Assembly (NCBI GenBank): GCA_026874595.1
Contig: CM049320.1
Coordinates: 11,185,964 to 11,249,963, forward strand
DNA length: 64,000 bases
Reading direction: 5' to 3'
Source of the DNA: Sipunculus nudus
Taxonomy: Eukaryota; Annelida; Sipuncula; Golfingiida; Sipunculidae
A program made the translations under genes and the position numbers. The notes under the pieces were generated by a model. That model searched no databases. It was not told the origin of the DNA and was given only the letters and a program-made list of their open reading frames with translations. This document shows, piece by piece, positions 1-64,000 of this stretch (the stretch's first letter is position 1; every line of letters starts with the position of its first letter).

Positions 1-1619
1 TGGCGCCACCAGTCTGCAGGAACTGATGGAACATCTCATGATCAATATGAATGCCGAAAATCATGACCATCAGTGATGTAGTTATTGAGATATTGAAGTT
101 TTTGTATGAAATTTTGGACTACTATGGGGGGGTACTTTGGGGCCCCATAGCTTGAAGGATATGGGTAACAGAGACCCCTATTTCTGGTTTCCAAGGAGAT
201 TTTTCATGGACCTTTCAGTGTGTCAAGAATTAAGATTCTAGGTCCAGTCTTTACAATTTTTGCCTTGTTAACAGATGTTCACATTTTGAAAGGTCTCAAA
301 AATAGAGAAAAAAATTCATAAAAAAATCCAACCATACAGGTGGCGCCACCAGTCTGCAGGAAGTGATGACACATCCCATGATCAATAGTTATGCCACAAA
401 TCATGACCATCAGTCAAGAAGTTAATGAGATATTAAAGTTTTTGTATGAAATTTTGGACTTTTCTTGGGGGTACTTTGGGGCCCCATAGCTCAAAGAATA
501 TGGGTAACAGAGACCTAATTTCTGGTTTCCATGGAGACTTTTCATAGGTCTCTCAGTGTGTCAAGAATGAAGATTCTAGGTCTAGTCTTTACGATTTGTG
601 CCACGTTAACAGATGACAGCATCCTTAAAGGTCTCAAAAATAGAGGAAAAAAATCGTGAAAAATTGAACAATACAGGTGGCGCCACCAGTCTGCAGGAAC
701 TGATGGAACATCTCATAATCAATATGTATGCCAAAAATCATGACCATCAGTGATGTAGTTATTGAGATATTGAAGTTTTTGTATGAAATTTTGGACTTTT
801 CTGGGGGGTACTTTGGGTCCCCATAGCTCGAAGGATATGGTTAACAGAGACTTAGTTTCTGGTTTCCAAGGATATTTTTCATGGACCTCTCAGTGTGTCA
901 AGAATTAAGATTCTAGGTCCAGTCTTTACGATTTGTGCCTTGTTAACAGATGTTCACATTTTGAAAGGTCTCAAAAATAGAGAAAAAAATTAGTAAAAAA
1001 TTGAACAATATAGGTGGCGCCACCAGTCTGCAGGAAGTGATGGAACATCTCATGATCAATATGTATGCCAAAAATCATGACCATCAGTCAAGGATTAAAT
1101 GAGATATTGAAGTTTTTGCATGAAATTTTTTACTTTTCTGGGGGGTACTTTGGGGCCCCATAGCTGGAAGGATATGGGTAACAGAGACCTAATTTCTGGT
1201 TTCCATGGAGACTTTTCATAGGTCTCTCAGTGTGTCGATAATGAAGATTCTAGGTCCAGTCGTTACGATTTGTGCCTTGTTAACAGATGTTAACATTTTT
1301 AAACGGATCAAAAATAGAGAAAAAAATTCGTAAAAAATCGAAAAATACAGGTGGCGCCACCAGTCCTCAGGAACTGATGGAACATCTCATGATCAATATG
1401 TATGCCAAATATCATGACCATCAGTCAAGTAGTTAATGAGAAATTGAAGTTTTTGTATCAAATTTTTGACTTTTCTGAGGGGTACTTTGGGTCCCCATAG
1501 CTCGAAGGATATGGGTAACAGAGACCTAATTTCTGGTTTCCAAGGAGATTTTTCATTGACCTCTCAGAATGTAAAGTTACAAGATCCTAAGTCCAGCGGT
1601 TACAATTTGTGCCAGGTTA

Positions 1620-1668
1620 ACGGACAGACGGACCGACAGACAGACGGACAGACAGACGGACGACGGAC
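1620..1668 (+). repeat. GACA/GACG tetranucleotide microsatellite
   Basis: A run of GACA, GACG and GACC tetramers lies directly after the last 337-bp unit and before the terminal motif. Microsatellites of the same type sit at the same relative place at 11457-11477, 16949-16981, 38047-38060 (as TCCG), 41701-41733 (as TCCG/TCCT) and 56026-56060 (as TCCG). Confidence 0.9.
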
Positions 1669-1684
1669 AAAGAGTGATCGCTAT

Positions 1685-1714
1685 AGCTCAGCTTGACTGA
1701 AAGTCAGCTGAGCT
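1685..1714 (+). other. Terminal hairpin of the Helitron-like element
   Basis: AGCTCAGCTTGACT pairs with AGTCAGCTGAGCT across a GAA loop with one bulged base. It is followed by CTAA, like the hairpin plus CTRR that ends Helitrons. A related hairpin with a compensatory change is at 50781-50806. Confidence 0.75.
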
Positions 1715-1984
1715 AAAAACAGAGAAAATAAGCAAATTTATGTCCCGAGCTTTCGCCTTTAAAGTCCTAGATGATGTGATCAGGAAGTAAAAATAGTTTT
1801 AACTATGCTCAAAAGATGGCAGCACCTGGCAGATACTGCAAAACATTGAAGTACTATGTCCACTGCTAGCGACACCTGTTGGTATTAGTGAAACTAAATG
1901 TGGTCATTCATCATATGAATGAGGTACCCATGGGTAATGGTGCTCAGCTGAAGGACATTTTTAGGGACCTCCCTGGAAGTCATG

Positions 1985-2700
1985 TACGTATGAGGATTTT
2001 AGGCTAAATGGATACAAATTGTGCCCCATCTGTTTGCTCAAAAATCATGTTTTCTCCCCTTATTTGCAAAATATAGATAATTATGACCTAATTTCCAGTT
2101 TCCAAGGGTATTTTTCATGGAACTCTAAGGATCTCAAGTTAGAAGATTCTAGGTCCAACACTCATGATTTGTGTCCTGCTTATGGACAACAGCTTCACTT
2201 TTAGTTCTCAGGTATAAACACAATAATTTGGTAACAGTGCTCAGCTGAAGTTTGAAAAGACTCCCAGAGTGCTCAAAATCATGCATTTCACCAATAGCCC
2301 TTAGATATAGATTACAGTGACCTTACTCTACATGCAGCTGCTGCCATTTGTGCCTTCCTGACTATTTTAGTGTCAAAATCAAATTCTTTCACAGTTTGCA
2401 AAAAAAGGATAAGAGTTATATTTCTGGGTTTCTAGGAGATATTTAGGGACCTCCCTGAAAGTCATGTATGAGGATTTTAGGCTAAACGGATACAAATTGT
2501 GCCCCATCTGACTCACTGTTTCCTTAAATATCATGTTTTCTCCCCTTATTTGCAAAATATAGATAATTATGACCTAATTTCCAGTTTCCAAGGGTATTTT
2601 TCGTGGAACTCTAAGGATCTCAAGTTAGAAGATTCTAGGTCAAACACTCATGATTTGTGCCCTGCTAATGGACAACAGCTTCATTTTTAGTTCTCAAATA
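1985..2700 (+). repeat. Pair of ~480-bp sub-repeats inside unit 1
   Basis: The block beginning 'tatgaggattttaggctaaa' starts near 1992 and again near 2470. Each copy holds 'ttatttgcaaaatatagata' followed by 'gacctaatttccagtttcc'. The same pair recurs in units 2 and 3 (near 4810/5290 and 7635/8115). The conserved part is clearly related to the core of the 337-bp units at the left end. The apparent 61-63-codon ORFs here are by-products of the repeat. Confidence 0.8.
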
Positions 2701-2837
2701 TAAACATAAAAAATTGAAACTAGAATGGCTTTGTGTTTGCTGTGCAATACAATTATGTTTCCCCTATTGGCCATCCCAAAACATAAGGGATAAAATTTTC
2801 ATTATCTTAAAACAATGAATCTAGATTTCAGCAGATA

Positions 2838-3325
2838 AGACCTTGAAGGTCAGGGTCACTACTTTCCAAACTCTGATTACATTTTGGCAGAAAGAACTGG
2901 TGAACTGAATTTGAACAAAAAATATAATCAGTGCCTCCAATGTTATGGGGATCACAATAAGCCTGGAAATGCATATATCTGACCTCAACGATAAACGTCA
3001 CAGAATTTTGAACACATCCATGATTTTGGTAGGAACAATGAGTGTTTCAAATTTAGAGGAAAATTATTGTGTTGACAAAACTAACTAAAATTCGGTTGAT
3101 TTGACCTTGAAGATCCTTATCAAAGTTACCAAATTTCAAGAAAATATTGGAAATACTACAAAAGTTATAGGGCTTATGAAAATGTAACATTTTGGCAGAT
3201 TTGACCTCAAGGGAAAGGTCAAGCTCACCAGATTTCGAACTCAGAAAAAAAATTTTGGTAGTAACAATGACTTTCAAAATGTGGAGGAAAATTTGCAGCC
3301 CTTCAACAGTTATCTCAGCCACAAT
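2838..3325 (+). repeat. Degenerate sub-repeats with GACCTTGA/GACCTCAA motifs
   Basis: Four loosely similar blocks of about 100-130 bp contain 'gaccttgaaggtc', 'gacctcaacgataaa', 'gaccttgaagatcc' and 'gacctcaagggaaaggtc', each followed by AT-rich sequence ending in 'ttttggtag' or similar. The pattern recurs in the other two 2.8-kb units. The motif resembles the core of the element at 15891-17000, so the two may share an origin. Confidence 0.55.
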
Positions 3326-3574
3326 ATAGTTACTATTATTCCACTGATTTATACATTTATACAGGTGGCATCACCAGTTTGCATAAACTAATGAAGAATA
3401 TGCATGCAAAGAATCATGGAAATCAATGCATTATTTATACTTGGGCCTTTGTATCAATTTTTTTCTGGGGGTACTTTCAAGCCCATAAGGCTTAAGAGGA
3501 TATTGATAAAAGAGACCTTATTTCATGTTTCCAGGGAGATTTTTAATGGAAGTCCCAGTCATCAGAGCAAAAAA

Positions 3575-3620
3575 CAAGTGGCCCATGGGTCATAACGCTC
3601 AGCTGAATTCAAGGAGCCCT
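3575..3620 (+). other. Embedded 5' end motif of the Helitron-like family
   Basis: ACAAGTGGCCCATGGG is followed by 'tcataacgctcagctgaatt'. The same sequence ends the minus-strand elements at 52452 and 57967 and, diverged, starts the element at 15891. It abuts the truncated 337-bp-type block, so a second element begins here within the tandem unit. It recurs near 6397 and 9230 in units 2 and 3. Confidence 0.7.
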
Positions 3621-6600
3621 AAACCAAGCATACTGCATACCACTGGCCTCATGTACACAATACTTGACATGGTGCTTGAAACCTTGAATAAAAATCTACA
3701 ATTTTTGATAAATTGATCAAATCGGCATATAAATGCTCATTCTGTGAAAAATTTACAGCTCATGTACTGACCTCTGTGGTTGAAGAACGACTTTATCTGC
3801 TTTACCACTCTACACAGTAGACCTGGCTTCAGCTTCTGGTAAGGTACCAGTACAGCAAGACACTGTTTACAAACACAAAAGGTCTTCATTAATTATGTAC
3901 AGAAAATAAATGGTCATGTCAGTGATGATCATCTAAATTGTGTAAGAGTCCAGGTGTGCCATGGAGAAAGGCCCTATAGACTTGAGCAGAGACCCTAAAA
4001 GCCCATAGTTCACAGGGTTAAAGAAGGAGGGCCAAGGGAAATGTGAACATGGAATTCTAGTCATATGAAATTATGACTATTTTACAGGATTTATGTCTTT
4101 GAAAGCAAGGGGAGAGTTACCCTTTAGACAGGAAAGGTTTTCCACAGGTTTAAGATGTCACAAAAAAGGGTCATGTTAGTGATGACAATCTAAATTGTGT
4201 AAGAATCAAGGTGTGCCATGGAGAGAGGAAAGGCCCTATTGTCTTCCCATAGCCAAAGTTGGTCAAAATTTAAGATACTGGTTTTATATTCATGAGAATA
4301 ACTTATAAAACTTGAAATAATCAGATTAATTTTTGGTTAATGTTAAAATCTTGATTTAATAAAGTTATATCTCTGAAAAAAGTCGAGCATCTAAAATTCT
4401 TATGGTAAGTGAGAGAATAAATTTCCTGTTTTTTCACAAGGTGCATTATGTTCTGGCCTTATTTAAGGTTAATACGAGACTTCATGGACCTCCCTGCTAG
4501 TGAAGTAAGAAGATTCTAGGTCCAATGGTTATAAAAAAAAAAAACAAAGAAAATAAGCAAATTTATGTCCCGAGCTTTCGCCTTTAAAGTCCTAGATGAT
4601 GTGGTCAGGAAGTAAAAATAGTTTTAACTATGCTCAAAAGATGGCAGCACCTGGCAGATACTGCAAAACATTGAAGTACTATGTCCACTGCTAGCGACAC
4701 CTGTTGGTATTAGTGAAACTAAATGTGGTCATTCATCATATGAATGAGGTACCCATGGGTAATGGTGCTCAGCTGAAGGACATTTTTAGGGACCTCCCTG
4801 GAAGTCATGTACTTATGAGGATTTTAGGCTAAATGGATACAAATTGTGCCCCATCTGTTTGCTCAAAAATCATGTTTTCTCCCCTTATTTGCAAAATATA
4901 GATAATTATGACCTAATTTCCAGTTTCCAAGGGTATTTTTCATGAAACTCTAAGGATCTCAAGTTAGAATATTCTAGGTCCAACACTCATGATTTGTGTC
5001 CTGCTTATGGACAACAGCTTCACTTTTAGTTCTCAGGTATAACACAATAATTTGGTAGCAGTGCTCAGCTGAAGTTTGAAAAGACTCCCAGTGCGCTCAA
5101 AATCATGCATTTCACCAATAGCCCTTAGATATAGATTACACTGACCTTACTCTACATTCAGCTGCTACCATTTGTGCCTTCCTGACTATTTTAGTGTCAA
5201 AATCAAATTCTTTCACAGTTTGCAGAAAAAGGATCAGAGTTATATTTCTGGGTTTCTAGGAGATTTTTAGGGACCTCCCTGAAATTCAAGTATGAGGATT
5301 TTAGGCTAAACGGATACAAATTGTGCCCCATCTGACTCACGGTTTCCTTAAAAATCATGTTGCTCCACTTATTTGCAAAATATAGATAATTATGACCTAA
5401 TTTCCAGTTTCCAAGGGTATTTTTTGTGGAACTCTAAGGATCTCAAGTTAGAAGATTCTAGGTCAAACACTCATGATTTGTGCCCTGCTAATGGACAACA
5501 GCTTCATTTTTAGTTCTCAAATATAAACATAAAAAATTGAAACTAGAATGGCTTTGTGTTTGCTGTGCAATACAATTATGTTTCCCCTATTGGCCATCCC
5601 AAAACATAAGGGATAAAATTTTCATTATCTTAAAACAATGAATCTAGATTTCAGCAGATTAGACCTTGAAGGTCAAGGTCACCACTTTCCAAACTCTGAT
5701 TACATTTTGGCAGAAAGAACTGGTGAACTGAATTTGAACAAAAAATATAATCAGTGCCTCCAATGTTATGGGGATCACAATAAGCCTGGAAATGCATATA
5801 TCTGACCTCAACAATAAACGTCACAGAATTTTGAACACATCCATGATTTTGGTAGGAACAATGAGTGTTTCAAATTTAGAGGAAAATTATTGTGTTGACA
5901 AGACAACTAAAATTTGGTTGATTTGACCTTGAAGATCCTTATCAAAGTTACCAAATTTCAAGAAAATATTGGAAATACTACAAAAGTTATGGGGCTTATG
6001 AAAATGTAACATTTTGGCAGATTTGACCTCAAGGGAAAGGTCAAGGTCACCAGATTTCGAACTCAGAAAAAAAATATTGGTAGTAACAATGACTTTCAAA
6101 ATGTGGAGGAAAATTTGCAGCCCTTCAACAGTTATCTCAGCCACGATATAGTTACTATTATTCCACTGATTTATACATTTATACAGGTGGCATCACCAGT
6201 TTGCATAAACTAATGAAGAATATGCATGCAAAGAATCATGGAAATCAATGCATTATTTATACTTGGGCCTTTGTATCAATTTTTTTCTGGGGGTACTTTC
6301 AAGCCCATAAGGCTTAAGAGGATATTGATAAAAGAGACCTTATTTCATGTTTCCAGGGAGATTTTTAATGGACATCCCAGTCATCAGAGCAAAAAACAAG
6401 TGGCCCATGGGTCATAACTCTCAGCTGAATTCAAGGAGCCCTAAACCAAGCATACTGCATACCACTGGCCTCATGTACACAATATTTGACATGGTGCTTG
6501 AAACCTTGAATAAAAATCTACAATTTTTGATAAATTGATCAAATCGGCATATAAATGCTCATTCTGTGAAAAATTTACAGCTCATGTACTGACCTCTGTG

Positions 6601-9600
6601 GTTGAAGAACGACTTGATCTGCTTTACCACTCTACACAGTAGACCTGGCTTCAGCTTCTGGTACGGTACCAGTACAGCAAGACACTGTTTACAAACACAA
6701 AAGGTCTTCATTAATTATGTACAGAAAATAAATGGTCATGTCAGTGATGATCATCTTAATTGTGTAAGAATCCAGGTGTGCCATGGAGAAAGGCCCTATA
6801 GACTTGAGCAGAGACCCTAAAAGCCCATAGCTCACCGGGTTAAAGAAGGAGGGCCAAGGGAAATGTGAACATGGAATTCTAGTCATATGAAATTATGACT
6901 ATTTTACAGGATTTATGTCTTTGAAAGCGAGGGGAGAGTTACCCTTTAGACAGGAAAGGTTTTCCACAGGTTTAAGATGTCACAAAAAATGGTCATGTTA
7001 GTGATGACAATCTAAATTGTGTAAGAATCAAGGTGTGCCATGGAGAGAGGAAAGGCCCTATTGTCTTCCCATAGCCAAAGTTGGTCAAAATTTAAGATAC
7101 TGGTTTTATATCCATGAGAATAACTTATAAAACTTGAAATAATCAGAGTAATTTTTGGTTAATGTTAAAATCTTGATTTAATAAAGTTATATCTCTGAAA
7201 AAAGTCAAGCATCTAAAATTCTTATGGTAAGTGAGAGAATAAATTTCCTGTTTTTTCACAAGGTGCATTATGTTCTGGCCTTATTTAAGGTTAATACGAG
7301 ACTTCATGGACCTCCCTGCTAGTGAAGTAAGAAGATTCTAGGTCCAATGGTTATAAAAAAAAAACAAAGAAAATAAGCAAATTTATGTCCCGAGCTTTCG
7401 CCTTTAAAGTCCTAGATGATGTGGTCAGGAAGAAAAAATAGTTTTAACTATGCTCAAAAGATGGCAACACCTCGCAGATACTGCAAAACATTGAAGTACT
7501 ATGTCCACTGCTAGTGACACCTGTTGGTATTAGTGAAACTAAATGTGGTCATTCATCATATGAATGAGGGACCCATGGGTAATGGTGCTCAGCTGAAGGA
7601 CATTTTTAGGGACCTCCCTGGAAGTCATGTACGTATGAGGATTTAAGGCTAAATGGATACAAATTGTGCCCCATCTGTTTGCTCAAAAATCATGTTTTCT
7701 CCCCTTATTTGCAAAATATAGATAATTATGACCTAATTTCCAGTTTCCAAGGGTATTTTTCATGGAACTCTGAGGATCTCAAGTTAGAAGATTCTAGGTC
7801 CAACACTCATGATTTGTGTCCTGCTTATGGACAACAGCTTCACTTTTAGTTCTCAGGTATAAACATAATAATTTGGTAACAGTGCTCAGCTGAAGTTTGA
7901 AAAGACTCCCAGAGTGCTCAAAATCATGCATTTCACCAATAGCCCTTAGATATAGATTACAGTGACCTTACTCTACATGCAGCTGCTGCCATTTGTGCCT
8001 TCCTGACTATTTTAGTGTCAAAATCAAATTCTTTCACAGTTTGCAAAAAAAGGATAAGAGTTATATTTCTGGGTTTCTAGGAGATATTTAGGGACCTCCC
8101 TGAAAGTCATGTATGAGGATTTTAGGCTAAACGGATACAAATTGTGCCCCATCTGACTCACTGTTTCCTTAAATATCATGCTTTCTCCCCTTATTTGCAA
8201 AATATAGATAATTATGACCTAATTTTCAGTTTCCAAGGGTATTTTTCGTGGAACTCTAAGGATCTCAAGTAAGAAGATTCTAGGTCAAACACTCATGATT
8301 TGTGCCCTGCTAATGGACAACAGCTTCATTTTTAGTTCTCAAATATAAACATAAAAAAAATGAAACTAGAATGGCTTTGTTTTTGCTGTGCAATACAATT
8401 ATGTTTCCCCTATTGGCCATCCCAAAACATAAGGGATAAAATTTTCATTATCTTAAAACAATGAATCTGGATTTCAGCAGATTAGACCTTGAAGGTCAAG
8501 GTCACCACTTTTCAAACTCTGATTACATTTTGGCAGAAAGAACTGGTGAACTGAATTTGAACAAAAAATATAATCAGTGCCTCCAATGTTATGGGGATCA
8601 CAATAAGCCTGGAAATGCATATATCTGACCTCAGGGATAAATGTCACAGAATTTGGAACACATCCATGATTTTGGTAGGAACAATAAGTGTTTCAAATTT
8701 AGAGGAAAATTTTCGCGTTCACAATACTTACTAAAATTCGGCTGATTTGACCTTGAAGATCCTTATCAAAGTTACCAAATTTCAAGCAAATATTGGAAAT
8801 ACTACAACAGTGATGGAGCTTATGAAAATGTAACATTTTGGCAGATTTGACCTCAAGGGAAAGGTCAAGCTCACCAGATTTCGAACTCAGAAAAACATTT
8901 TTGGTAGTAACAATGACTTTCAAAATGTGGAGGAAAATTTGCAGCCCTTCAACAGTTATCTCAGCCACGATATAGTTACTATTATTCCACTGATTTATAC
9001 ATTTATACAGTTGGCATCACCAGTTTGCATAAACAAATGAAGAATATGCATGCAAAGAATCATGGAAATCAATGCATTAGTTATACTTGGGCCTTTGTAT
9101 CAATTTTTTCTGGGGGTACTTTCAAGCCCATAAGGCTTAAGAGGATATTGATAAAAGAGACCTTATTTCATGTTTCCAAGAAGATTTTTAAAGGACATCC
9201 CAGTCATCACAGTCATCAGAGCAAAAAACAAGTGGCCCATGGGTCATAAGGCTCAGCTGAATTCAAGGAGCCTTAAACAAAGCATACTGCATACCACTGG
9301 CCTCATGTACACAATACTTGACATGGTGCTTGAAACCTTGAATAATAATCTACAATTTTTGATAAATTGATCAAATCGGCATATAAATGCTCATTCTGTG
9401 AAAAATTTACAGCTCGAACTGACCTCTGTGGTTGAGGAACGACTTGATCTTCTTTACCACTACACAGTAGACCTGGCTTCAGCTTCTGGTAAGGTACCAG
9501 TACAGCAAGACACTGTTTACAAACACAAAAGGTCTTCATTAATTATGTACAGAAAATAAATGGTCATGTCAGTGATGATCATCTAAATTGTGTAAGAATC

Positions 9601-9799
9601 CGGGTGTGCCATGGAGAGAGGAAAGGCCCTATAGACTTGAGCAGAGGCCCTAAAAGCCCATAGCTCACTGGGTTAAAGAAGGAGGGCCAAGGGAAATGTG
9701 AACATGGAATTCTAGTCATATGAAATTATGACTATTTTACAGGATTTCTGTGTCTTTGAAAGCGAGGGGAGAGTTACCCTTTAGACAGGAAAGGTTTTC

Positions 9800-10140
9800 C
9801 ACAGGTTTAAGATGTACAGAAAATAAATGTCATGTTAGTGATGATCATCTAAATTGTGTAAGAATCAAGGTGTGCCATGGAGAGAGGAAAGGCCCTATTG
9901 TCTTGAGCAGAGACTCAAAAAGCCCATAGCTCACTGGCAGAAGGGCCAAGGGAAATGTGAACATGGAATTTTCTAGTTTTCTCTGTCTGGAAGGGGAGGG
10001 GAAAGTTCCTTTACACAGGTTAAAGGTACATCAACAATGTTCAACACATGAAAAAGCTGATATCTGTAAGTGTGCATGATATAAATTTTATCAACAGTGC
10101 TTAATATATAAGGAAGAATGTGCCATAGCCAAAGTTTGGC
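9800..10140 (+). repeat. Extra sequence that lengthens unit 3
   Basis: Unit 3 is about 230 bp longer than units 1 and 2. The extra length repeats the block 'tgtacagaaaataaatg', 'gatgatcatctaaattg', 'gtgtgccatggagagagg' already present near 9545-9640. Units 1 and 2 keep only a shortened second copy (for example near 4160-4250). Unit 3 may therefore keep an older, less deleted arrangement. Confidence 0.65.
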
Positions 10141-10460
10141 AAAATTTAAGAGACTGGTTTTATATTCATGAGAATAACTTATAAAACTTGAAATAATCAG
10201 ATTAATTTTTGGTAAATGTTAAAATCTTGATTTAATAAAGTTATATCTCTGAAAAAAAAGTCAAGCATCCACAATTCTTATGGTAAGTGAGAGAATAAAT
10301 TTCCTGTTTTTTCACAAGGTGCATTATGTTCTGGCCTTATTTTAGGTTAATACGAGACTTCATGGACCTCCCTGCTAGTGAAGTAAGAAGATTCTAGGTC
10401 CGATGGTTATAAAAAAAACAGAGAACATAAGCAAATTTATGTCCCGAGTTTTCGCCTTTG

Positions 10461-11530
10461 ATTGCAAAGAATCATAGAAATCAATGCATTAGTTATACTT
10501 GGGCCTTTGTACCAATTTTTTTCTGGGGGTACTTTCAAGCCCACAAGGCATAAGAGGATATTGATAAAAGAGACCTTATTTCATGTTTCCAAGGAGATTT
10601 TTAATGGACATCCCAGGATGTGAAGTAAGAAGATTACAGGTCAAACAGTGTTGATTTTTGCCCTGAAAACAGATGACACTTTATTCAAGAGACTCAAAAA
10701 TCGAGAAAAATGCGTAAAAATTAAAATGGCACAGGTCAATAGTCTACAGGAACTAATGGAACACTCCATGATCAATATTCATGGCAATCAATGCATTACA
10801 TGGGTTATTTAGATACTGGAGCTTCAGTATCAATTTTGTAATTATTCTAATTTGTGCCCCATCTGACTGTCACGGTGCTCAAAATAATGTTCTCGGTTTA
10901 TAGGTGCAAAATATAGGTTTTAGTAACCTAATTTTAGGTTTCCCAAGATATTTGCCTAGGACCTCCATGAATATTAAGATAGGAGATTCCAGGCCTAATG
11001 ATTGAATTCAATGTGTGACCTGTCTGTCTGGGTGCTTAAAATACATCTTTCAGCCCATAGGTCACAGAATAAAGGTCACCATGACCTACTTTCAGGTTTC
11101 CAAGGACCTTCATGTTAGAAGTTTCCAGGACTAATGGATACAATTGTGCACCTTCTCACTGTGTGGGTGCTTATATGACATCTTTCCCTATAGGTCGCAC
11201 TATATGGTGACCTAATTTTAGGTTTCTAAGGCCATTTACCTTACTAAATGTCAAGAGGATTCTAGGCCAAATGGATACAATTTGTGCCCTGACTGTCTTG
11301 GTGCGCAAAATCATGTTTTTGGCCTGTAGGTCACGAAATATATAGGTCACCATGCCCTCATTCCAGGTTTTCAAGGAGAATTTTTATGGTCCTCCCTGGA
11401 TTTCAAGTTTGAAGATTTTTGATCCAGCGGTTATCATTTGTGTTTGGTTAACGAACAGACAGATGGACAGACAGACAATGGACAAAGAGTGATCTCTACA
11501 GGTCAGATGTCTTTAAGTCAGCTGAGCTAA
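10461..11530 (+). mobile_element. Degenerate core-array element with 3' microsatellite and terminal motif
   Basis: After the stub of the tandem array, sequence matching the internal core ('aatcatagaaatcaatgcat') resumes. It is followed by degenerate short units near 10860, 10980, 11110, 11215 and 11340, most with 'gtgacctaattttaggttt'-like blocks. A GACA-type microsatellite at about 11457-11477 precedes GTGATCTCTACAGG, and the end AGTCAGCTGAGCTAA closes it at 11530. The left arm of the terminal hairpin has decayed. The element has the same orientation as the one at 1-1716. The 67-codon ORF on the minus strand near 11171-11374 lies in repeat sequence. Confidence 0.7.
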
Positions 11531-11734
11531 TTAAGTCTAAGAGGAAAAGGTTATATTATATAGGCCATGACTGGTTGACATGATTGGTTTGTACCGATGA
11601 ATGATAAATTGTTGCAAATTATATTTTGTGACCAAATCATGCATTTCCCAATAATAAATTGAAGCATGTTAGCAGTTTGTGAACATAAGATGTATATTAT
11701 TACCATGATCATTGGTTTGCTTTTTGATAAAGTT

Positions 11735-11875
11735 CTGGAGACAGATGGAGTCCAAAATATAAGGACATGCACTATTTCAAGCCAATACGGCGCACCACTC
11801 CTGAGAACAGAGCATTTATTCATTCTACAGAAACTGGAAGATAGGTGCCACCACCTGTCTGGTTTACTAAGCAAA
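11735..11875 (-). repeat. Minus-strand copy of the repeat seen at 57590-57720
   Basis: Read on the minus strand, 'aaaccagacaggtgg' is followed by 'tttctgtagaat', then 'gtgcgccgtattggc' and 'atagtgcatgtcc'. The same order appears on the plus strand at about 57600-57705. Overlapping ORFs of 112 and 114 codons on opposite strands span this repeat and are not thought to be genes. Confidence 0.65.
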
Positions 11876-12196
11876 TTACCTAAAAACATCCAAATATGGT
11901 GGTCCCCTCATACCAGCATGCCTTGTCAGGCTGTCTGTTTTTTTCTTGAAAGTGCCAATATTTTCATGCATTGTACTGAACATTTAAGTTACAATTTATC
12001 TCTCAAATAAATTAACTGTAATATAAGTAATATGTAGGGTTGTTGCACGTCCTCCCCGTCCCGAAGAACGCCGAATATCGTGGTCTGAACCACTTTAGTC
12101 AGATCTGACCAAGCTTTAGAGGGTAAACTCTCCACCTTAGGAGCTGTAACGCAAACAAGAAAAGAACAAATAACATTTTTCGCGTTACAGGCCTGT
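11866..12196 (+). repeat. Dispersed repeat, copy 1 (partner at 23786-24176)
   Basis: This shares a long colinear block with 23786-24176, including 'ccaaatatggtgg', 'aatatgtag', 'ggttgttgca', 'cagatctgaccaagcttt' and 'ctccaccttaggagctg'. The copy ends with 'gtaacgcaaacaag' and 'cgcgttacaggcctgtag', an inverted pair around GTAACGC. Family unknown; the repeat is about 330 bp in this copy. Confidence 0.75.
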
Positions 12197-13626
12197 AGTT
12201 ACATCCGGACCAGAACGTCAAAAGTTTTGTAACTGAATCTCAACATTTGGACTTTTATCAATTATATTACAAGACGGCACGTCTATCATCTATAGTGAAG
12301 ATATATAGGGTACTTGACCAACCGGTACACTGCTGACGAGGTAAAATTATGACGCAAGATCAAGTCTGCTCAGTGCTAAAAAGAGTTAAAACTTTTTTGA
12401 ACTTTCAAAACAGAACAAAATGGGGTACAGCCTCATGATACAGGAGCGACCTTTTGGTATTAAAATATTCAGTTATACACATGCAATCACATTTGACCAT
12501 CACCTTGTGTATAAATTCCGTAAAACGTCATTAAACCGGCGAGAAAACCCTTAAAAATCAAGAATCACATACCTACGTTGTCTCCTCCGAACGAACTATT
12601 GACGAATGACGCAGTTTTCAGGAAGATTTGGGTGACACCTTAGTGGGCTACCAGGGGGTGGAAGGCTCAGGAGCACAAGGAAAAACAGAATAGAATGCTA
12701 AGTATTTCAGCGGATAATCATATCGTTTTTAATAAGTTTGTTCAAGTTATCATTTTTATTTTCGAACTGTCTCTGGAAATCCACGAGAAAAAAATAGTCT
12801 TTTGTCAAGAGGAGCTCCCCCCCCCCCCCCCGTAATATATTCGACTTCACCAAATTTTCCGCCGTGTTCACTGGGCACACACTGCTTGGTTTGAACCCGA
12901 TAACCTCGGTCAGTGCCGGGTCCTGGATTTGTTGGGGGGGGGGGGGGGGATGTCGGCGGCTGGGGACTCACCAATATGTAAAGGCTACATGCTTCATAAA
13001 CGAAATTAACAATGCAATTTAAGGTGATTTAAAATTACTGAATATGTTTGGAGTTTCTAGAAAACATATTTATAATTTATATTTAATATTTAATATTTAC
13101 AAGTTTTGCAAGTTATAGTGTGTTTGCAACCCCTCCGTAATCCCCCTGAGCTTTAAGGGGATTTGGATTGCAAGCGCTATCCTTTGTTGACTGCCCACCG
13201 TCACACTGTTGCTAATGTGTTCGTGTGCGAGACCAAAAAAAAAAACACCGAGCGTGAGACCCATGTATCCATTCATGAGTTATTTCTTATTTTTAGCTTA
13301 TCTGACTTTGAAAACGGTCAAGCCTGCTCGATAATTTTCTTCCGCATCCACGTTCAATGTCGCCTCTCTCCTCATGTTCCCGTCCTTCATTAATTTGTTA
13401 ACCATATAGAGGCTGTTTTCTTTTAAACTTTTTTGGTCAAGGGTTTATTATCAACAGAGTGGCAATGTTGCCGGTACATGTAAAATAGTCTATTACAGAC
13501 AAAATGTCTATGCAGTTGGAACAATAAAGAAACATATTAAACTTTGTTGTGCCTTGTGTTTTATAGGAACCTTTGAAAAGGGACTTATTAAGGGAGATCG
13601 TGGCACCAAAATATACATTAAGGGTA
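12197..13626. other. No gene seen; poly-C and poly-G tracts and a possible hAT-like end
   Basis: A C15 run lies at 12817-12831 and a G16 run at 12934-12949. CAGTGCCGGGTCCTGG at 12911, just before the G run, resembles the left end of the element at 33093, but no matching right end was found. The 72-codon minus-strand ORF across both tracts is low-complexity. Confidence 0.5.
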
Positions 13627-13744
13627 AGGCCAAAATAAAAAAAGGTATGGTTCTCAGGCACTATTTTTTTCAGAAATCGGGGGGTTAAAATTGATGCGGG
13701 CGGTGCCTGAGAACCATGCCTTTAGTTTTTTTTTTTTTTTTGCC
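13627..13744. mobile_element. Small MITE or fold-back with ~35-bp terminal inverted repeats
   Basis: AGGCCAAAATAAAAAAA followed by 'ggtatggttctcaggcac' at the left is mirrored by 'gtgcctgagaaccatgcc', 'tttag' and a T-run ending TGCCT at the right. The inner 21 bp of the arms match at 20 positions. The unit is about 118 bp and has no coding capacity. No convincing target-site duplication was found, so the superfamily is open. Confidence 0.7.
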
Positions 13745-15214
13745 TAATTGGTATAAAAAAGTTCGTATGGCTCTCCAGTTTAAGAATCTGCGGGATGCCT
13801 GTGTCAAAAGTAAGGACGCTTTGGTAAATTGCTACTAAAGACTGCCATATTTAGGCCAGAGACATCAGGACTGTCACAGATAAAGGGGTAGGGTTACATA
13901 CATGTCCCTACTTACTAAAAGAGGCCCAAACACCTTTAAAGAATAAATAATTTAGACCTGCCAGGATATTTCCCTGAAACCGTTGGCTTACTGCTTTTAA
14001 CGGATGTTAAAACAGTGGACCGGGCGCGATCACACCTGTTAACATAGACACAGCAGTTGTATCGCCCGGCCACAACACGTGTTAATCAGGAGATACCCTG
14101 AATGACTTGGTAAAAAAATGTAATACATGTTCCCGATGATGTGTGTATATGTGTACATGTAATTCCAAGTTACATCAGTGTATCATATTTCAGTGTTAGT
14201 TTAAATACGGGCATAGGCACAGAAACCTTTTCAAATTTCGGGTTTGGTATGTTTAGCTGATGAAACAGATCTAGCAACGCAGGTGTGCAATAGGAATCCA
14301 AAGATGTAATCAGTGAAACTGCAAAGAAAATCATTAGTCATTTCGTGGAAAAATTATGCTTTTCATAATGTGAATAAAGGTTCTCGTATGAATAAGGATG
14401 GGGGTTGTGATTTAACAATAAAATGTTCGCTGGATGACAGTTGATACACGTTTCCGTTACTACCTTTTACTACTCGTATTTAAATGTTATCATGGATTAT
14501 TTAATTGACTATGTAAATTTAACTAAATATGGTAATGCAACTGGAGCTGCCTGTAGAGGTAGTTTTGTTCTCCAGAAACCAAACACAGTACAGTACAAAA
14601 CGTTTTCAAACCTTTTATACCGCTTCTGCAGTTTTAACCGATATTAATTTTAATGTCGTTTTTAGATAGAGATACTCTTTTAACATGTTATAGTTTAAGC
14701 TATTAGCGTTGACTTGTGTTGTCATTTGATATATTTGATGTTTTTTTATTCAGTGTGCTCAATGAAGCTTAAACAATCTTGTGGAATTACAACTTGACTG
14801 TCAAATATGTCACCAGCCCTCATATAGTACGCGTGCTGATACTTCGTACGTATATTTGTTGTATCTCATGTTAAAACTGTAGCAGGACCTCATTGAAAAA
14901 CAGCACTTGCTGAACGAGCTATCCTGTTGAAATATATTGAAATAAGTGAAGAAAAAGTGAAAAATGTTTTCAATATGAAAACTTACTAAAAGTCCTTGAA
15001 GTAGCCACACTCTCTGCTGTAATAACAGTCTTTCACAGTCGTGACTACAGTCCAATTTACAGTCGTTACAACATTTCTAAAGGAGCAAAGGCACTTGTCG
15101 AACAACTCTTATCCCTGTTCTGTTTCGGCTCTCATGGATCCATACAAATATATCATCATTTGATTTAAACGCCCTTTCACATGCATTTTACAGCTAGTTA
15201 TATTAACTAATACG
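13745..15214. other. No gene seen; one imperfect hairpin
   Basis: AT-rich sequence. GTGGACCGGGCGCGAT at 14015 pairs imperfectly with ATCGCCCGGCCAC ending at 14073, with two bulges. The short ORFs of 68-81 codons here show no recognisable feature. Confidence 0.5.
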
Positions 15215-15370
15215 AGGCACTATCCATTTGGAGGTGGACATTGACAAAACCACCGAATTTGGACGGGCCACTACAACCCATTCTCATGGCCACGCCGAGG
15301 ATCGCACCTGGGTCGCCAGCGGAGATAACAGTGCCTTCTATACCCTTTGACCGTCAAGGCTCCAATTATT
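15215..15370 (-). mobile_element. Decayed tRNA-derived SINE-like unit
   Basis: On the minus strand a tRNA-like region contains a B-box-like GGTGCGATCCT near 15297-15309, followed by 'cggcgtggccatgagaatgg'. The A-box region upstream is degenerate. A tRNA-like head followed by an unrelated tail fits a SINE rather than a functional tRNA. The boundaries are approximate and the family is not identified. Confidence 0.5.
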
Positions 15371-15403
15371 TTAATAATAATAATAATTATAATAATAATA
15401 ATA
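15371..15403 (+). repeat. (AAT)n microsatellite
   Basis: Imperfect AAT/TAA repeats directly after the SINE-like unit on the plus strand; a simple AT-rich tail of the repeat is possible. Confidence 0.9.
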
Positions 15404-15890
15404 TCATTATATAAAAATATTGAAGTTTACTGACAACATGCTTTACATAGACTCACACCTGTAAATTGCGGAGAAGCACCATAATCGGAATCACCGTGCA
15501 AACACTATATTATTATTCGCTTGTAATTTGCATTAGGATCTTCGCAGTCAGCAATATAGATTTTTAACATTTCGCGTGATATCCAATCCTTAATTTTTAT
15601 ACATGACAACATGAATTATTCTTGTTGTTTCATGTCAAGATCAAATGGTTAATCTGCATTAAGGTTTCTATTATAAAAAAAATGTAATAAAAAATTATCT
15701 GACAGGGTTTATATTATCTAAGGTGGAAATACAGTAATATATTTTATACATTATCCTGACGGCTGGTTTACTTATACTATATCCTGCTAACATATCATCT
15801 AAAAAATTAAATAACAGAATTTGAAATTAGTAATTTACTCAGTCTAAATATATCGAGCAGAGCAAAGGCACACTGAACCTTTTTTTTAAA
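15404..15890. other. No gene seen
   Basis: AT-rich sequence without a clear repeat, inverted repeat or splice-bounded ORF. Confidence 0.5.
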
Positions 15891-17000
15891 CTAGGGACCA
15901 ATGGGTCTCGACGCTCCGCTGAATTTGTCTATAAGGATATTTTTGAAGAAATTTTTCAGAATGACGGTCCTATGACCTTAACCAATGACCTTGCGACTAA
16001 ATATTTGAGAACTTATTATCATTGAACTTGCAGCATTTAGATTATTGTAACAATTTTAATAAAAAGTGGGTCAAGTGCCCTTGACCTCTGACTGGTTAAC
16101 CTAAATATCTACAGATTTCTTCCACTTTGGGCAATCAAGTCAGGTGTGAAAGAAATAAAGTTAAGGATGAAAAGTTTTTAATTAAAATGCATCCACAGTC
16201 AATTTAAAGATGTAGCTTTTGTAACCTTCACCTTTGACCTCTGGACCATGAAAATCAAAATGTGTTTTACTTAAGTGGTGGGTCATTAATGAATCAAGTT
16301 TGAAGCCAATCTGTCTAGCCAAAGCAGAATTATCATCCATAAACTTATTTGTCAATGGATTGGCCGAGTGACCCTGACCTTTGACCCTAATGACCCAAAT
16401 TAAAAAAGAATCTTCACCTATATTGGCATGTGAGTAATATCTTAAAGTTGGAAGGTTTGTGATGAAAAGTTTGGCTTGAAATGCATACACGTTACTTTTA
16501 AAGAAATGGGTCCTGTGACCTTGACCTTTGACATTTGGACCCCCGAATCGACAGGGTTCTTACGTTAATAGTGAGCCATATATAAGTTATGTTTGAAATC
16601 AATATATCAAACTTAACTGGAGTTATCATCCGGAAACTAATTTGTGATTAGATGGCCCCTGTGACCTTGACTTTTGACCTTGTGACCCCAAATTCATTTA
16701 TGCTCCCCCATACTGGCACATCAGCTATATGTGCAAGATTAAAAGTTTGGGATGAAAAGCTTGGCCTAAAAAGGCAGCCGTAATCTTTTTAAATAAGTGG
16801 GTCTTGTGACCTTGACCCTTGACCTCATGACCAAAAAAATCACACAGGTAATTTCTTAATGGCGGGTTAGTGTTAGTCATTTTTGAAAACCATATGTTAA
16901 TCAAATCTGGAGTTTTCATCTAGAAACAAATTTGTAAAGATGGCATGTGGACAGACAGACAGACCAACAGACAGACAGACAGGGTGATTACTATAGGGCA
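15891..17000 (+). mobile_element. Helitron-like element with ~147-bp GACCTTGACC core units
   Basis: The 5' end reads 'actagggaccaatggg', then 'tctcgacgctccgctgaatt', a diverged match to the ends at 3575, 52452 and 57967. The body has about seven units, with the block GTGACCTTGACCTTTGACC or a variant near 15972, 16078, 16220, 16370, 16514, 16661 and 16805; the last five are 144-150 bp apart. The 3' end has a GACA/GACC microsatellite (16949-16981) followed by GGGTGATTACTATAGGG. The end modules are thus those of the 337-bp-core elements while the core is unrelated. No protein is encoded. This is the only copy in the window in which both ends are visible on the plus strand. Confidence 0.75.
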
Positions 17001-17085
17001 TCCACTTGTGATCAATAAACACATCAGGTTTTGGGCACTAGATTGAATCACGGCTGAAAAACTGACATGATTTTTGTAATTTTAA

Positions 17086-17325
17086 AGTGAGAAAATAGAA
17101 AAAGATCAGAAAAAATAAGAAAAAAAATACAGATGGCGCAACCACTTTTCGGGAACTGACAAAGCTAGTCATGGTCAATATTCAAGATTCGTGACAATCC
17201 ATCCGTTAGTTATCAATATATTTGAGGTTTTGTATCATTTTTTAATTATTTAGGGATACTTACAATTCCCATAGCTCGGAGGATATATAGGTCGCCATGA
17301 CCTAATTTCAGTTTTCAACAGACAT
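17086..17325 (+). repeat. Degenerate single 337-bp-type core unit
   Basis: 'gatggcgcaaccac', 'atcaatatatttgagg', 'cccatagctcgga' and 'gacctaatttcag' follow the same order as the units at 1-1620. It is one diverged, 3'-truncated unit directly after the element at 15891-17000. Confidence 0.65.
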
Positions 17326-17329
17326 TAAA

Positions 17330-17630
17330 AATCTGCATTCCTTAATATAGGATGTTTAAGAAACATTTTCATATTCAGGCAAGGTTCATTACTGCAGAAG
17401 TACCCCCAACCCATGTTTGCATTCACCTATTTAGCCTATATTACCAACTTTATTCGTCCAGCTGTGACTTTACATTTGTGATTATTCCTTCCTGGACCCG
17501 GATCATGAGGCGGATCTACACCAAAATCTAATCGATTCTTCATTAGTCCATTCCCGAGGTACCCTAAAATTGCATGAGCGTCTATCCATGACTGCGTGAG
17601 TGATGTTTTGAACTTTACAACTACTGTTTT
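17330..17630 (+). repeat. Family C repeat, copy 1 (3' truncated)
   Basis: Family C consists of a 5' hairpin with 'tgcattc' and 'gaatgca' arms, then 'cccata', 'gttcattcgtc', 'ttgtgaatattcctt', 'gga(t)catg', 'cacc(a/g)aaatcta', 'attcccgaa', 'catgattgcatgagt' and a CA-rich tail ending near 'gatgaacgc'. This copy keeps the middle ('gtgattattccttcc', 'acaccaaaatctaatcg', 'atgactgcgtgag') and stops before the tail. Other copies start near 17905, 31395, 43200 and 54250 on the plus strand and lie at 18385-18530 and 34320-34512 on the minus strand. Confidence 0.65.
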
Positions 17631-17666
17631 TATTATCACCACTTTACTTCTATAACTAGTAATAAT

Positions 17667-17710
17667 ACTTTAATAATAATAATAATAATAATAATAATCA
17701 TCATCATCTT
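17667..17710 (+). repeat. (TAA)n(TCA)n microsatellite
   Basis: About ten TAA units pass into a short TCA run. Confidence 0.95.
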
Positions 17711-17904
17711 AATCATCAAATGATATTTAATAATAGCAACAATTTATCCACGGCTGGTTTTTTTCTACTTATAAATAACAGATTCATAACGGCGTTATAC
17801 ACATTTATAATGCTGCAACTTGCATAATTTGGAGATAACCGGGGTCTAGTTTTGTTCCAATGAACAAAATCTTGATATGTAGCGCTAGTGCATGGGCAAC
17901 TAGA

Positions 17905-18225
17905 AATTTCCGTTCTTAGGAATGCAATCCCCCGCGATGCTAACCGCTTTTGAATTCACTTATTCGGCCCATAGTCCCGTGTTCATTCGTCAATAAGTGA
18001 CTGTGCAGTTGTGAATATTCCTTGACGACGTTCCTAAATCCGGATCATGTGCCGGAGTCACACCATAATCCAATAGTTTCTCACTGGCCAATTCCCGAAA
18101 GGCCATAAACATTTCAAGAGATTCCGTTTATGATTGCATGAGTTATGTTGTGAACAAACACACACACACAAACGAAAGGGGATGAACGCTTACACTGATG
18201 GCGGCGGCAAATATCTTTGTCATGT
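17905..18225 (+). repeat. Family C repeat, most complete plus-strand copy
   Basis: It starts with 'ccgttcttaggaatgca' and 'atcccccgcgatg', passes through 'gttcattcgtcaataagtg', 'gtgaatattccttgacgac', 'cggatcatgtgccgga', 'ccataatccaatag' and 'tgcatgagttatgttgtg'. It then has a CA microsatellite (about 18157-18171) and ends near 'gatgaacgcttacactgatg', 'gcggcggcaa'. It is about 320 bp and non-coding. A 5' hairpin plus a CCTCC/GGCGGAGG-type 3' hairpin suggests a small Helitron-like or SINE-like family; this is inferred. Confidence 0.65.
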
Positions 18226-18384
18226 TACAAAATATACCAGGAATCTACAAAGGCACTCAGTTCCTGTTTAGAAGTAAAATATAGGTTCACTGATGTTTAC
18301 CAGATGTCTCGCTATGACCGGACGCGTCAACCGTTGTCGCCCTGTTACTCTTTTTCACTTCTCTATCCTCCAGCAAAGCGACGG

Positions 18385-18530
18385 TGAATGCTTCTCTATG
18401 CACGAATGAACCTGGGAATATGGGCCGAATGGGTCAATAAGAACATATGGGATCCCCCCCCCCCCCCAACCACACATTAACACATGGCGGAGGCTTGCAT
18501 TCCTTTGAATGCAGATTACTAGTTATTAAA
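18385..18530 (-). repeat. Family C repeat, 5' end only
   Basis: On the minus strand the unit starts near 'aatctgcattcaaaggaatg' and 'caagcctccgcc', crosses a C14-type run and reaches 'tcggcccatattcccagg'. TGCATTCCTTTGAATGCA near 18495-18512 is a perfect short hairpin with a 4-base loop. It faces the plus-strand copy at 17905. Confidence 0.65.
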
Positions 18531-19710
18531 GTTGTCCATGAATAAAAGTTGCCTCATTTTCGAGACGACATATCAACCTGCAAGAACAATCAACCAATTA
18601 TCACGTGGTCTGGGGACAATCAACAAGAACACCTTCACGTGCAGGCATAATAAAATAGACAAATGTGGTATACAATTTTAGTCAACAAAAGATGTAAATG
18701 TGTAAATTATCTTTTAAGAAAGATAAACAGAATCCATATTAAGGCTAATCATGTAAAGAGAGCAGTATTTTCTTTGTAAAGCTCTTTCATTAAACATGAA
18801 TGAATATTCTAACAATAAACTTAAGAATTTGCCTAATTTGCATAAATCATCTGAAATTTACTGCTTAAAACCCAAAGTGCATATAACATGATGTTATTTG
18901 TAATAAAACTGAATATTTTGTACACATTTTACTTCAATCTGCCTACTTACACCAACAATTTCAATTTATTTATGTATAATATATCATTTTTTCTAATTTA
19001 TTCAAATATGCAAATTATTTTATTAATTATGAACGATACGTCCTAAGCAGGAATCGATTATACAGGATCAACTACTCCAGGATCATTCGAGAATTGTCTG
19101 GTAGCAAAAATTATCAGACTGTCCTGGGTTTTGTTCTGTTTATATTATTTTTGGTCAGATCACGGTATTTGCGTATGTGTACGGTCGTGTGGTAATTGCC
19201 AAGGGTGATTTTACTGCCGTAAATATCCAAAGGTAAAGTCCCGGAGTAATCTTCCTCAGGGTCCTGGTCAAAATAAGTGTCAATGAATATTTCGGAAGAG
19301 GTTAATATTTCGTGATAGCATTCATGCGTTTATGACTCTAGGTCGTTGACACATCCGGGAAATTTTCGTTAAACGCAGGAGCAATTTGCATAAGTATAAA
19401 AATTACCGGAAGATGTTATAAAGCACCTAATTTGAAATAAACTAGACGACCCATACCATCAGAATCAATCAAAACCCTTGTTGCGAAGATAGTTTTTATA
19501 TTGTAGTCCGTCTATTGGCATCTGAAGCAGCCATGACAACATGACACTCAGGCTTTCTGAAATAAACTGAGCTGATAGGGTCAGCCTGGACTTGTGATGC
19601 ACGTTAGACCCAGTTGTGGCTCTGTTGTAAACACAGGTCGCTGTTTTTATTTATCTAGCGGATGGGAACGCATGCACAGTTACACGATGGTGAGCCTGTG
19701 TGATTGCATG
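18531..19710. other. No gene seen
   Basis: AT-rich intergenic or intronic sequence. A short ORF begins near 19594 and overlaps the inverted repeat at 19711; it shows no domain and is not called. Confidence 0.5.
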
Positions 19711-19932
19711 TTTCAGCCGGCGGTGTGCAGTGCACGTGTTACATCAACACTGCCTACTTCCTCACCCACCCAGCTGAAATGTGACACAAGCACCTGGCCG
19801 GAGGAAACAATCAAGTGTGACACCCTGGTAACAACCCGTGTAGCCACCGGTCCTGTGTAGCCAGTGGTCCAGTTACAAGGACACTCACAGCAGTGATGAT
19901 GTTACACGTGCACTGCACACCGCTGGCTGAAA
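19711..19932. repeat. 36-bp inverted repeat around a 150-bp centre
   Basis: The arms are 19711-19746 and 19897-19932. They begin TTTCAGCC on either strand, continue with 'gcggtgtgcagtgcacgtgt' and end ACATCA. They match at 34 of 36 positions. The centre also holds a weaker inverted pair, 'gtgtagccaccggtcc' and 'agccagtggtcc'-type sequence. It could be a MITE or a large fold-back; no target-site duplication was found. Confidence 0.8.
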
Positions 19933-20539
19933 CAGTCGCCCCGGTTAATCACACTTAAGGTAACATGCATGTACTTAAACTGGGTGAATTGTCAGAAGAT
20001 GCATTCGTTCCTGTCCAATAGATAAATGAAGGCAGGGCCCTTTTTTTCAACAGAACCAAAACTGTGTTTAGTTCATTTAAAAGCCACAGTCCAAATGAAG
20101 TTTCATTATCATTTTAGTTGCATGCACGTATTTTAATTGCTTATGCATGATTGTGCTTTTAATGAGTGTATAATACAATACATGATACATACTAAGCAAG
20201 ATTGCGTTCAATATTAAAACAGCTGTTATATATTTTACATACGTTGAACAAATATGAAAAATCAATATATTCCAGTAGGACATCGCTGGAACATCAACAG
20301 AAATAAAAAAACGACACAAAAGTTTAAACGAAATGTCTTTCAAAACGTTATAATTCTACGTTATTTTTTGAAAAAAAAAGTTAGAATATATCTTAGAAAA
20401 GGGATACAACAGTCCAGATAATATAAACATACTATTACATGTGTACGCTCTTTACACAGCGCTTAAACTATGGGCCTACTTCCTATATGGTAAGCGCTGT
20501 TTGTTATGACCTCGTATCCTGAATTGCTACACCAGAGGG
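19933..20539. other. No gene seen
   Basis: AT-rich sequence; the 88-codon minus-strand ORF (20077-20343) is AT-biased, has no recognisable domain and is not called. Confidence 0.5.
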
Positions 20540-20640
20540 GAGCACTGCGTTTTTGTCCAATCAGATGAGACCTTGTGCTGGAAGACACGGCCAAGCGAGG
20601 GATACACGGAGCCAATCATGTTCATTTCGTTTTGAGTGAC
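20540..20640 (+). promoter_or_regulatory. Possible promoter with two CCAAT boxes
   Basis: CCAATCA occurs at 20557-20563 and again at 20612-20618, 55 bp apart and in the same orientation. The following ~400 bp is richer in G+C and CpG than the flanks. Paired CCAAT boxes are typical NF-Y sites in animal promoters; promoter function here is inferred. It would drive the ORF at 20932. Confidence 0.35.
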
Positions 20641-20931
20641 AGCTCATCGCCCCGGTAACCGTATGAACAGGATCAGAGAGAATTGCCGCAGACGTGGTTT
20701 ACTTAGGGCCTTGGGCACATAGGATGCCCGGTCGGTGAGCTGTAATTCAAACGAAACGTAACAACAAAAGCTGCGTGCACACCTGGTTTCAGTTCTGCAG
20801 ACACCAGATACATGGCTACGCACACAACAGTCATACTGTCAGAATCGAATCGGTCGATGATGCGAGAATGCAGAGGTAGCAATTAAAATTCGAACGTAAA
20901 CTTGTCTTCAAACGGCGCTGGAAGCGCACCT

Positions 20932-21036
20932 ATGGGCAGAGCCAGGATGCCTGTCGCGTGTTTGTTTATTGGCATTTGGTTGGCTGCTTGTCACATCATA
21001 CGCGCGTTTTGTTTAGAGGACAACGAACCGCCATCT
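20932..21036 (+). CDS. Possible first coding exon with a signal-peptide-like N terminus
   Basis: From ATG 20932 the frame reads 36 codons before a stop at 21043, with a second in-frame ATG at 20947. The peptide has a basic start (MGRARM), a hydrophobic stretch (CLFIGIWLAACHII) and a short polar end (LEDNEPPSG), as expected of a secretory signal peptide. A splice donor G|GTGTCT at 21037 is possible but weak. It lies 300 bp downstream of two CCAAT boxes in a locally GC-rich region. I do not recognise the protein. No second exon was identified. A chance ORF is a real alternative. Confidence 0.3.
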
Positions 21037-21045
21037 GGTGTCTAA

Positions 21046-21564
21046 ATATATCATAGACGATCAAAGCTGGCAGCGTGAAAATTAGTTGCATCTTTAGAAG
21101 CGCAAGATTTCCTCGGGAGCGTATTACATGTGTGATTATTAAATCTAATCTGTGTTTATGTTTAAGCATATAGTCGTTTTTTAAGCAAAAAAGACAACTT
21201 TTTCAAGTTTTCAACTCTTTCTTTCAAACCTTTTCAACCATGATATTTTTATTCTAATTATAACACTCCTGATTTTTCAACAATATTATTACATTTCAAC
21301 TTCAAATAAATGGATATTCAAGAATATTTTAAAATATTTTATAACTGATTTCACTCTAAAACGTAATGTGCGTGATTAGGGCATCTAAACAGAATGTGCT
21401 CCCTTCAACTTCTACGGACCGCTGTACGATCACAACGATCTCGATTAAGAAATTCCAATTTTTTGTTCAGAGGAGATCGTTGAATGTATAATCTTAGATA
21501 AATAGCATCATAAATAGCATTTTAATCGACACATAAGACATTAGGAGATTCAACTAAAAAGAAC
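21046..21564. other. No gene seen
   Basis: AT-rich sequence with no clear repeat. Confidence 0.5.
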
Positions 21565-21990
21565 CTAATAATAACAGATCACATAATCGTGACGAGCATA
21601 AATTTTTGTGACGGAGATAAAAAAAAATCAGATTCCCCAACACCAGGCAGCGTGAAATGTCCATGGGAATGAATAAAGAAATCAGTGGTTTTTTGTTGAC
21701 AAGTAAATTATTCTTAGAACAATCCTTACATTACAATACACTAAATCAATACAATCACACAATAATAAAAGTCTGTATAAAGTCCGTAGAATATCTGTAA
21801 CTATGCAATTATCGGAGTAGGTCCCAAGACTGACGAGAAAGTCGCACCCATTCGTGCCCGCTTTCTTCCCCCGGCTCTAAAAACAGCCCCTTTTTATAGC
21901 TTTTTCACCCAAAGCCTAGAAACTTCTAGTCCGGAACCTTCCAAAGAATCAGCTCGAAACTTTAAGCTTTGTAAAATATTATCAGATTCA
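21565..21990 (-). mobile_element. LTR-like promoter repeat, minus-strand copy
   Basis: Read on the minus strand, 'tttggaaggttcc' is followed by AAGCTATAAAAAGGGGCTG, 'tttttagagccg', 'gggac', an AT-rich stretch, 'gaataaagaaatcag' rc blocks, 'cacgctgcctgg' and 'atctccgtcac', 'cacgattatgtgatctg'. The same order occurs on the plus strand at 40530-41095. A TATA box with a conserved downstream block followed by a 3' AT-rich part suggests a solo LTR or another promoter-bearing retroelement fragment. No target-site duplication or internal retrotransposon genes were seen. The 60-codon ORF at 21894-22076 overlaps the promoter end and is not supported. Confidence 0.55.
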
Positions 21991-23389
21991 TACCTTGAAA
22001 TTCCACATAAAAATTGTGACGTCGTGCAATAATGGAACCAAACCGTTTCAATAAATTTCCGACAAGTACTGGTCAAAAATAAATGACTGTGGAAAATCGA
22101 ATTTGATATTAGCCGCTTATTTAAAAAATTTCAATTATAAATATTAACTTTTTTCAATTCTACTTTTGATAAATAGTATTTAATGATCTTTATAAAAAAT
22201 CATGCACCTGAATATCCCCGCACACTCACAATTTTTATTTGATTCTTATATTTTTTCCTCATTGTATATAATTTTTTACAAAGAAAGTTGATAGCTAGGA
22301 TGCTTTTTTAGGCATGGTAATCACCGGACTGTAGTCGGAATTCTATATATAGTAGTACCGTGCGCTTTCGGACCTCCCTCCCTCCGGACGTAATAATTGC
22401 ATATATCAGGTTCTATTTAAAAAAAAATTATCTATAAAAATCTGATTAACATTTGCTTTATTACAGTTTATTTTTACACATTTACTGAACTTTTTTTGCT
22501 ACGCAAATTTGTTTGTTGATGTTTTATTGATTTGTTGTCGATTTTTTCTATTGACACATTTTACAATACGTATATATAAAGTATAAACGTTTGGGCCGTC
22601 TGTTTTTCCAAATTTTAATCACATTAATTTCCAGAATATTGAATTTAACAGCATAAAAATATCGAGGAAATATTGAATAGTTCTGCAAAAACAGAAACTG
22701 TTTTATTTGATATGATCCTAAATTAATACAATCGGCATCAAATCTATTACACATTCATTGTGTATTTCTTTCTGTTAAGGTTTTGTTAATGTTTGTGTTT
22801 TCATTTTAAATTTGTTGGATACGTCTGATGAAATCATTAACAAACAAATTCATTGTAAAATATTATGTATATTATGCTGTTTATTTTTTGGCAACATTTT
22901 AAAACATGAATTGAAAAAGGTTCCATAAACAGCAAGGACAAATAAGAAAAAATATCACATGTTGATTTTACAAAAGATATAAATCGATGTGTGCACTCTG
23001 ACCATGAAGTGTAAAATATAATTTGGTATCAAATGGTCTAAATAATAGATTCTGTAAGAGTTTAAGAGATACATCATCCTGATGAAATTGCTTGGTCAAT
23101 GGAACAGGAAACGGTTTCTCAATTTATACATGAAAAATAAAACGTGATATCGAAACCACCTTGAAGACCAGTCCATAAGCCATTATCGTGGCTTCTGTGT
23201 TTTACACAATTGGACTAAAACCGGGCACTTCCGAGCACAAAATCTTTTATAACTTTCAGATTGATAACTTTGATTTTTCATATAATGATAGAACAGACCT
23301 TATTCTAACAATAAAAATTAAATGAAATTGTCTATTGATGTTGTAGCATTTTGATTATAAATGCTTCATTGCTTTATTTCTGAAAAAAA
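21991..23389. other. No gene seen
   Basis: Very AT-rich sequence with poly-T/A runs; no repeat or splice-bounded ORF recognised. Confidence 0.5.
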
Positions 23390-23544
23390 ATCCTTGCTTC
23401 CGACTTCCCGAGTTTTACACATAGCCATTTGGGAATCCCCTACCGGAAGTTCCGGTTTTCCAGCTTCAAGCCGTCATGACGGACGCAGGGGCATGTTTTC
23501 CGAGTAAACCAGCCTCGGTATTAATAACTGCTGCATAAATATAC
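23390..23544 (+). promoter_or_regulatory. Possible promoter and untranslated first exon with paired ETS motifs
   Basis: ACCGGAAGTTCCGGT near 23441-23455 is a palindrome holding the ETS core CCGGAAGT on both strands. CTTCCGACTTCC lies about 45 bp upstream. A GC-richer stretch follows and ends at a donor-like AC|GTAAGT with GT at 23545. An ATG at 23477 opens only a 20-codon frame. ETS-rich starts are common in animal housekeeping genes, but start-site activity is inferred. Confidence 0.25.
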
Positions 23545-23785
23545 GTAAGTCAACCTTTAACTTATATTTATTATTTTTCCCAATGGAATAACGTAACTTT
23601 GTGCCTTACCTCGGAAAAATGACAGCTCGACGAGCAGGTAAAAATGTAAAAGTACTTTTAGAAATAGCCCGAACATTCAGATTCCATTCAGGAATGGAGT
23701 CTGAACACCTGTTGGTGAGTTTCCCCTCTTATTGGACCACAACCCCAAAAGGGTGTCACTGGCAAATTAACAGGGGAATCTATGC

Positions 23786-24176
23786 AAATTACCTAAAACA
23801 CCCAAATATGGTGGTTCCCTCATAAATCCCCCAAGGATAGACCCTCCTTAGCCTTCCTAGCATGCCTTGCCCGGCTGTAAAACAAGAGCCGATGGAGGTA
23901 TAATCAATGTCTGGATTTCTTGAGAGTAAGTGCCAATAATTTAAAACATACTGATAATTTAAGTTACAATTTGTTTCTCAACTGAGTCGACACAGCTGTA
24001 TTATTCGTAATATGTAGAGGTTGTTGCATGTCCTCCCGCTGAACGCCAAATATCATAGTCCGAACCGCTTTGGTCAGATCTGACCAAGCTTTAGAGGGTA
24101 AACTCTCCACCTTAGGAGCTGTAACGCAAACAAGAAAGAACAAGTAGAATTGTTTGCGTTACAAGCCTGTAGCTAT
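23786..24176 (+). repeat. Dispersed repeat, copy 2 (partner at 11866-12196)
   Basis: This is colinear with copy 1 but carries extra sequence after 'tggtggttccctcata'. It contains the palindrome GGTCAGATCTGACC and ends in a perfect 13-bp inverted repeat, GTAACGCAAACAA and TTGTTTGCGTTAC, at 24121-24162. Copy 1 retains only a shortened form of the second arm. The 74-codon ORF (23601-23825) partly overlaps the repeat and has no recognisable feature. Confidence 0.75.
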
Positions 24177-24253
24177 TTTAGAAATTGAGTGCACATCTGC
24201 ACATACACGAATAGATGCGAACCTAATAGCTTGCACTGCCACCCAATCGTCTT

Positions 24254-24360
24254 CAGTTAATCAAAAATCGACTTTTTGGATGGCAGGTTTCAGTTAATCA
24301 AAAATGGATGTTTGGGTGGCAGGCTTCACTTAATCAAAATCGACGTTTGGGGTGACAGGC
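24254..24360 (+). repeat. Three tandem ~37-bp units
   Basis: Units starting 'cagttaatcaaaaatcga', 'cagttaatcaaaaatgga' and 'cacttaatcaaaatcgac' begin at 24254, 24291 and 24327 and each end with a 'ggcagg(t/c)tt' or 'gacaggc' block. Confidence 0.85.
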
Positions 24361-24629
24361 AACCCCTATATCTGAAGTAAAGACAACATCTTTCAAATTG
24401 AATATGAAAATAATGGAACCATAAGCGGAGCGGTTTTGGTTCGAATATAGCTTGGCATCATTATATCAGGCTATTTTAGGTCTTTAAATGAACCAGATAG
24501 CTATATAAAGAAACTCCTTAATTTTATATGTATTTATTTGAAGTTTTGGCTTATATACGCATTAAGAAAACACAGTGGGTGTATCAAAACATTAAAACGT
24601 TTTTTTTATATTTTCAGTGATGTACCTAA

Positions 24630-24901
24630 AGGTGTGTTTCCATGTGCGCTTATATGCGTATATGCGTGAACGGGCAGACATATATTCATAGAGTGGATCG
24701 AGCAGGCCTTCCATAAAAAGATGGTGGTGACGTCATTTTTACTCCAAATCCCTCAGTTTACGCAGACTCTATACATGAAAATCGCTCCTGTGGCGATTTC
24801 ACGCATATACCCTGACGGACTCATAAAAACACCCCAGTTACAAAATCGTATGAGCAATTTTTCATGAATATACGCATTTACGCGCACATGGAAACACCCC
24901 T
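24630..24901. mobile_element. PIF/Harbinger-like MITE with TAA target-site duplication
   Basis: The left end AGGTGTGTTTCC, then 'atgtgcgcttatatgcg', is mirrored at the right by 'cgcatttacgcgcacat', then GGAAACACCCCT. The ~40-bp arms match well. TAA flanks the element on both sides (24627-24629 and 24902-24904), the 3-bp TWA duplication typical of PIF/Harbinger. The 272-bp unit encodes nothing and would depend on a transposase elsewhere. Confidence 0.8.
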
Positions 24902-24904
24902 TAA

Positions 24905-25706
24905 GAAGAAATCTGTCTCGTCCGGTTTCCTGTTACTCTTAATGGGTTATCAGGCTGGTAGCCTACATATTTTCAAAATTCTAGAACTTCGTGTTTCATT
25001 TTCCTGAGTAAAAAAAAATTTCAGATCCTGATCTGTAGATACTGATTGTATGCAAAACAACATCATATGTATATTACAGACCTTAACCTGATGTCATATC
25101 CTACAGGTATGAACGACCAGGTTCTTTGAAAAGGTAAACCATACCGGTTTACATACACTCCAAAAGATGAATAAAAATGAGTTATCAAAACAAATCAGTA
25201 TATATTAAATAAAAATTCACTTACAATTCTCTGGAAGGCGCTACATACGTTTAGATACTGACGATCAAATACGAAACACAAAATTGCTAAGTCTTTTATG
25301 TTCACTTGTATATACAAAGCGGAGTCCTCTGTGTTCACTGCTTCTGATCACATCACTATCGCGCACATGTGACAGCGAAATGCCAAGCCGCTAACATCAC
25401 AGTTCACTCGCACTGTGTACACAACACTATCAGTTCACTTGTATATGCACAGGGTCCCAACTATCAACATTTCCTCGCCGGAGTACACGGTCGCCCCCCC
25501 CCCCCCCCCCCCAAAAAAAAAAAAAAACAGTCCACGCAGCACTGACTGATAGACTCACAGCCTTTCCTATATGAACTTAGATCGATGTCTTCCACAGCTG
25601 GTGCACTAGGTAACTGAATATGTCTCCACACAACGATATCCAGTACCTCTAAGGTTTCCGGTTTAAATAATGTCCTCGGCTTGTTACTGGAAGCGTGTTC
25701 ACACCT
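24905..25706. other. No gene seen; C19/A15 homopolymer block
   Basis: Mixed sequence with a C19 run (25494-25512) followed by A15 (25513-25527). 'gttcacttgtatat' occurs twice, near 25300 and 25435. Confidence 0.6.
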
Positions 25707-25714
25707 TATATAAA
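25707..25714 (+). promoter_or_regulatory. Candidate TATA box
   Basis: TATATAAA lies about 30 bp upstream of the start of a GC-richer stretch that ends in a strong splice donor at 25896. The spacing is right for RNA polymerase II initiation near 25737-25745. Function is inferred from position only. Confidence 0.4.
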
Positions 25715-25739
25715 TTGCCGAATTACCAGTCCGCCAGCA

Positions 25740-25896
25740 ATTGCGGAATTCGCTCTGAGCTCCGTTACACAGTTATCAACTTGGCCCTCCTCAGACACTG
25801 ACTATTTACGCTTGTAGACATCATCTCTTAGCTGTCCAGACATGTCCTAAGACTGCAGACAATCGTCAGGATACACCAATCCGGCGCGCTGGCCAG
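25740..25896 (+). other. Candidate untranslated first exon ending CAG|GTAAGT
   Basis: This ~157-bp stretch follows a TATA box and ends GGCCAG with GTAAGTG immediately after, a consensus animal 5' splice site. The only ATG is followed two codons later by a stop (ATG TCC TAA), so it would be 5' untranslated. The next likely exon on the same strand is at about 31217-31322, which holds a good start codon; the 5.3 kb between is filled with repeats and would be intron. The link between the two is inference. Confidence 0.35.
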
Positions 25897-27224
25897 GTAA
25901 GTGTAGCGAATTTCTTCTCAACCCCGGCTTATATGTGCCAACTGACGTCACATGTCCCGACCGTCTTCTGTCAAATCATGACACTTTATTATGCCGACCG
26001 TCAATAAATACATGAATATTAAGATGGACATGCCTCCCAAGATCAAACATGGAGAAAAGCAAACTAAGCATGTGTTCGGTCTTTGATGTCTCCAATAAAC
26101 AACGTTACTATGGAGATTGTCTAGACAGAGACGGCGCCCACGGAATTACACTGTACTGAAATTAACATCAAACAAGGCACCTGTGCTCTCCAACCTAAGC
26201 TCTCACGTTAACATCTAAACATGATACTCCATTTATGAAATTATAAAATTTTATATTTATTCACTTTATAATTATAAAACTCTATATAAATTATATTATA
26301 AAAACTATCAACTGGTTTTACTCCCTACTTGAACATGCAAAAATATAACTAAATCACAGTCCTCTGGTGACACCTGATCCCTTGAAGTGCAACAGAGTTT
26401 ACTGTGCATCCCATCTGCCGATCAATTTTAAAACTAGAGAGTTCAGTCACGTGATGTCCGGGACGTCAGGCCAGATCTTTTAGGGGAGGATAGAGGATTT
26501 AAGAAAAGATGAGGATGAGGGGTTATTGGAGTTGGCACCCCTCTTATACTGTTGAAACTTTTTTTTTTAATATAGGTTGAAATGGCACGATCTGTAGATG
26601 TTTTAAAGTATCCTGTTGCGAAATATGGCTCTGTTTTCGGTATTTATCGCTGATTTTTCTATTTTTTATTTTTCTGAATCTGCCACAGTTGTGGTTTTGT
26701 TAGTGCGCATGGATTTCTTTTATATAAGCCCTGTAGGTGATAGAGGTCTATAATGATTGCCGACTTATCCCTATATCGATATGACAGTCCAGATTTCATT
26801 AGGGATAGATGGGATTGTTTGGGAATGGGTGGGGGGCTTTCTTATGTAGGTTCAATGGGGGCAAACCTTCGACGAGAATAGTTTTCTTGTTTTTTTCATC
26901 TGTCCATTATTCCGCTACATCACAAATACGGCTGAATTCAAACACTGACCATTGCTCAGCCAACATGACGACGAATGAATGATTTCGCCATCTAGACGAA
27001 TAAATATACAAAAATGAATATAGTAAATTAAAACAAAATTAACTTATTTCACAGATATTAAATTGCCTTTCAAGACTCTTATCTTCTGTAAGACATACAC
27101 CTTATCTTGAAGCAAATGATAAAAAAATTACATCGTTTAGAATTGATAATACAGTATTATTATGTCTAAGGGCGTGAATGCAGGTCTGTATTATTACTTT
27201 CTGAGTTTTTTGCCCTTATGGCAA
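25897..27224. other. No gene seen
   Basis: Sequence of mixed composition. GTCACGTGATG and GGACGTCAGG near 26446-26472 are E-box and CRE-like motifs, which may be chance. If the gene model from 25740 holds, this is intron. Confidence 0.5.
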
Positions 27225-27485
27225 TAATTAACAAGAAAAGCACGAAGAGAGGGCAGGCCTCCACCAAGGCCGTTCAGTTCCCCCATATGGCATTGTCAGA
27301 AATGCAGCCTTTTTCCTTTCAAAATCCTTGATCTGGATCATCCCATAATTATATAAATAGTTCCTTGTATCATTGCCAAAATATACTGAATGTTTCATCG
27401 AAATTCGTTAATAATTGTTTTAGTAATGTTGCCGACAGGCTAACGCCGGCAAAAACATAATCCCCGCCCCTCCGCGTAGGTAACA
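27225..27485 (-). mobile_element. Family D repeat, minus-strand copy
   Basis: On the minus strand: GGGGCGGGGATTATG, then 'tttttgccggcgttagcctg', 'cgatgaaacattcag', 'gatgatccagatcaagg', 'ctgacaatgccatatggggg', 'cggccttggtggaggcctg' and 'cttttcttgtt'. I recognise this general form (TTGCCGGCGTT start, GCCTTGGCGGAGGTCTGCG end) as a widespread invertebrate non-autonomous repeat, probably DNA-transposon or Helitron-derived. Another copy lies at 61250-61607. Confidence 0.7.
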
Positions 27486-27994
27486 AGCTTTTAACCTCCG
27501 CCTAACATACGAGCTCAAGTCCCATTCCCCTGGCGGGTATCAATTCCCACTTCAGCTTTTGAGTTCGTCGTAATGCCCTGTTGTATCAGCTTGTTTTTAC
27601 TTTAAAGGGTGCAGATGAAACAGGGGGATATAAAATGGATAATCCGATATCGCCATAACAGACCAATAGCTCAACAAGAGTATCTTTGACAGACCGCGCC
27701 ACGTTTAATCTCTTGCAGCGTGGATGGAGTCAGGCGGTTTCTAGTCTGAAGGTGCTAATTATATGATATAAACACACCGCGTCATCAGGTAAATAAGCCA
27801 GATGAATCTGTTCTCAATTCTCATCTTTTTTTCGGAGAGATGACATACTTCCGCCATACTAAAAAGTTTAGATTCCACTGCATGATTTTAACTTTTTGAT
27901 CCACCTTAGATCTGCGCTCATGGTCCCTGTATACCTTGTGTTATTTACTCTCTAACTAACTTTAACATGCCTACAACAGGTTAAAACAATATAA
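27486..27994. other. No gene seen
   Basis: Mixed sequence without a recognised repeat. Confidence 0.45.
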
Positions 27995-28260
27995 ATTTTC
28001 GCAAGAAAGGGGGGGGGGGGGGGGGGGGTCAATGTAGTCTTCCCCTCTGCCATTCATGCAGAGAATAATATTTATATAGTGGAAATTAAATATAATAATA
28101 GTTAGAATTATAGATTTTGTTTCCATTTTTGAGTTTTCTATGAAATATTATATATCTATTTATTTGGTTTAGAATCACCCTATACAGGAAACATAATTCC
28201 TTATTTTCTTAAACCTTTTCTTAATCGTAATATATTTGAAATGTGTCATGCAGACAACAT

Positions 28261-28306
<46 letters not shown>

Positions 28307-28330
28307 TATATATAATATATATATTACCCT
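27995..28330 (+). mobile_element. Diverged copy of the hAT-like MITE seen at 47335
   Basis: A poly-G run (about 28009-28028) and 'gtcaatgtagtcttcccc' are followed by 'agaattatagattttg', 'ttctatgaaatattat', 'ttcttaaacc' and 'taatatatttgaaatg', then a TA microsatellite. The 47335 copy has these blocks in the same order. The terminal inverted repeats and target duplication have been lost. Confidence 0.55.
28265..28305 (+). repeat. (TA)n microsatellite
   Basis: About twenty TA units inside the decayed MITE, followed by shorter TA-rich blocks to 28325. Confidence 0.95.
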
Positions 28331-29673
28331 GCTACGCCTGTGAGTCCTACGCCTGCAAGCGAGTGATGAGGACACAATGTCAATCTAAGATTAAACGTTT
28401 ATCATACAGGATTGGTGAGACGGATGACGTGTTGTCTGTCTACTATATGTATTGGAAAGGTAAATGAATAAAAATAATACACTCATGGACATATGACCTT
28501 CACACGGGAGACAATCATCTTAAAATAAGAAGTATATATATATATATATATAAATATATTATATGTCAATTAATAATAAAATTTCAATAACGAGTAACGA
28601 GTATATTTATAAAAAAAAATGTTCTTTCGCTTGCAACATTTGTATAAGCGCTTAAAATTGCCGCTATCATTGGCAGACTGTGTGGTAAAAGGTAATTAAT
28701 CTCATGGATATATACGTAAAACGTTCAAGCCTACGCATAGGTAAAGTTAAATTATGGCTTTCAAGATAAATTAGTTTGTATTGCATTAGTTGGTAATTAA
28801 AAAACATATCAAAATAATTAGGTGCGTCTTTAGACGAGTCTTAACAGAAAAGTATAAAAATAGAATGAAGTCCAGATAAGGGTATTGAGGCTCGGCTTGT
28901 TATTTCATGGCCACGGTTATTTTATTTCACGTGATTGTAAGCATCAATATCATGTTGATTTATTTTTCATAAATCAATATAATTACGTTAAGTATAATTT
29001 TTACGTTAATTGAAGGAATATAGATTTTATGTTTGCACTGAATATCTCAGTTGGAATATAACGTTATGTTCACCAAGGTTAAGTCGTGTTAGCACATCCC
29101 GGTTTGAAGAAAGCGTATTACGTGCACGTCAGAGCATCATCTTAAAAGATAATATCTCTAAAACCCTAAGACAACAGGGCATATCAAATTATACATAATT
29201 AAGAATCAGTTATGTCAATATCCGGCTAGTGGGTGGAAATACTGAGGTAAGCAATAAATGAGTTTTTTTCCTATGATTGAGAAATAATCATGTATTGTTT
29301 CATGAATTCTTCTGTGTAATTATAATCGTGACTGGCTGGTTAATATAAGTAATTTGTATTAACTACATCGAAGATTTTGTAAATAAAAATCAATGTTCAT
29401 ACATTTAATTTGTTGGACGACCATTAATTATGAATTTATCAATTCATTCTTGTTTGTTTCTTTTTAACTTTTGTAAAGAAGATAAATTTGCGGTTACTAC
29501 TGCAGATTATTGCATCTTAATATAATGGTAAACGTATGATACATCAATGTTCGCCATTTAGGATTGAAGATTTTTGTAAAACCATGACGGTGTATGATTA
29601 GGTACAGTCTTTATCCTGCTAACAGAACATCAGGGCGAATCCCCGAGGTTTCATAACAATTTCACCGTTTGTC
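28331..29673. other. No gene seen; short (TA)n at 28531
   Basis: AT-rich sequence with a second TA run near 28531-28551. The short ORFs have no recognisable features. Confidence 0.55.
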
Positions 29674-30175
29674 TAAAGCCAAGCGTACACGTTCTGAAAT
29701 TTGGATACGAAATAATACGAAGCGCCATACGGCACGCAATCCGGGCTTTTTGGCTTCCTATCGCAACGTGTATGTTGGAATACCATACGAAGTCTTACGA
29801 TATCGTATCGTATATTTCCGAGCATGTTTGAAATTTTTCGTACCGTAACTATCTTTTCTATCCAAATTTCATAATATATACGTTGGGCTTAAGTGGCTTT
29901 GTCTTTTGCCTTGTCATACCCTTCATTTTATTTCCTGATAGTATAGCTTTAAGCCAATTTTCTGCGATGTATAGAAACAACTGTTTCATGGGCAGCCATG
30001 TTGCTGATCAGTATTTGTTGTTATAATCTGTTATGATCCACTTTTGCAAGAAATTCGTATAATGTACTGGAAAATACGATACGATTTTTGGGTATTTACG
30101 AGACGGGTTTCGATTGGAAATTACGAACTCGAATGGTATCCATATTTCGTAACGTGTACGATAGGCTTAAAGACG
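29674..30175. mobile_element. MITE with three copies of its terminal repeat
   Basis: The left end 'taaagccaagcgtacacgtt', then 'ctgaaatttggatacg', is mirrored once at about 29865-29893 ('tccaaatttcataat', 'atacgttgggctta') and again at about 30137-30172 ('tatccatatttcgtaacg', 'tgtacgataggctta'). The centre holds ATACGA/TCGTAT palindromes such as 'tacgatatcgtatcgta'. The inner unit is about 220 bp and the outer about 500 bp, so either a nested insertion or an internally extended element is likely. The superfamily is not fixed; TA or TTAA targets are both conceivable. Confidence 0.65.
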
Positions 30176-30299
30176 TGCACTGATTAAAATACCAACCTTC
30201 AGCTCGCTCCGCACAAACTTCCTTAACTATGAGGCTATGGCCCATATGATCAAATGAATATAATAATGATAAGCCTGAAGAGGAAGACAGCATCCCCAG

Positions 30300-30890
30300 G
30301 GGGTGCGCTGATTTTTCCGATATCACCCCGATGTCTCTCGATGTCACTAAGAGCTGTACCGATGTTTCCTGGTTTTACCCCGATGAAAAATGTTTTAACA
30401 TGCTACAAATGTCCCGATGCCGTCCTTTTTTTTATCCATATTCCGATGTCATCCCGGTATCACCCCTTAACTTTCGGTGTCAATGCGAGTTGTCCCGATG
30501 TGTCCCGATTTTACCCTGATGAAAAATGTTTTAACATCTAAAAAAAACCCGATGTTTTCTTTATTTATTCCACATTTCGATGTCGTCCGGAAATAACCCC
30601 GATGTCAATGCGAATTGTCCCAAAGTGTCCCTAGTCACCTCGAAAAAACAAATGTTTAAAATTGTTTACAATATCCCGATTATTTCCATATTTGATCCAT
30701 ATTTGCGATATCCCCCCGATGTCAATGTGGGATGTCCCGATCTGTCCCGGTGTTACCCCGATTATAAAATTTTAAACTTGTTAAAATATATCCTTTTGTT
30801 TTTTCTTATTTGATCTGTATTCCGATGTCATTCCGATGTCATCCCGATAACACCCCGATTTTATCCGTTTCCGGTATTATCCAGATCATA
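30300..30890 (+). repeat. Degenerate ~115-137-bp tandem array rich in CCCGATG
   Basis: About four units carry 'ttacc(c/t)cgatgaaaaatg', 'gttttaacat', 'gatgtcaatgcgagttg' and 'tcccgatgtgtcccg'. Their 'ttacccc' landmarks are near 30374, 30510, 30636 and 30752. CCGATGT/CCCGAT occurs more than 20 times. The overlapping 62-95-codon ORFs are products of this repetition. Confidence 0.8.
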
Positions 30891-31243
30891 CTCCGACGTT
30901 ATAAGCCAATATCAGATCGAGCCTCATCGGTTGTGTGTGAGCTTTGTCTAAAAGGCTTAACGTACTGCCACATCGACTGAATAGTCCAAGGATACCATCG
31001 GAGAGGGAGGCCGCTGTCCCATAGGTATATTTAAAATAAAGATCAAATAAACGGAACAGTGATTTGAAAATATAAACGCTCGTCAAATTTACTAGTGATA
31101 CATTGTGCAAGAAACGCTACATACTGATACTATTGTGTTAAATTATAAACATTTCCGTATCTATTAACATTTTGTATAATTCCTCTGTGTCAAACTCAAA
31201 AGTAACCATTTATAGCATGAATATTCTTTAAATCGCCTTCACC

Positions 31244-31322
31244 ATGGGGGTAGAAATCAGGGAAGGAGTTGTCCCCTATGACGACCCCTCCAACGCTTCC
31301 AACTTGGGCGGTTTCCTTATAA
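31244..31322 (+). CDS. Candidate first coding exon
   Basis: The start CACCATGG has a strong Kozak context. It opens 26 codons, beginning MGVEIREGVVPYDD and ending LGGFLI, then a splice donor AA|GTAAGT at 31323, giving a phase-1 junction. Third codon positions are strongly C/G-rich in the middle (GTC CCC TAT GAC GAC CCC TCC AAC), unlike the AT-rich surroundings. Possible acceptors lie upstream at about 31202 or 31216, so this could be exon 2 after the untranslated exon at 25740-25896. I do not recognise the peptide and found no downstream exon in the window. The 71-codon ORF reading through the donor is probably intron translation. Confidence 0.4.
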
Positions 31323-31394
31323 GTAAGTCGCTGTGCTGTTTTTATCCCTTTATACCTCAATTTCATACACTAAACAAAAAAGTGCATTGCAATG

Positions 31395-31655
31395 GAAACA
31401 TGGGAGAACAAGTTGCCCATATTCCCATCATTCAGACATCTTTGGCCGTACATTTGTGAATATTCATTGATGACGCTCCAGAATCCGCAGAAGATGCTGG
31501 ATCAACACCAAAATATAATATATTCTTCCTTAGCCCTTTCCCGAAAAACTCTGAAATTTTTCATGAGATTTCGTTCATGATTGTGTGAGTTATGTTATGA
31601 ACACCCACCCACACCCACATGAACTGGAATGTACTTGTACGTTCCTCGCGGAGAC
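31395..31655 (+). repeat. Family C repeat, copy
   Basis: It contains 'ttgcccatattcccatcatt', 'tacatttgtgaatattcatt', 'caacaccaaaatata', 'ttcccgaaaaactctg' and 'atgattgtgtgagttatg', then a CACCC tail and 'cctcgcggaga'. It starts about 70 bp after the candidate exon at 31244-31322, so it would sit in the intron. Confidence 0.65.
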
Positions 31656-33092
31656 AAAAACACACAGTCGAACGGAGTGATGGTTAACCCTACTAGAACA
31701 GGCAAAAATATAGGAAGCTGGTTTATAGTCCCACGTGACCACTCTCAGCCTCTCTGTCGGGCTCAGGCTTTGTTTTCTACAGGGTTCACAATGATTCTTT
31801 GTTGTAATCCCTATTGTAATAAAGGTCACTATTGTAACAATAATCACGTTATTGGCTGGAAAGTGCCGGAGTTTGCCAACAACTATTAGTATGGTGGCCA
31901 CTAGGGGACCATTTCCTTCCCGTTTGAAGCAATTTGTTAGTTTTAGCGACCGTTTTAGCTGAAAAGCTTAATATAATTTGTGGCAGTAAGGAATGGAGCA
32001 TGGCCAAACCTGTATCTGTTCCAAAATGGGTTTTCTCAGCAGGTTTACATAGCAACTAAAGCATATTTATAGACCACCAAAGTACAGCGAAAAAGGGCTT
32101 TCACTTTAAAATCTGAAACCAGAGATTTGTTCTATAAAACAAAAGGCAGGCAATTTATATAAGGTTACATTGCGGTTAGATTTTAATGATGTCATCCGGC
32201 AGGTTATGACGTCGTCATAATGTGACACAATAACCATAAGGTGAAATTCAAATACGGAAATAGTAAGTCGTGGGAACGAGATAAAAAATATTTTCCCCTC
32301 CATACTGATGGGAATTTTTTTTTCTTATGTCGTTGACGGGCTCCATACAGCAGCTTGAGGAACAAAATATAAAAAAAAGACTTAGGAGTGTTGTAATTTA
32401 TTCGTAACAAGGCTCAGAGATGTTTGTTTTAGATTGATATCGTTTCTTCGATCTCTGCAGGGTCTTCTATCAGACGGGCAGTGATGTAAGACTCGAGTCC
32501 GGACTCGAACCCACTTTCTTAGGGACTCAGACTTTCCTGGACTCAGGATTTTACCTGGACATGAAGGTAGGGTCTCGAGAATCAGGCCGAAAAGGAGTCA
32601 TGCATTTTGAAAACTTTTACATTTTACAAGTAATTATAAATAAATTCATCAAGTGACATCGGCACTTTTACAAAGTACCATGCCGGAGACGGGTAAAGTT
32701 GACATGAATACTACAGTGCCAACGTCCAAAAACATTCAGATCATTAGTGTAATAGATTGAGTAGATAAATTGTTCTCTTTTGAAGTATTTTCGTATAACG
32801 TTTCGACGACGCATTTGGTTTTCCTTTTCGGCACGTCGACGTGTGAGCAGTATTCCACTTAAAATAGACCCCGCAGTAAAATATTAATATCATATTTCAC
32901 GTGATAAAAATTCCTGGCACGGTTGTTGCAAGTCATGGAGCTGATATTTATATAAAGTAAATCGTCCTACTTTACATTGATAACAGGTTTGAAGTAAATT
33001 ACAGAGTCATCACCAGAAGTTACAACATTGGTCACCAGCTCGAGTTCTTATGGTTACAATAAACGTAGATTGTCAGGTTACCAAACTATGAC
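31656..33092. other. No gene seen; degenerate GGACTC repeats at 32490-32585
   Basis: GACTCGAGTCCGGACTCG at 32491, then 'gggactcagac', 'ctggactcagg' and 'gggtctcgag', repeat a GGACTC motif. A 'ctctgcag' acceptor-like site just before 32461 opens a frame of about 60 codons, but it runs through the GGACTC repeats and is not called. Confidence 0.45.
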
Positions 33093-33298
33093 CAGGGGCG
33101 GATCCAGGATTTAGGTAAAGGGGGGGGGGTCCAACCCAGGAGGACTAATGAAATTCCTAAAAGATAGATCATCAGGTCTGGAAAAGGGAGGGCCCAGGCC
33201 GCAAAATTACGTCCAAAACTCCTTAAAAAAGGTTGCTTCGGGTGAAAAAGGGGGGTCCGGACCCCCTGGACCCCCCCCCCCCCCCGGTTCGGCTTCTG
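33093..33298. mobile_element. hAT-like MITE with ATGAC flanks
   Basis: CAGGGGCGGATCCAGG at the left is matched imperfectly at the right by GGTTCGGCTTCTG, whose complement starts CAGAAGCCGAACC. G-run and C-run pairs (33121-33129 and 33271-33285) lie just inside. ATGAC flanks the unit at 33088-33092 and 33299-33303, a 5-bp target duplication. CAGRGGCGGATCC ends with G-runs are common in animal hAT MITEs. The unit is 206 bp and non-coding; three overlapping 67-74-codon ORFs in it are shadows. Confidence 0.65.
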
Positions 33299-33914
33299 AT
33301 GACACACCACAAAGCCTTAACATGGCAATATCCGCCACACTAGTCTTGTATCCAACCTGATTATGGGTCAACTCCAATATTTGATGGACATTTCCACTCA
33401 GGATAAACACTCAATAATGCCCTTGGAATTCATCTAAACAGTGTAAGCATTTCCGTAAGCTTGCGCCATTGCGATCTGGCCTTCGTCCTAAACTAGAAAA
33501 CGGGCCGTGGTGACAACTGGATACAACTTTATATGAAAGGAAGCGAGTGCTACCGCCTTGTCAAGCAGTCCTAAACCGTAATGGAACTTTGCAGATGTAT
33601 AAACTAAGATTATCATTAGAAAACAGAGCATTACAATTATTGGAGGCGGTTACAAAACAAAAATAATACTCCTCTTACGGGCTCCACCAAATGTCAGGCA
33701 TGTAATACTGGATGACTATAAAAGAGAGTGCTTTTAGCAGATGATGTTTCGATGATTATAATGGTAAAACCATCATGTTTGTATCATTAAGCAGATAATC
33801 TACTTGCTTTTTATGTATTCTATATTCCATGCATTTATATAGATAATAAAGTTAAATGTCAATCAAATCAACCTGACCAGTTTCTGGTACATGTGTTCTT
33901 ATTCAGACGGCGTG
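33299..33914. other. No gene seen
   Basis: Mixed sequence without a recognised repeat. Confidence 0.45.
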
Positions 33915-34065
33915 GAGCGTGGTGGCGTAATGGATAGGGTGTAGAACTTGTGACCGCTAGGTTGTTGGTTCGCGTCCCGTTCTGACTATCATCAACCAAA
34001 AGACTCCTAGGCAAAGTCGGTGGTATCAGACTATAAACCCTCGCCTTTACCTTTACGGCGTTTGA
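33915..34065 (+). mobile_element. tRNA-derived SINE-like unit
   Basis: An A-box-like TGGCGTAATGG at 33923-33933 and a B-box GGTTCGCGTCC at 33967-33977 are spaced as in a tRNA gene. The sequence then continues into an unrelated tail ('aaagactcctaggcaaagtc', 'ggtggtatcag'). No acceptor stem closes around the tRNA-like part, so a SINE head is more likely than a tRNA gene. Confidence 0.55.
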
Positions 34066-34179
34066 ACAATACAATGCTTACATTCTATTGGTTGGGTTTG
34101 ATTGACAGTTGTGATTTCGGCCAGATTATTTGCAGTCTTGTTCAATGCATCCACCAAGAAGTATACGTGCATTCCCGTT

Positions 34180-34235
34180 CGTGTGTTTGTGTGTGTGTGT
34201 TGGAGGGTGTGTTTGCGTGTCTGTGTTTGTTCACC
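34180..34235 (+). repeat. GT-rich microsatellite
   Basis: 'gtgtgtttgtgtgtgtgtgt' and following GTGT/GTTT repeats. Confidence 0.85.
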
Positions 34236-34319
34236 CGAAATCACGAACGGAATCTTAGGAAAGTTTCTGAGCATTTCGGAAATGGGCTAAAAAAATGATT
34301 GTATTTTGGTGTAGATCAG

Positions 34320-34512
34320 GACTATGGTACAGATCAAGGATTGTCTTCAAGGAATATTCACAAATGTAAGGTCACTTATGCACCAATGAATCTGGAAATA
34401 TGGACAGATAAGTGAATGCACACACGGGTCGGAGCGCAACCCATAATATGGATCACCCACATGACGGGGGATTGCATTCCTTTTAATGCAGATTTCTAGA
34501 TATTCATGAAAT
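34320..34512 (-). repeat. Family C repeat, 5' half
   Basis: On the minus strand: 'aatctgcattaaaaggaatg', 'caatcccccgtcatg', 'gtgcattcacttatctg', 'tccatatttccagattcatt' and 'tacatttgtgaatattcctt'. TGCATT and AATGCA form the same 5' hairpin as the copy at 18495. It stops at the position where copy 1 (17330) begins to be complete. Confidence 0.7.
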
Positions 34513-35096
34513 AGACGCCAGAGAGGGAATCAAGGTATGCGAGTGCGTGGTCTATAAAAATGGATAAATGGGTAAAAAATGCCATGTTTTAAAAGACCCA
34601 AGGTTCTTTTGGACACATTAACACACAAACATCCTTGAGGATCAAAGTAATTATGGCTGTTGTTAAGTGATTAACTCCCTAGACAAGTCCAGAGCTCACA
34701 TCTGGCCAGAAAATTAACATGACATCCTCAGACCCTATAGGATGATATAACAGTGATTGAAGTTCTAACTTTCTATTCGAAAAACATGCACTTTACAAAG
34801 TGCGGGGTAGAATCAAGAAGAGATACGTTGACCACGCAGAGCCAAAACTCCTCTTGGGAGACATTGGGATAATTAGGTTCATTTTGTCAGGTTCACTTTC
34901 TCACGGTCGGGTGCTTTGCTTGATTTGCATGTAACTTTTGATAACTAACCCATTCTTTGTCATAGACACATAATACCATATGCGTATATGCATAAAAAAT
35001 CGTTCATGTTGTAAAATTAATCAGCCTGTCAATGTATGTGCGTATGTGTGTTTAGGTGTCCTAATCGATACACGAGCTATTTTTTAAGAGGCGGAA
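34513..35096. other. No gene seen
   Basis: No repeat recognised. Confidence 0.45.
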
Positions 35097-35430
35097 TTGG
35101 GGGGTTTTGTCTGTCTGTCTCTCTGTCACTCTCTCCCCCCCCCCCTCTCTCCCTGTGAAAATAGGCGCACGAGCGATTTTTTTACAGAGGCGGGGGGGGG
35201 GGGGGGGGGGGGCTTCCTGTCCGTCTGTTTCTATCTGTCTGTTTTTCTATGCCTGTCTGTCTCTCTGTCTTCACGATGGTGTGCGGGTAAATGAGGGTGA
35301 GTGTATATGTGTGATGGTATGTGTGTGTGATTTTGTAGGTGTGTATGTGATTTTACGGTATGTGTTTGTAATGGTGAGGGTATGTATGTGTGTGATGGTA
35401 TGTCTGTGTGTGTTGTGTAGGGGGGGACTT
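35097..35430 (+). repeat. Low-complexity CTGT/poly-C/poly-G/GTGT block
   Basis: Two 'ctgtctgtctctctgtc'-type runs flank a C12-type run near 35136 and a G20-type run near 35192, with 'gaaaataggcgcacgagcga' between. TGTGTGATGGTATGTG-type repeats follow. The 65-112-codon ORFs across this block are low-complexity artefacts. Confidence 0.8.
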
Positions 35431-36004
35431 GTTGTACGGAGATAGGGGCTTGTAAATATGAAAGGTCGGTTCACCCTGTTTGTTGCTGTTTTACGTTAGC
35501 GTCAACAGGGGGCATTGTATTCATCGCAGCCCGTGTGTCAGCACACTAGAAGCCGGATTCGGGAATTCAGTCCGGCGCGTCCGACCTTTAGAACGATCAC
35601 CTACAAATGCAACCTGATAAGGCGAGCGATATGGTTCCGTGATATCCCCGAGACAGGTGTGACATACAGGCAAGAAAACCCATACCATCTCGGATAAAAG
35701 AGAAACCACAATTTCAATATTGATGGGGCCCCTGGTAGCTTGATTACGTTCTCAACAGTGACATTTTCAAGTAATAAGTGGGAGGGCAGGGCCATTAACC
35801 TCTTCATTTCACTATTTCACCCACATATGTTGGGTGCTTGCATGAGACGTGACAGGTTGGGAACATCTTCAAAACAACAAGAAGTTTAGATTTGCAGAGG
35901 TTTCAAGTTAGAGCTCATATATGCCTTTTTTAAAAAAGGAAAAGCGTCATTTCTCCCCACAGAGGACCCTGTCGGCAGACAAGAGCATGCCTTGTCGTAA
36001 AGCA
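35431..36004. other. No gene confidently seen
   Basis: A GC-richer stretch at 35520-35700 holds a 60-codon plus-strand ORF and 62-68-codon minus-strand ORFs, all unrecognised and without a clear splice context. Confidence 0.4.
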
Positions 36005-36190
36005 TGAGGTCTGGACAGTCTAGTGGAAATATGCTCGGCCCTCTACTAGCGACACGGGTTCGAGCCCTGGCGTTGCTATGAGAGTACATGGGTGCTGGCT
36101 AGCTCGTCCTAAGCCGGTGGGGTTCTACGGTGGACACTACCGAACGCCACAACATTAGCCTTTAAGAGTGTCTCGTGATGTAAAAATATA
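36005..36190 (+). mobile_element. tRNA-derived SINE-like unit
   Basis: A-box-like GACAGTCTAGTGG near 36014-36026 and a perfect B-box GGTTCGAGCCC at 36057-36067 have tRNA-like spacing. A GC-rich tail follows ('gagagtacatgggtgctgg', 'aagccggtggggttctacgg') and ends in an A-rich stretch near 36190. The A-rich end and tRNA head fit a SINE. The family is unknown. Confidence 0.6.
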
Positions 36191-36484
36191 CATGTAAAAA
36201 AAACTTTTACCGTTAATTTCGTCCTGCAGAAGCAGATGTGGTAGAAAAGAGCAAATATCGGCCTGCAGAGCTAGATGCCGGTAGACAAGCGTATCATCCC
36301 GCATAGGGAGATTTATGTTTTTTTTCTTTTTTTTTGGTGGAGGTAACCGCTCTTTTTTTTAATGCTTACTTAACTGTATATATCTACATATGCAGAATTC
36401 CATGCAGAATTCCATTCCGGTTTCGGACTACCTGACAGGGCAGTATCACACGCTTTCTCTCATTTTATATCCAGGCGTCAACCA

Positions 36485-36742
36485 GGCCCGATGACTACTG
36501 CACCTGGGAGCCCTGGGTGCTTAAGGATCCCCATTGCAGGGTAATACCACCGAGGAACACCCGAAAGCGCACTCGTTTGTGGGTGAAACACGGCCATTAG
36601 GCACGGCCTCCCCATTAAGCCTGCAAAACGCTCACCCTAGGTGGGGGCCGACCGTGAAAGATCTCATCGCCTCGGCTGAAATTCGAGCTCACGTTTTCCT
36701 GGCTTTGAGCCCTGCGCTCTACCCCTGAGCCACAGTAGCAAA
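36485..36742 (-). mobile_element. tRNA-derived SINE-like unit, minus strand
   Basis: On the minus strand TGGCTCAGGGGTAGAGCGC (36714-36732) is an excellent tRNA A-box. GCTCGAATTTC at 36678-36688 is a weaker B-box. The unit continues with a GC-rich body ('cggccccca', 'gagcgttttgcagg', 'ggtgttcctcggtgg') to about 36485. It could belong to a V-SINE-type family such as RUDI, known from molluscs, but that is a guess that only a database search could settle. The 64- and 74-codon ORFs here are shadows. Confidence 0.6.
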
Positions 36743-37594
36743 TTCCGCAGAGGGAGATGTTGGTAAACAAGAGAATTATTTCGTCCTTCAGAGCAAGACG
36801 TAGAATCAAGGAAGTTTGTTCAGAATATGTAACCTTCACAACACTGTGTCGAAAAAGAAGAACATGATTTTAATCAAACATAACTGAGACAACAACACAG
36901 AACATAATCCCTTCAGTATAATGCTTTGGTGGTGAATAGAGCACAATGTTTTCAAGAAAACTGGGGTGTTGGTAATAAGAAATTTGGTACATGATAGGGC
37001 ATCAATGTCACCATACTATCTCTTATTTTGTTAAAGTAAAAAAAGAGACATCGGGGGGTTGAGTACATTCAAGCGGGAAAGACCGGAATTCTGTCCTGTC
37101 ATTCCATCCTCCTGATAAATGCCTTGCAAGCAAATTGACCACTTTTTGTACAATGTATATATATATATAGAATATATAAGGTGAATTCTAGAATTCTTGT
37201 CATATGTTTCCGTTCTTCTTCTCCCACTGTGCCATTTATGAACTTTAATAAAATGACGTCCCATCCGGTACCTGTTGGCGTGTATTTGACAGACTGCCGC
37301 GTTTACCAGTTTACAGCAGGGCATTAACTGACGCCATTACCGCAAATTGAAAACAGAAATAATATCTTGAATTAATCATGTAAACACGCCACCCGTGAAG
37401 AAATTCGAACCGTTAGTCGGTACTGAGGGAAGTGTAAGGGGATCGTTAAGCTCCGTTGTTTATAAAAATCAACCATTTTAAAAAACGAAAGCCAGGAAGG
37501 CCAGCATTCCTTGAGGAATTAATTCTAGAAAAGCAACGAAAAGTATCAAAATAAAATTTCTTGATGAATCATCTTAATTTGAGCTTGCCGCCAA
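36743..37594. other. No gene seen
   Basis: Mixed sequence; a short TA run lies at about 37157-37170. Confidence 0.45.
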
Positions 37595-37815
37595 CTGGCG
37601 ATTTTTTATGCGATTCGCAAGGGATCTGCGTTTCCTCGCCATTTATAATCACATGTGAATCGCATGTCAGAAAACTTGCCTTGCGACTATCGCGATCATC
37701 TGCGATTGCTTGCTTTTCGACTTGCGACTGACCATCATCCAACAGGTAGCGGGAGTTTTTGGTCAGCTGACTGATTCTTCGACCGGTCAGCGACCATGTC
37801 GCAGACTAAGTTGAA
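37595..37815. repeat. Region dense in TGCGA/TCGCA motifs
   Basis: GCGATT, TGCGAC, TCGCAA and ATCGCGAT recur on both strands, for example 'tatgcgattcgcaag', 'gtgaatcgcatg', 'cgactatcgcgatcat' and 'gcgattgcttgc'. 'ggtcagctgac' and 'gaccggtcagcgacc' close the block. It resembles a decayed MITE with subterminal repeats, but ends could not be fixed. Confidence 0.4.
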
Positions 37816-37974
37816 CATTTAAAATGCGGCGGTGTCTTCTTAAGAGGAAGCTGAATTGTTTGCGATGTGTAGTCAAAACATCTAGAACCAGACTTCGCCC
37901 GAATACAGCAAACAAAATCTAGAAAATACGGACAGGTGAAGAGATAGGTGTGTTATTGGGCTGTTCTTGTGAGA

Positions 37975-38482
37975 TGTGGCTGATATTCCGATAGTTTTTA
38001 GGCATCAGCCCTTAGGCTGATGGGCTATTGATGTCACCCAAGCTGTCCGTCCGTCCGTCCATCTAGCCCTCTGTCCGTCTGACCTCGTGAGCTGGATATC
38101 TCGAAAAGGATTCACCGTCAGAATTTCCTCGGTAAAGATGTATATGGACAAAATCTCGGTCAAGGTATTCAACACAGGAACATTTTTTTCAGTGCTATTG
38201 CATATTTACAATATTTTGGTAAAATTTAAAGATGGGTGTTCTTGACTGACTTATCGAGGTCACAGAGCTTAGAATAGAAAATAACTTAGGAGCTTATTTC
38301 TCATGAAGCATTTGATGGATTGTTATGAAACATGGTATATACCTCTCCAATTTAAATGTATAACATGTACAGAAATACATCCGAATGACAACAAATATTT
38401 TGTACTTGTTACTGTAACCACCTATAAACACTGTTCTTTTGGCTGAGGGCTTTTATCAGCTTTTTGCTGATATTCTAGTTAT
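37975..38482 (-). mobile_element. Helitron-like element with TCCG microsatellite and end hairpins
   Basis: On the minus strand it starts near 38482 with 'atatcagcaaaaagctgat', a small hairpin. It ends with an ACGG microsatellite (38047-38060), then 'cttgggtgacatcaatagcc' and the perfect hairpin CATCAGCC-TAAG-GGCTGATG (38003-38022), followed by CCTAAAAAC. The order microsatellite, GGTGA...ATAG, hairpin, CTAA matches the end at 1620-1718 although the sequences upstream are unlike. The body between is unique within the window and non-coding. Confidence 0.6.
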
Positions 38483-38639
38483 ACATTATATTTATAGTTA
38501 CACAAGTTCTTCGTCTTCGAGTTAAATAAACAACACGGGGAAAATTCACAGGGAAATTCCCATACGACGGCAAGTTTAAGGTTTCTCGTGTTATTCCATC
38601 AAAAACTGAATGTCCGACCATGATCTTTATTCACAGATG

Positions 38640-38765
38640 GTCTAATAATTTTAAGATAGGTCCATTATAACCGATGTAAGTGCTTTCGGTGTACTCAATA
38701 GTGATCTTACTAGATAGGTGGTTTTATTAGATAGGTGGTCTTTAAGATAGGTTCCTCTGTGTATA
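38640..38765 (-). repeat. Minus-strand copy of the GACCACC(T)GTCTAATAA repeat
   Basis: On the minus strand: 'ggaacctatcttaaagacca', 'cctatctaataaaacca' and 'cctatctagtaagatc', then 'ggacctatcttaaaattat'. The plus-strand relative is at 49005-49135. TCTAATAAGACCACC-type sub-repeats next to a GGAACCTGTCT end are seen in pogo/Tigger-type MITEs; this is inferred. Confidence 0.55.
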
Positions 38766-40299
38766 TGTTTCATTGGCTAATAAATCCGTTATACCGGGCT
38801 TTTACCGGGGTTTGAGAGATTAATTAACTGAGATGAATATTGGCTCATATTTTAATTCGAAAAGGTGAAAAAAAATTAGATTTTCAGTGGGATACTGTCT
38901 CAATAAGATATGAACAAATATTTTTTACATTTATTTTGTTGCGCTGTGCTCGTGGCAAGGCATTCATACACCGGTGTATCTACCTTGAAGACCTGGCCAG
39001 TGAAAATGTTTACATGTGCGAACCGGCATGGGATGCGGGGGCATTCAGGTTTTCGATGATCTTACTATCGTTGGACGTATAAAGAATAGATTAATGTGAG
39101 GAAGACACGAAAGATAAATTAAATGTACGTATTAAGCCATGAGAACTGTTCCTGAAGAAAGTAACGGAAATATGGATACCGCGTTAGTAGCAGAAGCGGA
39201 CCGGACCGAAAGGGAGTCCAGGGGGCATGTACCCTCCTTTATGCCCTTGCAACATTTTTTATTGTAACATCCAATTTTGAGGCCTGGAACCCCCGCACCA
39301 CCCCCATCCCTCCGCTTTTTCGGAAATCGGAACTTTGTATTAGGTTTCGTCATGAATACTTCTGTGTTGAATAGTCATGTGTTTTACCCATTTTACCACG
39401 CAGGCAATCCGGTCTTTGCAGAAGGCAGTTCGGCTGTTTTCGGTGGTAACCCTCATCCAAACCATAAAACGCAAAATCACTCAAAATGATGGGTATATTA
39501 TAAATAAATTATTTTAATAAAGGCGAGGTCACTGCGGGAACAATAACCTTTTAAATGGGGTATGGCATAGCATCATACGCAAGGCGGTTTCAGAGAACAT
39601 TGTGAACTAAGGTGGATCGAAAACCTTTTTACAAGTATTAAATGAAGTCGCTAAGAAGTGGCTATGTCAATCCTCAATTGAAGTGGTAATGACGTAGATG
39701 TGAGTGTCCTAGACGTAAACAGTGAACTACGTGAAACGGCGAGTGCAAGAATTAATATACAAATATGCTCATCTCTTTATTACATTCTCTGTCTGTGTTT
39801 ATGACTGTCTCTTTTGCTCGCAGCGTCTGACTGTAACCTTACCGTTCTGATCTAAGTTGGGAAATCATACCATTGGCTGTAATATGAAACTGGATAATGA
39901 ACTTGAGTTTCTCTTATTAAGAACTGATTTGTTTTTAGGAAAGATCTCGACCTATGTTAATCATTCCTCAAATAATGTCAAATATGTATTAACCTCTTTC
40001 TGTGTTACCTCTTTCTACACTCGGTGCGAATATAATGTTGGGCTTGGCACCTACATATACCCCACCTACAGTTAAAATAAGGAACAAAACAAACTAATAT
40101 GTTATTCCAAACTATAGCCAATCTTTCCGTTCTTTCCACAAGAAAAAAGGATAAGAAGCTGTAAAAAATCCTGGTTTTATAGTTTAAATGACAGGCAATC
40201 GTTTCCATCACTAAAATGGCTAAGAAACCGTAAACACATTAAGTATGGGAGATATACCAGCTTTCCTTTATAACAGGCATATCCTTGTTAAAGGTATCT
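38766..40299. other. No gene seen
   Basis: The 80-codon ORF at 38840-39082 and the 70-73-codon ORFs at 39132-39489 have no recognisable domain. CAGAAGCGGACCGGACC at 39189 faintly resembles a hAT-type end but its partner is unclear. Confidence 0.45.
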
Positions 40300-41110
40300 A
40301 TTTTATTGTGCGCAGGAGTGTTGCATGTGTCTGTTGACATTCTTATTCGTGTTAGGCAGGCCCTGGTTTATTGTGCGCATGTGTCTGTTAGGCAGGCATA
40401 GTTCGTTGCCATGGGAGACGTGAGAGTTGGGCTTGCTCGCGTACTGGGTCTGAAGTGTAGAAACACAGCGTTCTTTGTTCTAGATGTTTCAGGTCTTGTC
40501 CTGTAGCGTGTGTATTGTTCTTTGGAATTTTCCATTTCTAGTACTTTCGGATGAGAAGCTATAAATTAGGGGCTGTGTTTAGAGCCGAGGGGGAGAAAAA
40601 AAATCCAGCAGACACGGAAGAGTGTGAGTTAGTTTTGGGACCTTTCCAATGATTGCAGAACTCATAGATATTCTTCGAAATTTGTAACAGATTTACAGAG
40701 TCTTCAGTTTGCCTTTGGGATTATTACCAGACCTTCACTTTGGATTACAACAGATTGATTTCGGGATTGAATTGGACTTTTCTCTGAGAAGATTTGCATG
40801 AACTGTTCATCTAGAATATTTACGTTAAAGGAATTGCTGAGCTGTGACAGTGGTGGTATACAGAAAAGACCAGGATCCGGACACTCTGGTACTGTACACT
40901 TTATTTTTTTACTGTGCATTTATATTAATTTAGTTTATTGTAATGTTAGGATTGTTTTAAGAATAAATTATAATTATATGTTAACAAAAAACTACTGACT
41001 TCTTTATTCATTTCCAAGACATTTCGCGCTGCCTAGATTTTTTTTTATCTCCGTAACAAAATTTGTGCTGGTCACGTATACGTGATCTGTTGTTACAAGG
41101 TTCCGTAACA
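40300..41110 (+). mobile_element. LTR-like promoter repeat, plus-strand copy
   Basis: The block GAAGCTATAAATTAGGGGC with the TATA box at 40560-40566, then 'tgtttagagccgag', matches the minus-strand copy at 21892 closely. An AATAAA signal at 40962-40967 follows 400 bp later. The 3' part ('gctgcctagat', 'atctccgtaacaaaatttg', 'cacgtatacgtgatctg', 'ttccgtaaca') also matches. TATA box, AATAAA and a final CA-type end are what an LTR would show. The 5' boundary is uncertain; no target duplication, primer-binding site or internal genes could be confirmed. The 66- and 71-codon ORFs are not supported. Confidence 0.55.
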
Positions 41111-41254
41111 TCCACCATACGCAATGTGTTTGCGTTTTCTAAGCCATTTTAGCGCTGGAAACAAGTGCCTGTGGAGACATACGCGGGGAAGTGCAATATT
41201 TTACCAGATTTGAGCGATTCATAGGTCCGAAATATTTGACAAAGACAACTGAAT

Positions 41255-41257
<3 letters not shown>

Positions 41258-41304
<47 letters not shown>
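41258..41304 (+). repeat. (CA)n(TA)n microsatellite
   Basis: Four CA units pass into about twenty TA units. Confidence 0.95.
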
Positions 41305-41306
<2 letters not shown>

Positions 41307-41676
41307 AATCACAATAATTCCACACAACATACTAATGTTTCAATTCCAATTTGAAATATAAGTTGTACAAAATGAATAAATATGAAATATCATATTCGCA
41401 CGATCGAATCAACGAAAGGAAGAAATAAATCCCAAATCTGCGGATACCATTGACAGGAATTTCATGATTGTGTTTGAGAAAATCGATAACTATTAGACTA
41501 AGTTTAATTCCGGAAGGACGGGGAGCACTGTATGCCCTCCCCCCCCCCCCCCCGCTTATAGTGATGTGTCAAATATTCGAGCAAAATATGTACATAATGA
41601 TTTCCATGCAACTAAATAGGTGCCCTTATTTTTTTCGTGCGTTTTTTAATGTGAAGGATATATACAAGACAAGCGG
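41305..41676. other. No gene seen; C14-type run near 41540
   Basis: AT-rich sequence with a poly-C run at about 41540-41553. Confidence 0.55.
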
Positions 41677-42385
41677 TACCCTATAGTGATCACCGTTTCA
41701 GTCCGTCCTTCCGTCCTTCCGTCCATCCGTCAATGACACTTTCTTTCGCGCGCGATAACTCAACAACGACATACTGCAGCTTTCCCAAATTCACAGGGTT
41801 GTTTGGTACCTATGAGGGTTCCAGACCTATCAAATTACAGACTTGTCGGAATTCCAATATGGTCGCCACAGCCCAATCGCTGATTTTCTTTCCCTCATGA
41901 TAACTCAACAAAGATATACTACAGCTTTCCCAAAATCTCAGGGATGATTGGTACCTATGAGGGCTCCAGACCTATCAAATTACAGACTTGTCGGAATTCC
42001 AATATGGCCGCCACAGCCCGATGGCTAATTTTCTTTTGCACACAATAACTTAACAACAACCTATACTGCAGCTTTCCCAATTTCACAGGGATCATTGGTG
42101 CCAGTATGAGGGCTCCAGACCTATTGAATTACAGACTGGCTCAAAATCAAATATGGCTAACAGATTACATTCGGTGATTCTTTATTGCACACATTATTTC
42201 AGACGTATCTTCTTTAATATCATTTGATCCAGTAGGATTTTTCCCTCATGCATATAGATAAAAATCTGTTTCTGTTAGTCATATTTTTCAAATTTAACTT
42301 AATTTTTCACCCATATGTAAATTAGTCCAGCACTTGCAGAAATGCCGTGCCCTTTGAGGACCATTTGCCGACCATATCTAGTTCA
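41677..42385 (-). mobile_element. Helitron-like element with a distinct ~145-bp core array
   Basis: On the minus strand the element ends with a GGAC/GGAA microsatellite (41701-41733), then AAACGGTGATCACTATAGGG at 41679-41698. This is the same 3' motif as at 1671, 16983 and 55999. Upstream are three tandem units, whose plus-strand landmarks 'taact(c/t)aacaa' lie at 41757, 41902 and 42047 (145-bp period). Each carries 'gcagctttccca', 'agggctccagacctat', 'acagacttgtcgg' and 'aatatggccgcc' blocks. This core is unrelated to the 337-bp and 147-bp cores. The 5' limit near 42385 is approximate. Confidence 0.65.
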
Positions 42386-43199
42386 TCTTATACTTGACCA
42401 GTACTGCATGAGCTGACAATACTGAGCTGACCAGGGGAACGTTAAAAACAGTTTAAAAGAGGTTAGGCCTATGGTTTTAATTCCAAATACAAATTGCTAT
42501 CGATTTTAGTTGTGTAAACTCTCGATAAAGCCTCCAGCTAAAGTTGCAGAACATTTCTCTGCTGAATAGTGATAATGAATTAAATAACACAAATATGAAC
42601 TTATGACTTTACTTGTTATGATTGGCAAGACTCGACTTCGGTTTCTTTTGAATACATTTCTCTATTTACTATATTCCAGTATAGTCTCATTCTTGCGGTA
42701 AACCTGAAAACCGACATCCAGGCTTTAGTCTGTATGGAAAATGGCAGCCACCATGAGCTATAATGGCTTTGCTGAGGGCGAGAAAATCCCATAGAAATAC
42801 CCCTAGAACCGTCTGAAGGTCGAAATTTATCTGCGGAGAATTCGGAGGAACGCTCTTATTATGACGGCGCCCGCATCGGAAAATTTTGAGAATGATGATT
42901 AGGGAATCTCAATATGCTTTCTGTTAAACTGTTTTTTGTTCCACTCTTTTGCACTATAAAGTGAGACCCTTGTCGGTGTTGTTGCAATACTAATTTAATT
43001 CTCTTGACATTTTAAAAATTACCACAGAACCCCCTGTTGATAGTCCTTATATTAATTTATCAACTATATACATGGTTACTGAATTTGTACCAGTGTCGTC
43101 AGAGTGACGACGGCTATTACTGAAAAAGTAATAAAATTATGAAACAAGAAATGTTTAATACTGAGGAATCCTTTTCAAAAATAAATGTAATCTAATCTT
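42386..43199. other. No gene seen
   Basis: No repeat or splice-bounded ORF recognised. Confidence 0.45.
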
Positions 43200-43372
43200 C
43201 ATTGAATCTTCATTGGGCAGTTCCCGAAAATTGAAGGCCCTGAAAAAGTAATGAGATTCAATGCACAATTGCGTGAGTTATGCTGTGAACAGTCACACAA
43301 ACACACACATACAAACACACATACCAACTGGGATGAACGCATACCCTCGTGGCGGAGGATATCATGAAATAA
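43200..43372 (+). repeat. Family C repeat, 3' half with CA microsatellite
   Basis: It contains 'cttcattgggcagttcccga', 'cacaattgcgtgagttatg', a CA/ACAC run (about 43294-43322), 'gggatgaacgcatacc' and 'ctcgtggcggaggat'. It lacks the 5' hairpin half. Confidence 0.65.
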
Positions 43373-44789
43373 TAATCGATGATCCAATTTTTTTCTTCAT
43401 TCAGTCACCAAGCATGATTTTACAACAAATGCATAACGTTAATTCTTGGTAAATGTTTATTTCAGCAAGCCAGATAGAGACGGTCCTGTTTTCGGAATTT
43501 TTTTTATTTGCTATTGTGGGAAGCACGTTGACTCAATCTCTATATGTAAACCCCTTGGCATCTGTTGCACGGACCGGCCCGGACATAGCTGTAACCACCG
43601 ACGCTTGCTTTAAGCTCCCTCGTCACGAATGCAACTCGCCCCCATACATGCCTTCATAGAGTCAAGTTTCAGGATACAACATACTTATTTGTTGCGCGGA
43701 AATGAGCTTGTTGTGTAAACCGCTGAAAAGTCAGGCAGCACCCAAATGCCTTACACCAATGAAAGGCATTAGAATTTCGTTTGTTGTTCTTTGTAGTTAG
43801 CTTTGTTGCGCCACTACTGAAGAGGAACCTACAGTATAGATGTTTAAAAAGTGCTTAGTTCATTACAGATAATGGTTGAAAAAGGTGCACCTAGTTTCGT
43901 TCATTTAGTCCATGGTAACGTTAAGTTTAATTTCAGTTTTAAATCCCTCCGGTGTCCGTGTTTATCCCTTTTCCTTAAAATCGTATAGATGTGCGTCCAG
44001 TTACACGTTAGCTTTTCCTTTTTATTATCAAGTTCATTCTTGATAAAGTTGATACCTACAATAAAATAATATTGATACAATTACAATATCATTCATATAA
44101 CAAAGAACAAATGACATTAATATAAGACTATAGCTTCTGTTATATATACGGTGCAAATAGTCGGAGAAAATGTGCATACCTAGACATTCGTTGTCCTCAA
44201 GCATGTATTAAAAATATGCAAATATAATAAACGTTATCATTTTTATTTAGAAAATGAACAATAAAATCAGAAGCTTCTTAAGACTTTTCCGTGCCCTTTA
44301 TATACACGATTTAAACATAAGCTGCTAAATTGAAGAGTTTCTCGATCTCTTTTTTTATTTAGTAATTTAATCAAGTTCCAGCATTGGATAAACCTGACAC
44401 TACTTCAGTAATGAGAACATCTATACATATAATTACATGTAGGAAACCATCAACGTAAAAGTCTGGCAGGAATTTTACCTCTTCCTAACCGGGCGTTGCC
44501 TTATATCAGCATCGTATCACGTGACCATTTGGCCAGCTACCGAGCGTCATGAGTATATGACTGCGGAATCTATAATTGTAAGGTCGTTATGTATTTATCA
44601 GTGTCAGGAACCTCCATGGGCCAGTCAGTACACGTCATGGTGCTGGGTTTTGATTGTTTTACATGTTTTATAAAGAACAAGAACAACAAAACGCACATTC
44701 TTCAGGAACAGACTATTGACTATTGACTTTATTTTACTTGAGATTCCTCCCATCTTTCATCGGAAGGATCGACAGAAGTGAGGATGCAG
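43373..44789. other. No gene seen
   Basis: AT-rich; the 68-codon ORF at 43453-43659 is unrecognised and not called. Confidence 0.45.
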
Positions 44790-44873
44790 TCAGCCGATTT
44801 AAAAAAAAAAAGTCAGGAAAATCGGATTAAAATTTCCTTGATGTTATGACGTAACCGGAAAAAAATCGGCTGA
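44790..44873. repeat. Short fold-back with 11-bp perfect arms
   Basis: TCAGCCGATTT at 44790 and AAATCGGCTGA ending at 44873 are exact inverse complements around a centre with an A-run and 'aaaatcggattaaaat'. It may be a tiny MITE; no target duplication was found. Confidence 0.55.
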
Positions 44874-45364
44874 ATTACAACTTACCTTCCCTCCTTTTCA
44901 TCTTTCCTGACGCTTAAAACAATCCTTGAGACAAAAAGATGGGAAGTGACCAAAATGACCAGAAAATATGGTTATCTTCCGGAAAATTGGTATGTGTGCG
45001 GGCACTCGCCGGCCGCGGAGATTTGTAGATATTTCCGGCCGCTTAGAAATATTGGCATATCGGTCGATGAGAAGCCGGCTTTAGAAGACATTTTCATAGG
45101 TTTCATATATATTAGCTTTCTCTGCTTTGCGTTTGAATTAATCAGGTATAACCAACTGTGTCTCATGGTCTTATGATTCCAGTAGCCTGTGTAAATTTAA
45201 TTATACGTATGCACGCATGTTGCACCCTTTTCTGGAACCTAACGTCATAACATAAACCTTTTGGACGATTGCCGCCTCCGGTGAGAGGGGGAGCTAGGGA
45301 TCTACGTCAATGTGCCATCCAAGATCATTACATGGTCAAATGAGAATGGGACGCTTGTCCCGTC
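44874..45364. other. No gene confidently seen
   Basis: A 76-codon plus-strand ORF begins at 44946. Its first 50 codons are GC-rich but show no recognised domain or good splice context, and a 64-codon ORF covers it on the other strand. Confidence 0.4.
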
Positions 45365-45795
45365 AAATGAAGTCAGGTTAAAGTTTTTTGTTGGGTTCCT
45401 TGCTAATGTGTTAATAAGGATATTTCAATTAATCTTAGTACACTCATGATCAGTGACAATACAGAGACAGGCCAATTAAGAATATTTCCATATCATAACT
45501 TATGGGCCAGTAATTAGCACTTAACGAACAAAATTTGTACAGGTCCCAACCCAGCTCAGGTTACAGTTTGGGTTTCCTCTTACATCTTTAAAACCAAGCA
45601 ATTATATATGTGTTGTGTTGGGGGTTGGGAATCTCCCGTATAATTTGTATGTGAAACGGTTTAAGGTCAAGATCACAGACTACCATTTTCATGAAGAAGT
45701 CAGGTTAAAGGTTTTTTTTGTAAGGCTAATTGCTCCATTGCTTATGAAGATATTTCAGTCCAACTTAATACCCTGGTGTTCTGCGACATTACTTA
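45365..45795 (+). repeat. Two diverged units with AAGTCAGGTTAAAG
   Basis: 'tgaagtcaggttaaagtttt' near 45367 and 'gaagtcaggttaaaggtttt' near 45697 are each followed by a block ending in '(t/g)aagatatttca' and 'cttaata' or 'cttagtac'. They look like two old units of another core-array repeat, about 330 bp apart. Confidence 0.5.
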
Positions 45796-45820
45796 TAGAA
45801 AATCTAGGGCGCGTTCGATA

Positions 45821-46036
45821 ATAGGCAAAATCCGGACATATTTAATGAGATCAGATATCACAAGGCTACTTTATCGCGTCGCTGCGATAACGTAGCAAAA
45901 TGGGATGGAATTGATAAAATAATAACCAATACAATATATCGTCTAAATTTGAAACCCGGCAAATTCCGTGCAATTTTAAGGAGGGCAGAGGTTAAAAGAT
46001 ATACGATGGGTATATGACCGGACTTTATTTGCCCCG
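45821..46036. mobile_element. Candidate MITE with GGCAAA...CCGGACATAT ends
   Basis: 'ataggcaaaatccggacata' at 45821 is mirrored by 'tatgaccggactttatttgc' ending near 46034, with a few indels between the arms. A strong internal hairpin lies at 45864-45895. The ~215-bp unit has no coding capacity, and no target duplication could be fixed. Confidence 0.5.
45864..45895. other. Perfect 7-bp plus 5-bp hairpin
   Basis: GCTAC, TTTATCGC, loop GTCGCT, GCGATAA, then CGTAGC. The inner 7-bp and outer 5-bp stems are both complementary, with a one-base internal loop. Confidence 0.7.
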
Positions 46037-47326
46037 GTGAACCCATATCCCTCATTGACAAATGATGTTTGTCTCAGCAATGTTATTTTATAACTCCGCT
46101 TTGGGCCGGATTGTGAAACCTCCTGCATCCCTCTCCTGTTCGACTTAAAATCGGAGACACACGGTCATATTAATTTAATAATAATAGAGAGCATCGGATT
46201 TTGCGTCTCGTTTTAAAGCAACCAGTTACAGCCTTAAACTGTATCCACGCCACCCGAATACCCTCTACAAGCTTATTCTTCAAAAACAATTAAAATGGGA
46301 GAGGTTATCTCTTTGAATCCTTGGTCTGTTCCATTACAAAATAGAATTAAGGCGTTTAGCGAGGGATCTCTTCGCGTCCGCCAACGTACATACCTAGTCA
46401 GATATTTATTTTTATCTTATGTAATTTTATGATTATGAGGCATGCCATTATCCCGCTTTTGTGTTAATCTGTTGGAAACATAAGTTGAAAAAAACCTGCA
46501 ACGCCTAAAGTTAAAAAAAACGTGGGACTATGAAAACAGTAAGATAAACAGGTTAACCGTTACGGCAACTGTTCAACCAATATTTTAATTTAATAATCTC
46601 AAACGTTTCCTAATAATTAATTTTTCCTTTCAGATTGACATGAAGTAATGCAATGCTCTTTTCTCTGCAAGATGATTTCAAGTTTTTTAGATTTTTTTTG
46701 CTAGAAAACGGGTCAAATTAATTATATTTCACGTTCCACAGCCAAAAATCATTTAGAAATTATATGAATATAAACTTTATTTACATGAATACACAACTGT
46801 TATAATAACTAAATCTCATCATGGCACTCTCAATGGCACGGTTCGTGGCTTTTGATAGTCATTGGATATATGATATTTCTTAGCTAAAAAAATAAAACGT
46901 TTATTATCTATATTTGAATTTTAATTCATTTCGGCGTGGTGCCTCTCATCAGCTCTTTGGCCCCCTGAACATATTGATCTACGGACTCACAAAAAAACAT
47001 GGATTGATTCTGCGACTTGTTCTCTTGTTGTTGAAATATATCCGGCCGAGAAACAAAAGTAAACTTGTGTGAAGGATGAAATACAATAAACAGTACAACG
47101 TTTATACAATTTTCAATGATACCTATATAAATGCAAATTTTGCAATAAAAAATTGACTAATCTCACAAAATGATGTCTTCAAAATGATTTAGACTAGAGA
47201 CCTGTAATTAACATTATTAATACCCAGTACATGGTACGCACTCACAAAATAAGAATGGCGATCCCGAAGAATAATTTATAGAATTCCTTTCAACCATGTA
47301 AACGGTTATTGCACGAAAGTACCTCT
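46037..47326. other. No gene seen
   Basis: AT-rich sequence without a recognised repeat. Confidence 0.45.
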
Positions 47327-47334
47327 GTCAATGC

Positions 47335-47585
47335 CAGGGGCGTCAATATAGGGGGGGATGGGGGGTATATATACCCCCCCACTTTTTGGCAAGGGGGGGA
47401 TGATCAATGTAATCATCCCCCCCACTTTTCAGAGAAAAATATTATAATATTGCAAACGAAATATATTAATAAATAGAATTAAAGATTTTGGATCTATTTA
47501 CTAAAAATTTTATATCTAAACCTTGCTTAGAATTCACAAAATAACCTATTTTCTAAAACATTATAATTATTTGAAATATATTAAA

Positions 47586-47622
<37 letters not shown>

Positions 47623-47627
47623 CATAA

Positions 47628-47675
<48 letters not shown>

Positions 47676-47716
47676 AAGTCATCCCCCCCACCCTAGAAGA
47701 AAAATTGACGCCACTG
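47335..47716 (+). mobile_element. hAT-like MITE with perfect 8-bp target-site duplication
   Basis: The ends are CAGGGGCGTCAATATAGGGG at the left and ATTGACGCCACTG at the right, whose complement begins CAGTGGCGTCAAT. GTCAATGC flanks the unit exactly on both sides (47327-47334 and 47717-47724). An 8-bp duplication with CAGNGGCG ends is diagnostic of the hAT superfamily. The interior is AT-rich, with G/C-run palindromes near each end and two TA microsatellites. It is 382 bp and encodes no transposase. Relatives lie at 49649-50080 (inverted) and 27995-28330. Confidence 0.9.
47587..47672 (+). repeat. Two (TA)n microsatellites
   Basis: TA runs at about 47587-47618 and 47632-47672, separated by 'catacataataatta', inside the hAT-like MITE. 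Confidence 0.95.
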
Positions 47717-47727
47717 GTCAATGCATT

Positions 47728-47855
47728 ATACAGTGGATCACCATTTATCGGAACAAAGTTTTGAAATTGAAACCAGATAACTGAAATTGTGACTGTTTAT
47801 CCGAAATGTTCACAAAAGTATAGTTGTTGATCTGAAATTGGTGTTTATCGTTTGT
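47728..47855 (+). mobile_element. Possible pogo/Tigger-like remnant
   Basis: TACAGTGGATCACCATTTAT followed by 'cggaac', 'cagataactgaaat' and 'gtttatccgaaatg' resembles a Tigger-type terminal repeat (CAGT...TTATCCGAA) preceded by TA. No right end was found. It starts 4 bp after the hAT target duplication. Confidence 0.4.
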
Positions 47856-49004
47856 TACGAACAGATCATAATATTTAATCCTCGTCCCGACCTATTGTTG
47901 CTTCCTTCAGAGCCGAATCGTGCTCGAGAGAAACTAATTACATAGGTGAACTTTTGATTAGTCATGAAATGTTAATAATCAGGTTTCCATCCTGACCCAT
48001 TATTTAACAACTTTGGTCATTGGAAGCTCGCATTCCGTTACACAAAAGCCAGTTACCAGGTGTAAAATAATGTATACATTAAGGGGTCTTATATGAATAT
48101 AAACCACTTTGGAATGATTTTAGATATAGTTTTTAGACAATAATGATACCTTGAATATAGATGTGTCAGCATGTGCATTGGTTAGAACACATGCCTGATG
48201 AGGACCTGGCATTTTGCCGGTGATGACTGCCAGAGTGCCACGTGCAGTCCACAAACAGATGCGCTAACCGCACCTTCTCCTAATCAACCATTATCTATGA
48301 CGTGCGGTGTCAGGTGGCGACATGTGCTTGCCTAAACAAAAAATGTACAAATACGACTAATCATGCATGGACACTGACACAGGCAGAGAATCATGTTACA
48401 AATATATCCAGGAACGCAACTTCAGCGAGATTAAGGGCGTGGGCTCACTTCAGGAAGTTTTAATTGGTTGCTATTTATAAACGATAGCAAATTGCATTTT
48501 GGCAAACTCGCCGTTTCCCTTGATGCATTCCCCATCATGTGAGAATCTATTACAGTGAAGACAGCGTGTGTTCATTAATTTGCTTTGCGTGCCACTGGAT
48601 AAAATGGGACCAGAAAAGGGGGAAAATGTTTAAATAAAATGTACATTTAAACCTAAGTAAAATTTTTAAAAAAATCTGTTAATGTGAAAAAAGCAGTTTT
48701 GTTCCACGTTTCTTCGCTGTAATTCACAATTTTTTTTAAGCGAAAAAAGGGTGGACTTTTACATACACACACCTACTCCCAAATATACGATTCTTTTCAT
48801 TTCATCTTTTATAGTCTTTTTTATTAAGCAGGACAGTAATAACTGACATTTTTGTTTATATAAATCATTTGATAATGAACAAACATAAAGGTGTGATGTA
48901 ATGTTTCAAAATTGCCTTCCGTCGTATGTTGAACAGCATGTAGCAGCCTGATTATATCAGGTCAGTTGTCCGACTACGAGTGTGGGTTAACTAATTGCAT
49001 TGGA
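47856..49004. other. No gene seen
   Basis: Mixed AT-rich sequence. A tRNA-like 'gcattggttagaacac' near 48174 lacks a B-box and is not called. Confidence 0.45.
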
Positions 49005-49135
49005 ACCTGTCTGAAAGACCACCCGTCTAATAAGACCACCCGTCTAATAAGACCACCTCTCTATTAAGAACACTCTTGAGTGAACAGTGAGATTGGATAT
49101 AACTGACCTGTCTAATAAGACCATTTAGGAATTTA
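49005..49135 (+). repeat. GACCACCCGTCTAATAA 17-bp tandem units
   Basis: After 'ggaacctgtctgaaa', two exact copies of GACCACCCGTCTAATAA and a third diverged copy run to about 49069. 'gacctgtctaataagacca' recurs near 49106. The minus-strand relative is at 38640-38765. It is probably the end of a pogo/Tigger-like MITE. Confidence 0.7.
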
Positions 49136-49640
49136 GACTTTTATTTGACCAGTCCCATCTGTGGTATTTATTAACAGATTTGTCCTAAGGACCAGAGAGG
49201 TACTTCGCACAATATCAGCCCGATGTACCAGGGTACCGATGCATGTGCTTTGTTTGCTACTACAGAACGTTATCAGACGTTCTTGCTAAGTATGAAAATA
49301 ACAATAACAAAGTCCGCCATGTTTGTGAGAGAAAACTAACACATACCAGTCCGCGTGTGGAGTTCATTCAAAAAGGAGCGAATCAAAGATATAATAATAA
49401 AAACTTAAACAAAATGTTTTGGACTTTTCAAGGTTAAATGAAAGTCCCAAGGGGTAACTATTCAATGAATTTCAGAAGATGGCATAACTTGGCTTTCTTC
49501 AACCAAAATATATGCTCAGATGATCGTTTAAGCGCCTTTTTATGTTAGTATTAAATGAACATGAGGGGACATGGTTACCGCCGAACATAGGAACGCTCCT
49601 TCAGCGAAACAGACGGCATTCATCTTTGGGTGTCAGCAAG
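49136..49640. other. No gene seen
   Basis: The 64-codon ORF starting at 49243 is AT/N-rich and unrecognised. Confidence 0.45.
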
Positions 49641-49648
49641 TGTCGACC

Positions 49649-49705
49649 CAGTGGCGCCAATTTTTCTTCCAGGGATGGGGGGGGGCTGACTTTGTATAGA
49701 TATCA

Positions 49706-49770
<65 letters not shown>

Positions 49771-50080
49771 CTTTTCAGCGTCTCTGAGTGACATGTTAAA
49801 ATATATATAAATATATTTATATATAATTAATAATATTTCAAATAATTATAATGTTTTAGAAAATAAGTTATTTTGTGAATTCTAAGCAAGGTTTAGATAT
49901 AACATTTTTTAGTAAATGGATCAAGACTCTTTGGTTCTATTTATTAATATTTTTCATTTGCAATATTATCCTATTATACTCTTAAAAGTGTGTGTATGGG
50001 GGGTGATTACATTGAACATCCCCCTCCTTGCCAAAAAGTGGGGGTATATATACCCCAATACCCCTATATTGACGCCCCTG
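49649..50080 (-). mobile_element. hAT-like MITE, inverted relative of 47335-47716
   Basis: The ends are CAGTGGCGCCAATTTTTCTT on the left and ATATTGACGCCCCTG on the right. The flanks TGTCGACC and TCTTGACC agree at six of eight positions, a decayed 8-bp target duplication. Blocks such as 'ttgtgaattctaagcaagg' and 'ggggtatatataccccaat' match the other copy on the opposite strand. It contains a (CA)n(TA)n microsatellite at about 49707-49769. It is 432 bp and non-coding; the 81-codon ORF ending in the TA run is an artefact. Confidence 0.8.
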
Positions 50081-50773
50081 TCTTGACCAATACTTAACTT
50101 CGACTTTAATCAACGAGAGCAAACTTTAATTAGAAAGGACGCAGAAGGAGAACAAGGATGCCTCAGTGTATGCAGGTGACGCCAAAAATATGTAGTATTT
50201 TCCGCCATTTTAAATCTTTTAAAAAGGTATGGTGTATTTTGGTGATTGAGTTCGTGTATTCAAACTGACTGCAAGTACAACACATTTTGGTGTGGTCTCT
50301 AACAGGTAAACGTGGTTTGTCATAATTGGTAATTTTTTCAAATTTGCGAGGGAAGAATTACACTTTGGGGTATTTTATATTGTACCATTCTTTAGATGTT
50401 GTTATATATACGTAGAGAAATGGATTGAGGGATTCTTTACATGTGAAAATTTAAGGGCTAAGATCGAATTCAGCGGATAAAATTTTTATGAAATACGAAC
50501 TTTAAGTCGTTAAACTGATGAAAGAATGTGTGCGGATAGTTATTTATAAATGGAGAAACTTGGTAATAGGTTGCATGCGTTTGGTATCTTTTTTTTTAAA
50601 AAAGGGCACCCGGTGGTTATTTTTCATGTTAAAAGGGCAGCCAGAGGTTGTTTGCCTATGCTTAATTGTTATTTAAAAAGGGCAGCGTTGACTGCTTGGA
50701 TGTTTTTTTAAGTAATGGGACAGCGAGGGGTTATTTGTGTACGATTATATTTTTAATAAAATGGGTAGCTAGA
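50081..50773. other. No gene seen; repeated 'aaaaagggca' motif
   Basis: The phrase AAAAGGGCA(G/C)C with 'ggttgtt' or 'ggttat' recurs at about 50602, 50631 and 50677, and again in 52456-52720. The pattern is a loose degenerate repeat that brackets the element at 50774-52452. Confidence 0.5.
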
Positions 50774-50780
50774 GATATAA

Positions 50781-50806
50781 GCTCAGATGACGGAAGTCAT
50801 CTGAGC
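50781..50806 (-). other. Perfect 11-bp terminal hairpin
   Basis: GCTCAGATGAC, loop GGAA, GTCATCTGAGC. Relative to 1685-1714 the stem carries a paired change (C:G there, A:T here), so pairing is kept. Confidence 0.85.
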
Positions 50807-51544
50807 ATCAGCGACCCCTTTTTATCCTTCCGTTAACAGGGCACAAATTGTAACCGCTGAACCTTGAATCTTCTAATTCGATGTACACCTAAAATTAGGT
50901 CACTTCCCTGAGTTACAGGACCTTTAAAAGTTGATAAATATAGTATATCAATAAATAATGCATTGATTGCCATGCTTATTTCTGTGACCATGGTAGTTTT
51001 CATCGGGTCCTGAAGACTGGTGGTACCACCTTTTCTTTCTTCTATTTTACGTATTTTTGCCCTTATTTTCGAGACGTTCACATGGAAAAGTCCAGGCGTT
51101 AACAGGCACAGCCCGTAACTGTGACACCTAGGAACTTTGAATGGCACATCCAGGAAGGTCTTATGGATATATCCATGGAAACCTGAAATTAGGCCATGGT
51201 GACCTATAATTTGCAAGGTACTGGCCAAAAACATAATTTTGACCACAGAGACAGTCAGATGGGGCACAAATGGTATCCATTTGACCTGGTATCTGCTAAC
51301 GTGATTTTCAGGAAGATCCTGGGTGAATGTCCTTGGACTTATAGTATTAAGTCACTGTGACCTATAATCTTTTAGCCATCTGAATAAAAAAACATGATAT
51401 TAGAACCCTGACAGTCAGATCGGCACAAATTGTATCTTCTAACACCGCATCCAGAGAAGTTTTTGGCAAATGTCCTTGAAAACCTGAAACTATGTCATGG
51501 TGACCTATTTTCTTCGCGTGACTGGCTAAAAATACGATTATGAG

Positions 51545-51725
51545 CACCCAAAAAGTCAAACAGGGCATAAATTGTATCCGTTTGCAAATGCAAATTTTTC
51601 AGAGGAAAATACTGGGCCGATCCGGCATTCGAACCCATGTCACTGGCGCACAAGTCCAGCGTTTCAACCGCCTCACTCTAGCTACACAATTCGGTCAGCT
51701 TTTTTGTCACCCCGTAACACACCCC
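51545..51725 (-). mobile_element. tRNA-derived SINE-like unit 1
   Basis: On the minus strand: 'gtgttacggggtgacaaaaa', an A-box-like TAGCTAGAGTGAGG (about 51671-51685), 'gctggacttgtgcgccagtg', the B-box-like GGTTCGAATGC near 51626-51638 and 'cggatcggcccagtattt'. No aminoacyl-stem closure is seen, so a SINE or tRNA pseudogene is the better call. Confidence 0.6.
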
Positions 51726-51844
51726 CTCTTAAGAGCGTTCTGCTATCAGAACGTGACTAATTATCCGAGAGGTCACACTTTTGTGAGCATATTCACTTGG
51801 CCATAAAGTTTACCGTCACGTTGGACAAGCCCCCATTGTGTTAC

Positions 51845-51995
51845 GAAGACAAATTGCTCAGGGAAAAATATCGGGCCGATCCGGGATTCGAACCCATGTC
51901 GATGGCGCACAAGTCCGGCATACCAACCACTTTGCTAGAAAAGCAAGCTTCACCACCGCGGCAGTTCGGTCCGCTTTTATGTCACCCAGTAACAC
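51845..51995 (-). mobile_element. tRNA-derived SINE-like unit 2
   Basis: The same order as unit 1: 'gtgttactgggtgacataaa', 'gcggaccgaactgccgcgg', 'ccggacttgtgcgccatcg', a perfect B-box GGTTCGAATCC near 51885-51897 and 'cggatcggcccgatattt'. It has the same orientation as unit 1, 250-270 bp away, so the pair may be a tandem duplication rather than two insertions. Confidence 0.6.
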
Positions 51996-52452
51996 AATAG
52001 AATCTTCTACCGTAACATCCTAGAAATTCTTGTGCAAATCTCAATGGAAACCTGGAATAAAGTCATGGAGACTTATATTCTGCAAGCTACTGGCCAAAAA
52101 CATGATTTTTAGCACCCGGACACTCAGAAAGGGCACAACTCCTAACTGTTGGATCTAGAAACGTCTTTCTTGATGTAGATGGAGGTTATTGTGAAGCCTC
52201 TTTAGACATCCTATATAATGTCACGGTGGCATATATTCTGCGAGATATGTGAAGAACATAAGGAAGCTAAACTTTATTTGCAAGGACTATGGGCATAAAG
52301 TATGATTTTGGGCACCCTGGAAGTCATTTTTACCCATTTTTCAACGTTCCTTAACAAATATTTAAAATTAGATCATAACATAAAAAATCAATGCATGTGT
52401 TCCCTGTGTGTCAAATTCAGCTGAGTGTCATGGTCCATGGGCCACTTGTTTC

Positions 52453-54249
52453 TATGTTAAAAAGGGAGTGAGGGGTTCAATGCTTTTTACCAAAAAGAGT
52501 ATCTAGGTTTTGCTTGTGTATGGATATTCTTTTTTAATAAAAGGGCGCCGAGTGATAATATGTTATGCAAAAATGTAAGAGGGGAATAGCTTGTGTGTGA
52601 TTATGTTTAAATGAAAAAAAGGCAGCGACGGGTTTGTGTTAAACAAAAAGGGCAGTGAGAGATTGTTTGTGTGTGATTTAAATAAACGGGCAGTGAGGGG
52701 ATCTTTGTGGGCGGTTATTTTTAAGGATGATTTTTTTAGACCGTGGTGTTAGGAAGTAGGAAAGGCCGGTGAACGATTGGTTGCATATTCTGAAGGGGGA
52801 AAGGCACTGATTTGCGTGTGGTATCCCAAACTAAAGCAGTGGTATTGTTTCCTATTTTAGGTTTGCTTCTGTTAATTTTTTTTTTCAGAGGAGAGAGAGA
52901 GGAGAGAGAGAAAGCTTAGGTCAAATTAGTTCAAGAAAAAGAAAGCATTCCCATAGCGCATTCTTACGTTAACATCTGTATCCATATCCAATGCCGCCTC
53001 GACATTTAATCAACCGACATCCCACCATTTCACAATAATTCACTGAAATTCATTGAAAATATAGATGATATCGACTGTTAACATCATTTGAAAACAGCCT
53101 TCTCAGTGTCAATTCTACAAATGTAGTAAAAAATAAAAATCTGTATAGTGTCTGTACAGGCTCTGACGGAAAGATTTTGAAATGAACGAGTGGCCAAGCT
53201 ACGACGTCACGGGGACTGGGAGGCGTTTTTTTTTAACCCGCGGATATATAAAAGTAAAAAAGCTTAAAGTCAGCAAAGCCAACCGATGAGCAGGCAAACC
53301 GACTACATGGGAAACTTTTTTAAGGGGGTAGGGTTAGTAGCTGTTGGTCACACGATCTAGTCCTCCCAAGGCCGTCACCGGATGTATCAACGACCATGTG
53401 ACGGCATTATGAAGTCATTGTGATTGAATCCAACTTCCATGACGCCGACATCATCATGACGACACGTGAGTTACTCTCTATAATCTATCAACGTTAAATG
53501 ACTCTTCTCGTCCACAGAAAATCTTAGAGAGTTCTCAAATGATTCTAGTGAAATCATGTGGAAGTATGGATCATAGGTGAAAGAAGAAGTAGTTAAATTA
53601 TGGGGCGGATCGGTTAATTTTGGAGATGTTGCGCCGAAAAACAAACACGAAACAGTATTGGGCCCGAATCCATATCTGCTTTTTAATTTTATCAATCCCT
53701 CTCAAATTATAATTTTTCTTATTTCGCCTATGGTTCAACCTTCCATAAACATTTCACCGGAATTTTCACTAGGACACGTACAAAGACACAATTAAGGAAG
53801 AGCATTTTACTTCTTAATCTATGAGCGAGTTCGTGTCTATCACAACAGTCCGAAATATGTATACATACAAACCCCCACCAGGGTTTTCACTTACACTTCA
53901 AGGAATTGTGACGAGGTTGTTTACTTTATGACGGGGATCGTTTTAAAGTCTCGCTAGGTCCAAAACCTCTTCATCATGGGTTGTTTACTCAAACATTTGT
54001 TATATAATTAAACCAGCCTTCATATGATTATAATTCAATTCTTAAATTTTATCCTGGTGATTGCTAGCACCATACTTCAGGTTATGAATGAGAATAGATA
54101 CCATCTTTTGTTATTTGATTAATTAAGGACTCAAGCTATAAAATTTAGTTTACACGTATGACTCTTATCAATCTTTGTAAAGCTAAATTTAAAATAATTC
54201 ACAGGGGGGGGGGGTATTGTCTCTGGGTTTATTGCGTTCGCGTTAAAGT
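52453..54249. other. No gene seen; (GA)n run at about 52890-52912
   Basis: 'aaaaagggcag' repeats continue to about 52720. A GA-rich run follows. 'cgcggatatataaaag' near 53239 is TATA-like but nothing downstream supports a gene. ORFs at 53471-53795 overlap on both strands and are unrecognised. Confidence 0.5.
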
Positions 54250-54540
54250 CTAGATGGTAATTTTCTTGGGGCAACTGAATATTACCTCCGCCATAGAAGG
54301 AGTCCCGATTCAGTGTGGGATGCTGCCAAAGGTGAAAATATTCTTTGATGGCGTTCCTGAATTCGGATCATGTGCCGGATCCACACCGAAATCTAGTAGA
54401 TTTTCCCTGGCCTTTTCACGAAATGCCCTGAAAATTTCAAATCATTCCTTTCATGATTGCATGATTTATGTTTTGAACAAACATACACGTGAACGAGGAT
54501 GAACGCATCCCCTCCTCGCGCAGGCAATTATTACGATCTG
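54250..54540 (+). repeat. Family C repeat, near-complete copy
   Basis: It has 'attacctccgccatagaagg', 'gaaaatattctttgatggcg', 'cggatcatgtgccggatcc', 'caccgaaatctagtag', 'tcatgattgcatgatttatg' and the end 'gatgaacgcatcccctcc', 'tcgcgcaggcaatta'. The 82-codon ORF covering it is not a gene. Confidence 0.7.
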
Positions 54541-55985
54541 TTAATCATAATGATGATTTGCACTATCACCAGGAAATATTTTTGCTTTCATGCTATATTA
54601 AGAGTGAATATATTTTTTTCCATTAAAAAGGGGTTTTAATTATACCAGTACACATCAGATGCTTCTTTCAATGATGATTAAAAGAAGTTGATGAGATCAG
54701 GTGCGAAAGCATGGAAGATGATGGGATAAATATGATCTTGACTTACGCGTACCATCAACATTCCCGCTTAGTTGACAGTCAGCAACTAGGGCTTTTAAGG
54801 CTATAAAGTCCACTTCGCGCAAGTCAGCAAGCACACCCTGGTCCCTGTGGTTTTGAGTAAACCGGAATAAGCAAAACGTTTAATAATACATGGTCACCTC
54901 AATCAGTACTGTTACTGTAATGCGTTTTTCCAGGTAACTTGTTATGGCAAAGCATAAGTGGAGTAGAAGGAAGCTTTCAAGACACAAATATGGTGTCAGA
55001 GACTCGAGTAAAAAACAACAAACACATATTTACTCTCCCCGCAACTACAAAACACCATATGAAACAAAAACATGCATTTTATTTACCCAAAGAAATAGAA
55101 GGTCACGATGAATCGAAACAGGTTTGACAGAAAATGATTTGTTGTCTATTCATATAATACAATTAAATATCGTCCGTTGAAGATAACCCTATTTTCTGTG
55201 CACAAAGTCGGTCCTATTTTAGAATATGAGCCAGTCTCCAGCTGGCCAGCAGATCGGCCCAGAAGAGCTATATGAATAACAGACTTGTCCAATTGGGCCA
55301 TTGAGAACATTCAGATCAAGGATATATTTTCAAGAAATTTTAGAACGGCACAAATCTGTAATCAAGTATTCCCCGACAGCCTAAATTGAGGCCTATATAG
55401 AACCCATAAAGCAGCAGAGGGCCAAGGCTCCCGTGTGACCAGAGAAAGCTTTTTAAAGTAAATTATATGGTTTTTAGATTTGATAAGGGTTATTAATGAA
55501 ATTTAGTTATTTACGTATGATCATAAGGATGGGTTTTGAGTCTATGACGGGAACGAAACATTACGAAAAAACAGAACCGCACAATCCCAGAATAACAAAA
55601 ACATCTATTCGGTTTACATATGCACAAATAGGGGTCAACTGCGAATAAGAATATAAGCTTTTCTCCCCACCCCCTCCCCAACCCCACTCGCGGCCGGGGT
55701 CTTGTGGAGAGTTTCCTTTAGGTGGTTGGTTCCAAGTGACAAATTCAGACCTAAAGGCCATTCAAAAGGCTTTTAAAAGCTAACTTTATTACAAGTCAAA
55801 AAATAGTGAACACAGTCAATTCTGTGATATGAAATATTTCCCTGTTAATATTTTTTGTCTATCAGAAATTTATCAAATCAGGAAGGCAGATTGCTAATGT
55901 TCATAATCTTATTATAGATATGTCAAATAGATATCAGGTTTAATTTATTTAGGAATTTGTTTTGTTTACATTTATCCTAGAATAA
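54541..55985. other. No gene seen
   Basis: Mixed AT-rich sequence. The 62-codon ORF at 54939-55127 is polar and unrecognised; its start is preceded by a possible acceptor 'tttttccag' near 54934, but this is too weak to call. Confidence 0.45.
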
Positions 55986-55989
55986 CAAT

Positions 55990-57967
55990 TTGTTTTTAAA
56001 TATGCTATAGCGATCACCCTTTGTCCGACGTCCGTCCGTCTAGCCGTACGGCCGTCCGTAAATAGGGCACAAATCGTAAACACTGGACTTGGAATCTTCT
56101 TGCTTGACATCCAGGGAGGTTTCTTTTACCCGTATTCTCCGAGCTATGGGTCTCCGAAATACCCCCCCCCCCCCGGAATAATCGAAAATTTGATACAAAA
56201 GCTTCAGTATCTGAATAACTATTGCCTTGATCACCATGATTCTTTGCATGACTATTGATAATGGAGTGTTCCGCCAGTTTGTATAAACTGGCGGCGCCAC
56301 CTGAATGTTTCTAATTTTTACGATTTTATTCTCTATTTTTGATACCTTCAAAAAAGCTGTCATCTGTTAACAGGGCACAAATCATAACCTCTGGACCTGG
56401 AATCATCTAACTTGACATCCAGGGAGGTCCATAAAAAATCTCCTTGGAAACTTGAAATTAGGTTTTTGTTACCCATAACATGTGAGCTATGGGGCTCCAA
56501 AGTACCCCCCCCCCCTCCCCAGAATAATGGAAAATTTGATACAAAAGCTCAAGTATCTGAACAACTATTGCGTTGATCACCATGATTCTTTGCATGGATA
56601 TTGATCATGGAATGGTTCATCAGTTTCTGCAGTCTGGTGGCGTCACCTGTTTTTTTTTTTTTTTTATTTTTACGAATATTTTTCTCTAAAGATGCAGTTA
56701 TCTATTAACAGGGCACAAATCGTAACCGCTTGACCTGGAATCTTCTAACTTGACATCCAGGGATGTCCATAAAAATCTCCTTGGAAACCTGAAATTAGGT
56801 CTCTGTTACCCATATCCTACGAGCTATGGGTCTTGTAAATACCCCTCAGAATAATTAAAATTTGATACAAAAACCAACGTATCTGAATAACTAATGCATG
56901 GATAACCATGATTCTTTGCATGGGTATTGATTATGGAGTGTTCCATCAAACTGGTGGCGCCATCTGTATTTTTCTACTTTTATGATTTTTTTTCTCTTTT
57001 TTTTTTGATACCTTCAAAGAAGCTATCATCTGTTAACAGGGCACAAATCCTAGCTGCTTGACCTGGAATCTTCTAACTTGACATCAAAGGAGGTCCATGA
57101 AAAGTCTCTGTGGAAATCTGAAATACGGTCTCTGTTACCCATATCCTCCTCGCTAAATAACCCCCAAGAATAATTAAAAATGTGATACAAAACTCTGCGT
57201 TAGTTTCAAGATAACTCCTCTGAGACCCTTGGACTGAGCTTTCCGAAACCTAGCATAGATTTTCCTTCACCTATGTTGTTGTGCCTAACAAAGACAGATG
57301 GTACCACCGCAATCTTTTCTGTGCAGTTTGAATCTGGGTGTCTTTTAGATAACAGCCAATATCTCAGGCGTGGCTCAATGTATTGTGCTCAAAATTTGCA
57401 TGTCTATAGATCTTGGATCTCTCTATCTCCTTATTGCGACTGGTGGCGTCACCTACAATACTTTTTGCGTAGTGCAATCATTTTCCTGTGGCATCCATCC
57501 GTACATCTAATTTGGGTGAAAATTGCTCATATCTCAGGAGTGGATCGAGGTATTGGTCTTAAATTTGGCATGTCCATCCATCTTGGAAAATTTTCTCATA
57601 AACCAGACAAGTGGCACCACGTACCTTTCTGTTTCTGTAGAATAAATTAATTTTCTTTTCTTAGGAATTGTGTGCCGTATTGGCCTGAAATTGTGCATGT
57701 CCATTGATGTTGGCCTGCTCCATCTTGTACTCAAGATTAGTGGCGTCCATACGTACATGTGCTTTTGGGGAAAATTGCTCATGTCTCAAGAATGGTTCAA
57801 GATATTGGTCTGAAATTAGGCATATCAACCCGTCTTGGAGAGTTTTCTCTTAAACCAGACACTTTTAAATAATAAAATTCATGATTTTTTGGCACTCTGG
57901 CAGTCATCTTTCTCATTGTTCAACTTCCTCGAATTCAGCTGAGCGTCATGGCCCATGGGCCACTGGT
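55990..57967 (-). mobile_element. Helitron-like element, minus strand, 337-bp-type core, both ends visible
   Basis: On the minus strand it starts near 57967 with ACCAGTGGCCCATGGGCC, then 'atgacgctcagctgaattc'. It ends with an ACGG microsatellite (56026-56060) and GGACAAAGGGTGATCGC, then TATAGC. GGGCACAAAT on the plus strand recurs at 56065, 56373, 56711 and 57039 (308, 338 and 328 bp), with TGGTGGCGYCAYCT near 56287, 56634, 56950 and 57440. It is the opposite-strand relative of the left-end element. C-runs near 56162 and 56504 interrupt the core. It is non-coding; the 107-125-codon ORFs are repeat translation. Confidence 0.75.
57330..57870 (+). repeat. ~250-bp sub-repeats inside the 55990-57967 element
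   Basis: 'gaaaattgctcatatctcag' at 57519 and 'gaaaattgctcatgtctcaa' at 57770 head two units, with a diverged third part near 57350. Each has 'ggtattggtct(t/g)aaatt', '(t/c)ttggaaaattttct' and 'aaaccagacaagtgg'-type blocks. The region 11735-11875 is an inverted relative. Confidence 0.7.
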
Positions 57968-58535
57968 TAATCTTGCGATAAGGAGATGGTGAGTGTGCTT
58001 CCTAAAATCGAGGGTGGTTTCCAATGTGTCGCAAATACAACAACAAATTCAGGCATAACATTCCGTTTGTTTGTCAACAGTTGTAATGGAATGTCACCTT
58101 TGGTTTCTAAAGCGAATATTTTAGTAGGGATTGGGAAATCTGTAGTGGAATCCATGATCACAGCCAATCGGAATTCGCAAAAATAATGTGGTTGTCCACT
58201 TTGTTCTGTTTGCTTATTACTGAACCAAATTTTAAATTATATGTCTGTAGTTTAGAAAAAAAAATCAACGACATCTTTTTTTCTATATAATACATGTATT
58301 GAATAATATAGGAATAGTAGAGTTAATTTTTAACCAAATTATATAAGCATACGGAATAAGTTTAAAATTTGAAGTGAAAAATTCTGTGTGTGGGATTGAG
58401 AACCAGAACGTCAAAGATGTAATCCTATTCCGCAAACCCGCAACATCAAATTGTGCAATTTTCACTAAGAGCATGGGATTAAATATTATCCTCTGAAAGC
58501 TGACATCTCAGAAGATCCCACTAGAAGAAGTCCGA
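57968..58535. other. No gene seen
   Basis: Two 66-codon ORFs overlap on opposite strands at 57967-58186; neither is recognised. Confidence 0.45.
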
Positions 58536-58539
58536 CACA

Positions 58540-58800
58540 AAAGGTGCTTTAAAGAACCCTACGCATGGGGTTTTACCAAGAACCTTTCACGGTTCATCGT
58601 GAAGAACCTTAAAGGGTTCCTCTCAGAACCTTTAGGAGGTTCTTGATGGAACCTTTACAGATTCAATAAAAGAACCATAGAGAGGATCGACAAGGACCCC
58701 GTCTTAAAGGTTCCAGCCGGAACCGTAAAAGGTTCCCCACTCAGTGCAATCTGAAATTTTTTTTGCGCTCTAACTGGAACCCTTTTTTTCTTAAAGTGCA
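58540..58800. mobile_element. MITE-like repeat rich in AAGAACC/GGTTCC palindromes
   Basis: 'ggtgctttaaagaaccc' at the left and 'ggaacccttttttt', 'cttaaagtgca' at the right are roughly inverted. Between them AAGAACC, GGTTCTT, GGAACC or GGTTCC occurs about ten times, for example 'aaccttaaagggttcc' and 'aaaggttccagccggaacc'. Another fragment with the same motif is at 61745-61815. Confidence 0.6.
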
Positions 58801-59490
58801 TCAGGTTCAAGGATTTGTGTAAAAGTTTAGCAGACGGCTCCAAGCCGAATCAGGTAAAACAAACAGACTCAAAATTATTCTAGAATGAATCTTTTATTGA
58901 ACTGATAAATTTAATCCCATATCAAGCATTTTATTGCTTCTCTTTCCACATAATTCTGACATATTTTATCTGGGTAAAATGCCCACAAAAGCCAAGGCAA
59001 TCGACAGATTCAAAATCACAACTCCCAATTAAACAGTTTTTTTATATTGTCGTGGCAACCATGTTTTGAATATCCCACGGTAAGTTTCTTGAATCCTTTT
59101 AAGTACCGGGGAACAGGCAAATCCGTTCTGTCCTTTGTTTCTGGTCAGTTTCCGTGGTCTTGTTGAAAAGTGAAGAAATGTCAAACATTTCTTTGGTTGT
59201 AAGTGTAATATATGGATTTTATTATGAAATATTATGAAATGACTTACATATGCACATTGATGTATACAGACTCCTTTACAATTTAGTGAAAGCTTCATAA
59301 ATTTAATATTAATATAAAGCATTGATCAGGTTGAGTTCCCCAAGACGAAAATCAAAATAAAAATGCTGCAAACGTATCAAAGCAAGGCAACCTTTATTTA
59401 AATACGAATTATGGGCGGAAGAAGGCAAAATGCAACAAAAACATGGACATGAACGCCTTATTTGCAACACAGGTGCGTCAAATATTACTC
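58801..59490. other. No gene seen
   Basis: The 97-codon minus-strand ORF (59029-59322) is unrecognised and has no supporting signal. Confidence 0.45.
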
Positions 59491-59498
59491 ACATCCCA

Positions 59499-59541
59499 CC
59501 CCCCCCCCCCCCGCACACACGCATGTGTGTGGGTGTGTTTG
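59499..59541 (+). repeat. Poly-C run followed by CA/GT repeats
   Basis: A C14 run (59499-59512), then 'gcacacacgcatgtgtgtgg'. Confidence 0.9.
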
Positions 59542-59639
59542 TTACTCAAGATCAGTGATATTGAAGTTTCGAGAGCTAGCTTATTTTTAATAAATTTTGA
59601 TAAACTTGACAATAAGGTAAGCTAGAATTGCTTTCTGCT

Positions 59640-59955
59640 GAACGCGCATCCCCCTCCGCCCTCGCCTGACAGTTTGTTTGATTTTTATAGCGCCACAACA
59701 CACCGCCTGACTTGGTAAGCTATTGTAGGTAAACGGTTCCATTTCTGGGGGTGTGCCGCGTGTCCAGAGGCCAGCGGCGACTGCCGAATGATGTGAGATA
59801 TTGAACGGGCGGGACAGAGAAAAACACGGAAACTGCGGGGGCTGTTCGGAGCATGATGACAGCAGTGTAGCAAGCCTCTTGAGACAGGCGAGCGGACCGG
59901 CGCTGGTACGATCACAGTTTATAGCTGCTGCTACTTTGAAAACCTACGGCGCTGA
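59640..59955 (+). promoter_or_regulatory. GC/CpG-rich block, possible promoter and untranslated exon
   Basis: A ~300-bp block with many CpGs stands out from AT-rich flanks and ends GCGCTGAAG|GTAGGT near 59957, a plausible splice donor. No start codon with an extended frame is present on the plus strand. An unmethylated promoter with a non-coding first exon is one reading. A 76-codon minus-strand ORF (59685-59915) covers the same bases but is not recognised. Confidence 0.3.
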
Positions 59956-60998
59956 AGGTAGGTAGAACAATTTCAGTTTGAGAAAGGGCATCTTTTAACG
60001 TCTTCTGTTTTTTTCTTCCTCTGATGCTTTGAAATATAATGCAGTTAAACCCAGAAATCAGTTCCCAAAATGTTTAATTTTCTGTACGCACGCAGACCCA
60101 TACGAAAATTACTTATGCTTAATGTTACAAAAAGAGTCGACTGCGTTTGAGAAGGTAATTTTTACTACTCAACGTTTTATGAAAACGTTTAATGTATACT
60201 TTATCCAAGATATTAGTTAATGTTTTCTTGTTACAAGGTTTAAGGTTATCTCGACAGAAGGATGTCTTTACGCGTTTCCTTTTTTCCTATTTTAACTGCG
60301 CGATTGGTGTGAAGATCACGTGTATAATATTATTATTAACGAACTAATTTATTGCTACATATATATTGGTTATGAAAACTTATTAATAAATGTATGATGG
60401 GACACAATATTAATTGGGATTTGTATGAATATGTGTGTTATACTGATTTCTGAGTTATACTGATTTAACTGAGGTTTTGCGAAAATTATTAAATTAGGCA
60501 ACGACTACAATACAAAGAATGGCGCATCGCGACTCAATCGGGTTTGGTTTATATTTTACAGAGCATCACGCAAATGGGTCATACTTTTTACCAGTAAAAA
60601 ATATGTATATATTAATTATTAGGGGAAATTTTGTTGTATGCGATAAATTTACCAGCTAACAAACTTTTTATTCACAGTGTGATTTGTTTCTGAATTGAAC
60701 CATTTCAAAGTTAGATAAACTATGCTTCTCAATGCTTACCGCCCTAAATATAAGCCCTTTGACTTGTTTAAAACTGTATTAACTGTAAATACACTAGGTC
60801 TAGGTTTGTATTGCCTGGCCTTTTCTGATACAATACGTATTGCAATATCAGTGGATTCAAAGGGATGGGGGCTTTTTATACGATTTTAGCTCTTTGTTAA
60901 TCATTTTTTAATCAAAATGTGAACCACTAAGAGTATGCTTAAAGACTCTTTACCATAATCTAATATTTTTCAAAACCAAAAGTGGGCCAAAAAACTAA
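59956..60998. other. No gene seen
   Basis: AT-rich sequence without a recognised repeat. Confidence 0.45.
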
Positions 60999-61092
60999 GG
61001 CGCAAGTTTGCACATTTAACTTGACAATCTTTTTAGTACATTGTAGGCGCAAGCTTGCACATTTAATTTGTCAATCTTTTTACTACATTGTA
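60999..61092 (+). repeat. Tandem duplication of 47 bp
   Basis: 'ggcgcaagtttgcacattta' at 60999 and 'ggcgcaagcttgcacattta' at 61046 each continue with 'a(c/t)ttg(a/t)caatcttttta', then 'gtacattgta' or 'ctacattgta'. Confidence 0.9.
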
Positions 61093-61249
61093 TTTTAAAT
61101 ACCACACCGTTAGGCGGTAACCAATGTTTCTTTTTGTAATTAAATCAGATGGTCGTATACAATTAGAATACATAAGAGGCTTTCATTTTCATTTTTATTT
61201 ATAGTTATTTGCTGATTGAATGCTAATGAAGTTTTGGTATAAATTCAGG

Positions 61250-61607
61250 GCGGGGTTGCTGTCGGGTGAACGATAGATATAGATATATATGCAGGACGTG
61301 TGTGGACCGAATTTTAACTCCGCCTAGGGGCGGGGGTTCAGGCTTTTGCCGGCGTTGGTTTGTTTGTCTGGTAGCAATGTAATTCACACAGTTATAAAAG
61401 GATTTTGATGAAACTTTCAGGATAGAACCGCAATGATACAAAGAATAATTGAATTAATTTAAGGGGTAACCTGTATATCCATCTGGATCGAGAAAATTTT
61501 CAATGAAAAAAATGTTGAATTTCTATCAATGCCATATGCGGTAATAGGGTGCCTTAGCGGAGGTCTGCGCTATCTCACTGCAAATTTCTAGTTTTATTTG
61601 TATAATT
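61250..61607 (+). mobile_element. Family D repeat, plus-strand copy
   Basis: 'taggggcgggggttcaggct', 'tttgccggcgttggtttg', 'gatgaaactttcaggatag', 'catctggatcgag', 'caatgccatatgcggtaat' and 'gccttagcggaggtctgcgc' are in the same order as the minus-strand copy at 27225-27485. Confidence 0.7.
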
Positions 61608-61646
61608 GCTATCTCAGTGCAAATGTCTAGTTTAATTTGTATAATT
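61569..61646 (+). repeat. Tandem duplication of 39 bp
   Basis: 'gctatctcactgcaaatttc' at 61569 and 'gctatctcagtgcaaatgtc' at 61608 each end with 'tagttt(t/a)atttgtataatt'. It starts at the 3' end of the family D copy. Confidence 0.9.
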
Positions 61647-61744
61647 ATGCGGGTCGATTCTGCAAGCTGTCCGGGATGAACTTCGGTCGGACTAGGCGAA
61701 TGAAGCCGAATATTCTGGCTTGCACAGTGCTGTAATGGTTTCAT

Positions 61745-61815
61745 ACACCAGAAGCTCATGTCAGATGGTTCTTAAAAAGAACCTTCATCAGAAGGTTTTA
61801 CTTGGAACCTGTAAA
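61745..61815. repeat. AAGAACC/GGTTCTT palindromic fragment
   Basis: GGTTCTTAAAAAGAACC near 61766-61782 is a perfect palindrome with a 3-base centre, followed by 'ttcatcagaaggttttactt' and 'ggaacctgtaaagg'. It is related to 58540-58800. Confidence 0.6.
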
Positions 61816-64000
61816 GGCTATGCGCTTGTTAAGACCAAAGTACATATAAAAGTACAAAATTTATTGGATTATAGAGAACAGCAAAACTCACATATTTATT
61901 CGATATTTTCCTGGTATTAGGGAAAAAATAATTTCATGAGTCTTAAAATGCCATAGGTTTGAAACCATATTAAGCTTAAAAAACTCTTTCGATTCAATTA
62001 ATCATTAGATTTTATATATAAAACACACTAGCATTTCGATGAAAAGTAATTCTAGATAATTGAGTTATTATAGAATAATTGCAAATTTCCATTACACCTG
62101 GGGTTTTAAAACGTAATCTAACATGACTCCTGTTTTTAAAGATAATCACGCACGGGCAGTTGGTCGATAAATGAATTGTCATTTACATTTCATACACCAT
62201 ACATTAAACAAAGACGCAATACGGTGCACCTTGGAGTTAACAAATATGTTAACCCCTATAATTAAGGCAGGGCGTGCACACTTATAGTCAGGGGATAAAT
62301 GGGAAATTCGACGGAGGACATCCTGTGCAATTAGCGTATGATTTCAAGTCATGACACGCCCCTTAAAAAGAATGACGTCATTAAAGCTAGCCGTTCACCT
62401 GCCTCACTTATTGTATATATAAGATTTCTGGCTTACATTTGTACATATATGTGAAGTATTGTCAATTACTGCTTAAAGAAAGGCTTGTAACATCCCGTGA
62501 CGAATGCAAGAGCTTGTTTATCTACAAGCGTTTAGTAAACAAGCTCACGTGTCAATTTTGACAAACAGGGAGTTCATGTGACCAGATATCATTGACTGCG
62601 CACTGTAGCTGTTGTTGGTTAGAGCATCTTTTCCCATTTCCCTGCGCTTAGTTCGTTTCATTTCCCGCAAGAACTCCATGATGGACATGTTTGATGACTA
62701 AATATGGATTCCTTAACTATTCTGGAAGGAATGTTTTTCATGCTTCAGGCTTATTCACAATTTGATCTCACATTATTGAAAGTTCTGTTTTGTAAAATGC
62801 TGAACAGGAGAAAAAGTTCCATGCTGTAGATTATGCTTAGCCCCCCCCCCCCCCCCCCCCCCGACAATAAAGGGTCTACTGCGATGTCAGAGTGGAAGAC
62901 CATGTCATATTAAAAATCTCGAGGAGCACTGTTAAACCCTTTCTTAATTTTTGTCATCTCTCGTCCTACAGGTACGTTGTTGCTTCAAATAAATGAGATC
63001 AAAGGTTAAAGGTGTGTGCATAGTTTCCGACAAATCGCCGTAAAAACTCAGCATATTGGTAAATTTCACTGCATGATAGTTGATAGTTGACTTCCTTGCT
63101 ATGATCATTTATATATAATCACGTGACCATCGGTTTATGTGATCGTCAACCAAGTCGTGTAAGGCACAGAAAAGGACCGCGTTTAAATAGAAACATTTAC
63201 ATATATAATTTCGTGTCGTATTCGCACCCGTAAACTATCGTAAAGTTTGCCGGCTCTGTGCAGCTGTATTTTGCAGTAAGATGGATGGTGACTGTAGTGT
63301 TGTTTTTCACTAGCGTGTCGAATTGAAGTAGACAGTAGGGTAAAAATAACGTTTATCATCGGTTCAGGCCCAAAAATGATAAAGACGTTGTTATAATACG
63401 AATGAATATAATATTTTATACAAACAATGGAAAATGGACAATAAATATATATATGTGTGTGTGTGTTGGAATTTTTATTTTAACTTTTAAAAAATACTAA
63501 AACTTAGCGCATTAATTACTAGCGATTTAATTCTTTTTCTGGTTTAAAAAGACATTTCAGTATGGGGTTATGTCTTATTAATACTTACATATTAATGTTA
63601 GTAAATTAAAACCTCTGAGTGGTTATTTCCCTTCATAATATTAAGTAAAATCAACGTTTTTGTGTTTTCGCTTGTAAAGGATCCTATATAAGCCTCTGGT
63701 ACTCTTCTAAACGTACGTGTAACAAATATGAAGTAACTTATATTTATTAAAAATATCACTCTTATTAAAAGCTGAAGAGCTCTTAAGAGTTGCAATATCC
63801 TTCCCGTTTTAAGGCTTTAGCACATTAACAATTAACACTTCGTAAGCTAGGCATTATTCCTTCAATTAACAGTGTAGACCCGTAGTAACTAAGGGGATAA
63901 CATATTCTGTCCTTAGCAAGATTTCATGAAATTATAATTGGTGAACATATGAATTGTTATGTAAGCTGCAATCAAAATTAAAAAAAAGAAAATAATAATC
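61816..64000. other. No gene seen; C22 run at 62841-62862
   Basis: AT-rich sequence. The homopolymer run and a short TATG/GTGT run near 63448-63466 are the only repeats noted. 'ctcgtcctacag' near 62970 is acceptor-like, but no open frame follows. Confidence 0.5.

Follow-up and report, generated by a model that had tools for sequence, protein, structure and literature searches.

How do repeat cores of different kinds come to lie between what look like the same ends? The question is raised by the window (the whole stretch of 64,000 nucleotides of Sipunculus nudus DNA analysed here), in which the first-pass annotation had described five elements, at 1-1716, 10461-11530, 15891-17000, 41677-42385 and 55990-57967, as three unrelated cores finishing in one 3' end module, and had proposed that cores are exchanged between fixed ends. 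Allowing up to 2 mismatches, we found six matches to the 13-bp box (GTGATCRCTATAG) in the window, five of them at these elements: exact at 1674-1686, 41681-41693 and 56005-56017, with 1 mismatch at 16984-16996 and with 2 at 11489-11501. A tetranucleotide microsatellite adjoined the box in all five, as had been claimed, with 4 to 11 GTC[CTG] words per 70 bp where the local background is 0.4-0.5; beside the sixth match, at 37687 (2 mismatches), none was seen. The features are as follows, elements being oriented from the hairpin end to the palindrome end.

1-1714, minus strand: window part of element W1, family A, c337 core; it starts about 2.7 kb left of the window (L009:2257)
L009 2262-2288: right end of W1, left of the window
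1620-1669, no strand assigned: tetranucleotide microsatellite of W1
1674-1686, minus strand: 13-bp box of W1, GTGATCGCTATAG on the plus strand
1685-1714, minus strand: family-A terminal hairpin of W1 (subTIR and IR)
1715-10459, plus strand: about three tandem 2.82-kb units, 96-97% identical; final part of the third about 81%
9234-9260, minus strand: right end (subTIR and palindrome) closest to w11, within the tandem array
10463-11528, minus strand: element w11, family-A 5' end, c11b and c337-related core; left part missing or rearranged
11489-11501, minus strand: box of w11, 2 mismatches
15889-17010, minus strand: element w16, family-B-like hairpin end, c16 core, family-A right end
15896-15922, minus strand: right end of w16 (subTIR and palindrome)
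16984-16996, minus strand: box of w16, 1 mismatch
41668-42383, plus strand: element w41, family B, c145 core; 86.9% identity to L008 over 717 bp, with a common end base
41681-41693, plus strand: box of w41
56005-57968, plus strand: element w56, box and microsatellite without a family-A hairpin, c337-related and further core, family-A right end
57935-57961, plus strand: right end of w56 (subTIR and palindrome)

Several limits had to be redrawn. The element at 1-1716 is not whole, as it continues to the left of the window, and 10461 is the edge of the roughly threefold tandem array rather than a recognisable element end. At 55990-57967 the box is present, but no family-A hairpin adjoins it, and the element at 41677-42385, thought to carry the common end, lacks the AGTGGCCCATGGG end and has a pair of its own (AGGGCCCC ... 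GGGGCCCT), which marks a second family. The end modules are real, although they form two hairpin families, and "one 3' end module" oversimplifies, because all that families A and B have in common is the 13-bp box and the microsatellite. The cores also needed regrouping. Blastn pieces of 69-82% identity show those of 1-1716, 10461-11530 and 55990-57967 to be related, while at E 1e-3 those of 15891-17000 and 41677-42385 matched neither these three nor one another; the five elements therefore hold three kinds of core.

Genome-wide, exact matches to the box numbered 10,744, against 43 for the reversed-pattern control, those to AGTGGCCCATGGG 2,441 against 6, and those to the complete right end, TCAGCTGAGC-N5-GRCCCATGGGYC, 13,944 against 0. 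The hairpin end consists, in order, of T5, a hairpin (subTIR and IR), the box and a GTCY microsatellite, and the opposite end of a subTIR, a 12-bp palindrome and an ACTTGTT-like tail, with a core between them that is frequently tandemly repeated. SubTIRs occur at each end, of 10 bp in family A (GCTCAGCTGA / TCAGCTGAGC) and 8 bp in family B (AGGGCCCC / GGGGCCCT, the pair being clearest in L008), and the right-end palindrome GRCCCATGGGYC keeps a constant 5-bp spacing from its subTIR. The hairpin of a typical family-A copy folds at -10.6 kcal/mol (z -4.1; none of 200 shuffles equally stable) and that of family B weakly (z -1.5; 13 of 200), and the right-end palindromes, as single strands, are no more stable when folded than shuffles are (z -0.2 and 0.4). 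We then considered 34 copies, a non-random sample made up of the 28 places heading the list for contig C1, together with L009 and the window. All 34 have 2-11 GTC[CTG] words within 70 bp past the box, each more than its local background, and their longest ATG-initiated ORF in the first 1.5 kb past the box spans 39-164 aa; judged by ORF length, the elements have no coding capacity. Where a family-A start can be recognised (27 of these copies), T stands at -1, -2 and -5 ahead of the hairpin in every case, and position -6 shows no base preference. W1 interrupts an A-run in the first 2.82-kb unit, of which the sister units provide the uninterrupted empty site. In this one clean case the insertion lies in a T/A run and no duplication is visible outside it; insertion is thus T-rich and without target duplication, bearing in mind that a duplication of 1-5 bp within the run would be invisible.

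Core exchange between the end modules was supported by how often both ends occur genome-wide and by copies that have just one half in common. In the window the c16 core and its right end follow a B-like end, and in L024 they follow a family-A end with about one 337 unit; this common half is 79.8% identical over 904 bp, and the joint in L024 falls within the cores, at about 0.4 kb from the box. The checks that the first-pass annotation had set against its own proposal, for end motifs missing from most copies or cores found always with different ends, did not refute it. A single nested composite recurs in L015, L020 and L026 (3 of 28 loci; 91-97% identity over pieces of 1.3-2.1 kb) within flanks that differ, and a further family-A 5' end precedes any right end in 10 of the 34 copies, two of which are one locus. 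Inner 5' ends are retained at the composite joints. The loci hold 13 extra 5' ends, every one of them oriented like the anchor; this orientation is not absolute, because two of the right ends and two c16 stretches run opposite to it (L022, L026, L025). These arrangements suggest that copies nested in one another and later moved as one unit are a possible route of core swapping.

The elements are probably HINEs, rolling-circle transposons of the Helentron group that carry no genes; their cores would have been changed by nesting in the same orientation followed by mobilisation of the composite. A Helentron Rep/helicase, acting in trans, would recognise the ends only, and we propose that any sequence between them therefore travels. 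New copies would land in T-runs. Runs of at least six T in the cores number 162 on the element's strand and 51 on the other, about three times more, against 34 and 32 on the two strands in the window between 18 and 41 kb, and we propose that older copies receive new ones in the same orientation because of this richness on their own strand. Transposition past an inner end would then mobilise a composite, and loss of the inner end would leave a fused element with two cores. Alternatively, the elements may be HINEs whose cores changed places when copies recombined or underwent gene conversion, crossing over at the common microsatellite and box, an explanation we find unlikely. Families A and B do have exactly these parts in common, and w16, with a B-like end and a family-A right end, resembles a switch near the box; however, the L024 joint lies inside the cores, and the joints of the composites still carry inner 5' ends. 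We infer that the composites arose by read-through rather than recombination.

HINEs of this type have already been described in oysters, and the principle of core exchange is already visible in the published Cg_HINE of Crassostrea gigas, where the flanks of group 2 are related and the repeats unrelated, and where two-array elements exist (PMC7492417). As far as that description goes, Cg_HINE shares with our elements a left subTIR, IR and GTCY-type microsatellite, central repeats, a right subTIR with palindrome, and TT-rich insertion without duplication. It differs in its monomer (138-181 bp, against 337 bp for the main monomer here), in its longer subTIRs, and in that Sipunculus composites retain inner 5' ends and have one right half behind two left-end families (PMC7492417). 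The first-pass comparison with bivalve Pearl elements is also supported by the genome-wide end counts and half-shared copies: Pearl has short central-repeat arrays within conserved flanks, of repeats of about 160 bp rather than 337 bp (PMC7492417). Both likenesses concern the described architecture. DINE-1 and the mite HINEs, in their published outline, share subTIRs, an IR near the 5' subTIR, the microsatellite, central repeats, a 3' palindrome and the TT preference (PMC4067079). In shuffled Helitron/satellite loci of C. gigas, for which a rolling-circle model with several 5' ends and one 3' end has been put forward, elements likewise lie within elements, several elements share one array type, and several 5' ends come ahead of one 3' end; arrays there are reported in different directions, whereas nesting on the same strand is consistent here (PMC12628747). 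A literature text search with four spellings of the box found no mention of it.

Some observations sit less easily with the assignment to HINEs. The subTIRs, at 10 and 8 bp, are shorter than the 11-15 bp published (PMC4067079, PMC7492417), the right-end palindromes fold as shuffles do, and we found no autonomous element with these ends, which the first-pass annotation had expected, in the readable part of the Rep loci (30 loci of 143 Rep matches, plus longer flanks of 10, covering few 3' sides). Neither end occurs within 5 kb downstream of the Rep locus C13:9109249. Matches with 2 mismatches in the Rep loci (box in L055, L056, L058 and L065; palindrome in L038, L041 and L052) were scattered and were taken as chance, and Rep family A1 was rejected as partner for the sides read, its ORF-distal end having 148-bp repeats, a ACAAACAA microsatellite and a different hairpin. 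Autonomous Helentrons with matching ends are known for DINE-1 and mite HINEs (PMC4067079), unlike here, and the autonomous partner of Cg_HINE is described as unrelated to its elements (PMC7492417). By HINE convention the microsatellite end, first labelled 3', is the 5' end, although in the only Helentron whose ORF-distal end was read, microsatellite and hairpin lie downstream of the ORF, so that the polarity may be the reverse.

At one chromosome end, elements lie in long blocks of the same orientation. These blocks might record replication-fork direction through insertion into the lagging-strand template, with nesting secondary, which we regard as improbable. In C1 0-2.5 Mb, with matches closer than 6 kb to one another thinned out (n=107), same-orientation pairs made up 97/102 at 6-20 kb, 155/166 at 20-50 kb, 229/262 at 50-100 kb and 377/467 at 100-200 kb, each reached by none of 500 shuffles, and IS200/IS605 orientation is reported to track replication direction (PMC5371812). 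Strand asymmetry of T-runs was rejected as the cause because 14-T runs show no overall agreement with HINE orientation (39/68 at 6-50 kb, 110/224 at 50-200 kb); they agree among themselves in 8/17 and 34/51 pairs at these distances, the latter reached by 43 of 2000 shuffles, and only for subfamily GTCAT do they follow orientation at short range (24/33, 6-50 kb). Base skew across the window gave nothing usable. On the other hand, the value at 200-500 kb was reached by 425 of 500 shuffles, and past 2.5 Mb on C1 (n=367) agreement was no higher than 111/160 between 6 and 50 kb, 245/427 between 50 and 200 kb and 0.50 between 2 and 5 Mb. The GG and GTCAT subfamilies of right ends disagree (7/14, 38/66, 64/144), family B compared with A gives 4/5, 8/37 and 17/85 on few B sites, and the single exact family-B copy in the first block (C1:670819) is oriented against it. 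Insertion into older copies, moreover, accounts for part of the blocks: the DNA 5' of the end is library-like over at least 30% of its length on the same strand in 12 of 28 loci (one of them, L009, overlapping the window within the library) and on the opposite strand in 3, against 2/23 and 0/23 for 1-kb pieces of the window at 18-41 kb. A fainter prospect still is that orientation is set by the strand that is single-stranded at insertion, in which case tens of thousands of HINE ends might form a fossil map of replication-fork direction in an animal genome, sharpened by same-strand nesting.

An ordinary dispersed satellite spread by recombination or segmental duplication, its ends mere repeat parts that never transposed, is scarcely credible: the cores are tandem repeats and the 2.82-kb array contains right ends, but the sharp T5 boundary in 27/27 copies, the one interrupted and several uninterrupted sister sites of W1, and a composite in different flanks (those fetched do not look long-shared) stand against it, the precise 5' boundary and the empty site ruling out a satellite without transposon ends.

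Overall, the initial observation was partly confirmed and its interpretation partly supported. Within a single genome, satellite-type arrays are seen to be carried by conserved transposon ends and swapped between them; likely intermediates are present, as inner ends are retained in composites at several places. If the orientation blocks hold beyond one chromosome end and outside nests, they would offer a simple test of lagging-strand template choice by eukaryotic rolling-circle elements.

At the first of their two ends, the elements of the window (G000:C15:11185964-11249963; genome of 1.43 Gb, 153 contigs) carry a 13-bp box, GTGATCRCTATAG, which is present in 10,744 exact copies genome-wide and in 43 when read backwards, reversed patterns serving as the control for all such counts. 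We examined 34 copies: the first 28 of 100 box places listed on contig C1 (27 loci), the left flank of the window (L009) and the five window elements. This sample is not random, as the C1 copies all lie within the first 2.4 Mb of the contig. The start of hairpin-end family A was recognizable in 27 of the 34 copies as T5 followed by AGCTCAGCTGAC, on the strand opposite to the box; in these 27, T occupies positions −1, −2 and −5 without exception, −4 in 25 and −3 in 20, while −6 has no base preference. A typical end, T5-AGCTCAGCTGACTGAAAGTCATCTGAGCTATAGCGATCAC, is predicted to fold into a hairpin (−10.6 kcal/mol, z −4.1), and T5 with the subterminal inverted repeat (subTIR) gave 33,424 matches genome-wide and none reversed. 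Adjoining the box is a GTCY microsatellite, with 2-11 GTC[CTG] words per 70 bp, above background in 34/34 copies. The right end, TCAGCTGAGC-N5-GRCCCATGGGYC, combines a subTIR and a palindrome and was found 13,944 times, never reversed; its TCAGCTGAGC and the GCTCAGCTGA of the hairpin end are reverse complements. In 27 looser matches from the loci and the window, tandem-array copies included, downstream bases are conserved up to CTTGTT, beyond which agreement falls below half.

The limits of one element, W1, are given by an interrupted repeat. Window positions 1715-10459 are occupied by a tandem array of roughly three 2.82-kb units that share 96-97% identity, except for the last part of the third (~81%); each contains two right ends of Helentron-associated interspersed elements (HINEs). 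The left flank of W1 (L009:1269-2256) corresponds, at 97.5% identity, to the otherwise absent portion of such a unit; the match ends in the unit's A-run at the W1 right end, and the unit picks up again at 1715, immediately past the W1 hairpin end. Therefore, W1 starts ~2.7 kb beyond the left edge of the window and ends at 1714. The sister units are unbroken at the insertion point, and at this one empty site W1 sits in an A/T run, outside which no duplication is seen.

Element w41 (41668-42383) is 86.9% identical over 717 bp to locus L008, with a common stop point. L008 has AGGGCCCCACTTGACAAGCGGTGCCC-box at one end and GGGGCCCT...GGACCATTGTCC at the other, a subTIR pair of its own that defines family B; an exact 22-base piece of its end occurs 379 times genome-wide and never reversed. 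In a third copy with a w41-type core, L005, the likeness lies in the core and does not extend to the same right end. Both families have the box and microsatellite in common, and w16 (15889-17010) is B-like on its left side with an A-type right end. Next to the box, 27 of the 34 copies have a core of the 337-bp-period type (c337) and three have c145, while c16 and c11b take this place in one copy each; no probe match adjoins the box in the other two. A right end was reached in 13 copies, W1 among them, and six different sequences precede one and the same subTIR, although the right end of w11 sits in the neighbouring tandem array and others may belong to nested neighbours. Locus L024, in which a family-A end, about one 337 unit, c16 and c16's right end follow one another, is the clearest case of core exchange; its c16 part with the right end is 79.8% identical over 904 bp to w16, whose other end is B-like. 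The sampled copies likely include intermediates of such exchange.

Copies are also nested. A further family-A 5′ end lies ahead of any right end in 10 of the 34 copies (two being one locus; one strand searched). When both strands were searched in 28 loci, all 13 extra 5′ ends shared the anchor's orientation; of the right ends and c16 stretches, two each ran opposite to it. In three places with differing flanks (L015, L020, L026) the same composite recurs, a 5′ end and c337 array followed by a variant inner 5′ end with another c337 array. TTTCAATTTTTAGCTCAGCTGAC, which marks such a joint between core and inner end, was counted 994 times and never reversed, perhaps not always as the same joint. 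A right end is directly followed by a 5′ end 67 times genome-wide, against 0 reversed. Two precise joints of this sort, G000:C1:84382337 and 84385116, lie 2.8 kb apart in equal orientation, as would be expected of a head-to-tail tandem pair. On the element strand, runs of six or more in the cores number 162 for T and 51 for A, compared with 34 and 32 in window 18-41 kb. Such an imbalance of target sites favours nesting on the same strand.

In the first 2.5 Mb of C1, the only contig tested, HINE copies form long blocks of one orientation. T5+subTIR hits between 96 kb and 1.15 Mb are minus almost throughout, and those between 1.23 and 1.47 Mb are without exception plus. Within 0-2.5 Mb (n = 107 hits at least 6 kb apart; pairs share members), same-orientation pairs were 97/102 at 6-20 kb, 155/166 at 20-50 kb, 229/262 at 50-100 kb and 377/467 at 100-200 kb, agreement reached in 0/500 shuffles; at 200-500 kb, 425/500 shuffles matched it. 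The rest of C1 (n = 367) showed a weaker effect, with 111/160 at 6-50 kb (0/500 shuffles), 245/427 at 50-200 kb (3/500) and 449/831 at 200-500 kb (5/500), and agreement of 0.50 at 2-5 Mb. Same-strand nesting explains part of the blocks: in 12 of 28 loci, one of which overlaps the window, at least 30% of the DNA lying 5′ of the end is library-like on the same strand, compared with three loci on the opposite strand. Less probably, the blocks record replication-fork direction. In favour of this reading, IS200/IS605 elements are reported to behave so (PMC5371812) and 14-T runs overall do not track HINE orientation; however, right-end subfamilies GG and GTCAT do not agree in orientation, and the only exact copy of family B within the first block points the opposite way. 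Among the papers listed by text searches, no title or abstract opening reports such a bias for Helitrons. The regional pattern is explained only in part, by same-strand nesting.

At least 143 matches to Rep (PF14214) were found genome-wide (150 of 195 candidates scored). On C1, 63.9-71.8 Mb holds 13 of the 15 listed, while HINE ends span the whole contig. Rep family A1 encodes DUF6570, OTU and Rep domains, with PIF1 and Exo_endo_phos further along; these fall in two open stretches of what was predicted as a single frame of 2,235 aa. Unlike A1, which has OTU after DUF6570, the Rep proteins at C17:35630192 and C13:9109249 (L063, L064) have a PF04843 (Herpes_teg_N) match before DUF6570 and Rep. 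Other Rep families contain FYRVEFQ[QE]RGSPHIH, a Helentron-type signature according to PMC4067079. Across 30 Rep loci, and in extended flanks at 10 Rep loci, with 3′ sides covered in a minority, no box with fewer than two mismatches was present, and the right-end palindrome had 2-mismatch matches at best; for C. gigas, too, an autonomous partner is reported as missing (PMC7492417).

Downstream of the A1 ORF (L060, ~5.9-9.0 kb, and L062) are 148-bp tandem arrays, a ACAAACAA microsatellite and, in two copies, a 31-bp terminal hairpin, so the autonomous Helentron A1 itself carries arrays. This bears on polarity, since the first-pass annotation had described several cores with one common 3′ end module. 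The A1 order, with microsatellite and hairpin downstream of the ORF, supports that direction, but HINE convention and the composites with several hairpin ends point the other way, and by layout the module is the conventional HINE 5′ end. The anatomy follows the HINE layout already in print (PMC4067079, PMC7492417), and the elements of S. nudus are a well-resolved new case of this known kind.
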